Positions 1-64,000 of a stretch of DNA of 64,000 bases are shown one piece after another. This DNA is from Siphonodentalium dalli (lineage: Eukaryota > Mollusca > Scaphopoda > Gadilida > Siphonodentaliidae). The notes beneath the pieces are model-generated. The model had not been told where the DNA came from and did no database searches. It saw only the letters and a list, made by a program, of their open reading frames with translations. The DNA is taken from assembly GCA_032622095.1 (NCBI GenBank), contig CP136062.1, positions 124,001 to 188,000 on the forward strand, written 5' to 3'. The position numbers were made by a program, and so were the translations under genes. The first letter of the stretch is position 1. Every line of letters starts with the position of its first letter.

Positions 1-78
1 AGGTATAAACTATATAAATTCATTTAAATGCATTTTTGTGGGGGTTGAATGTTTTTGGTAAAATCAGTTCTTTTGAGT

Positions 79-471
79 ACATATTGAGCGATCATTCAAG
101 CATTTAACATGTCATTTTATTTGTTCATCAGCGATGATTATCTATGTGATTGGGCATGGTATTTAAATGTCATTTTATTTTTTCATCAGCGATGGTTATT
201 CATGACATTTAATGTGTAGTTTAATTTTTCCACAGGGATTGTTATCTATGTGATCGGTTATGGCATTTAATATCTCATTTTATTTTGTCATCAGCGATCG
301 TTATTCATGACTTTTGATGCGTCAATTGTTTTCCTGCAGCCATAATTGTTGCTTTGTGGCTACATATAACATCTCATTTTATGTTTTTTCTTCAACAATG
401 CTCAATTTATGTTTTTTCTTTGGCAATGTTTATTCATGACATTTACCATCTCGTTTTATGTTTTTCCTCAG
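79..471 (+). repeat. Degenerate tandem array carrying copies of the 472 exon's splice acceptor
   Basis: About eight units of 45-60 bp, each ending in a pyrimidine-rich run plus AG (TTGTTCATCAG, TTTTTCATCAG, TTTTTCCACAG, TTTTGTCATCAG, TTTTCCTGCAG) and each starting like the real exon (CGATGATTATCTATGTGAT against CGATGATAATCTTTGTGAA). Units of about 59 and 46 bp alternate. Read from the copied splice edges in the exon's frame, the copies at 131, 190, 235 and 294 stop after about 8-12 codons. Two later units have lost the AG. Confidence 0.75.
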
Positions 472-600
472 CGATGATAATCTTTGTGAATGACCAGGAC
501 AAAACAACAAATTTCTACAATAGTCAGGATTTTAATTACACTGAAACAAACATCATGGCGAAGCGCGTTAACGATTCCATCATCATGGTGCTTAATTCAG
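472..600 (+). CDS. Exon: VWD domain, middle part (mucin-4/mesh-like)
   Basis: This 129-nt exon follows a TTTTTCCTCAG acceptor and ends at CAG|GTAAAG; both edges are phase 1. It encodes about 43 residues beginning MIIFVNDQDK and ending DSIIMVLNSG. The next exon continues at once with FSILMTVG, matching the alternating beta strands in the second half of a VWD domain. There is no Cys, as in the shortened VWD of MUC4/mesh proteins. The frame is open upstream into the intron, but the acceptor and the conserved edge decide the start. The exon edge and its acceptor are repeated several times between positions 80 and 471. Confidence 0.78.
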
Positions 601-1049
601 GTAAAGTTACTATACTGCGTAATTGTGCTGGTACTGGAATCAGTCCATCTGTGTGTCCTTCTGTCCATGGATGCAACTTTGTCCGAGCTTATATTGTTTA
701 ATTGTTCAGTGTATTTTTTTTAAACTTGGCACAGATATTTAATACCATGGGAATTGGTATACTTGGGAACATGACGTCCGTCTGACTTTTTTTAGTGGAG
801 TTATTCCCCTTTTTCAATCTTTTATTCAAATTGAAGAATCTATATCTTCTTGTATTCTATAAGATAGGATACTACTTCAACTGACCATTTATTTTAGGAA
901 GAATAACATTTAAAAAATTAAATTCGTCCCCCCGCTCCCTGACAAGTTGCATGTAAATATAGCAATATATTTATATTGGACTAATATGCACTCCATATTT
1001 GGAAACAATTCTTTTGTTATCTTGGGATAGACGTGTCCTCCTAGAAAAG
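601..1049. other. Intron sequence without recognised feature
   Basis: AT-rich intronic DNA between the 472-600 exon and the 15-bp minisatellite. I see no exon, repeat or RNA signal in it. Confidence 0.6.
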
Positions 1050-1712
1050 ATTGTAGTCCGTAAATATGTAGTCCATTGTAGTTCGTAAATATGTAGTCCG
1101 TCAATATGTAGTCCGTTGTAGTCCGTAAATATGTAGTCCATTGTAGTCCGTAAATATGTAGTCCATTGTAGTTCGTAAATATGTAGTCCGTTGTAGTTCG
1201 TAAATACGTAGTCTGTAAATATGTAGTCCGTTGTAGTTCGTAAATACGTAGTCCATTGTAGTCCGTAAATATATAGTCCATTGTAGTCCGTAAATATGTA
1301 GTCCGTTGTAGTCTGTAAATATGTAGTCCGTAAATATGTAGTCCGTAAATATGTAGTCTGTAAATATGTAGTCTGTAAATATGTAGTCTATAAATATGTA
1401 ATCTCTAAATATGTAGTCTGTAAATATGTAGTCTGTAAATATGTAGTCTGTAAATATGTAGTATATATGTAGTCTGTAAATATGTAGTCTGTAAATATGT
1501 AGTCTGTAAATATGTAGTCTGCAAATATGTAGTCCATTGTAGTCCGTAAATATGTAGTCCGTTGTAGTCCGTAAATATGTAGTCCATTGTAGTCCATAAA
1601 TATGTAGTCTGTAAATATTTAGTCCGTCAATATGTAGTCTGTAAATATGTAGTCTGTATATATGTAGTCTGTAAATATGTAGTCCATTGTAGTCCGTAAA
1701 TATGTAGTCCGT
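1050..1712. repeat. 15-bp minisatellite (GTAGTCYGTAAATAT)
   Basis: About 40 tandem copies of a 15-bp unit GTAGTCCGTAAATAT or GTAGTCTGTAAATAT, mixed with a variant containing GTAGTCCATT. As 15 is a multiple of three, minus-strand frames stay open and give artificial proteins of TDYIF repeats; these are not genes. It lies in the first intron. Confidence 0.95.
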
Positions 1713-1761
1713 CGGCTTTTCAAAGAGACTGGATAGGATAACTTTATTTACAATATACACT

Positions 1762-2030
1762 ACACATACAGTAATGTCCTAAATAATCAACTCCTTAACC
1801 ACAGCGGAATTATGGGTAACTTTTCAGGATTTCAGGATTTGGTCGGAAATATGGCTTGTTGCCATTCATCGGAAAGCTCTCAGTGAGATATCCAAGCCTG
1901 GACATAGTGTGTATAACCCATGGAGAGACCCACATAGGCTGGAGCAGAGGACACTCCGTAGTGCATGCTTCCATCTTGTTGCCATTGATTGGAAAGCTCT
2001 CAGTGAAACTTGGGACAAGTTGTATATTCT
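1762..2030 (+). repeat. Dispersed repeat, copy 1 (starts ACAGTAATGTCCTAAATAAT)
   Basis: The sequence from ACAGTAATGTCCTAAATAAT through GGAAAGCTCTCAGTGAGATA to the AGTGCATGCTTCCATC end recurs at 3165-3360. Parts recur near 8127-8215, 18000-18090, 19574-19675 and 25522-25588. The shared order marks a mobile-element family of a few hundred base pairs. No coding capacity is seen. Confidence 0.7.
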
Positions 2031-2702
2031 ATTTATTACATGATCCAAAACATCGATAAAACATAACTAAATCAACAAATTGGATGTGAAACTAAAATCG
2101 GTTTCTATAAGGCATGCGATGACATTTCACGTAACTATGCGTTCTTTTCCCACGTAAAGAAATAGTCCCAGATAAATAAAATCTCTTTGATGGATTGGAA
2201 AAATATTGGAAGCAATAGTATTTTGAGACATAGCCTATATATTGTAAACAGACTACAAACCGGAAGTCAAAGGACATTATTTCCTGTTATGAAAAGAACG
2301 TTTAATATCACATAATTTGCCCATAAAAGAAGTTTCATAATTACCGGTAAGACACACGTTTAATATCCGCGCGTGCGATGACGTCACGCCGTTCTTCAAA
2401 TGACTTGCGATCGTTGCAGTTTATGATTGTTATTTTCAATGAATAATTCGCGTTGCTTCGCGTTGCTTCGCGTTTATTTAATCATGTGATAAAAGGTGTC
2501 TCACACTCATCCTATTTTATACATAATTTATCAACCTCGTCCACTAAATTCTATTTGCGCCTCGGTAAACCTCGGATCAAATCGAATTTAGTGAACTCGG
2601 TTGATAAATTCTGTATAAAATAGAAACTCATGTGAGATCCTTTATATAATCTTTATAGAATGGGTTTATTGAATGGAATAAGGGTATGATCATGTAATAA
2701 AT
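2031..2702. mobile_element. Non-autonomous DNA element with inverted ends TTTATTACATGATC
   Basis: The segment starts TTTATTACATGATCC and ends GATCATGTAATAAA, an inverted pair. Its interior (CGTTTAATAT, TTATTTCCTG, GACTTCCGGTTT and others) is found in opposite orientation at 7555-7943. A separate palindrome at about 2480-2650 lies inside it near the right end. There is no open frame of note. Class is uncertain; target duplications are not clear. Confidence 0.6.
2480..2650. repeat. Palindromic (hairpin) repeat
   Basis: The left arm with ATTTTATACATAATTTATCA and CTCGTCCACTAAATT is matched in reverse by AATTTAGTGAACTCGG and TGATAAATTCTGTATAAAAT. The loop near 2555-2580 contains CCTCGGTAAACCTCGG. 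A second palindrome with the same plan but different arm sequence is at 7926-8111. Confidence 0.75.
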
Positions 2703-2940
2703 TCCACTATAAACATCTGATTTTCCACAAATCCCAAAAATAACGCCATTATACGCATGACGCATATATTTCTATAGCGCGTATGAATACATAACACACT
2801 AGTTAAAGTGGGTCATACAAAGAGAATTCATCAGAATAATTAAATAATATTGGTGATAAACTCATAAAGTGATCCGTTTTCTTTCTAAATTTAAATTTTT
2901 CTATGACAGATGAGCTTTGACATCACTTTTATGTTTGCAG

Positions 2941-3138
2941 GATTCAGTATTTTGATGACTGTTGGTGTGAAGATGATGACGATTTCTAATGTGGTTCCAG
3001 AGGAACTGAATGGATTAACTACGGGGCTGAGCGGTAACTCCGATGGTGATGCCACAAATGATTTCATAGACCCTGCTGGCAATGAGATACCAGATAACTC
3101 AACAGAACGCGATATATTCTATAGCTTCGGACAAAAAT
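2941..3138 (+). CDS. Exon: C-terminal part of VWD domain
   Basis: A 198-nt exon between TTTATGTTTGCAG and AAAAT|GTAAGT, phase 1 on both sides. Its 66 residues carry the clearest family signature in the window: EELNGLTTGLSGN followed by SDGDATNDFIDPAGNEIPDN and then FYSFGQK. The pattern G-L-x-G-N-x-x-G-D-x-x-x-D-F followed by an 'F-G-x-x-W' end is the standard close of VWD domains. The last base T joins GG of the next exon to make the expected Trp. The upstream ATG at 2910 is intronic and not a start codon. Unlike most of its neighbours, this exon has no copy of its acceptor upstream. Confidence 0.9.
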
Positions 3139-3164
3139 GTAAGTGTCAACAAAGGTACATGCAG

Positions 3165-3400
3165 TAATGCTCTAAATAATCGACTCCTTAACCACAGCAT
3201 AATTATGGGTAACTTTTCATGATTTAGTCGGAAATATGGCTGGTTGCAATTCATCGGAAAGCTCTCACTGAGATGTCCAAGCCTGGATATAGTGTGTCTA
3301 ACCCATAGTGAGCCCCACATAGACCGGAGCAGACGACACTCCGTAGTGCATGCTTCCATCTATGTGAGGCTCCCTGTGGGTTAAACATTAAACTTTATCA
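3165..3400 (+). repeat. Dispersed repeat, copy 2 (related to 1762-2030)
   Basis: Starts GCAGTAATGCTCTAAATAAT and follows copy 1 through GGAAATATGGCTGGTTGCAA, CTCTCACTGAGATGTCC and the ACTCCGTAGTGCATGC block. It then adds a CTATGTGAGGCTCCCTGTGG tail that also appears inverted near 18004. Minus-strand frame 3099-3359 is a by-product of this repeat. Confidence 0.7.
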
Positions 3401-3461
3401 GTGAGGTTTGAGATGGATGTCTAACATTACTGACCAGTCTGGATATAGTGTGTCTGTGATT

Positions 3462-3550
3462 GCAGAACGAGGTCCCCAGAGGGTGAATTTATGGTGGAAA
3501 GATGGTGAATTTAGCATCACTAAATTCACCCTAAGGGAACCTCATTCTGC
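3462..3550. repeat. Palindromic GCAGAATGAGG repeat, copy a
   Basis: Inverted arms GCAGAACGAGGTCCCCAGAG and CCTAAGGGAACCTCATTCTG around a short centre. This is one of at least seven copies of the family in the window. Confidence 0.75.
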
Positions 3551-3598
3551 TGTGGTCTCAACTCTGCTATTAGCCTGCAAATAGCGTGTCTGTCATTT

Positions 3599-4118
3599 GC
3601 AGAATGAGGTCCCCAGAGGGTGAATTTACACTCTTATAACTAATGTGTAGAAACGATTACACATCAAATGTGTAAACCCGGTGAATACACATAGCAATGT
3701 GTAGTTTTACATACAAATACATTGACCAAGGGCCGTTCTACACATAATGTGTATGTTTTGTTACACACAATTGTGTAAGAACGTAGAACTGAACTTACAT
3801 TCTTGTCTACGATATATATGTGTAAGAATCTACACAAAATGTGTATGGGATATGTGTTGATTTTATGCACAACAGTGTGTATAAATGTGTTGAAATTGAC
3901 CCATTTATTGTGTAGAAATTGTTACACAATTTGTGTACGTACATAAAACTACACATATACTACACAAATATGTTTAAGATCAAAAATGAATAATGATTGT
4001 GTAGCAGGGCTCCACATTGTTTGTAGAAAACATACACATTAGTTATAAGAGTGTAGTGACACTATCCCGCATAGCGTGCTAGAATAACTAAATTCACCCT
4101 CTGGGAACCTCATTCTGC
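3599..4118. repeat. Palindromic GCAGAATGAGG repeat, copy b, split by a MITE
   Basis: The left arm (GCAGAATGAGGTCCCCAGAG, then GGTGAATTTA) ends at 3628. The centre and right arm (GTGACACTATCCCGCATAG, CTAAATTCACCCTCTGGGAA) resume at 4056. The interruption is the element at 3629-4053. Removing the insert and one TA gives a sequence like the unbroken copy at 8280-8372. Confidence 0.85.
3629..4053. mobile_element. MITE with 21-bp perfect terminal inverted repeats and TA target duplication
   Basis: 425 bp beginning CACTCTTATAACTAATGTG and ending with the exact inverse, flanked by TA on both sides (3627-3628 and 4054-4055). The interior is dense in ACACA/TGTGT motifs and would fold on itself. A TA duplication with inverted ends is the mark of Tc1/mariner-type insertion, and the lack of a transposase frame makes it non-autonomous. 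The empty site is visible in related repeats in this window (8280-8372). Confidence 0.88.
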
Positions 4119-4290
4119 TTAGGCCGTCAACTGATATGGCAGACCTAGGATCAGATTGAAGTTCCCCAGTTCCTCAATTATGAATTTTATCTTCTGCAAA
4201 TTAGGGGATACAGGAACTTCCTAGAAGGGAAATGTAACTAAAACAATCTTAATTTGATACTATAGATACTTCCCAGAAGATGAGGCCTAA

Positions 4291-4383
4291 GCAGAATGAG
4301 GTCCACAGAGGGTGAATCGAGTGATGCTAGCCCGTTATGCGGGATAGCGTCACTAAATTCACCCTCTGGAGACCTCATTATGC
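4291..4383. repeat. Palindromic GCAGAATGAGG repeat, copy c
   Basis: Arms GCAGAATGAGGTCCACAGAG and CCCTCTGGAGACCTCATTAT around a GATGCTAGCCC centre. On its left is a block (about 4190-4290) containing GGAACTTCCTAGAAGGGAAA that recurs at 8505-8580. The family is therefore part of a larger composite repeat. Confidence 0.75.
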
Positions 4384-5012
4384 AAATGACAGACACGCTA
4401 TTTGCAGGCTTCTCCTCAGTTGAAGTTCGAAGTTCCCCAGTTGAAGTTCGAAGTTCACCCATTAGTCACCTCGATTATGTAATTTATTTTCTGCAAATTA
4501 TGGGCCATAAAAACTGAACAGAAGGGAATAAGTAACTAAAACATGTTAATCTGAGACCGGGCGAGCAGCAACAAACATATATGCATGTACCATAGCCGTT
4601 TATTGATGGATTCCGACAATTTTTGAGTTAATTGTCATGTGCGTCAACTGGACACTGACAATCGGATCTGCCGAGACTTTCTAACCAGAGTTACCTGAGT
4701 TATGGTCCTTAGTTTGTCTATTTTTAGCTATTTTATGACTGCTAGCGCGAAAACATGAACATATGTCAACCGATTCCATACATATTGGAACAATATCTTG
4801 ATTGGGTTAAAAACTAAATAATGTCCAATTTTTTGTACCTGAAGTATGGCCCTTAGTTCTGGATTATGCTTCTTTAGTTCGTTCATTTTTAGTGATTCTT
4901 GGTCGACCAGATTCTCTCTTATAGACAAAAAGCTAGATCAGACCAATATTTGATGTGCAACCCTTGTTTGTTAATGCTGTCATGACGGGAGCTTCCTGAA
5001 ATTTGGTGAAAA
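4384..5012. other. Intron sequence without recognised gene
   Basis: Begins with repeat-related sequence (GTTCGAAGTTCCCCAGTTGA duplicates near 4425-4455), then ordinary AT-rich intron. No exon with in-phase splice sites was found. Confidence 0.5.
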
Positions 5013-6716
5013 CCCTGTACCAACGCATTCTCTTATATATAAAACCCTGTGCCAATGCATTTTCTTATATATAAAACCCTGTGCCAACACATACTCTTAT
5101 ATATAAAACCATGTGCCAACACATTCTCTTATATATAACACCCTGTGCCAACACATTCTCTTATATATAAAACCACGTGCCAATGTTTCTCTTATATATA
5201 AAACCATGTGCCAATGCATTATCTTATATACAAAACCCTGTGCCAGCACATTCTCTTATATATATAAAACCCTGTGCCAGCACATTCAATTATATATATA
5301 CAACCCTGTGCCAATGCTTTCTCTTATATATAAAACCATGTGCCAATGCATTCTCTTATATATAAAACCCTGTGCCAACACCTTCTCTTATATACAAAAC
5401 GCTCTGCCAATGCTTTCTCTTATATATATATAAAACCATGTGCCAATGCATTCTCGTATATATAAAACCCTGTGCCAACACATTCTCTTATATACAAACC
5501 CTGTGCCAACACATTATCTTATATATAAAACCCTGTGCCAACACATTCTCTTATATATAAAACTCTGTGCCAATGCATTATCTTATATATAAACCCTGTG
5601 CCAACACATTCTCTTATACATAAACCCTGTGCCAACACATTCTCTTATATATAAAACCCTGTGCCAATGCTTTGTCTTATATATATAAAACCATGTGCCA
5701 ATGCATTATCTTATATATAAAACCCTGTACCAACACATTCTCTTATATTTAAAACCCTGTGCTAACACATTCTCTTATATATAAAACCCTGTGCCAACAC
5801 ATTCTATTATATACAAACCCTGTGCCAACACCTTCTCTTATATATAAAACCATGTGCCAACACATTCTCTTATATTTAAAACACTGTGCCAACACATTCT
5901 CTTATATATAAACCATGTGCCAACACATTCTCTTATATACAAAACCCTCTGCCAACACATTCTATTATATATAAACCCTGTGCCAATGCATTCTCTTATA
6001 AATAAAACCCTGTGCATTCTCTTATATTTAAAAGCCTGTGCCAACACTGTCTCTTATATATAAACCCTGTGCCAATGCATTCTCTTATAGACAAAAACCC
6101 TGTGCCAACACATTCTCTTATATATAACACCCTGTGCCTACACATTCTCTTATATATAAACCCTGTGTCAATGCATTCTCTTATATATAAAACCCTGTGC
6201 CAAAACATTTTCTTATATATATTAAACCCTGTGCCAATGCATTTTCTTGTGTATAAACCCTGTGCCAACACATTCTCTTATATATATAAAACCCTGTGCC
6301 AACACATTCTCTTATGTTTAAAACCCTGTACCAACATATTCTCTTACATATATAAAACCATTTGCCAATGCATTATCTTATATATAAAACCATTTGCCAA
6401 CACCTTCTCTTATATATAAACCCTGTGCCAAAACATTATCTTATATATAACACACTGTGTCAACACATTCTCCTATATATAAAGCCCTGTACCAACACAT
6501 TCTCTTATATATATGAAACCCTGTCCCAATGCATTCTCCTATATATAAAACCATGTGCCAACACATTCTCTTATATATATAAAACCCTGTGCCAACACCT
6601 TCTCTTATATATAAAATCCTGTGCTAATGCATTCTCTTATATGTGAAACCCTGTGACAACACATTATCTTATAAATAAAACCCTGTGCCAACAAGTTATC
6701 TTATATATATAAAACC
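5013..6716. repeat. 32-bp minisatellite (CCTGTGCCAACACATTCTCT...)
   Basis: About 53 copies of a 32-bp unit with CCCTGTGCCAACACATTCTC followed by TTATATATAAAA; CAACACA and CAATGCA variants alternate. Frames on both strands (such as repeats of KPCANTFSYI) come from the repeat. The unit matches one arm of the hairpin that follows at 6744-6811. Confidence 0.95.
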
Positions 6717-6743
6717 CTAAAAATATTTGCATTGACCTTATAA

Positions 6744-6825
6744 GCCAGTGCATTATGTTATATATACGAGGCTCCCAAAGAAGACTCGCATATATATGAG
6801 AATGCACTGGCACAGGGTTATTAAT
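6744..6825. repeat. Hairpin repeat next to the 32-bp minisatellite
   Basis: Arms GCCAGTGCATTATGTTATAT and ATATATGAGAATGCACTGGC around GAGGCTCCCAAAGAAGACTC, followed by CACAGGGTT. A second copy is at about 17850-17960 without a tandem array beside it. Confidence 0.75.
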
Positions 6826-7248
6826 TCTGCACCAACACATCTCCCATCAAAATCTTTGTTTTATAGGTAACAAATAAGTGGTAAGTGGATGTCCGACCAG
6901 GTAACACATCATGTAGGGTTAGCAAAAATCACACCTAGCATCACGGGATGATAGCAAACAGTCATAATGAAATGCTGGCTGACCCCCGAAAGCTTTTTTA
7001 TATGTCAAATTAGGATAAGCAGAATGATAATGACCTGAAACCAATTAGTCTTATAACATTGTATCACAAAGTGGAAGTTGGTACCAAATGTATGGATGAC
7101 AAGAGAAAGAAGAGGGAATCTGCCAAGCATATGAAAAGAATGGGGGAAATAAGGGAATAGTGACCCAATTTTGTTCTGTCTGAGAAAACCAACCTGTTCA
7201 TCACTTTGAGCAGGATTCATAAAATTATCAAAAACAATGAATTTCATT

Positions 7249-7512
7249 AACATAGGATTACTGAATACTCTAATTATAATACAGTTTGTGAAAAATATAT
7301 TCATCAAAAATACTTCATAAAATATTACTGTACAAAACATGAGTGAATAGCCTCAGTGAACAAGCCTTGAAATAGGGTGTCTGTCATTTGCAGAATGAGG
7401 TCTTGGCACTGAAAGGGTTAACATAGAATTACTGAATAATCTAATTATAATACAGTTTGTGAAAAATATATTCATCAAAAATACTTCATAAAAATATTAC
7501 TGTACAAAACAT
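7249..7512 (+). repeat. Direct repeat of about 92 bp, offset 172 bp
   Basis: AACATAGGATTACTGAATAC at 7249 and AACATAGAATTACTGAATAA at 7421 begin near-identical runs through CAGTTTGTGAAAAATATATT and ACTGTACAAAACAT. The second copy has one extra A. Part of a palindromic-family sequence (TTTGCAGAATGAGGTC) lies between them. Confidence 0.85.
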
Positions 7513-7554
7513 TAATGAATATTCTGAATGAAACAGGAGTATCTATAATAACAA

Positions 7555-7943
7555 TTTATTACATGATCCTACATTTATTCCAGTCAATAAACCCATTCAA
7601 TAAATTGTGATATTAAACGTTCGTTTAATAACAGGAAATACTGCCAGGTGACATTTGACTTCCGGTTTGTCGTCTGATTACATTCCCTATGCTACGTCTC
7701 AAAAATACTATGGCTTCCAACAAACTATAATGAATGATGAGTTTGAAAAGTTATGTCATTAATTATACGCCATTAAATACGCCAAAGAGTCTTTATTTAT
7801 CTGGGACTATTTCTTTACGCGGGCAAACAACGCATATAATTACGTGAAACGTAATCGCTTGCCTTATAGAAGCCGATGTTAGTTTCTCGTCCCATTTGTT
7901 GATTTAAGTATGTTTTGTCGAGGTTTTGGATCATGTAATAAAT
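7555..7943. mobile_element. DNA element related in inverse orientation to 2031-2702
   Basis: Starts TTTATTACATGATCC and ends GGATCATGTAATAAA. The interior (TTAAACGTTCGTTTAATA, GACTTCCGGTTTG, TCTGGGACTATTTCTTTAC, TGTTGATTTAAGTATGTTTT) is the reverse complement of the interior of 2031-2702. No coding frame. Unlike the other copy, its palindrome lies outside the right end. Confidence 0.65.
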
Positions 7944-8111
7944 ATAATCTACAACTCGTCCCCAGTCTATAGCGGAATTTACAAAACTCGTCCAGTAAAT
8001 TATGTCTTAACCTCGCCAAAGGCTCGGTCCAGACCTAATTTACTGGACTCGTTTTGTAAATTCCGCTATAAACTGGGGACTCGTTGTAGATCCTCTATTT
8101 ATTACATGATC
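7926..8111. repeat. Long palindrome with ends GGATCATGTAATAAA
   Basis: Arms run GGATCATGTAATAAATATAA, CTACAACTCGTCCCCAGT, ATAGCGGAATTTACAAAACT and are repeated in reverse up to TTTATTACATGATCC. The loop near 8010-8030 is CTCGCCAAAGGCTCGG. The plan is the same as the palindrome at 2480-2650. The 7926-8288 frame crosses it and is not a gene. Confidence 0.85.
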
Positions 8112-8279
8112 CTACCCTTATGCATGCACACATCCCACAGTGAGCCCCACACAGATGGAAGCAAGCACTACAGAATGTCGCCTGCTCCGCTATATGTGGG
8201 GCTCTCTATGGGTTCTGGTGCCATACTACAGATCGTAGTCCACATGTCCTCAAGCCTGCAAATAGCGTGTCTGTCGTTT

Positions 8280-8372
8280 GCAGAATGAGGTCATCAGAGG
8301 GTGAATTTAGTGATGCTATCCCGCATAGCAGGCTAGCATCACTAAATTCACACTATGTGGACCTCATTCTGC
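8280..8372. repeat. Palindromic GCAGAATGAGG repeat, copy d (unbroken)
   Basis: Arms GCAGAATGAGGTCATCAGAG and CACTATGTGGACCTCATTCT around GATGCTATCCCGCATAGCAG. It serves as an empty-site reference for the MITE at 3629-4053. Confidence 0.8.
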
Positions 8373-9075
8373 TAAAGCCCTCAAATGCTATGGTAGATCT
8401 AGGATCAGATTGAAGTTCCCCAGTTGAAGTTGATGATGTTCACCGGCAACTTCACCCATTGGGCACCTCAATTATGAATTTAACTTCTGCAAATTAGGGG
8501 ATATAGAAACTTCCTAGAAGGGAAATGTAACTGAAACAATGTTAATTTGATACTATAGATACTTTACAGAAGATGAGACCTAAGCAGAATGAAGTCTCCA
8601 GAGGGTGAATTTGGTGATGCTAGCAGGCTTGGCCATACTAAATGTATAAACACCAACTTTTCAACCTTTACTTGGCTAGTAAAATGTTTCAGTTGTCATC
8701 ATTAGAAAAGGCCGACTCATAACGGCTGATGTGCAACCTCTCATCGCCCATCAGCAACAGCCGTTATCACCACGACGATTTGCCTCACATCCACAATGCA
8801 TGCTGATCTACAAAGCTTTGTTTCCAATTAATGCACAGCACATGCTATAAAAGCTGTCTGTTTTTCAGTACTGTAATTTGCAGAATGAGGTCCCCAGAGG
8901 GTAAATTTAGTGACGCAGTGGGCTAGTGTCACCAAATTAATTCTCTGGGGACCTCATTCTGCTTAGGCCCCATCTTCTGGAAAGTATCCATAGTCTCAAA
9001 TTAACATTGTTTTAGTTTCTTTTTCCCCTTCTGTTCAGTTTCTATATACCCTAATTTGCAGAAGATAAAATACAT
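8373..9075. repeat. Intron with repeat remnants, including palindromic copy at 8880-8962
   Basis: 8505-8636 repeats the GGGAAATGTAACTGAAACAA block plus half a palindrome. 8880-8962 is another copy (GCAGAATGAGGTCCCCAGAG ... CTCTGGGGACCTCATTCTGC). 8640-8880 holds nothing I recognise. Confidence 0.6.
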
Positions 9076-9082
9076 AATCGAG

Positions 9083-9975
9083 GTCTTCCAGGGTTGGTGA
9101 GCTCCGATGATACAGTATTCAGGTATCACACTCCCGTAGGGTGCCCCACACAGATTTGAGCAGACGACAGTCATCATTACAATGTTCTCTCTTCCAGGGT
9201 TGGTGAGCGCCTCTGATACAGTATTCAGGCATCACACTCCCGTAGGGTGCCCCACACAGATTCGAGCAGACGACAGTCATCAGTACATTGTTCTCTCTTC
9301 CAGGGTTGGTGAGCGCCTCTGATACAGTATTCAGGTATCACACTCCCGTAGGGTGCCCCACACGGAGTTTAGCAGACGACAGTCATCAGTACATTGTTCT
9401 CTCTTCCAGGGTTGGTGAGCGCCTCTGATACAGTATTCAGGTATCACACTCCAGTAGGGTGCCCCACACGGATTTTAGCAGACGACAGTCATCATTACAT
9501 TGTTCTCTCTTCCAGGGTTGGTGAGCTCCGATGATACAGTATTCAGGTATCACACTCCCGTAGGGTGCCCCACACAGATTTGAGCAGACGACAGTCATCA
9601 TTACATTGTTCTCTCTTCCAGGGTTGGTGAGCTCCGATGATACAGTATTCAGGTATCACACTCCCGTAGGGTGCCCCACACAGATTTGAGCAGACGACAG
9701 TCATCATCACATTGTTCTCTCTTCCAGGGTTGGTGAGCGCCTCTGATACAGTATTCAGGTATCACACTCCCGTAGGGTGCCCCACACAGATTTGAGCAGA
9801 CGACAGTCATCATTACATTGTTCTCTCTTCCAGGGTTGGTGAGCGCCTCTGATACAGTATTCAGGTATCACACTCCCGTAGGGTGCCCCACACAGATTTG
9901 AGCAGACGACAGTCATCATTACATTGTTCTCTCTTCCAGGGTTGGTGAGCTCCGATGATACAGTATTCAGGTATC
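9083..9975 (+). repeat. 106-bp tandem array: nine copies of a splice acceptor plus exon start
   Basis: Copies of TCTTCCAGGGTTGGTGAG begin at 9083, 9190, 9296, 9402, 9508, 9614, 9720, 9826 and 9932, a period of 106-107 bp. Each holds the pyrimidine tract, the AG and the first 36 or so coding bases (through ACAGTATTCAGG). The first eight then go to CACACTCCCGTAGGGTGCC and hit TGA about 23 codons in. The ninth enters the true exon at 9940. Two versions of the coding start alternate (AGCTCCGATGAT and AGCGCCTCTGAT). Confidence 0.93.
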
Positions 9976-10185
9976 CCAATGGGAAAACACATGCCGAATT
10001 CACAAACACAAATTTCGAGCCAATCTTCCTTGACGAGGTTGATCCAACAACGCTTAACAACGCCAAGACAATCTGCGGAGATAACAATGAGTGCATACTC
10101 GATTACATCGCGACTGGCGATCAAACCGTAGCTGAGGAATCAAAGACGACGGGTGACAAAACTACTCAAGAAGATGCTATTCTCA
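9940..10185 (+). CDS. Exon: post-VWD segment of mucin-4/mesh-like protein
   Basis: A 246-nt exon after TTCTCTCTTCCAG, ending CTCA|GTAAG, phase 1 on both sides. With the T of the previous exon it opens W-LVSSDDTVFRYPNGK, continues with FEPIFLDEVDP, and has a Cys pair in AKTICGDNNECILDYIATGD. The motif 'F-x-Y-x-x-G ... P-x-F-L-D-E ... A-x-x-x-C-G-x-x-x-x-C-x-x-D-x-x-A-T' is typical of the stretch directly after the VWD domain in MUC4, SUSD2 and coral mucin-like proteins. The first 36 or so bases and the acceptor are repeated eight times upstream in a 106-bp tandem array, where each copy runs into a stop codon. Minus-strand frames across this region are shadows of the repeat. Confidence 0.92.
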
Positions 10186-10880
10186 GTAAGTTCCAACCGA
10201 AGCTGGTCCTATACGACAAGTGACAATACTACATGTATATGACATATGACGAGACTACTCAAGAGATGATATATTCTCTGTTAATTCTGACTGAAATTGC
10301 ATGGTCCTGTGCGAGATAAGGCCAATTGGATTAAATTATAAGATTATCATTACCTCTTCACATTATCGTTACTAAGACGACAGGCAACTCAAGAAGACGT
10401 AAGATTGTAATACGGCTGAAATGATTAATCCACTAATTAACAATTAATAAGATATTTGATTAATCGTCCCATTTCTTAGAACACAAACAATAAATTACAA
10501 CATAATATTTACCATTTTATTAAATTTTCGTCAATATACTACCGTAAAAACTGTCAAGTTGACACACAATTCTTTGTTATGGACGAGTATGGTGAGAAAT
10601 CGCAAGATATTCCTGATATATATGTCTTAATTTAAAGTTAATTCACATTAAAGGGATACTGTACCCAAAATGCTCTTATTGGGTTCTTTTGTCTATGAGT
10701 TGTAGAATAAGGTAACCAGATAACCAGATTTCCATTATTTGAAAGTCTGGTGAGTACGAAGTAATATTAGCAGATGAGCCGGAATGCGAAAATACCAATT
10801 GTCGTTGTTGAGTAATTTTTGAACAATTTTCAAGCAAATGTATCAAATATACTCATCGAGTCATCTATTATATTATATTT
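10186..10880. other. Intron sequence without recognised feature
   Basis: Starts with the donor GTAAGT-like site of the exon ending at 10185. The remainder is AT-rich, and 10885-10917 begins a TGTC/TCTG simple run. No exon found. Confidence 0.5.
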
Positions 10881-10919
10881 TGGAAGATCTGTCTGTCTGT
10901 CTATGTGTCTGTCTGTTTC

Positions 10920-11605
10920 CAATGAACTCGAAAACGGCCGAGCCGATTTCGATGAAACTTGGTATGTGGGGTTATTTTCGGCCGGGGAGTGACATAGGCC
11001 TATTAATTTGCCCGTGCGACGTGACATTGACCTTGAAATCGGGTCATTTCAATGTCAAACGCGCGAATATCACGGGTTTCGATGAAACTTGGTTTGTGGG
11101 GGTATTTTCGGCCGGGGAGTGACATAGGCCTATTAATTTGCCCGTGTGACGTGACATTGACCTTGAAATCGGGTCATTTCAAGGACAAACGCGCGAATAT
11201 CACGGGATTTCGATGAAACTTGGTATGTGGGGGTACTTTCGTATGGGGAGTCTCAAAAGACTATGAATTTGCCCGTGCGACATGACCTTGACCTTGAAAT
11301 CGGGTCAATTCAAGGTCAAATCGCCAATTTTGTTGGGATTTCGACGAAATTTTATACATAGGGTTACTTTTGTCCACTGAGTGTTTTGGACGGGTCAAAT
11401 CGTGACCCCGACCTGACCTTGACCTTAAAAATTATCAATTCAATGTCAAATCGGGTAAAACCGGATGGATTTCGACGGGCACGTTTGTCGGGTACTTTTG
11501 TCCGGGCAGTGTTTTGGACTGGTCAAATCGTCACCCCACTTGACCTTGACCTTCAAAATGGACAATTCAAGGTCAAAGCCCGGACGAAGTCGGGTCACCT
11601 TCTAG
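10920..11605 (+). repeat. 130-bp tandem repeat, five diverging copies
   Basis: GATTTCGATGAAACTTGG or a variant occurs at 10945, 11075, 11206, 11337 and 11468, a period of 130-131 bp. Each copy also holds TTTGCCCGTGCGAC-like and GACCTTGACCTTGAAAT blocks. Later copies diverge steadily from the first three. Frames on both strands come from the repeat. Confidence 0.88.
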
Positions 11606-12090
11606 TTGTATATATATAGTCAGTGGCTTGAGTTTACGCCCGGTATCAACATAATTTTTACACGATCATGTGAGTCAAATACACTTTCCATGAACTATTT
11701 TGATGACATCTTGTACACATAAATTCGTAATTTAATGTATGACTCCAGTCATAAATTAAATTTATATCAAATTATTAACTTTGATTTTAAGATAACCTAT
11801 TAACCTGAACGTTTACAGAATACATCTTCAACTCAAATTACTTAGTTTTCTCTTAGATCGTTGTTATCACCGTACCCTCAACAAGCCGTGTAATGTATTT
11901 ATCCCCGGTCTTTATTAACAAGATATTCCCACAGCCATAAAGCGCGGAAACGAGCCACGAACAGTAACTCTATTTTATTAGACTGCTCATACGATGAATA
12001 GTAGCAAGATAACATCACACCTGGAATCAACGTGGCTTTGAAAGATATACATTCGACTTTCAAACTTTTGCCAGGTCATATAATTTATAC
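11606..12090. other. Intron sequence without recognised feature
   Basis: AT-rich, no repeat, exon or RNA signal that I can support. Confidence 0.5.
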
Positions 12091-12245
12091 TAGGGGCATA
12101 CGAGATTGTTATGACCTTGTAAAATCTGTCTTCTCTATATAGCGACGACAATTTTTGTGGTGTAATATCAGTTTTACACGGGGCATACGAGATTGTTATG
12201 ACTTTTGTAAAATCTGTCTTCTTTATATAGAGACGACAATTTTTG
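12091..12245 (+). repeat. 87-bp tandem repeat, left part of array split by a long element
   Basis: Two copies of GGGGCATACGAGATTGTTAT ... TATATAGCGACGACAATTTT. The array is cut at CAATTTTTG (12237-12245) and resumes in the same orientation at 16726. Confidence 0.88.
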
Positions 12246-13438
12246 GGGTTTCCCTTTTTACCGGATCCCGGATTTCGACCCGGATTTAGGTGTCTTTTTA
12301 CTGGATTTCGACCCGGATTCGGGTATGAATTTCATGCTTGTTTTATCACACATTTAACCCATTAAAAGCCGTTTCTGGCACGCGGAAACTGGTTAGGAGG
12401 TGAGATTAAACCAATATAGGGCTGTCGTGCTCATTCAACCCGATTAATCGTATTTAAAGGTACATATCGTGCCCGGATCAGCATACTTTTTTTTTCTTCA
12501 TATAGACACGGCGGTTGGATTGATTTTACGTGATCATGATGGCATTTAAGGGAACACACCATGTCCGGATCCGAATTAATTATCTCGTAATTATTGATCA
12601 TATTTAAAGGTAGATATCATGTCCGGATCCGGTTTTTTTCTCTCTCTTTTTTTTCCATATAAATTATCGTCTTTTTGATATATTAAATGTCACGTGGAAC
12701 AAAGTTATAAGTTGATTTTGAGATGTTATACTAGGCTGTTGGATTGATTTCACGGAATGATTATCGCATTTGAAGGTACACACCATGTGCGGAACCGAAT
12801 TAATTTCCACGTATTTACTGATAATATTTAAAGGTACAGATTATGCCCGGATCCGGATTTTTCTTCTTATAAAGTAATGCTTATTTAATACAATAAATGT
12901 AAACTGAGTCGCGTGGAACTAGGTTATAGATGTTGATGTTTAGATCAGATCATTCCCGGATTCGGATACGAATAGTTTTTTTCTATTTCATATAAATAGT
13001 CAAGTATTTAGCACATTAAATGGCAGCTGAGCCACGCGGAACTCAGTTTATTTGGAAACGGTGAACATGGCGCTTGGATTGATTTCACGCGAGAATGAGC
13101 CCATTTACAGACAAACTTTATGCCCGGATCTGGATCCGGATTTTATGTGTCTTTTTCTAATTTTGATCCGAACCCTGATCTCAATTTTATGTTTATTATA
13201 ACCCATGTTTAACACATTAACAGACATTTCAGACCCGCGAAAACATATATATTCTTTATTAGCCTCCATCGAGGAGAGTATTGTATGTTCATATACGGAT
13301 ATTATACAAATAATGTACAGTCTTACACATAAATGATAAATATATACATATTGTGGTATGGTCAACAAGTGTCACTGTACTGAAGCCTCGTGCACTCATG
13401 GAGTTAATCAGCTATTTACAGTCACGGTACAGCTACAT

Positions 13439-14102
13439 TCAGTTACCGGTAACTAACTTGCAGGCATGCATTAGGAATGTCGATGTGTCCACAATAAAAT
13501 TGCTATACACCGAAAACAATTCCGAGTCTGCGCAAGTGTTCTCATTCCCTAAAATCAGCGAGATAAATTGATTATCAGTTAGATTGCTCAATAAGAGGTA
13601 AATGTTCACTCCATATTTGTTCACAATTGTCCCAATATATGTTCCGAAAGTGCAGCAGCGCTATCGATTGGCATGCGAACAGAACGTGTACCAGTTCATT
13701 TGGATAAGTTTGTCCACAAGAACGACACAGTTTGTTGTTGATGTATGTTGTTTTGTTCAACAACAGCGCAAGGTGTTTGAGCTGGACCTCGTACTGTCTA
13801 TTGGCAGAGAGTATCTGCCAGATTGTCCATGGTTTTCTGGGGTTCTGGTGGCACGTATAGAATGTCGACAAATCATGATCTTGTGATACAGATGTTTGCC
13901 AGTGATTCGTATACAGGTCCGACACCCGCGACTTTACTAAAAACTTCCACTGTGCCTTCTCTGGGAACGATCCAGTGTCTAGAAATTCTAGAAGGTAATG
14001 TTTTAGATCGTATTTTTCTAGAATAGGAAATATTTCAGATATATCCCGTTGCAGCCAGCTACAGTTTATACAGTGATTATCTAGTTTAAAGGTACAGACC
14101 AT
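13439..14102 (-). pseudogene. LINE (non-LTR retrotransposon) ORF2 C-terminal fragment, frameshifted
   Basis: A minus-strand frame of 175 codons (14102-13575) contains CRSCGQTYPNELVHVLFAC, a C-x2-C-x9-H-x4-C zinc knuckle like that at the C-terminus of non-LTR retrotransposon reverse transcriptases. It is preceded by a Trp/Tyr-rich linker (FLVKSRVSDLYTNHWQTS). The similar-looking continuation (LTDNQFISLILGNENT) is in another frame at 13624-13439, so a frameshift lies near 13580-13620. The reverse transcriptase core is absent. The first 25 or so codons belong to the host foldback arm, not to the LINE. It is a dead 5'-truncated copy or fragment. Confidence 0.65.
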
Positions 14103-15324
14103 GCCCGGATCCGGTTTAAAAAAAATTCTCCATATAAATTAACGCCTATTTAATATATTAAATGTCAGCTGAGTTAAGAGGAAGTTAGAAGTTGATTTTG
14201 AGAGGTTAGACCCGGCTGTTGGATTTATTTTACGGAAGGATGATCGCATTTAAAGGTGAATGCCATGCACGGATCCGAATTAATTATCGCGTATTTATTA
14301 ATCATTTTTAAAGGTACAGATTATGCCCGGATCCCGATTGTTCTCCTTTCACTTATAAATTAACTCCTATTTAATACATTAAATGCCAGCGGAGTCACGT
14401 GGAACCAGGTTTTAGAATTAGTACGTTTAAAGACACACTTTATTTCCCTATTTGAATCCGGATTTGATGTGTCTCTTTTTGCTGATTTCGACCCTAACCG
14501 GGTTTGCATTTTATGTTTATTATATCCCACATTTAACACATTGAAAGACATTTCAGACACACGGAAACATGGCACAGGTTGGGTTTGAACAGAACAGAAA
14601 ATATAAACTGTCCATATACCGCATGGTTGTTTAATAAATATACAACAGATATCTATCAATCAATTACTGAAACGGTACTATTAGTACAAAATCCGGATCC
14701 GGGCATAATCTGTACCTTTAAATTTTATCAGTAAATACGAGGTAATTAATTCGGATCCGCACATGGTGTGTACCTTTAAATGCGATAATCCTTCCGTGAA
14801 ATAAATCCAAAAGCCGAGTCTAACTTTTCAAAATCAACTTATATAGTATTTTGTACTAATAGTACCATTTCAGTAATTGATAGATATCTGTTGTATATTT
14901 ATTAAACAACCATGCGGTATATGGACAGTTTATATTTTCTATTCTGTTCAAACCCAACCTGTGCCATGTTTCCGCGTGTCTGAAATGTCTTTCAATGTGT
15001 TAAATGTGGGATATAATAAACATCAAATGCAAACCCGGTTAGGGTCGAAATCAGCAAAAAGAGACTCATCAAGTCCGGATTCAATGTACCTTTAAAAATG
15101 ATTAATAAATACGCGATAATTAATTCGGATCCGTGCATGGCATGCACCTTTAAATGCGATCATCCTTCCGTGAAATAAATTCAACAGCCGGGTCTAACCT
15201 CTCAAAATCAACTTCTAACTTCCTCTTAACTCAGCTGACATTTAATATATTAAATAGGCGTTAATTTATATGGGTTTTTTTTTTTAAACCGGATCCGGGC
15301 ATGGTCTGTACCGTTAAACTAGAT

Positions 15325-15490
15325 AATCACTGTATAAACTGTAGCTGGCTGCAACGGGATAGATATGCTAGCAGTGTTTTTATAACGATTCGGGCGGCCA
15401 GACTATAAAATCACTGTATAAACAATAGCGGGCTGCAACGGGATGGATATGCTATCCGTGTTTTTATAACGATTCGGGCATCGTGACATA
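15325..15490 (+). repeat. Tandem duplication of about 80 bp in right arm of foldback element
   Basis: AATCACTGTATAAACTGTAG and AATCACTGTATAAACAATAG each lead to GGCTGCAACGGGATRGATAT and TTTTTATAACGATTCGGGC. The left arm holds only one copy of the first part, next to the LINE fragment. Confidence 0.75.
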
Positions 15491-16725
15491 AAACGCTTAA
15501 TACAAGTCGTACATCTATCTCACTTAAACCGGCTTAAATATCGAATTTACAATAGCAATACTACTAGTATCACAAATATAATCGTTTATAATCGAACTAA
15601 AACAATAAACCATTTAAACTGCACCAGGTTTTTTTGTGGGCTGGAGAACAAAAAATCTTCACAAAAGCAAGTCAATTTATTTCAATCCCAATGATATTAC
15701 TGTTAAATGCAACCTGTGCCATGTTTTCGCGGGTCTGAAATGTCTTTTAATGTGTTAAACATGGGTTATAATAAACATAAAATTGAGATCAGGGTTCGGG
15801 TCGAAATTAGAAAAGGCACATAAAATCCGGATCCAGATCCGGGCATAAAGTTTGTCTGTAAATGGGCTCATTCTCGCGTGAAATCAATCCAAGCGCCATG
15901 TTCACCGTTTCCAAATAAACTGAGTTCCGCGTGGCTCAGCTGCCATTTAATGTATTAAATACTTGACTATTTATATGAAATAGAAAAGAACTATTCGTAT
16001 CCGAATCCGGGAATGATCTGATCTAAACATCAACATCTATAACCTAGTTCCACGCGACTCAGTTTACATTTATTGTATTAAATAAGCATTACTTTATAAG
16101 AAGAAAAATCCGGATCCGGGCATAATCTGTACCTTTAAATATTATCAGTAAATACGTGGAAATTAAATCGGTTCCGCACATGGTGTGTACCTTTAAATGC
16201 GATAATCATTCCGTGAAATCAATCTAGTATAACGTCTCAAAATCAACTTATAACTTTGTTCCACGTGACATTTAATATATCAAAAAGACGATAATTTATA
16301 TGGAAAAAAAGAGAGAGAACAAAACCGGATCCGGACATGATATCTACCTTTAATTATGATCAATAATTACGAGATAATTAATTCGGATCCGGACATGGTG
16401 TGTTCCCTTAAATGCCATCATGATAACGTAAAATCAATCAAACCGCCGTGTCTATATGAAAAAATAAGAAGTATGCTGATCCGGGCACGATATGTACCTT
16501 TAAATACGATTAATCGGGTTGAATGAGCACGACAGCACTATATTGGTTTAATCTCACCTCCTAACCAGTTTCCGCGTGTCAGAAACGGCTTTCAATGGGT
16601 AAAATGTGTGATAAAACAAGCATGAAATTCATACCCGAATCCGGGTCGAAATCCAGTAAAAAGACACATAAATCCGGGTCGAAATCCGGGATCCGGGATC
16701 CGAAATCCGGTAAAAAGACACACCC

Positions 16726-17455
16726 CAATTTTTGCTGTGTAATATCAGTTTTACACGGGGCATACGAGATTGTTATGACCATTGTAAAATCTGTCTTCTC
16801 TATATATAGCGACGACAATTTTTACCGGGTAATATCAGTTTTACGAGGAGCATACGAGATTGTTATGACCCTTGTAAAATCTGTCTTCTTTATATAGCGA
16901 CGACAATTTTTGCGGTGTAATATCAGTTTTACAAGGGGCATACGAGATTGTTATGACCCGTGTAAAATATGTTTTTCTATATAGCGACGACAATTTTTGC
17001 CGGGTAATATCAGTTTTACAAGGGGCATACGAGATTGTTATGACCCTTGTAAAAATCTGTCTTCTCTATATAGCGACGACAATTTTTGCCGGGTAATATC
17101 AGTTTTACAGGGGGGCATACGAGATTGTTATGACCAGTGTAAAATATGTTTTCTCTATATAGCGACGACAATTTTTGCCGGGTAATATCAGTTTTACAAG
17201 GGGCATACGAGATTGTTATGACCCTTGTAAAATCTGTCTTCTCTATATAGCGACGACAATTTTTGCCGGGTAATATCAGTTTTACCAGGGGAATACGAGA
17301 TTGTTATGACCCGTGTAAAATCTGTCTTCTCTATATAGCGACGACAATTTTTGCCGGGTAATATCAGTTTTACAAGGGGCATACGAGATTGTTATGACCC
17401 GTGTAAAATCTGTCTTATCTATATAGCGACGACAATTTTTTGCGGGGTAATACGA
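16726..17455 (+). repeat. 87-bp tandem repeat, right part of split array
   Basis: About eight copies of GGGGCATACGAGATTGTTAT / GACCCTTGTAAAATCTGTCT / TATATAGCGACGACAATTTT / GCCGGGTAATATCAGTTTTA, period 87-89 bp. Frames on both strands are by-products. Confidence 0.93.
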
Positions 17456-17849
17456 AATAAGTGTTTCCTGTTTAGTTAACATATATTGAACAAGAACACC
17501 GGGATACGGCGTGGTATGGCCCTAGAAGTACAATGGTGCCTAAGAAGGCTTACAATTATACAGAGGGGATAACTGTAAATTCAAGTGGTAATTGGGCCAA
17601 TTTTTGTGATATGAAAGTGATAATACGGCCATATTTCATTGAACAACATGTTGATAAATAACACGTTTTTGGGGAATTTTATACCATTAGTTGACAGCGG
17701 TTAGCATTAATCGATTTTGATAACAAAAGTATATTTTAAAGAAATTTTGTTGTTTTTGTAACTTGGTGATATGGGGACCTTCTGATTGGATTGAGTACCT
17801 TCAGGGCCTTTTATGTGCTGCCTCATTGCACAGATATACACTGCTTGAC
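17456..17849. other. Intron sequence without recognised feature
   Basis: AT-rich DNA. No exon, repeat or RNA signal that I can support. Confidence 0.5.
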
Positions 17850-18092
17850 ATAATTGTGCATTCTCTTATATAGATGCAAGGCTCCCATTTATAAGACTCA
17901 CATTTATAAGAGTATTGCACTGACACAGGGTCTTTAATGCTGCATCAGTGCAGCTCCCGTCACGAAAGTGATAATAACTGAGGCAATATATAAAGTTTAA
18001 TGTTTAACCCACAGGGAGCCTCACATAGATAGAAGGATGCACTATAGAGTGTCATCTGCTAAAGTATATGTGGTGTTCTCTATGTGTTAAAC
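17850..18092. repeat. Hairpin repeat and dispersed-repeat remnant
   Basis: 17850-17960 matches the hairpin at 6744-6825 (GTGCATTCTCTTATATAGAT ... AGTATTGCACTGACACAGGG). 18000-18090 matches the TTTAACCCACAGGGAGCCTC / ATGTGTTAAA family seen at 3340-3390 and 8127-8215. Confidence 0.7.
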
Positions 18093-18103
18093 TGTCAGGA
18101 AAG

Positions 18104-18185
18104 GGTTAAATCATTTCAGTAACTCAATTCCAAATGTTTTCTCGGAGACCGTAGTTCTACATGCTACGATCGGTGATGAGAGTAC
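18104..18185 (+). repeat. Upstream near-copy of the 18202 exon's acceptor and 5' part
   Basis: GGTTAAATCATTTCAG at 18104 and 18186 mark two copies, 82 bp apart. The first holds TAACTCAATTCCAAATGTTT, TCTCGGAGACCGTAGTTCTA and CATGCTACGATCGG, then GATGAGAGTACGG. It lacks one G after the AG, so splicing here would shift the frame and reach a TAG within about 11 codons. Confidence 0.9.
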
Positions 18186-18201
18186 GGTTAAATCATTTCA
18201 G

Positions 18202-18412
18202 GTAACTCGATTCCAAATGTTTTCTCGGAGACCGTAGTCCTACATGCTACGATCGGCGTTGAAAGTACGGTTACTTTCGTAGCTAACGACACTGATGCTG
18301 CCGACAATGTGACCTTACATATCGTACAACAACCCGCGACAGGTTTCACCTTTGACCTTTCAACTCTGGTCGCCACGTGGACGCCTGCTGATACCACTGC
18401 CGTATCTATACA
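18202..18412 (+). CDS. Exon: cadherin/Ig-like beta module
   Basis: A 211-nt exon after AATCATTTCAG, ending TATACA|GTAAGT. It enters in phase 1 and leaves in phase 2, the only phase change in the gene. It encodes a beta-rich module: NSIPNVFSETVVLHATIGVE, then TVTFVANDTDAADNVTLHIV, then GFTFDLSTLVATWTPADTTA. Alternating hydrophobic residues, a 'N-D-x-D' turn and the closing 'W-T-P' resemble the cadherin/HYR-like module that follows the VWD region in invertebrate mucin-like proteins. A near-copy of the first 80 or so bases with its acceptor lies immediately upstream (about 18104-18185). It lacks one G at the splice edge and would shift the frame. Confidence 0.88.
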
Positions 18413-18609
18413 GTAAGTCTGAGTTATCTCCCCTGACTTATGACAGGGGCGCCACATGAACGCTTGCTGATATTGAATGGTGGGTGACACTCCATGTGTT
18501 AATGGCATTACCTTTCATATACAAATTCACATTTCCTTCATATATAACTAAGGGGCGTAACTCTATCTCCACATTTCATTTGAAACCTTTTGCAGGAGCC
18601 CAATCTTTT
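18413..18609. other. Start of intron after the 18202-18412 exon
   Basis: Begins with the donor GTAAGT. No further feature recognised before the 68-bp array. Confidence 0.5.
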
Positions 18610-19018
18610 AATGTGTGATTACAAATTTCCTGTATGACATCACTCAGAAATCCCACCTGAAACGAAAGAACATACAGAATGAAACATGTTAACTCTGGTG
18701 TGTGACGTCGCTCAGAAAGCCCACCTGACACGAAACCACATACAGAATGAAACATGGTAACTCTGGTGTGTGACGTCGCTCAGAAAGCCCACCTAAAACG
18801 AAACGACATACAGAATTAAACATGTTAACTGTGGTGTGTGACGTCGCTCAGAAAGCCCACCTGACACGAAACCACATACAGAATGAAACATGGTAACTCT
18901 GGTGTGTGACGTCGCTCAGAAAGCCCACCTGAAACGAAACAACATACAGAATGAAACATGTTAACTCTGGTGTGTGACGTCGCTCAGAAAGCCCACCTAA
19001 AACGAAACGACATACATA
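18610..19018 (+). repeat. 68-bp tandem array, left part
   Basis: Units of about 68 bp with GAATGAAACATGTTAACTCT, GGTGTGTGACGTCGCTCAGA and AAGCCCACCTGAAACGAAAC (starts at 18677, 18745, 18813 and on). The array is interrupted at 19019 and resumes at 19376. Confidence 0.9.
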
Positions 19019-19123
19019 CACAGAACGACACGATGTGTAAATGGGTTTGTCTCGAGTTCTATCCTTCCGCGACAGCACGAGCGCCGTATCGACAAACCCA
19101 TTTACACATCGTGTCGTTCTGTG
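19019..19123. repeat. Hairpin with 33-bp perfect arms
   Basis: The arm at 19019-19051 (starts CACAGAACGACACGATGTG) is exactly inverted at 19091-19123, around a 39-bp loop containing TTCTATCCTTCCGCGACAGC. The loop and right arm recur at about 20985-21053 next to the second MITE, where the left arm has diverged. Confidence 0.9.
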
Positions 19124-19127
19124 TTTA

Positions 19128-19372
19128 TTACACGCTTCGCATCCTAGAATCCGTGCATTAAAAATACAGGATTAGAAGGTTTATTTAGGCTCATACAGGG
19201 CGTGTTTGTCATTTGTGGTGATTCTTTTATTTAAATAGTTCCATTTTCGTGGTTGAGGCGAACGTCATGTACGTCATTTTACGTCAACGAGAGGCATATG
19301 GAACGTACGTTGCATACGGATTTGTGAATATGGAACGGCAATAACACTATACTTCTAGGAACAAGCGTGTAA
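19128..19372 (+). mobile_element. MITE, copy 1 (ends TTACACGCTT)
   Basis: 245 bp with inverted ends TTACACGCTT and AAGCGTGTAA, extended to ATTACACGCTT and AAGCGTGTAAT. It shares its interior, inverted, with the element at 20720-20959. It has no coding frame. Together with the hairpin before it, it splits the 68-bp array. Confidence 0.8.
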
Positions 19373-19375
19373 TAA

Positions 19376-19545
19376 AGAATGAAACATGTTAACTCTGGTG
19401 TGTGACGTCGCTCAGAAAGCCCACCTGACACGAAACCACATACAGAATGAAACATGGTAACTCTGGTGTGAGACGTCGCTCAGAAATCCCACCTGAAACG
19501 AAACAACATACAGAATGAAACATGTTAACTGTGGTGTGTGATGTC
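19376..19545 (+). repeat. 68-bp tandem array, right part
   Basis: Resumes with GAATGAAACATGTTAACTCT and GTGTGTGACGTCGCTCAGAA for about 2.5 units and ends in GTGTGTGATGTCGCTTGC. Confidence 0.88.
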
Positions 19546-19573
19546 GCTTGCAAACACACAATATACTGGGAAA

Positions 19574-19680
19574 GTAATGCCCTAAGTAATCGACTCCTTA
19601 ATCACAGCATTCCTTTTCATGATTTAGTCGGAAATATGGCTTGTTGCCATTCATCGGAATGCTCTCAGTGAACAATTCAT
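19574..19680 (+). repeat. Dispersed repeat fragment (AAGTAATGCCCTAAGTAATC)
   Basis: AGTAATGCCCTAAGTAATCG, CTTTTCATGATTTAGTCGG and TTGCCATTCATCGGAATGCT match the family at 1762-2030 and 3165-3400. It has an internal deletion around AATTATGGGTAA. Confidence 0.7.
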
Positions 19681-19810
19681 GAGCAAATGTGTTGTCACTG
19701 GGAGCAGTCACACGAAGAATGGCCTGTTTTATTTGTCCAATTGCGATGAATTACCCGACACATATTGCCACCTAATGCGCACGAGTGTTTAGTTCAGTTA
19801 TATGTTGTTT

Positions 19811-20007
19811 AAAGATATGTGTGTATATGTAATTTAAGATGTGTGTGTATATGTAAGATGTGTGTATATGTAAGATGTGTGTGTATATGTAATTAAGATG
19901 TGTGTGTATATGTAATTAAGAGGTGTGTGTATATGTAGTTAAGATGTGTGTGTATATGTAATTAAGATTTGTGTGTATATGTAATTAAGATGTGTGTGTA
20001 TATGTAT
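19811..20007 (+). repeat. 21-bp tandem repeat (TGTGTGTATATGTAATTAAGA)
   Basis: About nine units, some shortened to TGTGTGTATATGTAAGA. Confidence 0.9.
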
Positions 20008-20111
20008 TTGCGGTGAATTACCCGACAAATATTTGTCCTTCTTCATTAATGGCACTTTGCCAATGGGTGAAACATATTATGAATCGTTCTATTTGTGGTG
20101 TAAATATAGAA

Positions 20112-20178
20112 GACCTATGACTTCTCTGCATGTGACCTATGACTTCTCTGCATGTGACCTATGAGTTCTCTGCATGTG
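20112..20178 (+). repeat. 22-bp tandem repeat, three copies
   Basis: GACCTATGACTTCTCTGCATG begins at 20112, 20134 and 20156. The third copy reads GAGTTCTC. Confidence 0.9.
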
Positions 20179-20213
20179 AGGTCTAGATCTGTTGGTCACA
20201 GTCGTTAGATGAT

Positions 20214-20310
20214 TCATGTGATCATCAAAGTTAAGCAAATCGAGCTCGGTTAGTTCTTGGATGGGTGACCGGCTTGGGAGTCCCTGTTTTGCCAACTTTT
20301 GGTGCGACTC
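20214..20310 (+). pseudogene. 5S-rRNA-derived sequence (pseudogene or 5S-headed SINE)
   Basis: AAAGTTAAGCAAATCGAGC then CGGTTAGTTCTTGGATGGGT and GACCGGCTTGGGAGTCCC match the 3' two thirds of eukaryotic 5S rRNA. That part includes the internal promoter boxes (AGTTAAGCAA, and GGTTAGTACTTGGATGGGTGAC with one change). The 5' third is not recognisable and the usual end is altered (CCCTGTTTTGCC), followed by no T-run. It is not a working 5S gene. A 5S-derived SINE is possible, but a second copy would be needed to show that. Confidence 0.8.
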
Positions 20311-20480
20311 CCGCAATTCTCTCTCTCATTCTGTGACACTGTATTACTATGCTTTTACATGCATGGAAAATATTATGACGAGATCACTTCTTGTGGACAT
20401 GCATGCTTTCCTTGTCACCTAATCCAATCAGAGGGGTGGTTGCATGGTTGGTTGCCTGTTTCAGACAGACTAATCTAATC

Positions 20481-20575
20481 AAGATAATCCATGGGTTGTA
20501 ATCTGCCTGCCATCTGGTCTGGTTGTAAGATAATCCCTGTGTTATGATATGCCTGCCATCTGGTCTGGTTGTAAG
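20481..20575 (+). repeat. 46-bp tandem duplication
   Basis: AAGATAATCC begins at 20481 and 20527. Both copies hold GCCTGCCATCTGGTCTGGTT. Confidence 0.9.
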
Positions 20576-20719
20576 GATAGATCCATAATATGATTTATTG
20601 GGCCAATTTGTGAAACATGTTTACATTGAATCTTATCGAGTGTCAAAAGTATCAATAATGATGTTTTATCTAGCTTGTTTAGCAGGTAGGCACAGTTGGA
20701 TACAGCTAAACGTTAATTA

Positions 20720-20959
20720 TTACACGCTTGTTCCTATAAGTACGGTGTTATTGCTGTTCCATATTTACAAATCTGAATGGAACGTACTTGTTGGTGTAAA
20801 ATGAGTCAAATGACATACATGACGTTTGTCTCAACCATGAAACTGGAACTATTTAAATAAAAGAATCATCACACATGACAAACACACCCTGTATGAGCCT
20901 AAAGAAACCTTCTAATTCTGTATTTTTAATGCACGGATTCTAGGACGCGAAGTGTGTAA
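20720..20959 (-). mobile_element. MITE, copy 2 (inverse of 19128-19372)
   Basis: 240 bp with ends TTACACGCTTG and AAGTGTGTAA. Its interior (GTTCCTATAAGTACGGTGTT, GACATACATGACGTTTG, AATTCTGTATTTTTAATGCA) is the reverse complement of copy 1. It is followed by the hairpin-related sequence up to 21055, just before the exon at 21103. Confidence 0.8.
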
Positions 20960-21102
20960 TAAACACAGAACGGCAAGCGCCTCTCGTTCTATCCTTCCGC
21001 GACAGCACTCGTGCCGGATCGACAAACCTATTTACACATCGTGTCATTCTGTGTATTTATTATTTACATTTGTTTGTTAATTTTCGAAATTGTGTTTTTC
21101 AG

Positions 21103-21284
21103 AATTGGAGCAAGTGACAGTTCTGGTGCTTCAGCATTGCCTGCCCTGGTCCCGATCGTCCTATGTAACAAATGTACTAATGGACAGGGAACATGTGACT
21201 TCGAGCAGTCTCGAATCGCCGATAATGAGACAGTCGCTCTATACTTCCGACTCGCATTCTGTGTATGTGATGTCGGTTGGGAAG
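21103..21284 (+). CDS. Exon: end of beta module plus Cys-rich EGF-like segment
   Basis: A 182-nt exon after TTGTGTTTTTCAG, ending GGAAG|GTAAGT; entry phase 2, exit phase 1. It starts QIGASDSSGASALPALVPIV, the last strand of the beta module, and then a Cys-rich part: LCNKCTNGQGTCDFEQS and later FCVCDVGWEG. The spacing C-x2-C-x6-C ... C-x-C-x4-W-x-G and the closing 'GWEG' are EGF-like. The following exon continues with DDCETDING, so the two exons together make the EGF region. The 109-aa frame beginning at 21090 is a shadow in another frame. Confidence 0.9.
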
Positions 21285-21581
21285 GTAAGTAGATATAGGG
21301 AACATGGGAAGGTGATCGAGGCTATGATATACAAGCAGCAGCGGGTTAGCTTAATTAAATTCACCTTCTCATTCTTTTTGGTATTTTCAAATCTCTGGAA
21401 AGTATATCTTATTGTTTAGAAACTTCTTTCGAAAATATCTGTTTCTTTTTTAGTTTAGTTCCTCATTTTGCAAATGAACATGTAGCACCATATTTTGAGC
21501 CCTGATACCGATATTAACGGGTGTGTTGGAATGGGGCTCTTTATGTAGGCTAATGTGATTAGATTTTATTTATATTTGTAG

Positions 21582-21743
21582 GTGACGACTGTGAGACTGA
21601 TATTAACGGTTGTGCTGGAAACCCATGCTTAGATCTACAGACATGTACAGACAAAACTCCCACTGAGCAGAACACGACAGACCTCACTCACCAATGTTCA
21701 GCATGTCCGACAGGTTACACGCAGCAGCAGTCTAAATGCACAG
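21582..21743 (+). CDS. Exon: EGF-like module (last recognised exon)
   Basis: A 162-nt exon after TATATTTGTAG, ending CACAG|GTCAGT; phase 1 on both sides. It encodes GDDCETDINGCAGNPCLDLQ, then TCTDKTPTEQNTTDLTHQC, then SACPTGYTQQQSKCT. Six Cys and the 'D-I-N-G-C ... N-P-C ... T-C-T-D ... C-S-A-C-P-x-G-Y' order fit an EGF or calcium-binding-EGF-like module with a long inter-Cys insert. It has no stop codon, so the gene continues, but I find no further in-phase exon before the satellites. The 22 bases around GATATTAACGG have a 2-mismatch copy 89 bp upstream (21510-21531). Confidence 0.88.
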
Positions 21744-21792
21744 GTCAGTTATCATATAGTCTGTGTAAATATACAATTAAAATCACACTGAC

Positions 21793-21815
21793 ATGCTGAG
21801 TCTATTGTAGTCTCT
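21793..21815 (+). repeat. 23-bp intron stretch identical to the 61/102-bp satellite
   Basis: CATGCTGAGTCTATTGTAG plus TCTC, 50 bp after the last exon, is the same as the junction of the long satellite form that first appears in the array near 26350. Confidence 0.75.
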
Positions 21816-21844
21816 CAAGCCTGAGTTTAGTGTGTCTGTCATTT

Positions 21845-22302
21845 GCAGAATGAGGTCCAATTTAGTAACTCTATCCCACATAGCAGGCTACCATCACTAA
21901 ATTTACCCGTTGGGATCTCATTCTGCTTAGGCCTGTTCCTTTTATAAAATTTATATAGAAACTTCTTCACATATAATATTTTTATTTATTGGTTTAGTTT
22001 CTCTATATCCCCAAACAGGCAGATGACACATTGTATAATCGAGGTTCATTGGGAATCTCGATTATGCAATGTGTCATGTACACCCATTGGGGGTGTACAT
22101 CACAATATTCAACATCTGGGAACATTTTTGGAACCTCGATTATGCAATGTGTCATGTACACCCATTAGGGGTATACATCTGGGAACTTCAATCTGATCTT
22201 AGGTCTCCCAGATCTTTGAGGTCTCAGCAGAATGAGGTTCCCAGAGAGTGAATTTGGTTATACCAGCATCACTAAATTCACCCTCTGGGGACCTCATTTT
22301 GC
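21845..22302. repeat. Composite palindromic repeat: two GCAGAATGAGG palindromes around inner repeats
   Basis: 21845-21926 and 22227-22302 are copies of the palindromic family. Between them, GATTATGCAATGTGTCATGT with ACACCCATTGGGGGTGTACA is present twice (22061-22100, 22138-22175), each itself a short palindrome. Confidence 0.75.
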
Positions 22303-22361
22303 AAACGACAGTCACTAAATTTAAACTAAATTCTTACTAAAGTCTCACCAGTTTGTGTAAC

Positions 22362-22525
22362 TTAATAAACATTCAGACTGGACATGACGCAGCTTCGAGA
22401 TTTAATATACATTCAGACTGGACATGACGCAGCTTCGAGATTTAATATACATTCAGACTGGACATGACGCAGCTTTGAGATTTAATATACATTCAGACTG
22501 GACATGACGCAGCTTCGAGATTTCG
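22362..22525 (+). repeat. 40-bp tandem repeat, four copies
   Basis: GACATGACGCAGCTTCGAGA begins at 22381, 22421, 22461 and 22501, exactly 40 bp apart, with ATACATTCAGACTG between. The last copy runs into GATTTCGATTTGATTTCG. Confidence 0.93.
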
Positions 22526-25500
22526 ATTTGATTTCGAGCCTTACGTTCCAATTCGTGTCGATTCGAAAGCAGTTCATCTGGGACCTCTGTGGTCCAATTT
22601 GTAGGGTAATTAAGTTGCCCAATAGCCCACTACAAATAGGCCTTCCAGTCCCAGTGTTGGTTACTCGCAGTAGGTCGGTGGGTTACTCGTGTAACCTGCA
22701 GGGTGGTGATGCATGGTTCACCTGTCCAGTACGGACCATAATCATAACATACAAGGCTTCCTCCACCACATAAATCTTGCAATGTCGCGATATTGCCTGG
22801 CCCCAGCTGCCGAAGCAAGGTAATCCACTTATAAATCAATCACTTAAAGGTACTCAATCTGATTCGATGGTCCCCATATCATCAGATTCCAACAACAACA
22901 ACAACAACAACATTTTTGGAATGCCGCTTCAGTTGTCAGAATCAATTAATTGCCCAAAAATAATGCTAACCTCAGTAAAATATAGTATAAAATTGCCCAA
23001 AACCTGTTGTTCATCAACATTTTTGGAGAAAAAAATATCTGACACAAAAAAGCCACTTGATTTTAGAGTTATCCATCTTCATCCACAATTTGGTCCAAGA
23101 CCGTCTTGTCGTTGACTTTTACTGGGCCACTAGAATTATTGGTTGTGAGAAATAATAGATTTCAAAAATCGATTTCTGATCACTCTGAGCTTTGATGGGT
23201 GGCTGCCTCGAATCAATATTTTTGACCCCACGAAGCCAAGGAAATAGTAATTTGTGAGTTTATGCATCTTTAAGTTCCGCAATTAAGAATGTTCATGGTT
23301 AAAGTTTGTCATTCGTCAATGCTAATCCTTATTAAATATAAAGAGGAATAACTCGAGTTCCATACTATGCAGACAATATAAAAATTACAGATAGAGTTAA
23401 ATATGATATCCGGGAAATGGAAGTTAGTTCAACATTTAGCTTGATCAGTTGTTCTGACAGATATGCCCAAGTTGTGATACTATTAAATTTCAAGCAGGGT
23501 TTCCGCTAGAGGTTGGGGGAATGTGGCCGTATTTCGGAAGCACATACCCGGCGCCCTGTCGGGAGAAAATGTTGATGTGTATCACTGAAAAGTGGCCATT
23601 TCCTTGCACTTGAGACAACAAGCAGGAACATTGAAGCTTCGTATAGAAACCAAATATGTTTACGACTCGCCGAACTGAGTTCAAATGAATGCAGTGAGAC
23701 AAACCGGAAGTAAACGTAAATAGAATGCACGAAACGTAGCGAATCGAATATCTTGTTACTATTACACAAGAGGTCAAGTGACAACTAAGCGCTCCAATGA
23801 ATTACTAGTACATATGGCGAAACAAATTTACACTTGAAGTAAAGGCAAATATAGGAGTTTAGTCATTACTCCGGGAAGAATAATTCTTTTAGTATATTTT
23901 ACAAACATTATAAAAGTTACCAATTAAAACAGTTAGTTATTCTTTGATCTCAAGTTAATGAATTAAAAGCACTTAGCAACACCACATAATTATGTTTATG
24001 TTTATTTGGAATTTAGGCTAGGACAGGGAGGATTTGAAAGGGCAGGATGCCCTTTCCTACAACCCACTTGGAAGTGAAATTTGAAGTTATGAATAATGAA
24101 ATATATAACAATGAATGAAAAAAAGATGATCTAGACTTTTTTTCTTTTTCTTTTTCTTTCTCTTGAGTGTTTTTCCTGTTGTTGTTTTTGGTAAAAAGAT
24201 TCCATGTAATGCTAATAATCTGTCTTGTTCTTCAAACTGCTGTTGGGATGCCAAAATAACAGCGTCTACCCTTGCACCAATCCTGTCTGCCTCTGCGTCG
24301 ATATGGGAGGAACTGGTGCTGTTGTTTTTGTTGTTGTTGGTGCTGCTGGTCGTGGTGTCGATGGATGACTCCGGGCAGATGTATTCCGGAGTCATCGGAT
24401 TGAATGGTGATTCAGTCTCCATCCGGCATCAGCAGCATCTGGCTGGATCTCCTCAGTCAGCTAACACTCCAGCGGGGGAGGGGTGGTCTGGGCGTATCTC
24501 AGACCTCTCCCAGGCTGGACTACCGGTAGCATCGTCGGTGGTGCACAGGCGCACCCCATACAATGGATACAAAGACTTTTATAACGGTAGCAATATTAAA
24601 AGCTGACATCAAAGAAATTACTGGGGGTTGAAAGACACATTGTCACACTCAGTGGCAAGTGTACGTACTCTAGCAGTAATAAGTGTTATGTCAGAGCTCA
24701 TGTCACGTGCTTTGCACACTTTATGCATGCCTGTTTCCTTTGTATTTTATACAGTACCGATCAGAACAAGTTGGTGTAAACTCAAAAGCCATTCCTCAGA
24801 CGGAGATGACCACATGCTGGATTTGTTTAATTAATTTTGCATTCATTGGATAGGGAATAAATACACTGATAATAACTATTAATATTTTAATTTTGTTAGT
24901 TTTAATTAAAGTTTCTTTGATACAGACCTTGTTTTGAGGTACAAGGTCAATCGGGCTGCAAAAATTCAACCTGTGTTCATGGTTGTAGCTCAGTATGAGA
25001 GTTGGTCAGAAATTTGGGACTTTAAATAGACAGAAATCTACGGTAAATTAAAATGCGAGAGGCTGATTACTACTAAACATTCTCCAACAAAGCGTTACCC
25101 AGGATGGTGCAGACAACTGTGCGCGTGGTCCGCGGTATTGATCATGTCTTATTCAGGCACCAAGTGTAGGATTCCTTGCAATCGATTAATCGTCAGTGTC
25201 AGTGATCGCTCGTCCTGAGTAAAAAGGGTTGGTCTGTGGCCATTTTGTGACCAATGTTATGTCAAGGTTGTGGAGAGGAATGAGGCCGCCAGAGTAGCGG
25301 AAACCATGTTAATTAAGTTCCCGTAATCCTGTTTGCATATGCGCTATTCCCAAGTCACAATGCGCAATTATGATATCGTACATGCCTGGTGGGAGTGGCA
25401 GGGTGAAGCATATATGTGCAGAATAGTTTCCGTTTGCAACGAGACTTGAATCAAGACTCCATTGACTCGAAGCTGCTTAACTTTCACGAACTTCACATGT
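22526..25500. other. Intergenic or intronic DNA without a supported gene
   Basis: Open frames of 60-147 codons occur (for example 22504-22773, 22777-23115, 23490-23784), but none shows a domain or in-phase splice sites. A short AAC microsatellite lies at about 22889-22911. No exon continuing the EGF region of the upstream gene was found. Confidence 0.5.
24087..24422 (-). CDS. Hypothetical low-complexity ORF (doubtful)
   Basis: I do not recognise this 111-codon minus-strand frame. It starts METESPFNPMTPEYICPESS, has a Ser/Thr/Asn-rich run, then an acidic helical stretch (HIDAEADRIGARVDAVILA, QQQFEEQDRLLALHG) and a Lys-rich tail (KRKKKKKKK). The helix and basic tail could be a small nuclear or retroelement-type protein, or an exon. 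The opposite strand is open over the same span (24163-24606) and the composition is simple, so it may not be coding. Confidence 0.22.
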   Translation of the reverse strand: METESPFNPMTPEYICPESSIDTTTSSTNNNKNNSTSSSHIDAEADRIGARVDAVILASQQQFEEQDRLLALHGIFLPKTTTGKTLKRKKKKKKKSLDHLFFIHCYIFHYS

Positions 25501-25521
25501 AGTGACACTGTCACTTAAATA

Positions 25522-25588
25522 CCGTAATGTCCTAAATTACCCATAATTCTTCTGTGGTTAGAGTCGATTATTTAGGGCATTACTGTAT
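25522..25588. repeat. Short palindromic element with ends TACCGTAATGTCCTAAAT
   Basis: 67 bp. TACCGTAATGTCCTAAAT at the left is matched in reverse by ATTTAGGGCATTACTGTA at the right, with ACCCATAATTCTTCTGTGGT inside. It is the terminal part of the dispersed family at 1762 and 3165, here reduced to both ends. Confidence 0.7.
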
Positions 25589-25789
25589 GAACCGATAATG
25601 TTCTCTTGCATTTAACTGTTTTAAACTCTGATATTAACATTGAAATGAAGTTTGATGAACCTTCTTCTCTCGCTGACATTATAAAATCATTGGATGCTGC
25701 CCCATTTTTGCCTGTACCTCCCACAGATCAGTACCACGAGTCAACTGAAGTGTCGGCAAAAATATTGATTGATATTCTATTTCAAATCA

Positions 25790-28700
25790 TTATCATGATG
25801 CTATTCGAGATTTGATGCATATACCTGATTTGATGCATATACCTGATTTGATGCATGTACCTGATGTCTTTTTCTCCTGTTTACCACTTAATACAAATTG
25901 TGGTTTTGATTTTACCACAAACTTGAAGTTGAATTTGAAACAATGGAAAATTATTTACTCATTGAGATGTGTATTTCATGCCGTATATGTCACGGTTTCA
26001 TGTCAAGAAATTTGGTCAAATGATATCGAGACAATGATATTGATGGCAGCATGTAGGTTTTTATCATGATGCGATTCGAGATTTGACGCCTATTCGTCCG
26101 GATGGCATGCTGAGTCTATTATTATCATGATGCGATTCGAGATTTGACGCCTATTCGTCCGGATGGCATGCTGAGTCTATTATTATCATGATGCGATTCG
26201 AGATTTGACGCCTATTCGTCCGGATGGCACGCTGAGTCTATTATTATCATGATGCGATTCGAGATTTGACGCCTATTCGTCCGGATGGCATGCTGAGTCT
26301 ATTATTATCATGATGCGATTCGAGATTCGATGCCTATTCGTCCGAATGGCATGCTGAGTCTATTGTAGTCTCGTAAAAATGTCATTTCCTGGCAGCATCT
26401 AGGTTTTTATCATGATGCGATTCGAGATTGGATGCCTATTCCTCCTGATGGCATGCTGCGTCTATTATTATCATGATGCGATTCGAGATTAGATGCCTAT
26501 TCATCCGGATGGCATACTGAGTCTATTGTTATCATGATGCGATTCGAGATTCGATGCCTATTCGTCCGGATGGCATGCTGAGTCTATTATTATCATGATG
26601 CGATTCGAGATTCGATGCCTATTCGTCCGGATGGCATGCTGAGTCTATTATTATCATGATGCGACTCGAGATTTGATGCCTATTCGTCCGGATGGCATGC
26701 TGAGTCTATTATTATCATGATGCGATTAGAGATTCGATGCCTATTCGTCCGGATGGCATGCTGAGTCTATTATTATCATGATGCGATTCGAGATTCGATG
26801 CCTATTCGTCCGGATGGCATGCTGAGTCTATTATTATCATGATGCAATTCGAGATTCGATGCCTATTCGTCCGGATGGCATGCTGAGTCTATTATTATCA
26901 TGATGCGATTCGAGATTCGATGCCTATTCGTCCGGATATCATGCTGAGTCTATTATTATCATGATGCGATTCGAGATTCGATGCCTATTCGTCCGGATGG
27001 CATGCTGAGTCTATTGTTATCATGATGCGATTCGAGATTCGATGCCTATTCGTCCGGATGGCATGCTGAGTCTATTATTATCATGATGCGATTCGAGATT
27101 TGACGCCTATTCGTCCGGATGGCATGCTGAGTCTATTATTATCATGATGCGATTCGAGATTCGATGCCTATTCGTCCGAATGGCATGCTGAGTCTATTGT
27201 AGTCTCGTAAAAATGTCATTTCCTGGCAGCATCTAGGTTTTTATCATGATGCGATTCGAGATTGGATGCCTATTCCTCCTGATGGCATGCTGCGTCTATT
27301 ATTATCATGATGCGATTCGAGATTAGATGCCTATTCATCCGGATGGCATACTGAGTCTATTGTTATCATGATGCGATTCGAGATTCGATGCCTATTCGTC
27401 CGGATGGCATGCTGAGTCTATTATTATCATGATGCGATTCGAGATTCGATGCCTATTCGTCCGGATGGCATGCTGAGTCTATTATTATCATGATGCGATT
27501 CGAGATTTGATGCCTATTCGTCCGGATGGCATGTTGAGTCTATTATTATCATGATGCCATTAGAGATTCGATGCCTATTCGTCCGGATGGCATGCTGAGT
27601 CTATTATTATCATGATGCGATTCGAGATTCGATGCCTATTCGTCCGGATGGCATGCTGAGTCTATTATTATCATGATGCGATTCGAGATTCGATGCCTAT
27701 TCATCCGGATGGCATGCTGAGTCTATTATTATCATGATGCGATTCGAGATTCGATGCCTATTCGTCCGGATATCATGCTGAGTCTATTATTATCATGATG
27801 CGATTCGAGATTCGATGCCTATTCGTCCGGATGGCATGCTGAGTCTATTGTTATCATGATGCGATTCGAGATTCGATGCCTATTCGTCCGGATGGCATGC
27901 TGAGTCTATTATTATCATGATGCGATTCGAGATTCGATGCCTATTCGTCCGGATGGCATGCTGAGTCTATTATTATCATGATGCGATTTGAGATTCGATG
28001 CCTATTCGTCCGGATGGCATGCTGAGTCTATTATTATCATGATGCGATTCGAGATTCGATGCCTATTCGTCCGGATGGCATGCTGAGTCTATTGTTATCA
28101 TGATGCGATTCGAGATTCGATGCCTATTCGTGCGGATGGCATGCTGAGTCTATTATTATCATGATGCGATTCGAGATTCGATGCCTATTCGTCCGGATGG
28201 CATGCTGAGTCTATTGTAGTCTGGTCAAAATGTCATTTCCTGGCAGCATGTAGGTTTTTATCATGATGCGATTCGAGATTCGATGCCTATTCTTCCGGAT
28301 GGCATGCTGAGTCTATTGTATTCTCGTAAAAATGTTATTTCCTGGCAGCATGTAGGTTTTTATCATGATGCGATTCGAGATTCGATGCCTATTCTTCCGG
28401 ATGGCACGCTGAGTCTATTGTAGTCTCGTCAAAATGTCATTTCCTGGTAGCATGTAGGTTTTTATCATGATGCGATTCGAGATTTGATGCCTATTCCTCC
28501 GAATGGCATGCTGAGTTTATTGTAGTCTCGTAAAAATGTCATTTCCTGGCAGCATGTAGGTTTTTATCATGATGCGATTCGAGATTCGATGCCTATTCTT
28601 CCGGATGGCATGCTGAGTCTATTGTAGTCTCGTAAAAATGTCATTTCCTGGCAGCATGTATGTTTTTATCATGATGCGATTCGAGATTTGATGCCTATTC

Positions 28701-31700
28701 TTCCGGATGGCATGCTGAGTCTATTGTAGTCTCGTCAAAATGTCATTTCCTGGCAGCATGTAGGTTTTTATCATGATGCGATTCGAGATTCGATGCCTAT
28801 TCTTCCGGATGGCATGCTGAGTCTATTGTAGTCTCGTCAAAATGTCATTTCAATGGCAGCATCTAGGTTTTTATTATGATGCGTTCGAGATTTGATGCCT
28901 ATTCGTCCGGATGGCATGCTGAGTCTATTGTAGTCTCGTAAAAATGTTATTTCCTGGCAGCATGTATGTTTTTATCATGATGCGATTCGAGATTCGATGC
29001 CTATTCTTCCGGATGGCATGCTGAGTCTATTATTATCATGATGCGATTCGAGATTAGATGCCTATTCATCCGGATGGCATGCTGAGTCTATTGTTATCAT
29101 GATGCGATTCGAGATTCGATGCCTATTCGTCCGGATGGCATGCTGAGTCTATTATTATCATGATGCGATTCGAGATTCGATGCCTATTCGTCCGGATGGC
29201 ATGCTGAGTCTATTATTATCATGATGCGATTCGAGATTTGATGCCTATTCGTGCGGATGGCATGCTGAGTCTATTATTATCATGATGCGATTCGAGATTT
29301 GATGCCTATTCGTGCGGACGGCATGCTGAGTCTATTATTATCATGATGCGATTCGAGATTCGATGCCTATTCGTGCGGATGGCATGCTGAGTCTATTATT
29401 ATCATGATGCGATTCGAGATTTGATGCCTATTCGTGCGGATGGCATGCTGAGTCTATTATTATCATGATGCTATTCGAGATTCGATGCCTATTCGTCCGG
29501 ATGGCATGCTGAGTCTATTATTATCATAATGCGATTCGAGATTTGACGCCTATTCGTCCGGGTGGCATGCTGAGTCTATTATTATCATGATGCGATTCGA
29601 GATTCGATGCCTATTCGTGCGGATTGCATGCTGAGTCTATTATTATCATGATGCGATTCGAGATTCGATGCCTATTCGTCCGGATGGCATGCTGAGTCTA
29701 TTATTATCATGATGCGATTCGAGATTTGACGCCTATTCGTCCGGATGGCATGCTGAGTCTAATATTATCATGATGCGATTCGAGATTCGATGCCTATTCG
29801 TCCGGATGGCATGCTGAGTCTATTATTATCATGATGCGATTCGAGATTTGACGCCTATTCGTCCGGATGGCATGCTGAGTCTATTATTATCATGATGCGA
29901 TTCGAGATTCGATGCCTATTCGTCCGGATGGCATGCTGAGTCTATTATTATCATGATGCGGTTCGAGATTCGATGCCTATTCGTCCGGATGGCATGCTCA
30001 GTCTATTATTATCATGATGTGATTCGAGATTTGACGCCTATTCGTCCGGATGGCATGCTGAGTCTATTATTATCATGATGCGATTCGAGATTTGACGCCT
30101 ATTCGTCCGGATGGCATGCTGAGTCTATTATTACCATGATGCGATTCGAGATTTGACGCCTATTCGTCCGGATGGCATGCTGAGTCTATTATTATCATGA
30201 TGCGATTCGAGATTCGATGCCTATTCGTCCGGATGGCATGCTGAGTCTATTATTATCATGATGCGATTCGAGATTTGACGCCTATTCGTCCGGATGGCAT
30301 GCTGAGTCTATTATTATCATGATGCGATTCGAGATTTGACGCCTATTCGTCCGGATGGCATGCTGAGTCTGTTATTATCATGATGTGATTCGAGATTTGA
30401 CGCCTATTCGTCCGGATGGCATGCTGAATCTATTATTATCATGATGCGATTCGAGATTCGATGCCTATTCGTCCGGATGGCATGCTGAGTCTATTGTTAT
30501 CATGATGCGATTCGAGATTCGATGCCTATTCGTGCGGATGGCATGCTGAGTCTATTATTATCATGATGCGATTCGAGATTCGATGCCTATTCGTCCGGAT
30601 GGCATGCTGAGTCTATTGTAGTCTGGTCAAAATGTCATTTCCTGGCAGCATGTAGGTTTTTATCATGATGCGATTCGAGATTCGATGCCTATTCTTCCGG
30701 ATGGCATGCTGAGTCTATTGTATTCTCGTAAAAATGTTATTTCCTGGCAGCATGTAGGTTTTTATCATGATGCGATTCGAGATTCGATGCCTATTCTTCC
30801 GGATGGCACGCTGAGTCTATTGTAGTCTCGTCAAAATGTCATTTCCTGGCAGCATGTAGGTTTTTATCATGATGCGATTCGAGATTTGATGCCTATTCCT
30901 CCGAATGGCATGCTGAGTCTATTGTAGTCTCGTAAAAATGTCATTTCCTGGCAGCATGTAGGTTTTTATCATGATGCGATTCGAGATTCGATGCCTATTC
31001 TTCCGGATGGCATGCTGAGTCTATTGTAGTCTCGTAAAAATGTCATTTCCTGGCAGCATGTATGTTTTTATCATGATGCGATTCGAGATTTGATGCCTAT
31101 TCTTCCGGATGGCATGCTGAGTCTATTGTAGTCTCGTCAAAATGTCATTTCCTGGCAGCATGTAGGTTTTTATCATGATGCGATTCGAGATTCGATGCCT
31201 ATTCTTCCGGATGGCATGCTGAGTCTATTGTAGTCTCGTCAAAATGTCATTTCAATGGCAGCATCTAGGTTTTTATTATGATGCGTTCGAGATTTGATGC
31301 CTATTCGTCCGGATGGCATGCTGAGTCTATTGTAGTCTCGTAAAAATGTTATTTCCTGGCAGCATGTATGTTTTTATCATGATGCGATTCGAGATTCGAT
31401 GCCTATTCTTCCGGATGGCATGCTGAGTCTATTATTATCATGATGCGATTCGAGATTAGATGCCTATTCATCCGGATGGCATGCTGAGTCTATTGTTATC
31501 ATGATGCGATTCGAGATTCGATGCCTATTCGTCCGGATGGCATGCTGAGTCTATTATTATCATGATGCGATTCGAGATTCGATGCCTATTCGTCCGGATG
31601 GCATGCTGAGTCTATTATTATCATGATGCGATTCGAGATTTGATGCCTATTCGTGCGGATGGCATGCTGAGTCTATTATTATCATGATGCGATTCGAGAT

Positions 31701-34700
31701 TTGATGCCTATTCGTGCGGATGGCATGCTGAGTCTATTATTATCATGATGCGATTCGAGATTCGATGCCTATTCGTGCGGATGGCATGCTGAGTCTATTA
31801 TTATCATGATGCGATTCGAGATTTGATGCCTATTCGTGCGGATGGCATGCTGAGTCTATTATTATCATGATGCTATTCGAGATTCGATGCCTATTCGTCC
31901 GGATGGCATGCTGAGTCTATTATTATCATGATGCGATTCGAGATTTGACGCCTATTCGTCCGGATGGCATGCTGAGTCTATTATTATCATGATGCGATTC
32001 GAGATTCGATGCCTATTCGTGCGGATTGCATGCTGAGTCTATTATTATCATGATGCGATTCGAGATTCGATGCCTATTCGTGCGGATGGCATGCTGAGTC
32101 TATTATTATCATGATGCGATTCGAGATTTGACGCCTATTCGTCCGGATGGCATGCTGAGTCTAATATTATCATGATGCGATTCGAGATTCGATGCCTATT
32201 CGTCCGGATGGCATGCTGAGTCTATTATTATCATGATGCGATTCGAGATTTGACGCCTATTCGTCCGGATGGCATGCTGAGTCTATTATTATCATGATGC
32301 GATTCGAGATTCGATGCCTATTCGTCCGGATGGCATGCTGAGTCTATTATTATCATGATGCGATTCGAGATTCGATGCCTATTCGTTCGGATGGCATGCT
32401 GAGTCTATTATTATCATGATGCGATTCGAGATTTGACGCCTATTCGTCCGGATGGCATGCTGAGTCTATTATTATCATGATGCGATTCGAGATTTGACGC
32501 CTATTCGTCCGGATGGCATGCTGAGTCTATTATTACCATGATGCGATTCGAGATTTGACGCCTATTCGTCCGGATGGCATGCTGAGTCTATTATTATCAT
32601 GATGCGATTCGAGATTCGATGCCTATTCGTCCGGATGGCATGCTGAGTCTATTATTATCATGATGCGATTCGAGATTTGACGCCTATTCGTCCGGATGGC
32701 ATGCTGAGTCTATTATTATCATGATGCGATTCGAGATTTGACGCCTATTCGTGCGGATGGCATGCTGAGTCTATTATTATCATGATGCGATTCGAGATTT
32801 GACGCATATTCGTCCGGATGGCATGCTGAGTCTGTTATTATCATGATGCGATTCGAGATTTGACGCCTATTCGTCCGGATGGCATGCTGAGTCTATTATT
32901 ATCATGATGCGATTCGAGATTCGATGCCTATTCGTCCGGATGGCATGCTGAGTCTATTATTATCATGATGCGATTCGAGATTTGACGCCTATTCGTCCGG
33001 ATGGCATGCTGAGTCTAATATTATCATGATGCGATTCGAGATTTGACGCCTATTCGTGCGGATGGCATGCTGAGTCTATTATTATCATGATGCGATTCGA
33101 GATTTGACGCATATTCGTCCGGATGGCATGCTGAGTCTGTTATTATCATGATGCGATTCGAGATTTGACGCCTATTCGTCCGGATGGCATGCTGAGTCTA
33201 TTATTATCATGATGCGATTCGAGATTCGATGCCTATTCGTCCGGATGGCATGCTGAGTCTATTATTATCATGATGCGATTCGAGATTTGATGCCTATTCA
33301 TCCGGATGGCATGCTGAGTCTATTATTATCATGATGCGATTCGAGATTCGATGCCTATTCGTCCGGATGGCATGCTGAGTCTATTATTATCAAGATGCGA
33401 TTCGAGATTCGATGCCTATTCGTCCGGATGGCAGGCTGAGTCTATTATTATCTTAATGCGATTCGAGATTTGACGCCTATTCGTCCGGATGGCATGCTGA
33501 GTCTATTATTATCATGATGCGATTCGAGATTCGATGCCTATTCGTCCGGATGGCATGCTGAGTCTGTTATTATCATGATGCGATTCGAGATTCGATGCCT
33601 ATTCGTGCGGATTGCATGCTGAGTCTATTATTATCATGATGCGATTCGAGATTTGACGCCTATTCGTCCGGATGGCATGCTGAGTCTAATATTATCATGA
33701 TGCGATTCGAGATTCGATGCCTATTCGTCCGGATGGCATGCTGAGTCTATTATTATCATGATGCGATTCGAGATTTGACGCCTATTCGTCCGGATGGCAT
33801 GCTGAGTCTAATATTATCATGATGCGATTCGAGATTCGATGCCTATTCGTCCGGATGGCATGCTGAGTCTATTATTATCATGATGCGATTCGAGATTCGA
33901 TGCCTATTCGTGCAGATGGCATGCTGAGTCTAATATTATCATGATGCGATTCGAGATTCGATGCCTATTCGTCCGGATGGCATGCTGAGTCTATTATTAT
34001 CATGATGCGATTCGAGATTTGACGCCTATTCGTCCGGATGGCATGCTGAGTCTATTATTATCATGATGCGATTCGAGATTCGATGCCTATTCGTCCGGAT
34101 GGCATGCTGAGTCTATTATTATCATGATGCGATTCGAGATTCGATGCCTATTCGTCCGGATGGCATGCTCAGTCTATTATTATCATGATGTGATTCGAGA
34201 TTTGTCGCCTATTCGTCCGGATGGCATGCTGAGTCTATTATTATCATGATGCGATTCGAGATTTGACGCCTATTCGTCCGGATGGCATGCTGAGTCTATT
34301 ATTACCATGATGCGAATCGAGATTTGACGCCTATTCGTCCGGATGGCATGCTGAGTCTATTATTATCATGATGCGATTCGAGATTCGATGCCTATTCGTC
34401 CGGATGGCATGCTGAGTCTATTATTATCATGATGCGATTCGAGATTTGACGCCTATTCGTCCGGATGGCATGCTGAGTCTATTATTATCATGATGCGATT
34501 CGAGATTTGACGCCTATTCGTCCGGATGGCATGCTGAGTCTGTTATTATCATGATGTGATTCGAGATTTGACGCCTATTCGTCCGGATGGCATGCTGAAT
34601 CTATTATTATCATGATGCGATTCGAGATTCGATGCCTATTCGTCCGGATGGCATGCTGAGTCTATTGTTATCATGATGCGATTCGAGATTCGATGCCTAT

Positions 34701-37700
34701 TCGTGCGGATGGCATGCTGAGTCTATTATTATCATGATGCGATTCGAGATTCGATGCCTATTCGTCCGGATGGCATGCTGAGTCTATTGTAGTCTGGTCA
34801 AAATGTCAGTTCCTGGCAGCATGTAGGTTTTTATCATGATGCGATTCGAGATTCGATGCCTATTCTTCCGGATGGCATGCTGAGTCTATTGTATTCTCGT
34901 AAAAATGTTATTTCCTGGCAGCATGTAGGTTTTTATCATGATGCGATTCGAGATTCGATGCCTATTCTTCCGGATGGCACGCTGAGTCTATTGTAGTCTC
35001 GTCAAAATGTCATTTCCTGGCAGCATGTAGGTTTTTATCATGATGCGATTCGAGATTTGATGCCTATTCCTCCGAATGGCATGCTGAGTCTATTGTAGTC
35101 TCGTAAAAATGTCATTTCCTGGCAGCATGTAGGTTTTTATCATGATGCGATTCGAGATTCGATGCCTATTCTTCCGGATGGCATGCTGAGTCTATTGTAG
35201 TCTCGTAAAAATGTCATTTCCTGGCAGCATGTATGTTTTTATCATGATGCGATTCGAGATTTGATGCCTATTCTTCCGGATGGCATGCTGAGTCTATTGT
35301 AGTCTCGTCAAAATGTCATTTCCTGGCAGCATGTAGGTTTTTATCATGATGCGATTCGAGATTCGATGCCTATTCTTCCGGATGGCATGCTGAGTCTATT
35401 GTAGTCTCGTCAAAATGTCATTTCAATGGCAGCATCTAGGTTTTTATTATGATGCGTTCGAGATTTGATGCCTATTCGTCCGGATGGCATGCTGAGTCTA
35501 TTGTAGTCTCGTAAAAATGTTATTTCCTGGCAGCATGTATGTTTTTATCATGATGCGATTCGAGATTCGATGCCTATTCTTCCGGATGGCATGCTGAGTC
35601 TATTATTATCATGATGCGATTCGAGATTAGATGCCTATTCATCCGGATGGCATGCTGAGTCTATTGTTATCATGATGCGATTCGAGATTCGATGCCTATT
35701 CGTCCGGATGGCATGCTGAGTCTATTATTATCATGATGCGATTCGAGATTTGATGCCTATTCGTGCGGATGGCATGCTGAGTCTATTATTATCATGATGC
35801 GATTCGAGATTTGATGCCTATTCGTGCGGATGGCATGCTGAGTCTATTATTATCATGATGCGATTCGAGATTCGATGCCTATTCGTGCGGATGGCATGCT
35901 GAGTCTATTATTATCATGATGCGATTCGAGATTTGATGCCTATTCGTGCGGATGGCATGCTGAGTCTATTATTATCATGATGCTATTCGAGATTCGATGC
36001 CTATTCGTCCGGATGGCATGCTGAGTCTATTATTATCATGATGCGATTCGAGATTTGACGCCTATTCGTCCGGATGGCATGCTGAGTCTATTATTATCAT
36101 GATGCGATTCGAGATTTGACGCCTATTCGTCCGGATGGCATGCTGAGTCTATTATTATCATGATGCGATTCGAGATTCGATGCCTATTCGTGCGGATTGC
36201 ATGCTGAGTCTATTATTATCATGATGCGATTCGAGATTCGATGCCTATTCGTGCGGATGGCATGCTGAGTCTATTATTATCATGATGCGATTCGAGATTT
36301 GACGCCTATTCGTCCGGATGGCATGCTGAGTCTAATATTATCATGATGCGATTCGAGATTCGATGCCTATTCGTCCGGATGGCATGCTGAGTCTATTATT
36401 ATCATGATGCGTTTCGAGATTTGACGCCTATTCGTCCGGATGGCATGCTGAGTCTATTATTATCATGATGCGATTCGAGATTCGATGCCTATTCGTCCGG
36501 ATGGCATGCTGAGTCTATTATTATCATGATGCGATTCGAGATTCGATGCCTATTCGTTCGGATGGCATGCTGAGTCTATTATTATCATGATGCGATTCGA
36601 GATTTGACGCCTATTCGTCCGGATGGCATGCTGAGTCTATTATTATCATGATGCGATTCGAGATTTGACGCCTATTCGTCCGGATGGCATGCTGAGTCTA
36701 TTATTACCATGATGCGATTCGAGATTTGACGCCTATTCGTCCGGATGGCATGCTGAGTCTATTATTATCATGATGCGATTCGAGATTCGATGCCTATTCG
36801 TCCGGATGGCATGTTGAGTCTATTATTATCATGATGCGATTCGAGATTTGACGCCTATTCGTCCGGATGGCATGCTGAGTCTATTATTATCATGATGCGA
36901 TTCGAGATTTGACGCCTATTCGTCCGGATGGCATGCTGAGTCTGTTATTATCATGATGCGATTCGAGATTTGACGCCTATTCGTCCGGATGGCATGCTGA
37001 GTCTATTATTATCATGATGCGATTCGAGATTCGATGCCTATTCGTCCGGATGGCATGCTGAGTCTATTATTATCATGATGCGATTCGAGATTTGATGCCT
37101 ATTCGTCCGGATGGCATGCTGAGTCTATTATTATCATGATGCGATTCGAGATTCGATGCCTATTCGTCCGGATGGCATGCTGAGTCTATTATTATCAAGA
37201 TGCGATTCGAGATTCGATGCCTATTCGTCCGGATGGCAGGCTGAGTCTATTATTATCATAATGCGATTCGAGATTTGACGCCTATTCGTCCGGATGGCAT
37301 GCTGAGTCTATTATTATCATGATGCGATTCGAGATTCGATGCCTATTCGTGCGGATTGCATGCTGAGTCTATTATTATCATGATGCGATTCGAGATTCGA
37401 TGCCTATTCGTCCGGATGGCATGCTGAGTCTATTATTATCATGATGCGATTCGAGATTTGACGCCTATTCGTCCGGATGGCATGCTGAGTCTATTATTAT
37501 CATGATGCGATTCGAGATTCGATGCCTATTCGTCCGGATGGCATGCTGAGTCTATTATTATCATGATGCGATTCGAGATTTGACGCCTATTCGTCCGGAT
37601 GGCATGCTGAGTCTATTATTATCATGATGTGATTCGAGATTTGACGCCTATTCGTCCGGATGGCATGCTGAGTCTATTATTATCATGATGCGATTCGAGA

Positions 37701-40700
37701 TTCGATGCCTATTCGTCCGGATGGCATGCTGAGTCTATTATTATCATGATGCGATTCGAGATTCGATGCCTATTCGTCCGGATGGCATGCTGAGTCTATT
37801 ATTATCATGATGCGATTCGAGATTCGATGCCTATTCGTCCGGATGGCATGCTGAGTCTATTATTATCATGATGCGATTCGAGATTCGATGCCTATTCGTC
37901 CGGATGGCATGCTCAGTCTATTATTATCATGATGTGATTCGAGATTTGACGCCTATTCGTCCGGATGGCATGCTGAGTCTATTATTATCATGATGCGATT
38001 CGAGATTCGATGCCTATTCGTCCGGATGGCATGCTCAGTCTATTATTATCATGATGTGATTCGAGATTTGACGCCTATTCGTCCGGATGGCATGCTGAGT
38101 CTATTATTACCATGATGCGATTCGAGATTTGACGCCTATTCGTCCGGATGGCATGCTGAGTCTATTATTATCATGATGCGATTCGAGATTCGATGCCTAT
38201 TCGTGCGGATTGCATGCTGAGTCTATTATTATCATGATGCGATTCGAGATTTGATGCCTATTCGTCCGGATGGCATGCTCAGTCTATTATTATCATGATG
38301 TGATTCGAGATTTGATGCCTATTCGTCCGGATGGCATGCTCAGTCTATTATTATCATGATGTGATTCGAGATTTGATGCCTATTCGTCCGGATGGCATGC
38401 TGAGTCTATTATTATCATGATGCGATTCGAGATTTGACGCCTATTCGTCCGGATGGCATGCTGAGTCTAATATTATCATGATGCGATTCGAGATTCGATG
38501 CCTATTCGTCCGGATGGCATGCTGAGTCTATTATTATCATGATGCGATTCGAGATTTGACGCCTATTCGTCCGGATGGCATGCTGAGTCTATTATTATTA
38601 TCATGATGCGATTCGAGATTCGATGCCTATTCGTCCGGATGGCATGCTGAGTCTATTATTATCATGATGCGATTCGAGATTCGATGCCTATTCGTCCGGA
38701 TGGCATGCTCAGTCTATTATTATCATGATGTGATTCGAGATTTGACGCCTATTCGTCCGGATGGCATGCTGAGTCTATTATTATCATGATGCGATTCGAG
38801 ATTTGACGCCTATTCGTCCGGATGGCATGCTGAGTCTATTATTACCATGATGCGATTCGAGATTTGACGCCTATTCGTCCGGATGGCATGCTGAGTCTAT
38901 TATTATCATGATGCGATTCGAGATTCGATGCCTATTCGTCCGGATGGCATGCTGAGTCTATTATTATCATGATGCGATTCGAGATTTGACGCCTATTCGT
39001 CCGGATGGCATGCTGAGTCTATTATTATCATGATGCGATTCGAGATTTGACGCCTATTCGTCCGGATGGCATGCTGAGTCTGTTATTATCATGATGCGAT
39101 TCGAGATTTGACGCCTATTCGTCCGGATGGCATGCTGAATCTATTATTATCATGATGCGATTCGAGATTCGATGCCTATTCGCCCGGATGGCATGCTGAG
39201 TCTATTGTTATCATGATGCGATTCGAGAGTCGATGCCTATTCGTGCGGATGGCATGCTGAGTCTATTATTATCATGATGCGATTCGAGATTCGATGCCTA
39301 TTCGTCCGGATGGCATGCTGAGTCTATTGTAGTCTGGTCAAAATGTCATTTCCTGGCAGCATGTATGTTTTTATCATGATGCGATTCGAGATTTGATGCC
39401 TATTCTTCCGGATGGCATGCTGAGTCTATTGTAGTCTCGTCAAAATGTCATTTCCTGGCAGCATGTAGGTTTTTATCATGATGCGATTCGAGATTCGATG
39501 CCTATTCTTCCGGATGGCATGCTGAGTCTATTGTAGTCTCGTCAAAATGTCATTTCAATGGCAGCATCTAGGTTTTTATTATGATGCGTTCGAGATTTGA
39601 TGCCTGAGTCTATTATTATCATGATGCGATTCGAGATTTGACGCCTATTCGTCCGGATGGCATGCTGAGTCTATTATTATCATGATGCGATTCGAGATTT
39701 GACGCCTATTCGTCCGGATGGCATGCTGAGTCTGTTATTATCATGATGCGATTCGAGATTTGACGCCTATTCGTCCGGATGGCATGCTGAATCTATTATT
39801 ATCATGATGCGATTCGAGATTCGATGCCTATTCGCCCGGATGGCATGCTGAGTCTATTGTTATCATGATGCGATTCGAGAGTCGATGCCTATTCGTGCGG
39901 ATGGCATGCTGAGTCTATTATTATCATGATGCGATTCGAGATTCGATGCCTATTCGTCCGGATGGCATGCTGAGTCTATTGTAGTCTGGTCAAAATGTCA
40001 TTTCCTGGCAGCATGTAGGTTTTTATCATGATGCGATTCGAGATTCGATGCCTATTCTTCCGGATGGCATGCTGAGTCTATTGTAGTCTCGTCAAAATGT
40101 CATTTCAATGGCAGCATCTAGGTTTTTATTATGATGCGTTCGAGATTTGATGCCTATTCGTCCGGATGGCATGCTGAGTCTATTGTAGTCTCGTAAAAAT
40201 GTTATTTCCTGGCAGCATGTATGTTTTTATCATGATGCGATTCGAGATTCGATGCCTATTCTTCCGGATGGCATGCTGAGTCTATTATTATCATGATGCG
40301 ATTCGAGATTAGATGCCTATTCATCCGGATGGCATGCTGAGTCTATTGTTATCATGATGCGATTCGAGATTCGATGCCTATTCGTCCGGATGGCATGCTG
40401 AGTCTATTATTATCATGATGCGATTCGAGATTCGATGCCTATTCGTCCGGATGGCATGCTGAGTCTATTATTATCATGATGCGATTCGAGATTTGATGCC
40501 TATTCGTGCGGATGGCATGCTGAGTCTATTATTATCATGATGTGATTCGAGATTTGACGCCTATTCGTCCGGATGGCATGCTGAGTCTATTATTATCATG
40601 ATGCGATTCGAGATTTGACGCCTATTCGTCCGGATGGCATGCTGAGTCTATTATTACCATGATGCGATTCGAGATTTGACGCCTATTCGTCCGGATGGCA

Positions 40701-43700
40701 TGCTGAGTCTATTATTATCATGATGCGATTCGAGATTCGATGCCTATTCGTCCGGATGGCATGCTGAGTCTATTATTATCATGATGCGATTCGAGATTTG
40801 ACGCCTATTCGTCCGGATGGCATGCTGAGTCTATTATTATCATGATGCGATTCGAGATTTGACGCCTATTCGTCCGGATGGCATGCTGAGTCTGTTATTA
40901 TCATGATGCGATTCGAGATTTGACGCCTATTCGTCCGGATGGCATGCTGAATCTATTATTATCATGATGCGATTCGAGATTCGATGCCTATTCGTCCGGA
41001 TGGCATGCTGAGTCTATTGTTATCATGATGCGATTCGAGATTCGATGCCTATTCGTTCGGATGGCATGCTGAGTCTATTATTATCATGATGCGATTCGAG
41101 ATTCGATGCCTATTCGTCCGGATGGCATGCTGAGTCTATTGTAGTCTGGTCAAAATGTCATTTCCTGGCAGCATGTAGGTTTTTATCATGATGCGATTCG
41201 AGATTCGATGCCTATTCTTCCGGATGGCATGCTGAGTCTATTGTAGTCTCGTCAAAATGTCATTTCAATGGCAGCATCTAGGTTTTTATTATGATGCGTT
41301 CGAGATTTGATGCCTATTCGTCCGGATGGCATGCTGAGTCTATTGTAGTCTCGTAAAAATGTTATTTCCTGGCAGCATGTATGTTTTTATCATGATGCGA
41401 TTCGAGATTCGATGCCTATTCTTCCGGATGGCATGCTGAGTCTATTATTATCATGATGCGATTCGAGATTAGATGCCTATTCATCCGGATGGCATGCTGA
41501 GTCTATTGTTATCATGATGCGATTCGAGATTCGATGCCTATTCGTCCGGATGGCATGCTGAGTCTATTATTATCATGATGCGATTCGAGATTCGATTCAT
41601 ATTCGTCCGGATGGCATGCTGAGTCTATTATTATCATGATGCGATTCGAGATTTGATGCCTATTCGTGCGGATGGCATGCTGAGTCTATTATTATCATGA
41701 TGCGATTCGAGATTTGATGCCTATTCGTGCGGATGGCATGCTGAGTCTATTATTATCATGATGCGATTCGAGATTCGATGCCTATTCGTGCGGATGGCAT
41801 GCTGAGTCTATTATTATCATGATGCGATTCGAGATTTGACGCCTATTCGTGCGGATGGCATGCTGAGTCTATTATTATCATGATGCTATTCGAGATTCGA
41901 TGCCTATTCGTCCGGATGGCATGCTGAGTCTATTATTATCATGATGCGATTCGAGATTTGACGCCTATTCGTCCGGATGGCATGCTGAGTCTATTATTAT
42001 CATGATGCGATTCGAGATTCGATGCCTATTCGTGCGGATTGCATGCTGAGTCTATTATTATCATGATGCGATTCGAGATTCGATGCCTATTCGTGCGGAT
42101 GGCATGCTGAGTCTATTATTATCATGATGCGATTCGAGATTTGACGCCTATTCGTCCGGATGGCATGCTGAGTCTAATATTATCATGATGCGATTCGAGA
42201 TTCGATGCCTATTCGTCCGGATGGCATGCTGAGTCTATTATTATCATGATGCGATTCGAGATTTGACGCCTATTCGTCCGGATGGCATGCTGAGTCTATT
42301 ATTATCATGATGCGATTCGAGATTCGATGCCTATTCGTCCGGATGGCATGCTGAGTCTATTATTATCATGATGCGATTCGAGATTCGATGCCTATTCGTC
42401 CGGATGGCATGCTGAGTCTATTATTATCATGATGCGATTCGAGATTTGACGCCTATTCGTCCGGATGGCATGCTGAGTCTATTATTATCATGATGCGATT
42501 CGAGATTTGACGCCTATTCGTCCGGATGGCATGCTGAATCTATTATTACCATGATGCGATTCGAGATTTGACGCCTATTCGTCCGGATGGCATGCTGAGT
42601 CTATTATTATCATGATGCGATTCGAGATTCGATGCCTATTCGTCCGGATGGCATGCTGAGTCTATTATTATCATGATGCGATTCGAGATTTGACGCCTAT
42701 TCGTCCGGATGGCATGCTGAGTCTATTATTATCATGATGCGATTCGAGATTTGACGCCTATTCGTCCGGATGGCATGCTGAGTCTGTTATTATCATGATG
42801 CGATTCGAGATTTGACGCCTATTCGTCCGGATGGCATGCTGAGTCTATTATTATCATGATGCGATTCGAGATTCGATGCCTATTCGTCCGGATGGCATGC
42901 TGAGTCTATTATTATCATGATGCGATTCGAGATTTGATGCCTATTCGTCCGGATGGCATGCTGAGTCTATTATTATCATGATGCGATTCGAGATTCGATG
43001 CCTATTCGTCCGGATGGCATGCTGAGTCTATTATTATCAAGATGCGATTCGAGATTCGATGCCTATTCGTCCGGATGGCAGGCTGAGTCTATTATTATCA
43101 TGATGCGATTCGAGATTTGACGCCTATTCGTCCGGATGGCATGCTGAGTCTATTATTATCATGATGCGATTCGAGATTCGATGCCTATTCGTCCGGATGG
43201 CATGCTGAGTCTATTATTATCATGATGCGATTCGAGATTCGATGCCTATTCGTCCGGATGGCATGCTGAGTCTATTATTATCATGATGCGATTCGAGATT
43301 TGATGCCTATTCGTCCGGATATCATGCTGAGTCTATTATTATCATGATGTGATTCGAGATTCGATGCCTATTCGTCCGGATGGCATGCTGAGTCTATTAT
43401 TATCATGATGCGATTCGAGATTCGATGCCTATTCGTCCGGATGGCATGCTGAGTCTATTATTATCATGATGTGAGTCGAGATTTGATGCCTATTCGTCCG
43501 GATGGCATGCTGAGTCTATTATTATCATGATGTGAGTCGAGATTCGATGCCTATTCGTCCGGATGGCATGCTGAGTCTATTATTATCATGATGCGATTCG
43601 AGATTCGATGCCTATTCGTCCGGATGGCATGCTGAGTCTATTGTTATCATGATGCGATTCGAGATTTGACGCCTATTCGTCCGGATGGCATGCTGAGTCT

Positions 43701-46700
43701 ATTATTATCATGATGCGATTCGAGATTCGATGCCTATTCGTGCGGATTGCATGCTGAGTCTATTATTATCATGATGCGATTCGAGATTCGATGCCTATTC
43801 GTGCGGATGGCATGCTGAGTCTATTATTATCATGATGCGATTCGAGATTTGACGCCTATTCGTCCGGATGGCATGCTGAGTCTAATATTATCATGATGCG
43901 ATTCGAGATTCGATACCTATTCGTCCGGATGGCATGCTGAGTCTATTGTAGTCTGGTCAAAATGTCATTTCCTGGCAGCATGTAGGTTTTTATCATGATG
44001 CGATTCGATATTCGATGCCTATTCTTCCGGATGGCATGCTGAGTCTATTGTAGTCTCGTCAAAATGTCATTTCAATGGCAGCATCTAGGTTTTTATTATG
44101 ATGCGTTCGAGATTTGATGCCTATTCGTCCGGATGGCATGCTGAGTCTATTGTAGTCTCGTAAAAATGTTATTTCCTGGCAGCATGTATGTTTTTATCAT
44201 GATGCGATTCGAGATTCGATGCCTATTCTTCCGGATGGCATGCTGAGTCTATTATTATCATGATGCGATTCGAGATTAGATGCCTATTCATCCGGATGGC
44301 ATGCTGAGTCTATTGTTATCATGATGCGATTCGAGATTCGATGCCTATTCGTCCGGATGGCATGCTGAGTCTATTATTATCATGATGCGATTCGAGATTC
44401 GATGCCTATTCGTCCGGATGGCATGCTGAGTCTATTATTATCATGATGCGATTCGAGATTTGATGCCTATTCGTGCGGATGGCATGCTGAGTCTATTATT
44501 ATCATGATGCGATTCGAGATTCGATGCCTATTCGTGCGGATGGCATGCTGAGTCTATTATTATCATGATGCGATTCGAGATTTGATGCCTATTCGTGCGG
44601 ATGGCATGCTGAGTCTATTATTATCATGATGCTATTCGAGATTCGATGCCTATTCGTCCGGATGGCATGCTGAGTCTATTATTATCATGATGCGATTCGA
44701 GATTTGACGCCTATTCGTCCGGATGGCATGCTGAGTCTATTATTATCATGATGCGATTCGAGATTCGATGCCTATTCGTGCGGATTGCATGCTGAGTCTA
44801 TTGTTATCATGATGCGATTCGAGATTCGATGCCTATTCGTGCGGATGGCATGCTGAGTCTATTATTATCATGATGCGATTCGAGATTTGACGCCTATTCG
44901 TCCGGATGGCATGCTGAGTCTAATATTATCATGATGCGATTCGAGATTCGATGCCTATTCGTCCGGATGGCATGCTGAGTCTATTATTATCATGATGCGA
45001 TTCGAGATTTGACGCCTATTCGTCCGGATGGCATGCTGAGTCTATTATTATCATGATGCGATTCGAGATTTGACGCCTATTCGTCCGGATGGCATGCTGA
45101 GTCTATTATTATCATGATGCGATTCGAGATTCGATGCCTATTCGTCCGGATGGCATGCTGAGTCTGTTATTATCATGATGCGATTCGAGATTTGACGCCT
45201 ATTCGTCCGGATGGCATGCTGAGTCTATTATTATCATGATGCGATTCGAGATTCGATGCCTATTCGTCCGGATGGCATGCTGAGTCTATTATTATCATGA
45301 TGCGATTCGAGATTTGATGCCTATTCGTCCGGATGGCATGCTGAGTCTATTATTATCATGATGCGATTCGAGATTCGATGCCTATTCGTCCGGATGGCAT
45401 GCTGAGTCTATTATTATCAAGATGCGATTCGAGATTCGATGCCTATTCGTCCGGATGGCATGCTGAGTCTATTATTATCATGATGCGATTCGACATTCGA
45501 TGCCTATTCGTCCGGATGGCATGCTGAGTCTATTATTATCATGATGCGATTCGAGATTCGATGCCTATTCGTCCGGATGGCATGCTGAGTCTATTATTAT
45601 CATGATGCGATTCGAGATTTGACGCCTATTCGTCCGGATGGCATGCTGAGTCTATTATTATCATGATGCGATTCGAGATTCGATGCCTATTCGTCCGGAT
45701 GGCATGCTGAGTCTATTATTATCATGATGCGATTCGAGATTCGATGCCTATTCGTCCGGATGGCATGCTGAGTCTATTATTATCATGATGCGATTCGAGA
45801 TTTGATGCCTATTCGTCCGGATATCATGCTGAGTCTATTATTATCATGATGTGATTCGAGATTCGATGCCTATTCGTGCGGATGGCATGCTGAGTCTATT
45901 ATTATCATGATGCGATTCGAGATTTGATTCCTATTCGTCCGGATGGCATGCTGAGTCTATTATTATCATGATGTGATTCGAGATTCGATGCCTATTCGTC
46001 CGGATGGCATGCTGAGTCTATTATTATCATGATGCGATTAGAGATTTGACGCCTATTCGTCCGGATGGCATGCTGAGTCTATTATTATCATGATGCGATT
46101 CGAGATTTGATTCCTATTCGTCCGGATGGCATGCTGAGTCTATTATTATCATGATGTGAGTCGAGATTTGATGCCTATTCGTCCGGATGGCATGCTGAGT
46201 CTATTATTATCATGATGCGATTCGAGATTCGATGCCTATTCGTCCGGATGGCATGCTGAGTCTATTATTATCATGATGCGATTCGAGATTCGATGCCTAT
46301 TCGTCCGGATGGCATGCTGAGTCTATTGTTATCATGATGCGATTCGAGATTTGACGCCTATTCGTCCGGATGGCATGCTGAGTCTATTAATATCATGATG
46401 CGATTCGAGATTCGATGCCTATTCGTGCGGATTGCACGCTGAGTCTATTATTATCATGATGCGATTCGAGATTCGATGCCTATTCGTGCGGATGGCATGC
46501 TGAGTCTATTATTATCATGATGCGATTCGAGATTTGACGCCTATTCGTCCGGATGGCATGCTGAGTCTAATATTATCATGATGCGATTCGAGATTCGATG
46601 CCTATTCGTCCGGATGGCATGCTGAGTCTATTATTATCATGATGCGATTCGAGATTTGACGCCTATTCGTCCGGATGGCATGCTGAGTCTATTATTATCA

Positions 46701-49700
46701 AGATGCGATTCGAGATTCGATGCCTATTCGTCCGGATGGCATGCTGAGTCTATTATTATCATGATGCGATTCGCGATTCGATGCCTATTAGTCCGGATGG
46801 CATGCTGAGTCTATTATTATCATGATGCGATTCGAGATTTGACGCCTATTCGTCCGGATGGCATGCTGAGTCTATTATTATCATGATGCGATTCGAGATT
46901 TTACGCCTATTCGTCCGGATGGCATGCTGAGTCTATTATTACCATGATGCGATTCGAGATTTGACGCCTATTCGTCCGGATGGCATGCTGAGTCTATTAT
47001 TATCATGATGCGATTCGAGATTCGATGCCTATTCGTCCGGATGGCATGCTGAGTATATTATTATCATGATGCGATTCGAGATTCGATGCCTATTCGTCCG
47101 GATGGCATGCTGAGTCTATTATTATCATGATGCGATTCGAGATTTGACGCCTATTCGTCCGGATGGCATGCTGAGTCTGTTATTATCATGATGCTATTCG
47201 AGATTTGACGCCTATTCGTCCGGATGGCATGCTGAGTCTATTATTATCATGATGCGATTAGAGATTTGACGCCTATTCGTCCGGATGGCATGCTGAGTCT
47301 ATTATTATCATGATGCGATTCGAGATTCGATGCCTATTCGTCCGGATGGCATGCTGAGTCTATTATTATCATGATGCGATTCGAGATTCGATGCCTATTC
47401 GTGCAGATGGCATGCTGAGTCTATTATTATCATGATGCGATTCGAGATTCGATGCCTATTCGTCCGGATGGCATGCTGAGTCTATTATTATCATGATGCG
47501 ATTCGAGATTCGATGCCTATTCGTGCAGATGGCATGCTGAGTCTATTATTATCATGATGCGATTCGAGATTCGATGCCTATTCGTCCGGATGGCATGCTG
47601 AGTCTATTATTATCATGATGCGATTCGAGATTTGATGCTATTCGTCCGGATGGCATGCTGAGTCTATTATTATCATGATGCGATTCGAGATTCGATGCCT
47701 ATTCGTCCGGATGGCATGCTGAGTCTATTATTATCAAGATGCGATTCGAGATTCGATGCCTATTCGTCCGGATGGCATGCTGAGTCTATTATTATCATGA
47801 TGCGATTCGAGATTTGACGCATATTCGTCCGGATGGCATGCTGAGTCTATTATTATCATGATGCGATTCGAGATTCGATGCCTATTCGTCCGGATGGCAT
47901 GCTGAGTCTATTATTATCATGATGCGATTCGAGATTCGATGCCTATTCGTCCGGATGGCATGCTGAGTCTATTATTATCATGATGCGATTCGAGATTCGA
48001 TGCCTATTCGTGCAGATGGCATGCTGAGTCTATTATTATCATGATGCGATTCGAGATTCGATGCCTATTCGTCCGGATGGCATGCTGAGTCTATTATTAT
48101 CAAGATGCGATTCGAGATTTGACGCCTATTCGTCCGGATGGCATGCTGAGTCTATTATTATCATGATGCGATTCGAGATTTGACGCATATTCGTCCGGAT
48201 GGCATGCTGAGTCTATTATTATCATGATGCGATTCGAGATTTGACGCATATTCGTCCGGATGGCATGCTGAGTCTATTATTATCATGATGCGATTCAAGA
48301 TTTGACGCATATTCGTCCGGATGGCATGCTGAGTCTATTATTATCATGATGCGATTCGAGATTTGACGCATATTCGTCCGGATGGCATGCTGAGTCTATT
48401 ATTATCATGATGCGATTAGAGATTTGACGCCTATTCGTCCGGATATCATGCTGAGTCTATTATTATCATGATGCGATTCGAGATTCGATGCCTATTCGTC
48501 CGGATGGCATGCTGAGTCTATTGTTATCATGATGCGATTCGAGATTCGATGCCTATTCGTCCGGATGGCATGCTGAGTCTATTATTATCATGATGCGATT
48601 CGAGATTTGACGCATATTCGTCCGGATGGCATGCTGAGTCTGTTATTATCATGATGCGATTCGAGATTTGATGCCTATTCGTCCGGATGGCATGCTGAGT
48701 ATATTATTATCATGATGCGATTCGAGATTCGATGCCTATTCGTCCGGATGGCATGCTGAGTCTATTATTATCATGATGCGATTCGAGATTCGATGCCTAT
48801 TCGTGCAGATGGCATGCTGAGTCTATTATTATCATGATGCGATTCGAGATTCGATGCCTATTCGTCCGGATGGCATGCTGAGTCTATTATTATCAAGATG
48901 CGATTCGAGATTCGATGCCTATTCGTCCGGATGGCATGCTGAGTCTATTATTATCATGATGCGATTCGAGATTTGACGCCTATTCGTCCGGATGGCATGC
49001 TGAGTCTATTATTATCATGATGCGATTCGAGATTTGACGCCTATTCGTCCGGATGGCATGCTGAGTCTATTATTATCAAGATGCGATTCGAGATTCGATG
49101 CCTATTCGTCCGGATGGCATGCTGAGTCTATTGTTATCATGATGCGATTCGAGATTCGATGCCTATTCGTCCGGATGGCATGCTGAGTCTATTATTATCA
49201 TGATGCGATTCGAGATTTGACGCCTATTCGTCCGGATGGCATGCTGAGTCTATTATTATCATGATGCGATTCGAGATTCGATGCCTATTCGTCCGGATGG
49301 CATGCTGAGTCTATTATTATCAAGATGCGATTCGAGATTCGATGCCTATTCGTCCGGATGGCATGCTGAGTCTATTATTATCATGATGCGATTCGAGATT
49401 CGATGCCTATTCGTCCGGATGGCATGCTGAGTCTATTATTATCATGATGCGATTCGAGATTTGACGCCTATTCGTCCGGATGGCATGCTGAGTCTATTAT
49501 TATCATGATGCGATTCGAGATTCGATGCCTATTCGTCCGGATGGCATGCTGAGTCTATTATTATCATGATGCGATTCGAGATTCGATGCCTATTCGTCCG
49601 GATGGCATGCTGAGTCTATTGTTATCATGATGCGATTCGAGATTTGATTCCTATTCGTCCGGATGGCATGCTGAGTCTATTATTATCATGATGTGAGTCA

Positions 49701-51357
49701 GTCGAGATTTGATGCCTATTCGTCCGGATGGCATGCTGAGTCTATATTATCATGATGCGATTCGAGATTCGATGCCTATTCGTCCGGATGGCATGCTGAG
49801 TCTATTATTATCATGATGCGATTCGAGATTCGATGCCTATTCGTCCGGATGGCATGCTGAGTCTATTATTATCATGATGCGATTCGAGATTCGATGCCTA
49901 TTCGTCCGGATGGCATGCTGAGTCTATTATTATCATGATGCGATTCGAGATTCGATGCCTATTCGTCCGGATGGCATGCTGAGTCTACTATCATGATGCG
50001 ATTCGAGATTCGATGCCTATTCGTCCGGATGGCATGCTGATTCTATTATTATTATGATGCGATTCGAGATTTGACGCCTATTCGTGCGGATGGCATGCTG
50101 AGTCTATTATTATCATGATGCGATTCGAGATTTGATGCCTATTCGTCCGGATGGCATGCTGAGTCTATTATTATCATGATGCGATTCGAGATTCGATGCC
50201 TATTCGTCCGGATGGCATGCTGAGTCTATTATTATCATGATGCGATTCGAGATTCGATGCCTATTCGTGCGGATGGCATGCTGAGTCTATTATTATCATG
50301 ATGCGATTCGAGATTTGATGCCTATTCGTGCGGATGCATGCTGAGTCTATTATTATCATGATGCGATTCGAGATTCGATGCCTATCGTCCGGATGGCATG
50401 CTGAGTCTATTATTATCATGATGCGATTCGAGATTTGACGCCTATTCGTCCGGATGGCATGCTGAGTCTATTATTATCATGATGCGATTCGAGATTCGAT
50501 GCCTATTCGTGCGGAATGCATGCTGAGTCTATTATTATCATGATGCGATTCGAGATTCGATGCCTATTCGTGCGGATGGCATGCTGAGTCTATTATTATC
50601 ATGATGCGATTCGAGATTTGACGCCTATTCGTCCGGATGGCATGCTGAGTCTAATATTATCATGATGCGATTCGAGATTCGATGCCTATTCGTCCGATGG
50701 CATGCTGAGTCTATTATTATCATGATGCGATTCGAGATTTGACGCCTATTCGTCCGGATGGCATGCTGAGTCTATTATTATCATGATGCGATTCGAGATT
50801 CGATGCCTATTCGTCCGGATGGCATGCTGAGTCTATTATTATCATGATGCGATTCGAGATTCGATGCCTATTCGTCCGGATGGCATGCTGAGTCTATTAT
50901 TATCATGATGCGATTCGAGATTTGACGCCTATTCGTCCGGATGGCATGCTGAGTCTATTATTATCATGATGCGATTCGAGATTTGACGCCTATTCGTCCG
51001 GATGGCATGCTGAGTCTATTATTACCATGATGCGATTCGAGATTTGACGCCTATTCATCCGGATGGCATGCTGAGTCTATTATTATCATGATGCGATTCG
51101 AGATTCGATGCCTATTCGTCCGGATGGCATGCTGAGTCTATTATTATCATGATGCGATTCGAGATTTGATGCCTATTCGTCCGGATGGCATGCTGAGTCT
51201 ATTATTATCATGACGCGATTAGAGATTTGACGCCTATTCGTCCGGATGGCATGCTGAGTCTAATATTATCATGATGCGATTCGAGATTCGATGCCTATTC
51301 GTCCGGATGGCATGCTGAGTCTATTATTATCATGATGCGATTCGAGATTCGATGCCT
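25790..51357 (+). repeat. 61-bp satellite array (with 102-bp long form), about 25.6 kb
   Basis: The main unit is 61 bp: TCTATTATTATCATGATGCG, ATTCGAGATTCGATGCCTAT, TCGTCCGGATGGCATGCTGA, G. A 102-bp long form adds 41 bp with GTAGTCTCGTAAAAATGTCA and TTTCCTGGCAGCATGTAGG. There are roughly 400 unit equivalents. Two main variants, GATTCGATGCC and GATTTGACGCC, are intermingled. Blocks with the same order of variants recur: a marker TGTAGTCTGGTCAAAATGTC lies near 28,218, 30,620, 34,788, 39,325, 39,975, 41,130 and 43,945, and an 835-bp block at 26,364 is repeated at 27,199. The left edge is degenerate, with an 18-bp triplication (GATTTGATGCATATACCT). The right edge is lost in a gap. No coding capacity. 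Confidence 0.97.
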
Positions 51358-51457
51358 NNNNNNNNNNNNNNNNNNNNNNNNNNNNNNNNNNNNNNNNNNN
51401 NNNNNNNNNNNNNNNNNNNNNNNNNNNNNNNNNNNNNNNNNNNNNNNNNNNNNNNNN
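51358..51457. other. Assembly gap of exactly 100 N
   Basis: One hundred N, the conventional size for a gap of unknown length, placed exactly between two unrelated satellites. The two arrays may not be adjacent in the genome. Confidence 0.98.
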
Positions 51458-54400
51458 GCTGGTTTCAGCTTGTTGTAATTGTGTTGCTGGGTTCAGCTTG
51501 CTGTAATTATGTTGCTTGGTTCAGCTTGTTGTAATTGTGTTGCTGGGTTCAGCTTGCTGTAATTGTGTTGCTGGTTTGAGCTTGCTGTGATTGTGTTGCT
51601 TGGTTCAGCTTGCTGTTATTGTGTTGCTGGGTTCAGCTTGCTGTAATTGTGTTGCTTGGTTCAGCTTGTTGTTATTGTGTTGCTGGGTTCAGCTTGCTGT
51701 GATTGTGTTGCTTGGTTCAGCTTGCTGTAATTGTGTTGCTGGGTTCAGCTTGCTGTAATTGTGTTGCTGGTTTGAGCTTGCTGTGATTGTGTTGCTGGGT
51801 TCAGCTTGCTGTTATTGTGTTGCTGGGTTCAGCTTGCTGTTATTGTGTTGCTGGGTTCAGCTTGCTGTTATTGTGTTGCTGGGTTCAGCTTGCTTTGATT
51901 GTGTTGCTGGGTTCAGCTTGCTGTAATTGTGTTGCTTGGTTCAGCTTGCTGTAATTGTGTTGCTGGGTTCAGCTTGCTCTAATTGTGTTGCTGGGTTCAG
52001 CTTGCTGTTATTGTTTTGCTGGGTTCAGCTTGCTGTAAGTGTGTTGCTTGGTTCAGCTTGTTGTAATTGTGCTGCTGTGTTCAGCTTGCTGTAATTGTGT
52101 TGCTGGGTTTAGCTTGCTGTAATTGTGTTGCTTGGTTCAGCTTGTTGTAATTGTGTTGCTGGGTTCAGCTTGCTGTGATTGTGTTGCTGGGTTCAGCTTG
52201 CTGTAATTGTGTTGCTTGTTCAGCTTGTTGTAATTGTGTAGCTGGGTTCAGCTTGCTGTGATTGTGTTGCTGGGTTCAGCTTGCTGTAATTGTGTTGCTT
52301 GGTTCAGCTTGTTGTAATTGTGTTGCTGTGTTCAGCTTGCTGTGATTGTGTTGCTGGGTTCAGCTTGTTGTAATTGTGTTGCTGGGTTCAGCTTGCTGTA
52401 ATTGTGTTGCTGGGTTCAGCTTGCTGTTATTGTTTTGCTGGGTTCAGCTTGCTGTAAGTGTGTTGCTTGGTTCAGCTTGTTGTAATTGTGTTGCTGGGTT
52501 CAGCTTGCTGTAATTGTGTTGCTGGGTTCAGCTTGCTGTAATTGTGTTGCTTGGTTCAACTTGTTGTAATTGTGTTGCTGTGTTCAGCTTGCTGTGATTG
52601 TGTTGCTGGGTTCAGCTTGCTGTAATTGTGTTGCTTGTTTCAGCTTGTTGTAATTGTGTTGCTGGGTTCAGCTTGCTGTAATTGTGTTGCTTGGTTCAGC
52701 TTGTTGTAATTGTGTTGCTGGGTTCAGCTTGCTGTAATTGTGTTGCTGGTTTCAGCTTGCTGTGATTGTGTTGCTTGGTTCAGCTTGCTGTTATTGTGTT
52801 GCTGGGTTTCAGCTTGCTGTAATTGTGTTGCTTGGTTCAGCTTGTTGTTATTGTGTTGCTGGGTTCAGCTTGATGTGATTGTGTTGCTTGGTTCAGCTTG
52901 TTGTAATTGTGTTGCTGGGTTCAGCTTGCTGTGATTGTGTTGCTGGGTTCAGCTTGCTGTAATTGTGTTGCTGGGTTCAGCTTGCTGTAATTGTGTTGCT
53001 GGTTTCAGCTTGCTGTGATTGTGTTGCTGGGTTCAGCTTGCTGTTATTGTGTTGCTGGGTTCAGCTTGCTGTAATTGTGTTGCTGGGTTCAGCTTGCTGT
53101 TATTGTGTTGCTGGGTTCAGCTTGCTTTGATTGTGTTGCTGGGTTCAGCTTGCTGTAATTGTGTTGCTTGGTTCAGCTTGCTGTAATTGTGTTGCTGGGT
53201 TCAGCTTGCTGTTATTGTGTTGCTGGGTTCAGCTTGCTGTAATTGTGTTGCTTGGTTCAGCTTGCTGTTATTGTGTTCAGCTTGCTGTAATTGTGTTGCT
53301 TGGTTCAGCTTGCTGTAATTGTGTTGCTGGGTTCAGCTGTCTGTTATTGTGTGCAGCTTGCTGTTATTGTGTGCAACTTGCTGTTATTGTGTGCAGCTTG
53401 CTGTTATTGTGTGCAGCTTGCTGTAATTATGTTGCTGTGTTCAGCTTGCTGTAATTGTGTTGCTGGGTTCAGCTTGCTGTTATTGTGTGCAGCTTGCTGT
53501 TATTGTGTGCAGCTTGCTGTAGTTGTGTTGCTTGGTTCAGCTTGCTGTTATTGTGTTGCTGGGTTCAGCTTGCTGTAATTGTGTTGCTGGGTTCAGCTTG
53601 CTGTTATTGTGTTGCTGGGTTCAGCTTGCTGTTATTGTGTTGCTGGGTTCAGCTTGCTGTTATTATGTTGCTGGGTTCAGCTTGCTGTAATTGTGTTGCT
53701 GGGTTTAGCTTGCTGTGATTGTGTGCAGCTTGCTGTAATTGTGTTGCTTGGTTCAGCTTGCTGTTATTGTGTTGCTGGGTTCAGCTTGCTGTAATTGTGT
53801 TGCTGGGTTCAGCTTGCTGTTATTGTGTTGCTGGGTTCAGCTTGCTGTTATTGTATTGCTGGGTTCAGCTTGATGTAATTGTGTTGCTGGGTTCAGCTTG
53901 CTGTGATTGTGTTGCTGGGTTCAGCTTGCTGTAATTGTGTTGCTGGGTTCAGCTCGCCGTAATTGTGTTCAGCTTGCTGTTATTGTGTGCAGCTTGCTGT
54001 AATTGTGTTCAACTCGCTGTTATTGTGTTCAGCTTGCTGTTATTGTGTTGCTGTGTTCAGCTTGCTGTAATTGTGCTGCTGGGTTCAGCTTGCTGTTATT
54101 GTGTTGCTGTGTGCAGCTTGCTGTAATTGTGTTGCTGGCTTCAGCTTGCTGTAATTGTGTTGCTGGGGCCAGCTTGCTGTTATTGTGTTACTTGTGTTGC
54201 TGGGTTCAGCTTGCTGTGATTGTGTTGCTAGGTTCAGCTGTCTGTAATTGTGTTGCTGGCTTCAGCTTGCTGTTATTGTGTTGCTGGGTTCAGCTTGCTG
54301 TAATTGTGTTGCTGGGTTCAGCTTGCTGTTATTGTGTTGCTGGGTTCAGCTTGCTGTTATTGTGTTGCTGGGTTCAGCTTGCTGTAATTGTGTTGCTGGG

Positions 54401-57400
54401 TTCAGCTTGCTGTAATTGTGTTGCTTGGTTCAGCTTGCTCTAATTGTGTTGCTGGGTTCAGCTTGCTGTAATTGTGTTGCTGGGTTCAGCTTGCTGTTAT
54501 TGTGTTGCTGGGTTCAGCTTGCTGTAATTGTGTTGCTTGGTTCAGCTTGTTGTAATTGTGTTGCTGGGTTCAGCTTTCTGTAATTGTGTTGCTGGGTTCA
54601 GCTTGCTGTAATTGTGTTGCTTGGTTCAGCTTGTTGTAATTGTGTTGCTGTGTTCAGCTTGCTGTGATTGTGTTGCTGGGTTCAGCTTGCTGTAATTGTG
54701 TTGCTTGGTTCAGCTTGTTGTAATTGTTTTGCTAGGTTCAACTTGCTGTGATTGTGTTGCTGGGTTCAGCTTGCTGTAATTGTGTTGCTTGGTTCAGCTT
54801 GTTGTAATTGTGTTGCTGTATTCAGCTTGCTGTGATTGTGTTGCTGGGTTCAGCTTGCTGTAATTGTGTTGCTGGGTTCAGCTTGTTGTAATTTTGTTGG
54901 TGGTTTCAGCTTGCTGTAATTGTGTTGCTGGTTTCAGCTTGTTGTAATTGTGTTGCTGGGTTCAGCTTGCTGTAATTATGTTGCTTGGTTCAGCTTGTTG
55001 TAATTGTGTTGCTGGGTTCAGCTTGCTGTAATTGTGTTGCTGGTTTGAGCTTGCTGTGATTGTGTTGCTTGGTTCAGCTTGCTGTTATTGTGTTGCTGGG
55101 TTCAGCTTGCTGTAATTGTGTTGCTTGGTTCAGCTTGTTGTTATTGTGTTGCTGGGTTCAGCTTGCTGTGATTGTGTTGCTTGGTTCAGCTTGCTGTAAT
55201 TGTGTTGCTGGGTTCAGCTTGCTGTAATTGTGTTGCTGGTTTGAGCTTGCTGTGATTGTGTTGCTGGGTTCAGCTTGCTGTTATTGTGTTGCTGGGTTCA
55301 GCTTGCTGTTATTGTGTTGCTGGGTTCAGCTTGCTGTTATTGTGTTGCTGGGTTCAGCTTGCTTTGATTGTGTTGCTGGGTTCAGCTTGCTGTAATTGTG
55401 TTGCTTGGTTCAGCTTGCTGTAATTGTGTTGCTGGGTTCAGCTTGCTGTAATTGTGTTGCTGGGTTCAGCTTGCTGTTATTGTTTTGCTGGGTTCAGCTT
55501 GCTGTAAGTGTGTTGCTTGGTTCAGCTTGTTGTAATTGTGCTGCTGTGTTCAGCTTGCTGTAATTGTGTTGCTGGGTTTAGCTTGCTGTAATTGTGTTGC
55601 TTGGTTCAGCTTGTTGTAATTGTGTTGCTGGGTTCAGCTTGCTGTGATTGTGTTGCTGGGTTCAGCTTGCTGTAATTGTGTTGCTTGTTCAGCTTGTTGT
55701 AATTGTGTAGCTGGGTTCAGCTTGCTGTGATTGTGTTGCTGGGTTCAGCTTGCTGTAATTGTGTTGCTTGGTTCAGCTTGTTGTAATTGTGTTGCTGTGT
55801 TCAGCTTGCTGTGATTGTGTTGCTGGGTTCAGCTTGTTGTAATTGTGTTGCTGGGTTCAGCTTGCTGTAATTGTGTTGCTGGGTTCAGCTTGCTGTTATT
55901 GTTTTGCTGGGTTCAGCTTGCTGTAAGTGTGTTGCTTGGTTCAGCTTGTTGTAATTGTGTTGCTGGGTTCAGCTTGCTGTAATTGTGTTGCTGGGTTCAG
56001 CTTGCTGTAATTGTGTTGCTTGGTTCAACTTGTTGTAATTGTGTTGCTGTGTTCAGCTTGCTGTGATTGTGTTGCTGGGTTCAGCTTGCTGTAATTGTGT
56101 TGCTTGTTTCAGCTTGTTGTAATTGTGTTGCTGGGTTCAGCTTGCTGTAATTGTGTTGCTTGGTTCAGCTTGTTGTAATTGTGTTGCTGGGTTCAGCTTG
56201 CTGTAATTGTGTTGCTGGTTTCAGCTTGCTGTGATTGTGTTGCTTGGTTCAGCTTGCTGTTATTGTGTTGCTGGGTTTCAGCTTGCTGTAATTGTGTTGC
56301 TTGGTTCAGCTTGTTGTTATTGTGTTGCTGGGTTCAGCTTGATGTGATTGTGTTGCTTGGTTCAGCTTGTTGTAATTGTGTTGCTGGGTTCAGCTTGCTG
56401 TGATTGTGTTGCTGGGTTCAGCTTGCTGTAATTGTGTTGCTGGGTTCAGCTTGCTGTAATTGTGTTGCTGGTTTCAGCTTGCTGTGATTGTGTTGCTGGG
56501 TTCAGCTTGCTGTTATTGTGTTGCTGGGTTCAGCTTGCTGTAATTGTGTTGCTGGGTTCAGCTTGCTGTTATTGTGTTGCTGGGTTCAGCTTGCTTTGAT
56601 TGTGTTGCTGGGTTCAGCTTGCTGTAATTGTGTTGCTTGGTTCAGCTTGCTGTAATTGTGTTGCTGGGTTCAGCTTGCTGTTATTGTGTTGCTGGGTTCA
56701 GCTTGCTGTAATTGTGTTGCTTGGTTCAGCTTGCTGTTATTGTGTTCAGCTTGCTGTAATTGTGTTGCTTGGTTCAGCTTGCTGTAATTGTGTTGCTGGG
56801 TTCAGCTGTCTGTTATTGTGTGCAGCTTGCTGTTATTGTGTGCAACTTGCTGTTATTGTGTGCAGCTTGCTGTTATTGTGTGCAGCTTGCTGTAATTATG
56901 TTGCTGTGTTCAGCTTGCTGTAATTGTGTTGCTGGGTTCAGCTTGCTGTTATTGTGTGCAGCTTGCTGTTATTGTGTGCAGCTTGCTGTAGTTGTGTTGC
57001 TTGGTTCAGCTTGCTGTTATTGTGTTGCTGGGTTCAGCTTGCTGTAATTGTGTTGCTGGGTTCAGCTTGCTGTTATTGTGTTGCTGGGTTCAGCTTGCTG
57101 TTATTGTGTTGCTGGGTTCAGCTTGCTGTTATTATGTTGCTGGGTTCAGCTTGCTGTAATTGTGTTGCTGGGTTTAGCTTGCTGTGATTGTGTGCAGCTT
57201 GCTGTAATTGTGTTGCTTGGTTCAGCTTGCTGTTATTGTGTTGCTGGGTTCAGCTTGCTGTAATTGTGTTGCTGGGTTCAGCTTGCTGTTATTGTGTTGC
57301 TGGGTTCAGCTTGCTGTTATTGTATTGCTGGGTTCAGCTTGATGTAATTGTGTTGCTGGGTTCAGCTTGCTGTGATTGTGTTGCTGGGTTCAGCTTGCTG

Positions 57401-60400
57401 TAATTGTGTTGCTGGGTTCAGCTCGCCGTAATTGTGTTCAGCTTGCTGTTATTGTGTGCAGCTTGCTGTAATTGTGTTCAACTCGCTGTTATTGTGTTCA
57501 GCTTGCTGTTATTGTGTTGCTGTGTTCAGCTTGCTGTAATTGTGCTGCTGGGTTCAGCTTGCTGTTATTGTGTTGCTGTGTGCAGCTTGCTGTAATTGTG
57601 TTGCTGGCTTCAGCTTGCTGTAATTGTGTTGCTGGGGCCAGCTTGCTGTTATTGTGTTACTTGTGTTGCTGGGTTCAGCTTGCTGTGATTGTGTTGCTAG
57701 GTTCAGCTGTCTGTAATTGTGTTGCTGGCTTCAGCTTGCTGTTATTGTGTTGCTGGGTTCAGCTTGCTGTAATTGTGTTGCTGGGTTCAGCTTGCTGTTA
57801 TTGTGTTGCTGGGTTCAGCTTGCTGTTATTGTGTTGCTGGGTTCAGCTTGCTGTAATTGTGTTGCTGGGTTCAGCTTGCTGTAATTGTGTTGCTTGGTTC
57901 AGCTTGCTCTAATTGTGTTGCTGGGTTCAGCTTGCTGTAATTGTGTTGCTGGGTTCAGCTTGCTGTTATTGTGTTGCTGGGTTCAGCTTGCTGTAATTGT
58001 GTTGCTTGGTTCAGCTTGTTGTAATTGTGTTGCTGGGTTCAGCTTTCTGTAATTGTGTTGCTGGGTTCAGCTTGCTGTAATTGTGTTGCTTGGTTCAGCT
58101 TGTTGTAATTGTGTTGCTGGGTTCAGCTTGCTGTGATTGTGTTGCTGGGTTCAGGTTGCTGTAATTGTGTTGCTTGGTTCAGCTTGTTGTAATTGTGTTG
58201 CTGGGTTCAGCTTGCTGTAATTGTGTTGCTGGTTTCAGCTTGCTGTGACTGTGTTGCTGGGTTCAGCTTGCTGTTATTGTGTTGCTGGGTTCAGCTTTCT
58301 GTAATTGTGTTGCTGGGTTCAGCTTGCTGTAATTGTGTTGCTGGTTTCAGCTTGCTGTGATTGTGTTGCTGGGTTCAGCTTGATGTTATTGTGTTGCTGG
58401 GTACAGCTTGCTGTAATTGTGTTGCTTGGTTCAGCTTGCTGTTATTGTGTTGCTGGGTTCAGCTTGCTGTAATTTTGTTGCTTGGGTTAGCTTTCTGTTA
58501 TTGTGTTGCTGGGTTAGCTTTCTGTTATTGTGTTGCTGGGTTCAGCTTGCTGTTATTGTGTTGCTGGGTTCAGCATGCTGTAATTGTGTTGCTGGGTTCA
58601 GCTTGCTGTTATTGTGTGCAGCTTGCTGTTATTGTGTGCAACTTGCTGTTATTGTGTGCAGCTTGCTGTTATTGTGTGCAGCTTGCTGTAATTGTGTTGC
58701 TGGGTTCAGCTTGCTGTAATTGTGTTGCTGGGTTCAGCTTCCTGTTATTGTGTGCAGCTTGCTGTTATTGTGTGCAGCTTGCTGTTATTGTGTGCAGCTT
58801 GCTGTAATTGTGTTGCTTGGTTCAGCTTGCTGTTATTGTGTTGCTGGGTTCAGCTTGCTGTAATTGTGTTGCTGTGTTCAGCTTGCTGTTATTGTGTTGC
58901 TGGGTTCAGCTTGCTGTTATTGTGTTGCTGGGTTCAGATTGCTGTAATTGTGTTGCTGTGTTCAGCTTGCTGTGATTGTGTGCAGCTTGCTGTAATTGTG
59001 TTGCTTGGTTCAGCTTGCTGTTATTGTGTTGCTGGGTTCAGCTTGCTGTAATTGTGTTGCTGGGTTCAGCTTGCTTTGATTGTGTTGCTGGGTTCAGCTT
59101 GCTGTAATTGTGTTGCTTGGTTCAGCGTGTTGTAATTGTGTTGCTGGGTTCAGCTTGCTGTGATTGTGTTGCTGGGTTCAGCATGCTGTTATTGTGTTGC
59201 TGGGTTCAGATTTCTGTAATTGTGTTGCTTGGTTCAGCTTGTTGTAATTGTGTTGCTGGGTTCAGCTTGCTGTAATTGTGTTGCTTGGTTCAGCTTGTTG
59301 TTATTGTGTTGCTGGGTTCAGCTTGCTGTGATTGTGTTGCTGGGTTCAGCTTGCTGTAATTGTGTTGCTGGGTTCAGCTTGCTGTGATTGTGTTGCTGGG
59401 TTCAGCTTGTTGTAATTATGTTGCTGGGTTCAGCTTGTTGTAATTGTGTTGCTGGTTTCAGCTTGCTGTAATTGTGTTGCTGGGTTCATCTTGTTGTAAT
59501 TGTGTTGCTGGGTTCAATTTGCTGTAATTGTGTTTCTGGGTTCAGCTTGCTGTTATTGTGTTGCTGGGTTCGGCTTGCTGTTATTGTGTTGCTGGGTTCA
59601 GCTTGCTTTGATTGTGTTGCTGGGTTCAGCTTGCTGTAATTGTGTTGCTTGGTTCAGCTTGTTGTAATTGTGTTGCTGGTTTCAGCTTGCTGTTATTGTG
59701 CTGCTGGGTTCAGCTTGCTGTAATTGTGTTGCTTGGTTCAGCTTGTTGTAATTGTGTTGCTGTGTTCAGCTTGTTGTAATTGTGTTGCTGGGTTCAGCTT
59801 GTTGTAATTGTGTTGCTGGTTTCAGCTTGTTGTAATTGTGTTGCTGGGTTCAGCTTGGTGTAATTGTGTTGCTTGGTTCAGCTTGCTGTGATTGTGTTGC
59901 TGGGTTCAGCTTCCTGTGATTGTGTTGCTGGGTTCAGCTTGATGTAATTGTGTTGCTGGGTTCAGCTTGCTGTTATTGTATTGCTGGGTTCAGCTTGCTT
60001 TGATTGTGTTGCTGGGTTCAGCTTGCTGTAATTGTGTTGCTTGGTTCAGCTTGCTGTAATTGTGTTGCTTGGTTCAGCTTGCTGTAATTGTGTTGCTGGG
60101 TTCAGCTTGCTGTAATTGTGTTGCTGGGTTCAGCTTGCTGTAATTGTGTTGCTGGGTTCAGCTTGCTGTAATTGTGTTGCTGGGTTCAGCTTGCTGTAAT
60201 TGTGTTGCTTGGTTCAGCTTGTTGTAATTGTGTTGCTGGGTACAGCTTGCTGTAATTGTGTTGCTGGGTTCAGCTTGCTGTTATTGTGTTGCTGGGTTCA
60301 GCTTGCTTTGATTGTGTTGCTGGGTTCAGCTTGCTGTAATTGTGTTGCTTGGTTCAGCTTGCTGTAATTGTGTTGCTGGGTTCAGCTTGCTGTAATTGTG

Positions 60401-63400
60401 TTGCTGGGTTCAGCTTGCTGTTATTGTTTTGCTGGGTTCAGCTTGCTGTAAGTGTGTTGCTTGGTTCAGCTTGTTGTAATTGTGTTGCTGTGTTCAGCTT
60501 GCTGTAATTGTGTTGCTGGGTTCAGCTTGCTGTAATTGTGTTGCTTGGTTCAGCTTGTTGTAATTGTGTTGCTGGGTTCAGCTTGCTGTGATTGTGTTGC
60601 TGGGTTCAGCTTGCTGTAATTGTGTTGCTTGGTTCAGCTTGTTGTAATTGTGTAGCTGGGTTCAGCTTGCTGTGATTGTGTTGCTGGGTTCAGCTTGCTG
60701 TAATTGTGTTGCTTGGTTCAGCTTGTTGTAATTGTGTTGCTGTGTTCAGCTTGCTGTGATTGTGTTGCTGGGTTCAGCTTGTTGTAATTGTGTTGCTGGG
60801 TTCAGCTTGCTGTAATTGTGTTGCTGGGTTCAGCTTGCTGTAATTGTTTTGCTGGGTTCAGCTTGCTGTAAGTGTGTTGCTTGGTTCAGCTTGTTGTAAT
60901 TGTGTTGCTGGGTTCAGCTTGCTGTAATTGTGTTGCTGGGTTCAGCTTGCTGTAATTGTGTTGCTTGGTTCAGCTTGTTGTAATTGTGTTGCTGTGTTCA
61001 GCTTGCTGTGATTGTGTTGCTGGGTTCAGCTTGCTGTAATTGTGTTGCTTGGTTCAGCTTGTTGTAATTGTTTTGCTAGGTTCAACTTGCTGTGATTGTG
61101 TTGCTGGGTTCAGCTTGCTGTAATTGTGTTGCTTGGTTCAGCTTGTTGTAATTGTGTTGCTGTATTCAGCTTGCTGTGATTGTGTTGCTGGGTTCAGCTT
61201 GCTGTAATTGTGTTGCTGGGTTCAGCTTGTTGTAATTTTGTTGGTGGTTTCAGCTTGCTGTAATTGTGTTGCTGGTTTCAGCTTGTTGTAATTGTGTTGC
61301 TGGGTTCAGCTTGCTGTAATTATGTTGCTTGGTTCAGCTTGTTGTAATTGTGTTGCTGGGTTCAGCTTGCTGTAATTGTGTTGCTGGTTTGAGCTTGCTG
61401 TGATTGTGTTGCTTGGTTCAGCTTGCTGTTATTGTGTTGCTGGGTTCAGCTTGCTGTAATTGTGTTGCTTGGTTCAGCTTGTTGTTATTGTGTTGCTGGG
61501 TTCAGCTTGCTGTGATTGTGTTGCTTGGTTCAGCTTGCTGTAATTGTGTTGCTGGGTTCAGCTTGCTGTAATTGTGTTGCTGGTTTGAGCTTGCTGTGAT
61601 TGTGTTGCTGGGTTCAGCTTGCTGTTATTGTGTTGCTGGGTTCAGCTTGCTGTTATTGTGTTGCTGGGTTCAGCTTGCTGTTATTGTGTTGCTGGGTTCA
61701 GCTTGCTTTGATTGTGTTGCTGGGTTCAGCTTGCTGTAATTGTGTTGCTTGGTTCAGCTTGCTGTAATTGTGTTGCTGGGTTCAGCTTGCTGTAATTGTG
61801 TTGCTGGGTTCAGCTTGCTGTTATTGTTTTGCTGGGTTCAGCTTGCTGTAAGTGTGTTGCTTGGTTCAGCTTGTTGTAATTGTGCTGCTGTGTTCAGCTT
61901 GCTGTAATTGTGTTGCTGGGTTTAGCTTGCTGTAATTGTGTTGCTTGGTTCAGCTTGTTGTAATTGTGTTGCTGGGTTCAGCTTGCTGTGATTGTGTTGC
62001 TGGGTTCAGCTTGCTGTAATTGTGTTGCTTGTTCAGCTTGTTGTAATTGTGTAGCTGGGTTCAGCTTGCTGTGATTGTGTTGCTGGGTTCAGCTTGCTGT
62101 AATTGTGTTGCTTGGTTCAGCTTGTTGTAATTGTGTTGCTGTGTTCAGCTTGCTGTGATTGTGTTGCTGGGTTCAGCTTGTTGTAATTGTGTTGCTGGGT
62201 TCAGCTTGCTGTAATTGTGTTGCTGGGTTCAGCTTGCTGTTATTGTTTTGCTGGGTTCAGCTTGCTGTAAGTGTGTTGCTTGGTTCAGCTTGTTGTAATT
62301 GTGTTGCTGGGTTCAGCTTGCTGTAATTGTGTTGCTGGGTTCAGCTTGCTGTAATTGTGTTGCTTGGTTCAACTTGTTGTAATTGTGTTGCTGTGTTCAG
62401 CTTGCTGTGATTGTGTTGCTGGGTTCAGCTTGCTGTAATTGTGTTGCTTGTTTCAGCTTGTTGTAATTGTGTTGCTGGGTTCAGCTTGCTGTAATTGTGT
62501 TGCTTGGTTCAGCTTGTTGTAATTGTGTTGCTGGGTTCAGCTTGCTGTAATTGTGTTGCTGGTTTCAGCTTGCTGTGATTGTGTTGCTTGGTTCAGCTTG
62601 CTGTTATTGTGTTGCTGGGTTTCAGCTTGCTGTAATTGTGTTGCTTGGTTCAGCTTGTTGTTATTGTGTTGCTGGGTTCAGCTTGATGTGATTGTGTTGC
62701 TTGGTTCAGCTTGTTGTAATTGTGTTGCTGGGTTCAGCTTGCTGTGATTGTGTTGCTGGGTTCAGCTTGCTGTAATTGTGTTGCTGGGTTCAGCTTGCTG
62801 TAATTGTGTTGCTGGTTTCAGCTTGCTGTGATTGTGTTGCTGGGTTCAGCTTGCTGTTATTGTGTTGCTGGGTTCAGCTTGCTGTAATTGTGTTGCTGGG
62901 TTCAGCTTGCTGTTATTGTGTTGCTGGGTTCAGCTTGCTTTGATTGTGTTGCTGGGTTCAGCTTGCTGTAATTGTGTTGCTTGGTTCAGCTTGCTGTAAT
63001 TGTGTTGCTGGGTTCAGCTTGCTGTTATTGTGTTGCTGGGTTCAGCTTGCTGTAATTGTGTTGCTTGGTTCAGCTTGCTGTTATTGTGTTCAGCTTGCTG
63101 TAATTGTGTTGCTTGGTTCAGCTTGCTGTAATTGTGTTGCTGGGTTCAGCTGTCTGTTATTGTGTGCAGCTTGCTGTTATTGTGTGCAACTTGCTGTTAT
63201 TGTGTGCAGCTTGCTGTTATTGTGTGCAGCTTGCTGTAATTATGTTGCTGTGTTCAGCTTGCTGTAATTGTGTTGCTGGGTTCAGCTTGCTGTTATTGTG
63301 TGCAGCTTGCTGTTATTGTGTGCAGCTTGCTGTAGTTGTGTTGCTTGGTTCAGCTTGCTGTTATTGTGTTGCTGGGTTCAGCTTGCTGTAATTGTGTTGC

Positions 63401-64000
63401 TGGGTTCAGCTTGCTGTTATTGTGTTGCTGGGTTCAGCTTGCTGTTATTGTGTTGCTGGGTTCAGCTTGCTGTTATTATGTTGCTGGGTTCAGCTTGCTG
63501 TAATTGTGTTGCTGGGTTTAGCTTGCTGTGATTGTGTGCAGCTTGCTGTAATTGTGTTGCTTGGTTCAGCTTGCTGTTATTGTGTTGCTGGGTTCAGCTT
63601 GCTGTAATTGTGTTGCTGGGTTCAGCTTGCTGTTATTGTGTTGCTGGGTTCAGCTTGCTGTTATTGTATTGCTGGGTTCAGCTTGATGTAATTGTGTTGC
63701 TGGGTTCAGCTTGCTGTGATTGTGTTGCTGGGTTCAGCTTGCTGTAATTGTGTTGCTGGGTTCAGCTCGCCGTAATTGTGTTCAGCTTGCTGTTATTGTG
63801 TGCAGCTTGCTGTAATTGTGTTCAACTCGCTGTTATTGTGTTCAGCTTGCTGTTATTGTGTTGCTGTGTTCAGCTTGCTGTAATTGTGCTGCTGGGTTCA
63901 GCTTGCTGTTATTGTGTTGCTGTGTGCAGCTTGCTGTAATTGTGTTGCTGGCTTCAGCTTGCTGTAATTGTGTTGCTGGGGCCAGCTTGCTGTTATTGTG
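51458..64000 (+). repeat. 28-bp satellite array with 3.47-kb higher-order blocks, runs off the window
   Basis: The unit is 28 bp: GTTGCTGGGTTCAGCTTGCT plus GTAATTGT, with common variants TTATTGT, TGATTGT, GCTTGGTTCAGC and CTTGTTG; about 450 units. A short form GTGTGCAGCTTGCTGTTATT clusters near 53,350, 56,820, 58,620 and 63,170. Three blocks are nearly identical: 51,458-54,600, 54,927-58,110 (offset 3469) and 61,271-64,000 (a further 6344). Because three 28-bp units equal 28 codons, all + frames repeat the same Cys/Leu-rich peptide (CCWVQLAVIVLLGSACC); these frames end whenever a TAA or TGA variant falls in frame and are not genes. Confidence 0.97.

Follow-up and report, generated by a model that had tools for sequence, protein, structure and literature searches.

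The first 22 kb of the window, which is the whole stretch of 64,000 nucleotides analysed, hold part of an animal gene of the MUC4-like VWD/C8-3/EGF type (Table 1). Its six exons all have AG/GT borders and, spliced together, encode 375 residues in a single reading frame, and the introns between them measure 2.3, 6.8, 8.0, 2.7 and 0.3 kb. Since exon 1 starts mid-codon, the gene extends past the left edge of the window. The Pfam comparison identified C8-3_MUC4 (E 3.4e-9), a VWD match fell just under the cut-off (22.1 versus 22.9 bits), and the last exons resemble the EGF repeats of Notch. With the spliced gene as a protein query, none of 1327 candidates matched at E 0.001. The base composition is 38% G+C, with a CpG ratio of 0.80.

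Table 1. Exons of the gene and the copies found at or near their borders (positions in the window).
Feature	Position	Strand	Basis
Array of degenerate copies of the exon-1 acceptor, with a higher-order unit of about 104 bp	80..492	+	Self-comparison (locus 100-492), shuffles
Exon 1, first exon seen	472..600	+	AG/GT borders; in frame with exons 2-6
Exon 2, without border copies	2941..3138	+	AG/GT borders, in frame
106-bp array, eight upstream copies and exon 3's own edge (first 36 exon bases)	9084..9978	+	
Exon 3, holds the C8-3_MUC4 match	9940..10185	+	AG/GT borders, in frame; Pfam
Exon-3 donor (10154-10216) and degenerate downstream copy (10247-10314)	10154..10314	+	0/500 shuffles
Duplicated exon-4 acceptor, unit 82/83 bp, GGTTA at break points	18104..18273	+	
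Exon 4	18202..18412	+	AG/GT borders, in frame
26-bp copy (4 mismatches) of the exon-4 end 18368-18393, past the donor, not border-spanning	18447..18472	+	
Exon 5, without border copies	21103..21284	+	AG/GT borders, in frame
Copy of exon-6 bases 21592-21620 (29 bp, 4 mismatches), without border	21503..21531	+	
Exon 6, EGF	21582..21743	+	AG/GT borders, in frame; Notch EGF matches

For each splice border, a window around it (60 bases at the acceptors) was compared with 500 dinucleotide-shuffled versions of the flank. At the acceptor of exon 3, the upstream copies score 120, and no shuffle scores as high. The repeat unit of 106 bp consists of 36 exon bases joined to 70 intron bases, and its intron sequence partly resembles positions 3302-3341 (80% over 40 bp). 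The exon parts of the upstream copies are 89-100% identical to the exon copy, and the intron parts of copies 2-8 are 94-100% identical to it; of the intron part of the first copy, just the final 8 bases are retained. Copy 6 equals the exon copy across all 106 bases. In addition, the coding sequence differs at three closely spaced positions (12, 15 and 16 of the exon), which divide the nine copies into two types. The TCCGAT type (WLVSSDDTVFRY) comprises copies 1, 5 and 6 and the edge of exon 3 itself, and the GCCTCT type (WLVSASDTVFR, followed by Y, or by H in copy 2) comprises copies 2, 3, 4, 7 and 8. This pattern suggests that the exon edge may join in the turnover of the array, exon and array changing together. 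The shared variants could also come from an array that grew from a polymorphic exon, and recent growth alone could be sufficient for the high identity and the shared variant blocks. It is conceivable, although rather doubtful, that the intronic array stores coding variants and that its turnover swaps the first codons of the exon between the WLVSSDD and WLVSASD types; if so, a piece of an extracellular protein would evolve in concert with the adjoining minisatellite.

A dispersed sequence lies directly before this array (8950-9083, compared up to the first base of the array) and has inverted copies, 85-87% identical, at 4172-4303, 8466-8596 and 4469-4557. Each unit of the array also carries a donor-like GTGAGC five bases past the acceptor (CAG|GGTTG|GTGAGC; window 9937-9950), and the start of exon 4 reads CAG|GTAA; judging from these motifs, some copies could be recursive or micro-exon splice sites. 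On the other side of exon 3, the downstream copy of the donor spans the border at 10185, with a border-window score of 37 that is reached by none of the 500 shuffles.

At exon 1, seven upstream segments lie in 129-468, together with a fragment at 80-128, and the last copy of the array reaches into the exon. The acceptor window gives a local score of 55 against the upstream copies (0/500 shuffles as high), and CAG is retained in five of the seven segments. The segment lengths alternate (58/46, 59/45) and the best self-match of the array is at an offset of 105, which together indicate a higher-order unit of about 104 bp. Either the exon was copied into the array, or the exon start lies within an older array. 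At exon 4 there is one upstream copy, 93% identical over 82/83 bp (acceptor-window score 80; 0/500 shuffles as high), and the 5 bp GGTTA are common to both break points, as a microhomology-mediated duplication would give. On the donor side of the same exon, the outward search with the whole exon is equalled by one of 500 shuffles, and the donor border window stays at chance level (207/500).

The copy near exon 6 comes from inside the exon, at an offset of 89; the leftward whole-exon search is equalled by 0/500 shuffles and the border window by 4/500. The copy may possibly derive from duplication of an EGF exon, to judge from PDTDINGCVGM against CETDINGCAGN, but the match covers just 29 bp.

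In total, copies that span the border are present at 4 of 12 borders, namely at three of six acceptors (exons 1, 3 and 4) and at one of six donors (exon 3). The acceptor windows of exons 2 and 5 have no copy (67 and 500 of 500 shuffles as high), and the donor windows of exons 1, 2, 5 and 6 have no comparable one (383, 459, 393 and 23 of 500). The whole-exon searches to the left of exon 2 (9/500; a match of 19 bp, 347 bp distant) and exon 5 (25/500), and those to the right of exons 1, 2, 5 and 6 (495, 267, 93 and 14 of 500), were not counted as copies. The sequence-only reading of this DNA had described repeated exon starts at four of the six exons. Those at 472, 9940 and 18202 withstand the shuffles (0/500 each), and in all three the copied segment crosses the intron-exon border, as had been stated. 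The alignments confirm the eight copies and the period of 106 bp at 9940 and the single copy at 18202; the roughly eight degenerate copies at 472 are real, but the period of 45-60 bp given for them is replaced by the higher-order unit. The fourth, a partial 22-bp edge copy with 2 mismatches at 21582, exists as the longer exon-internal match in Table 1, without the border. The unrelated sequences, differing periods and differing degrees of decay agree with the view that these are independent events of one kind.

The region around these exons is itself rich in duplications. An ungapped self-comparison of the first 26 kb of the window (offsets 15-1000) gave 23 local duplication loci, which make up 37% of this sequence; two block-shuffled sequences gave 1 and 0 segments. 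By a gapped measure, a left-sided copy within 1 kb is found at 31% of sampled positions (score at least 35) or 24% (at least 50). Because the gene was chosen for having border copies, all P values for a border excess are post hoc. Three of six acceptors are within chance (P 0.28 and 0.15 for the two scores). Within this window, the outcome that the earlier reading had set against its own claim, an equal frequency at random positions, is thus partly seen. When a repeat-free 'exon body' is required, however, the left-copy rate falls to 13% or 9% and the same count gives P 0.031 or 0.011, which is a mild excess. Among the donors, one of six has a copy at the lower score and none at the higher, where 12% or 8% would be the background rate.

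Four right ends of the duplication loci lie in exons, against 0.9-1.0 expected (P 0.007-0.012), or three without exon 6 (P 0.057), and no left end does so in the ungapped map. Ends of either kind number four (P 0.10), or five when the gapped exon-3 donor copy, missed by the ungapped map, is included (P 0.03). The ungapped map itself covers two of six acceptors, against 2.2 by random placement (P 0.72) or 1.2 with repeat-free exon tails (P 0.34); we think that it scores just two since the exon-1 copies need gaps. A mild excess is possible, but these counts do not demonstrate a strong preference for acceptors.

Repeats of the same anatomy have been published as 'mirages' in the amphioxus globins BflGb6 and BflGb9, Adh3, PGBD5 and TnC, where they are described as minisatellite-like tandem duplications of the intron end and exon edge, on either side of exons, with several copies of units of 10 to about 160 bp (PMC3087553, PMC3902484). 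Both exon boundaries can be duplicated, likewise in Adh3; the units within an array are reported to undergo concerted evolution; and the Adh3 data and globin RT-PCR are said to suggest that regular splicing is undisturbed (PMC3087553). In PGBD5 the units are imperfect and of 60 and 108 bp, and troponin C is mentioned too (PMC3902484). The earlier reading had stated that no described mechanism was known; the origin of mirages is called unclear in print as well (PMC3087553), but the phenomenon itself has been published.

The copies described here are like mirages in that they are tandem and span the border, and in that the authentic exon stays intact beside them. They differ in that one gene, known from sequence only, has three acceptor-spanning duplications and one old donor copy. 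The original mirage paper is reportedly that of Canestro et al. 2002 (doi 10.1093/nar/gkf386). Two other kinds of border repeat are related. In human genes within segmental duplications, internal tandem repeats occur where exons meet introns (De Grassi and Ciccarelli 2009, PMC2812944); these are also minisatellites at such borders, but their units average 30 bp, and they alter the annotated exon or intron and change the gene structure, whereas here the authentic exon is intact. In intron gain by tandem genomic duplication, splice signals are likewise copied, a duplicated exonic AG/GT giving a new intron of the size of the duplication (PMC2891723; also the topic of PMC4974935), whereas here long introns bear copies of their own border. 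The lengths of the present introns do not equal the periods of about 82-106 bp, as this process would require.

The border copies are real, and they give a kind of repeat that has been described before one more example, in a gene laden with repeats. These reports describe the phenomenon in only a few lancelet genes, to which a gene with several duplications across its boundaries is now added. A search of open-licence papers returned no report of mirages outside lancelets, which is weak evidence that there is none. In a lancelet the present copies would be nothing new, and elsewhere they would extend this kind of repeat to another animal. It has been proposed that such copies could supply the material for new introns (PMC3087553), and the exon-3 array suggests that an exon edge may turn over jointly with intron repeats.

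Based on the results presented above, the border copies are quite probably mirage-type minisatellites, that is, ordinary local duplications that were later amplified and were tolerated where the exon stayed whole. Local tandem duplications would arise throughout the region by break repair, template switching or slippage, and some would happen to begin in an intron and end within an exon. Such a duplication would leave one complete exon with its own acceptor adjoining and may be tolerated, whereas those that disrupt the body of the exon would be removed. Unequal exchange or slippage might then enlarge the array and homogenise its units, the last of which would be the edge of the exon itself, as the shared variants at exon 3 suggest. 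The spliceosome presumably stays with the exon-proximal border: 14 upstream copies have kept AG (five at exon 1, eight at exon 3 and one at exon 4), and by computation 13 of these acceptors lead to a stop ahead of the true exon (for exon 1, with the preceding base undefined); the one at 340 is open and in frame. This reading is supported by the share of the 26 kb that lies in local duplications, by the copies beyond the donors of exons 3 and 4, by GGTTA at the exon-4 break points, by the partial likeness of the intron sequence in the exon-3 unit to 3302-3341 and the inverted relatives of the array's left flank in the window, by the TCCGAT variant that the exon-3 edge shares with copies 1, 5 and 6, the last of them identical, by the stops that follow 13 of the 14 acceptors, and by the published amphioxus anatomy.

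The excess of right ends in exons and the mild acceptor excess count against this reading and leave room for a real border preference. A process that favours 3' splice borders, such as pyrimidine-tract slippage or splicing-linked breaks, is nevertheless an improbable source of the duplications. It would fit the three acceptors against one donor, the four right ends against no left ends in the ungapped map and the repeat-free exon-body test; the donor-side copies, the chance-level count against all positions of the region and the selection of the gene for its border copies speak against it. The acceptor specificity of the earlier reading is not supported, as the exon-3 donor copy exists and 3/6 versus 1/6 is a meaninglessly small difference.

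Selection for decoy acceptors, which had also been put forward, or for alternative ones, with the effect of tuning expression by poison splicing, appears very unlikely. All eight exon-3 copies have kept AG, as have five of the seven degenerate ones at exon 1, and premature stops from 13 of 14 acceptors are what poison sites would give. However, among exon-3 copies 2-9 the variable columns are alike in the exon part (4/36) and the intron part (8/70), which gives no sign of coding constraint on the decoy copies; at 80% identity about five of seven AGs would survive, by our own estimate; and the amphioxus data mentioned above are said to point to undisturbed splicing. An assembly artefact, in which repeats were collapsed or expanded or haplotypes merged, is likewise very unlikely: PGBD5 copy numbers do differ between two lancelet assembly versions (PMC3902484), but copies here differ by variants of their own, and misassembly would not give the old, degenerate copies seen at exon 1 and the exon-3 donor.

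Other repeats are found in the window. By reading and in the repeat analysis, the stretches at 12.3-14.6 kb and 14.7-16.7 kb resemble a large inverted repeat around a LINE-like fragment (12300-16720), and 88-bp units flank it on both sides (12075-12249 and 16726-17452). The LINE-like ORF as a protein query matched none of 43 candidates at E 0.001, and DNA patterns from the dispersed repeats had 0 matches in genome contigs and 0 in viral contigs. A scan of the 64 kb at Rfam gathering scores gave no family; a 5S-rRNA-like stretch at 20191-20297 reaches 25.6 bits, below the gathering score of 38, and it might represent the head of a SINE derived from 5S rRNA. Two satellite arrays, one of a 61-bp unit in about 393 copies with 102-bp blocks within it (27241-51357) and one of a 28-bp unit in about 449 copies (51458-64000), fill almost all of 27241-64000.
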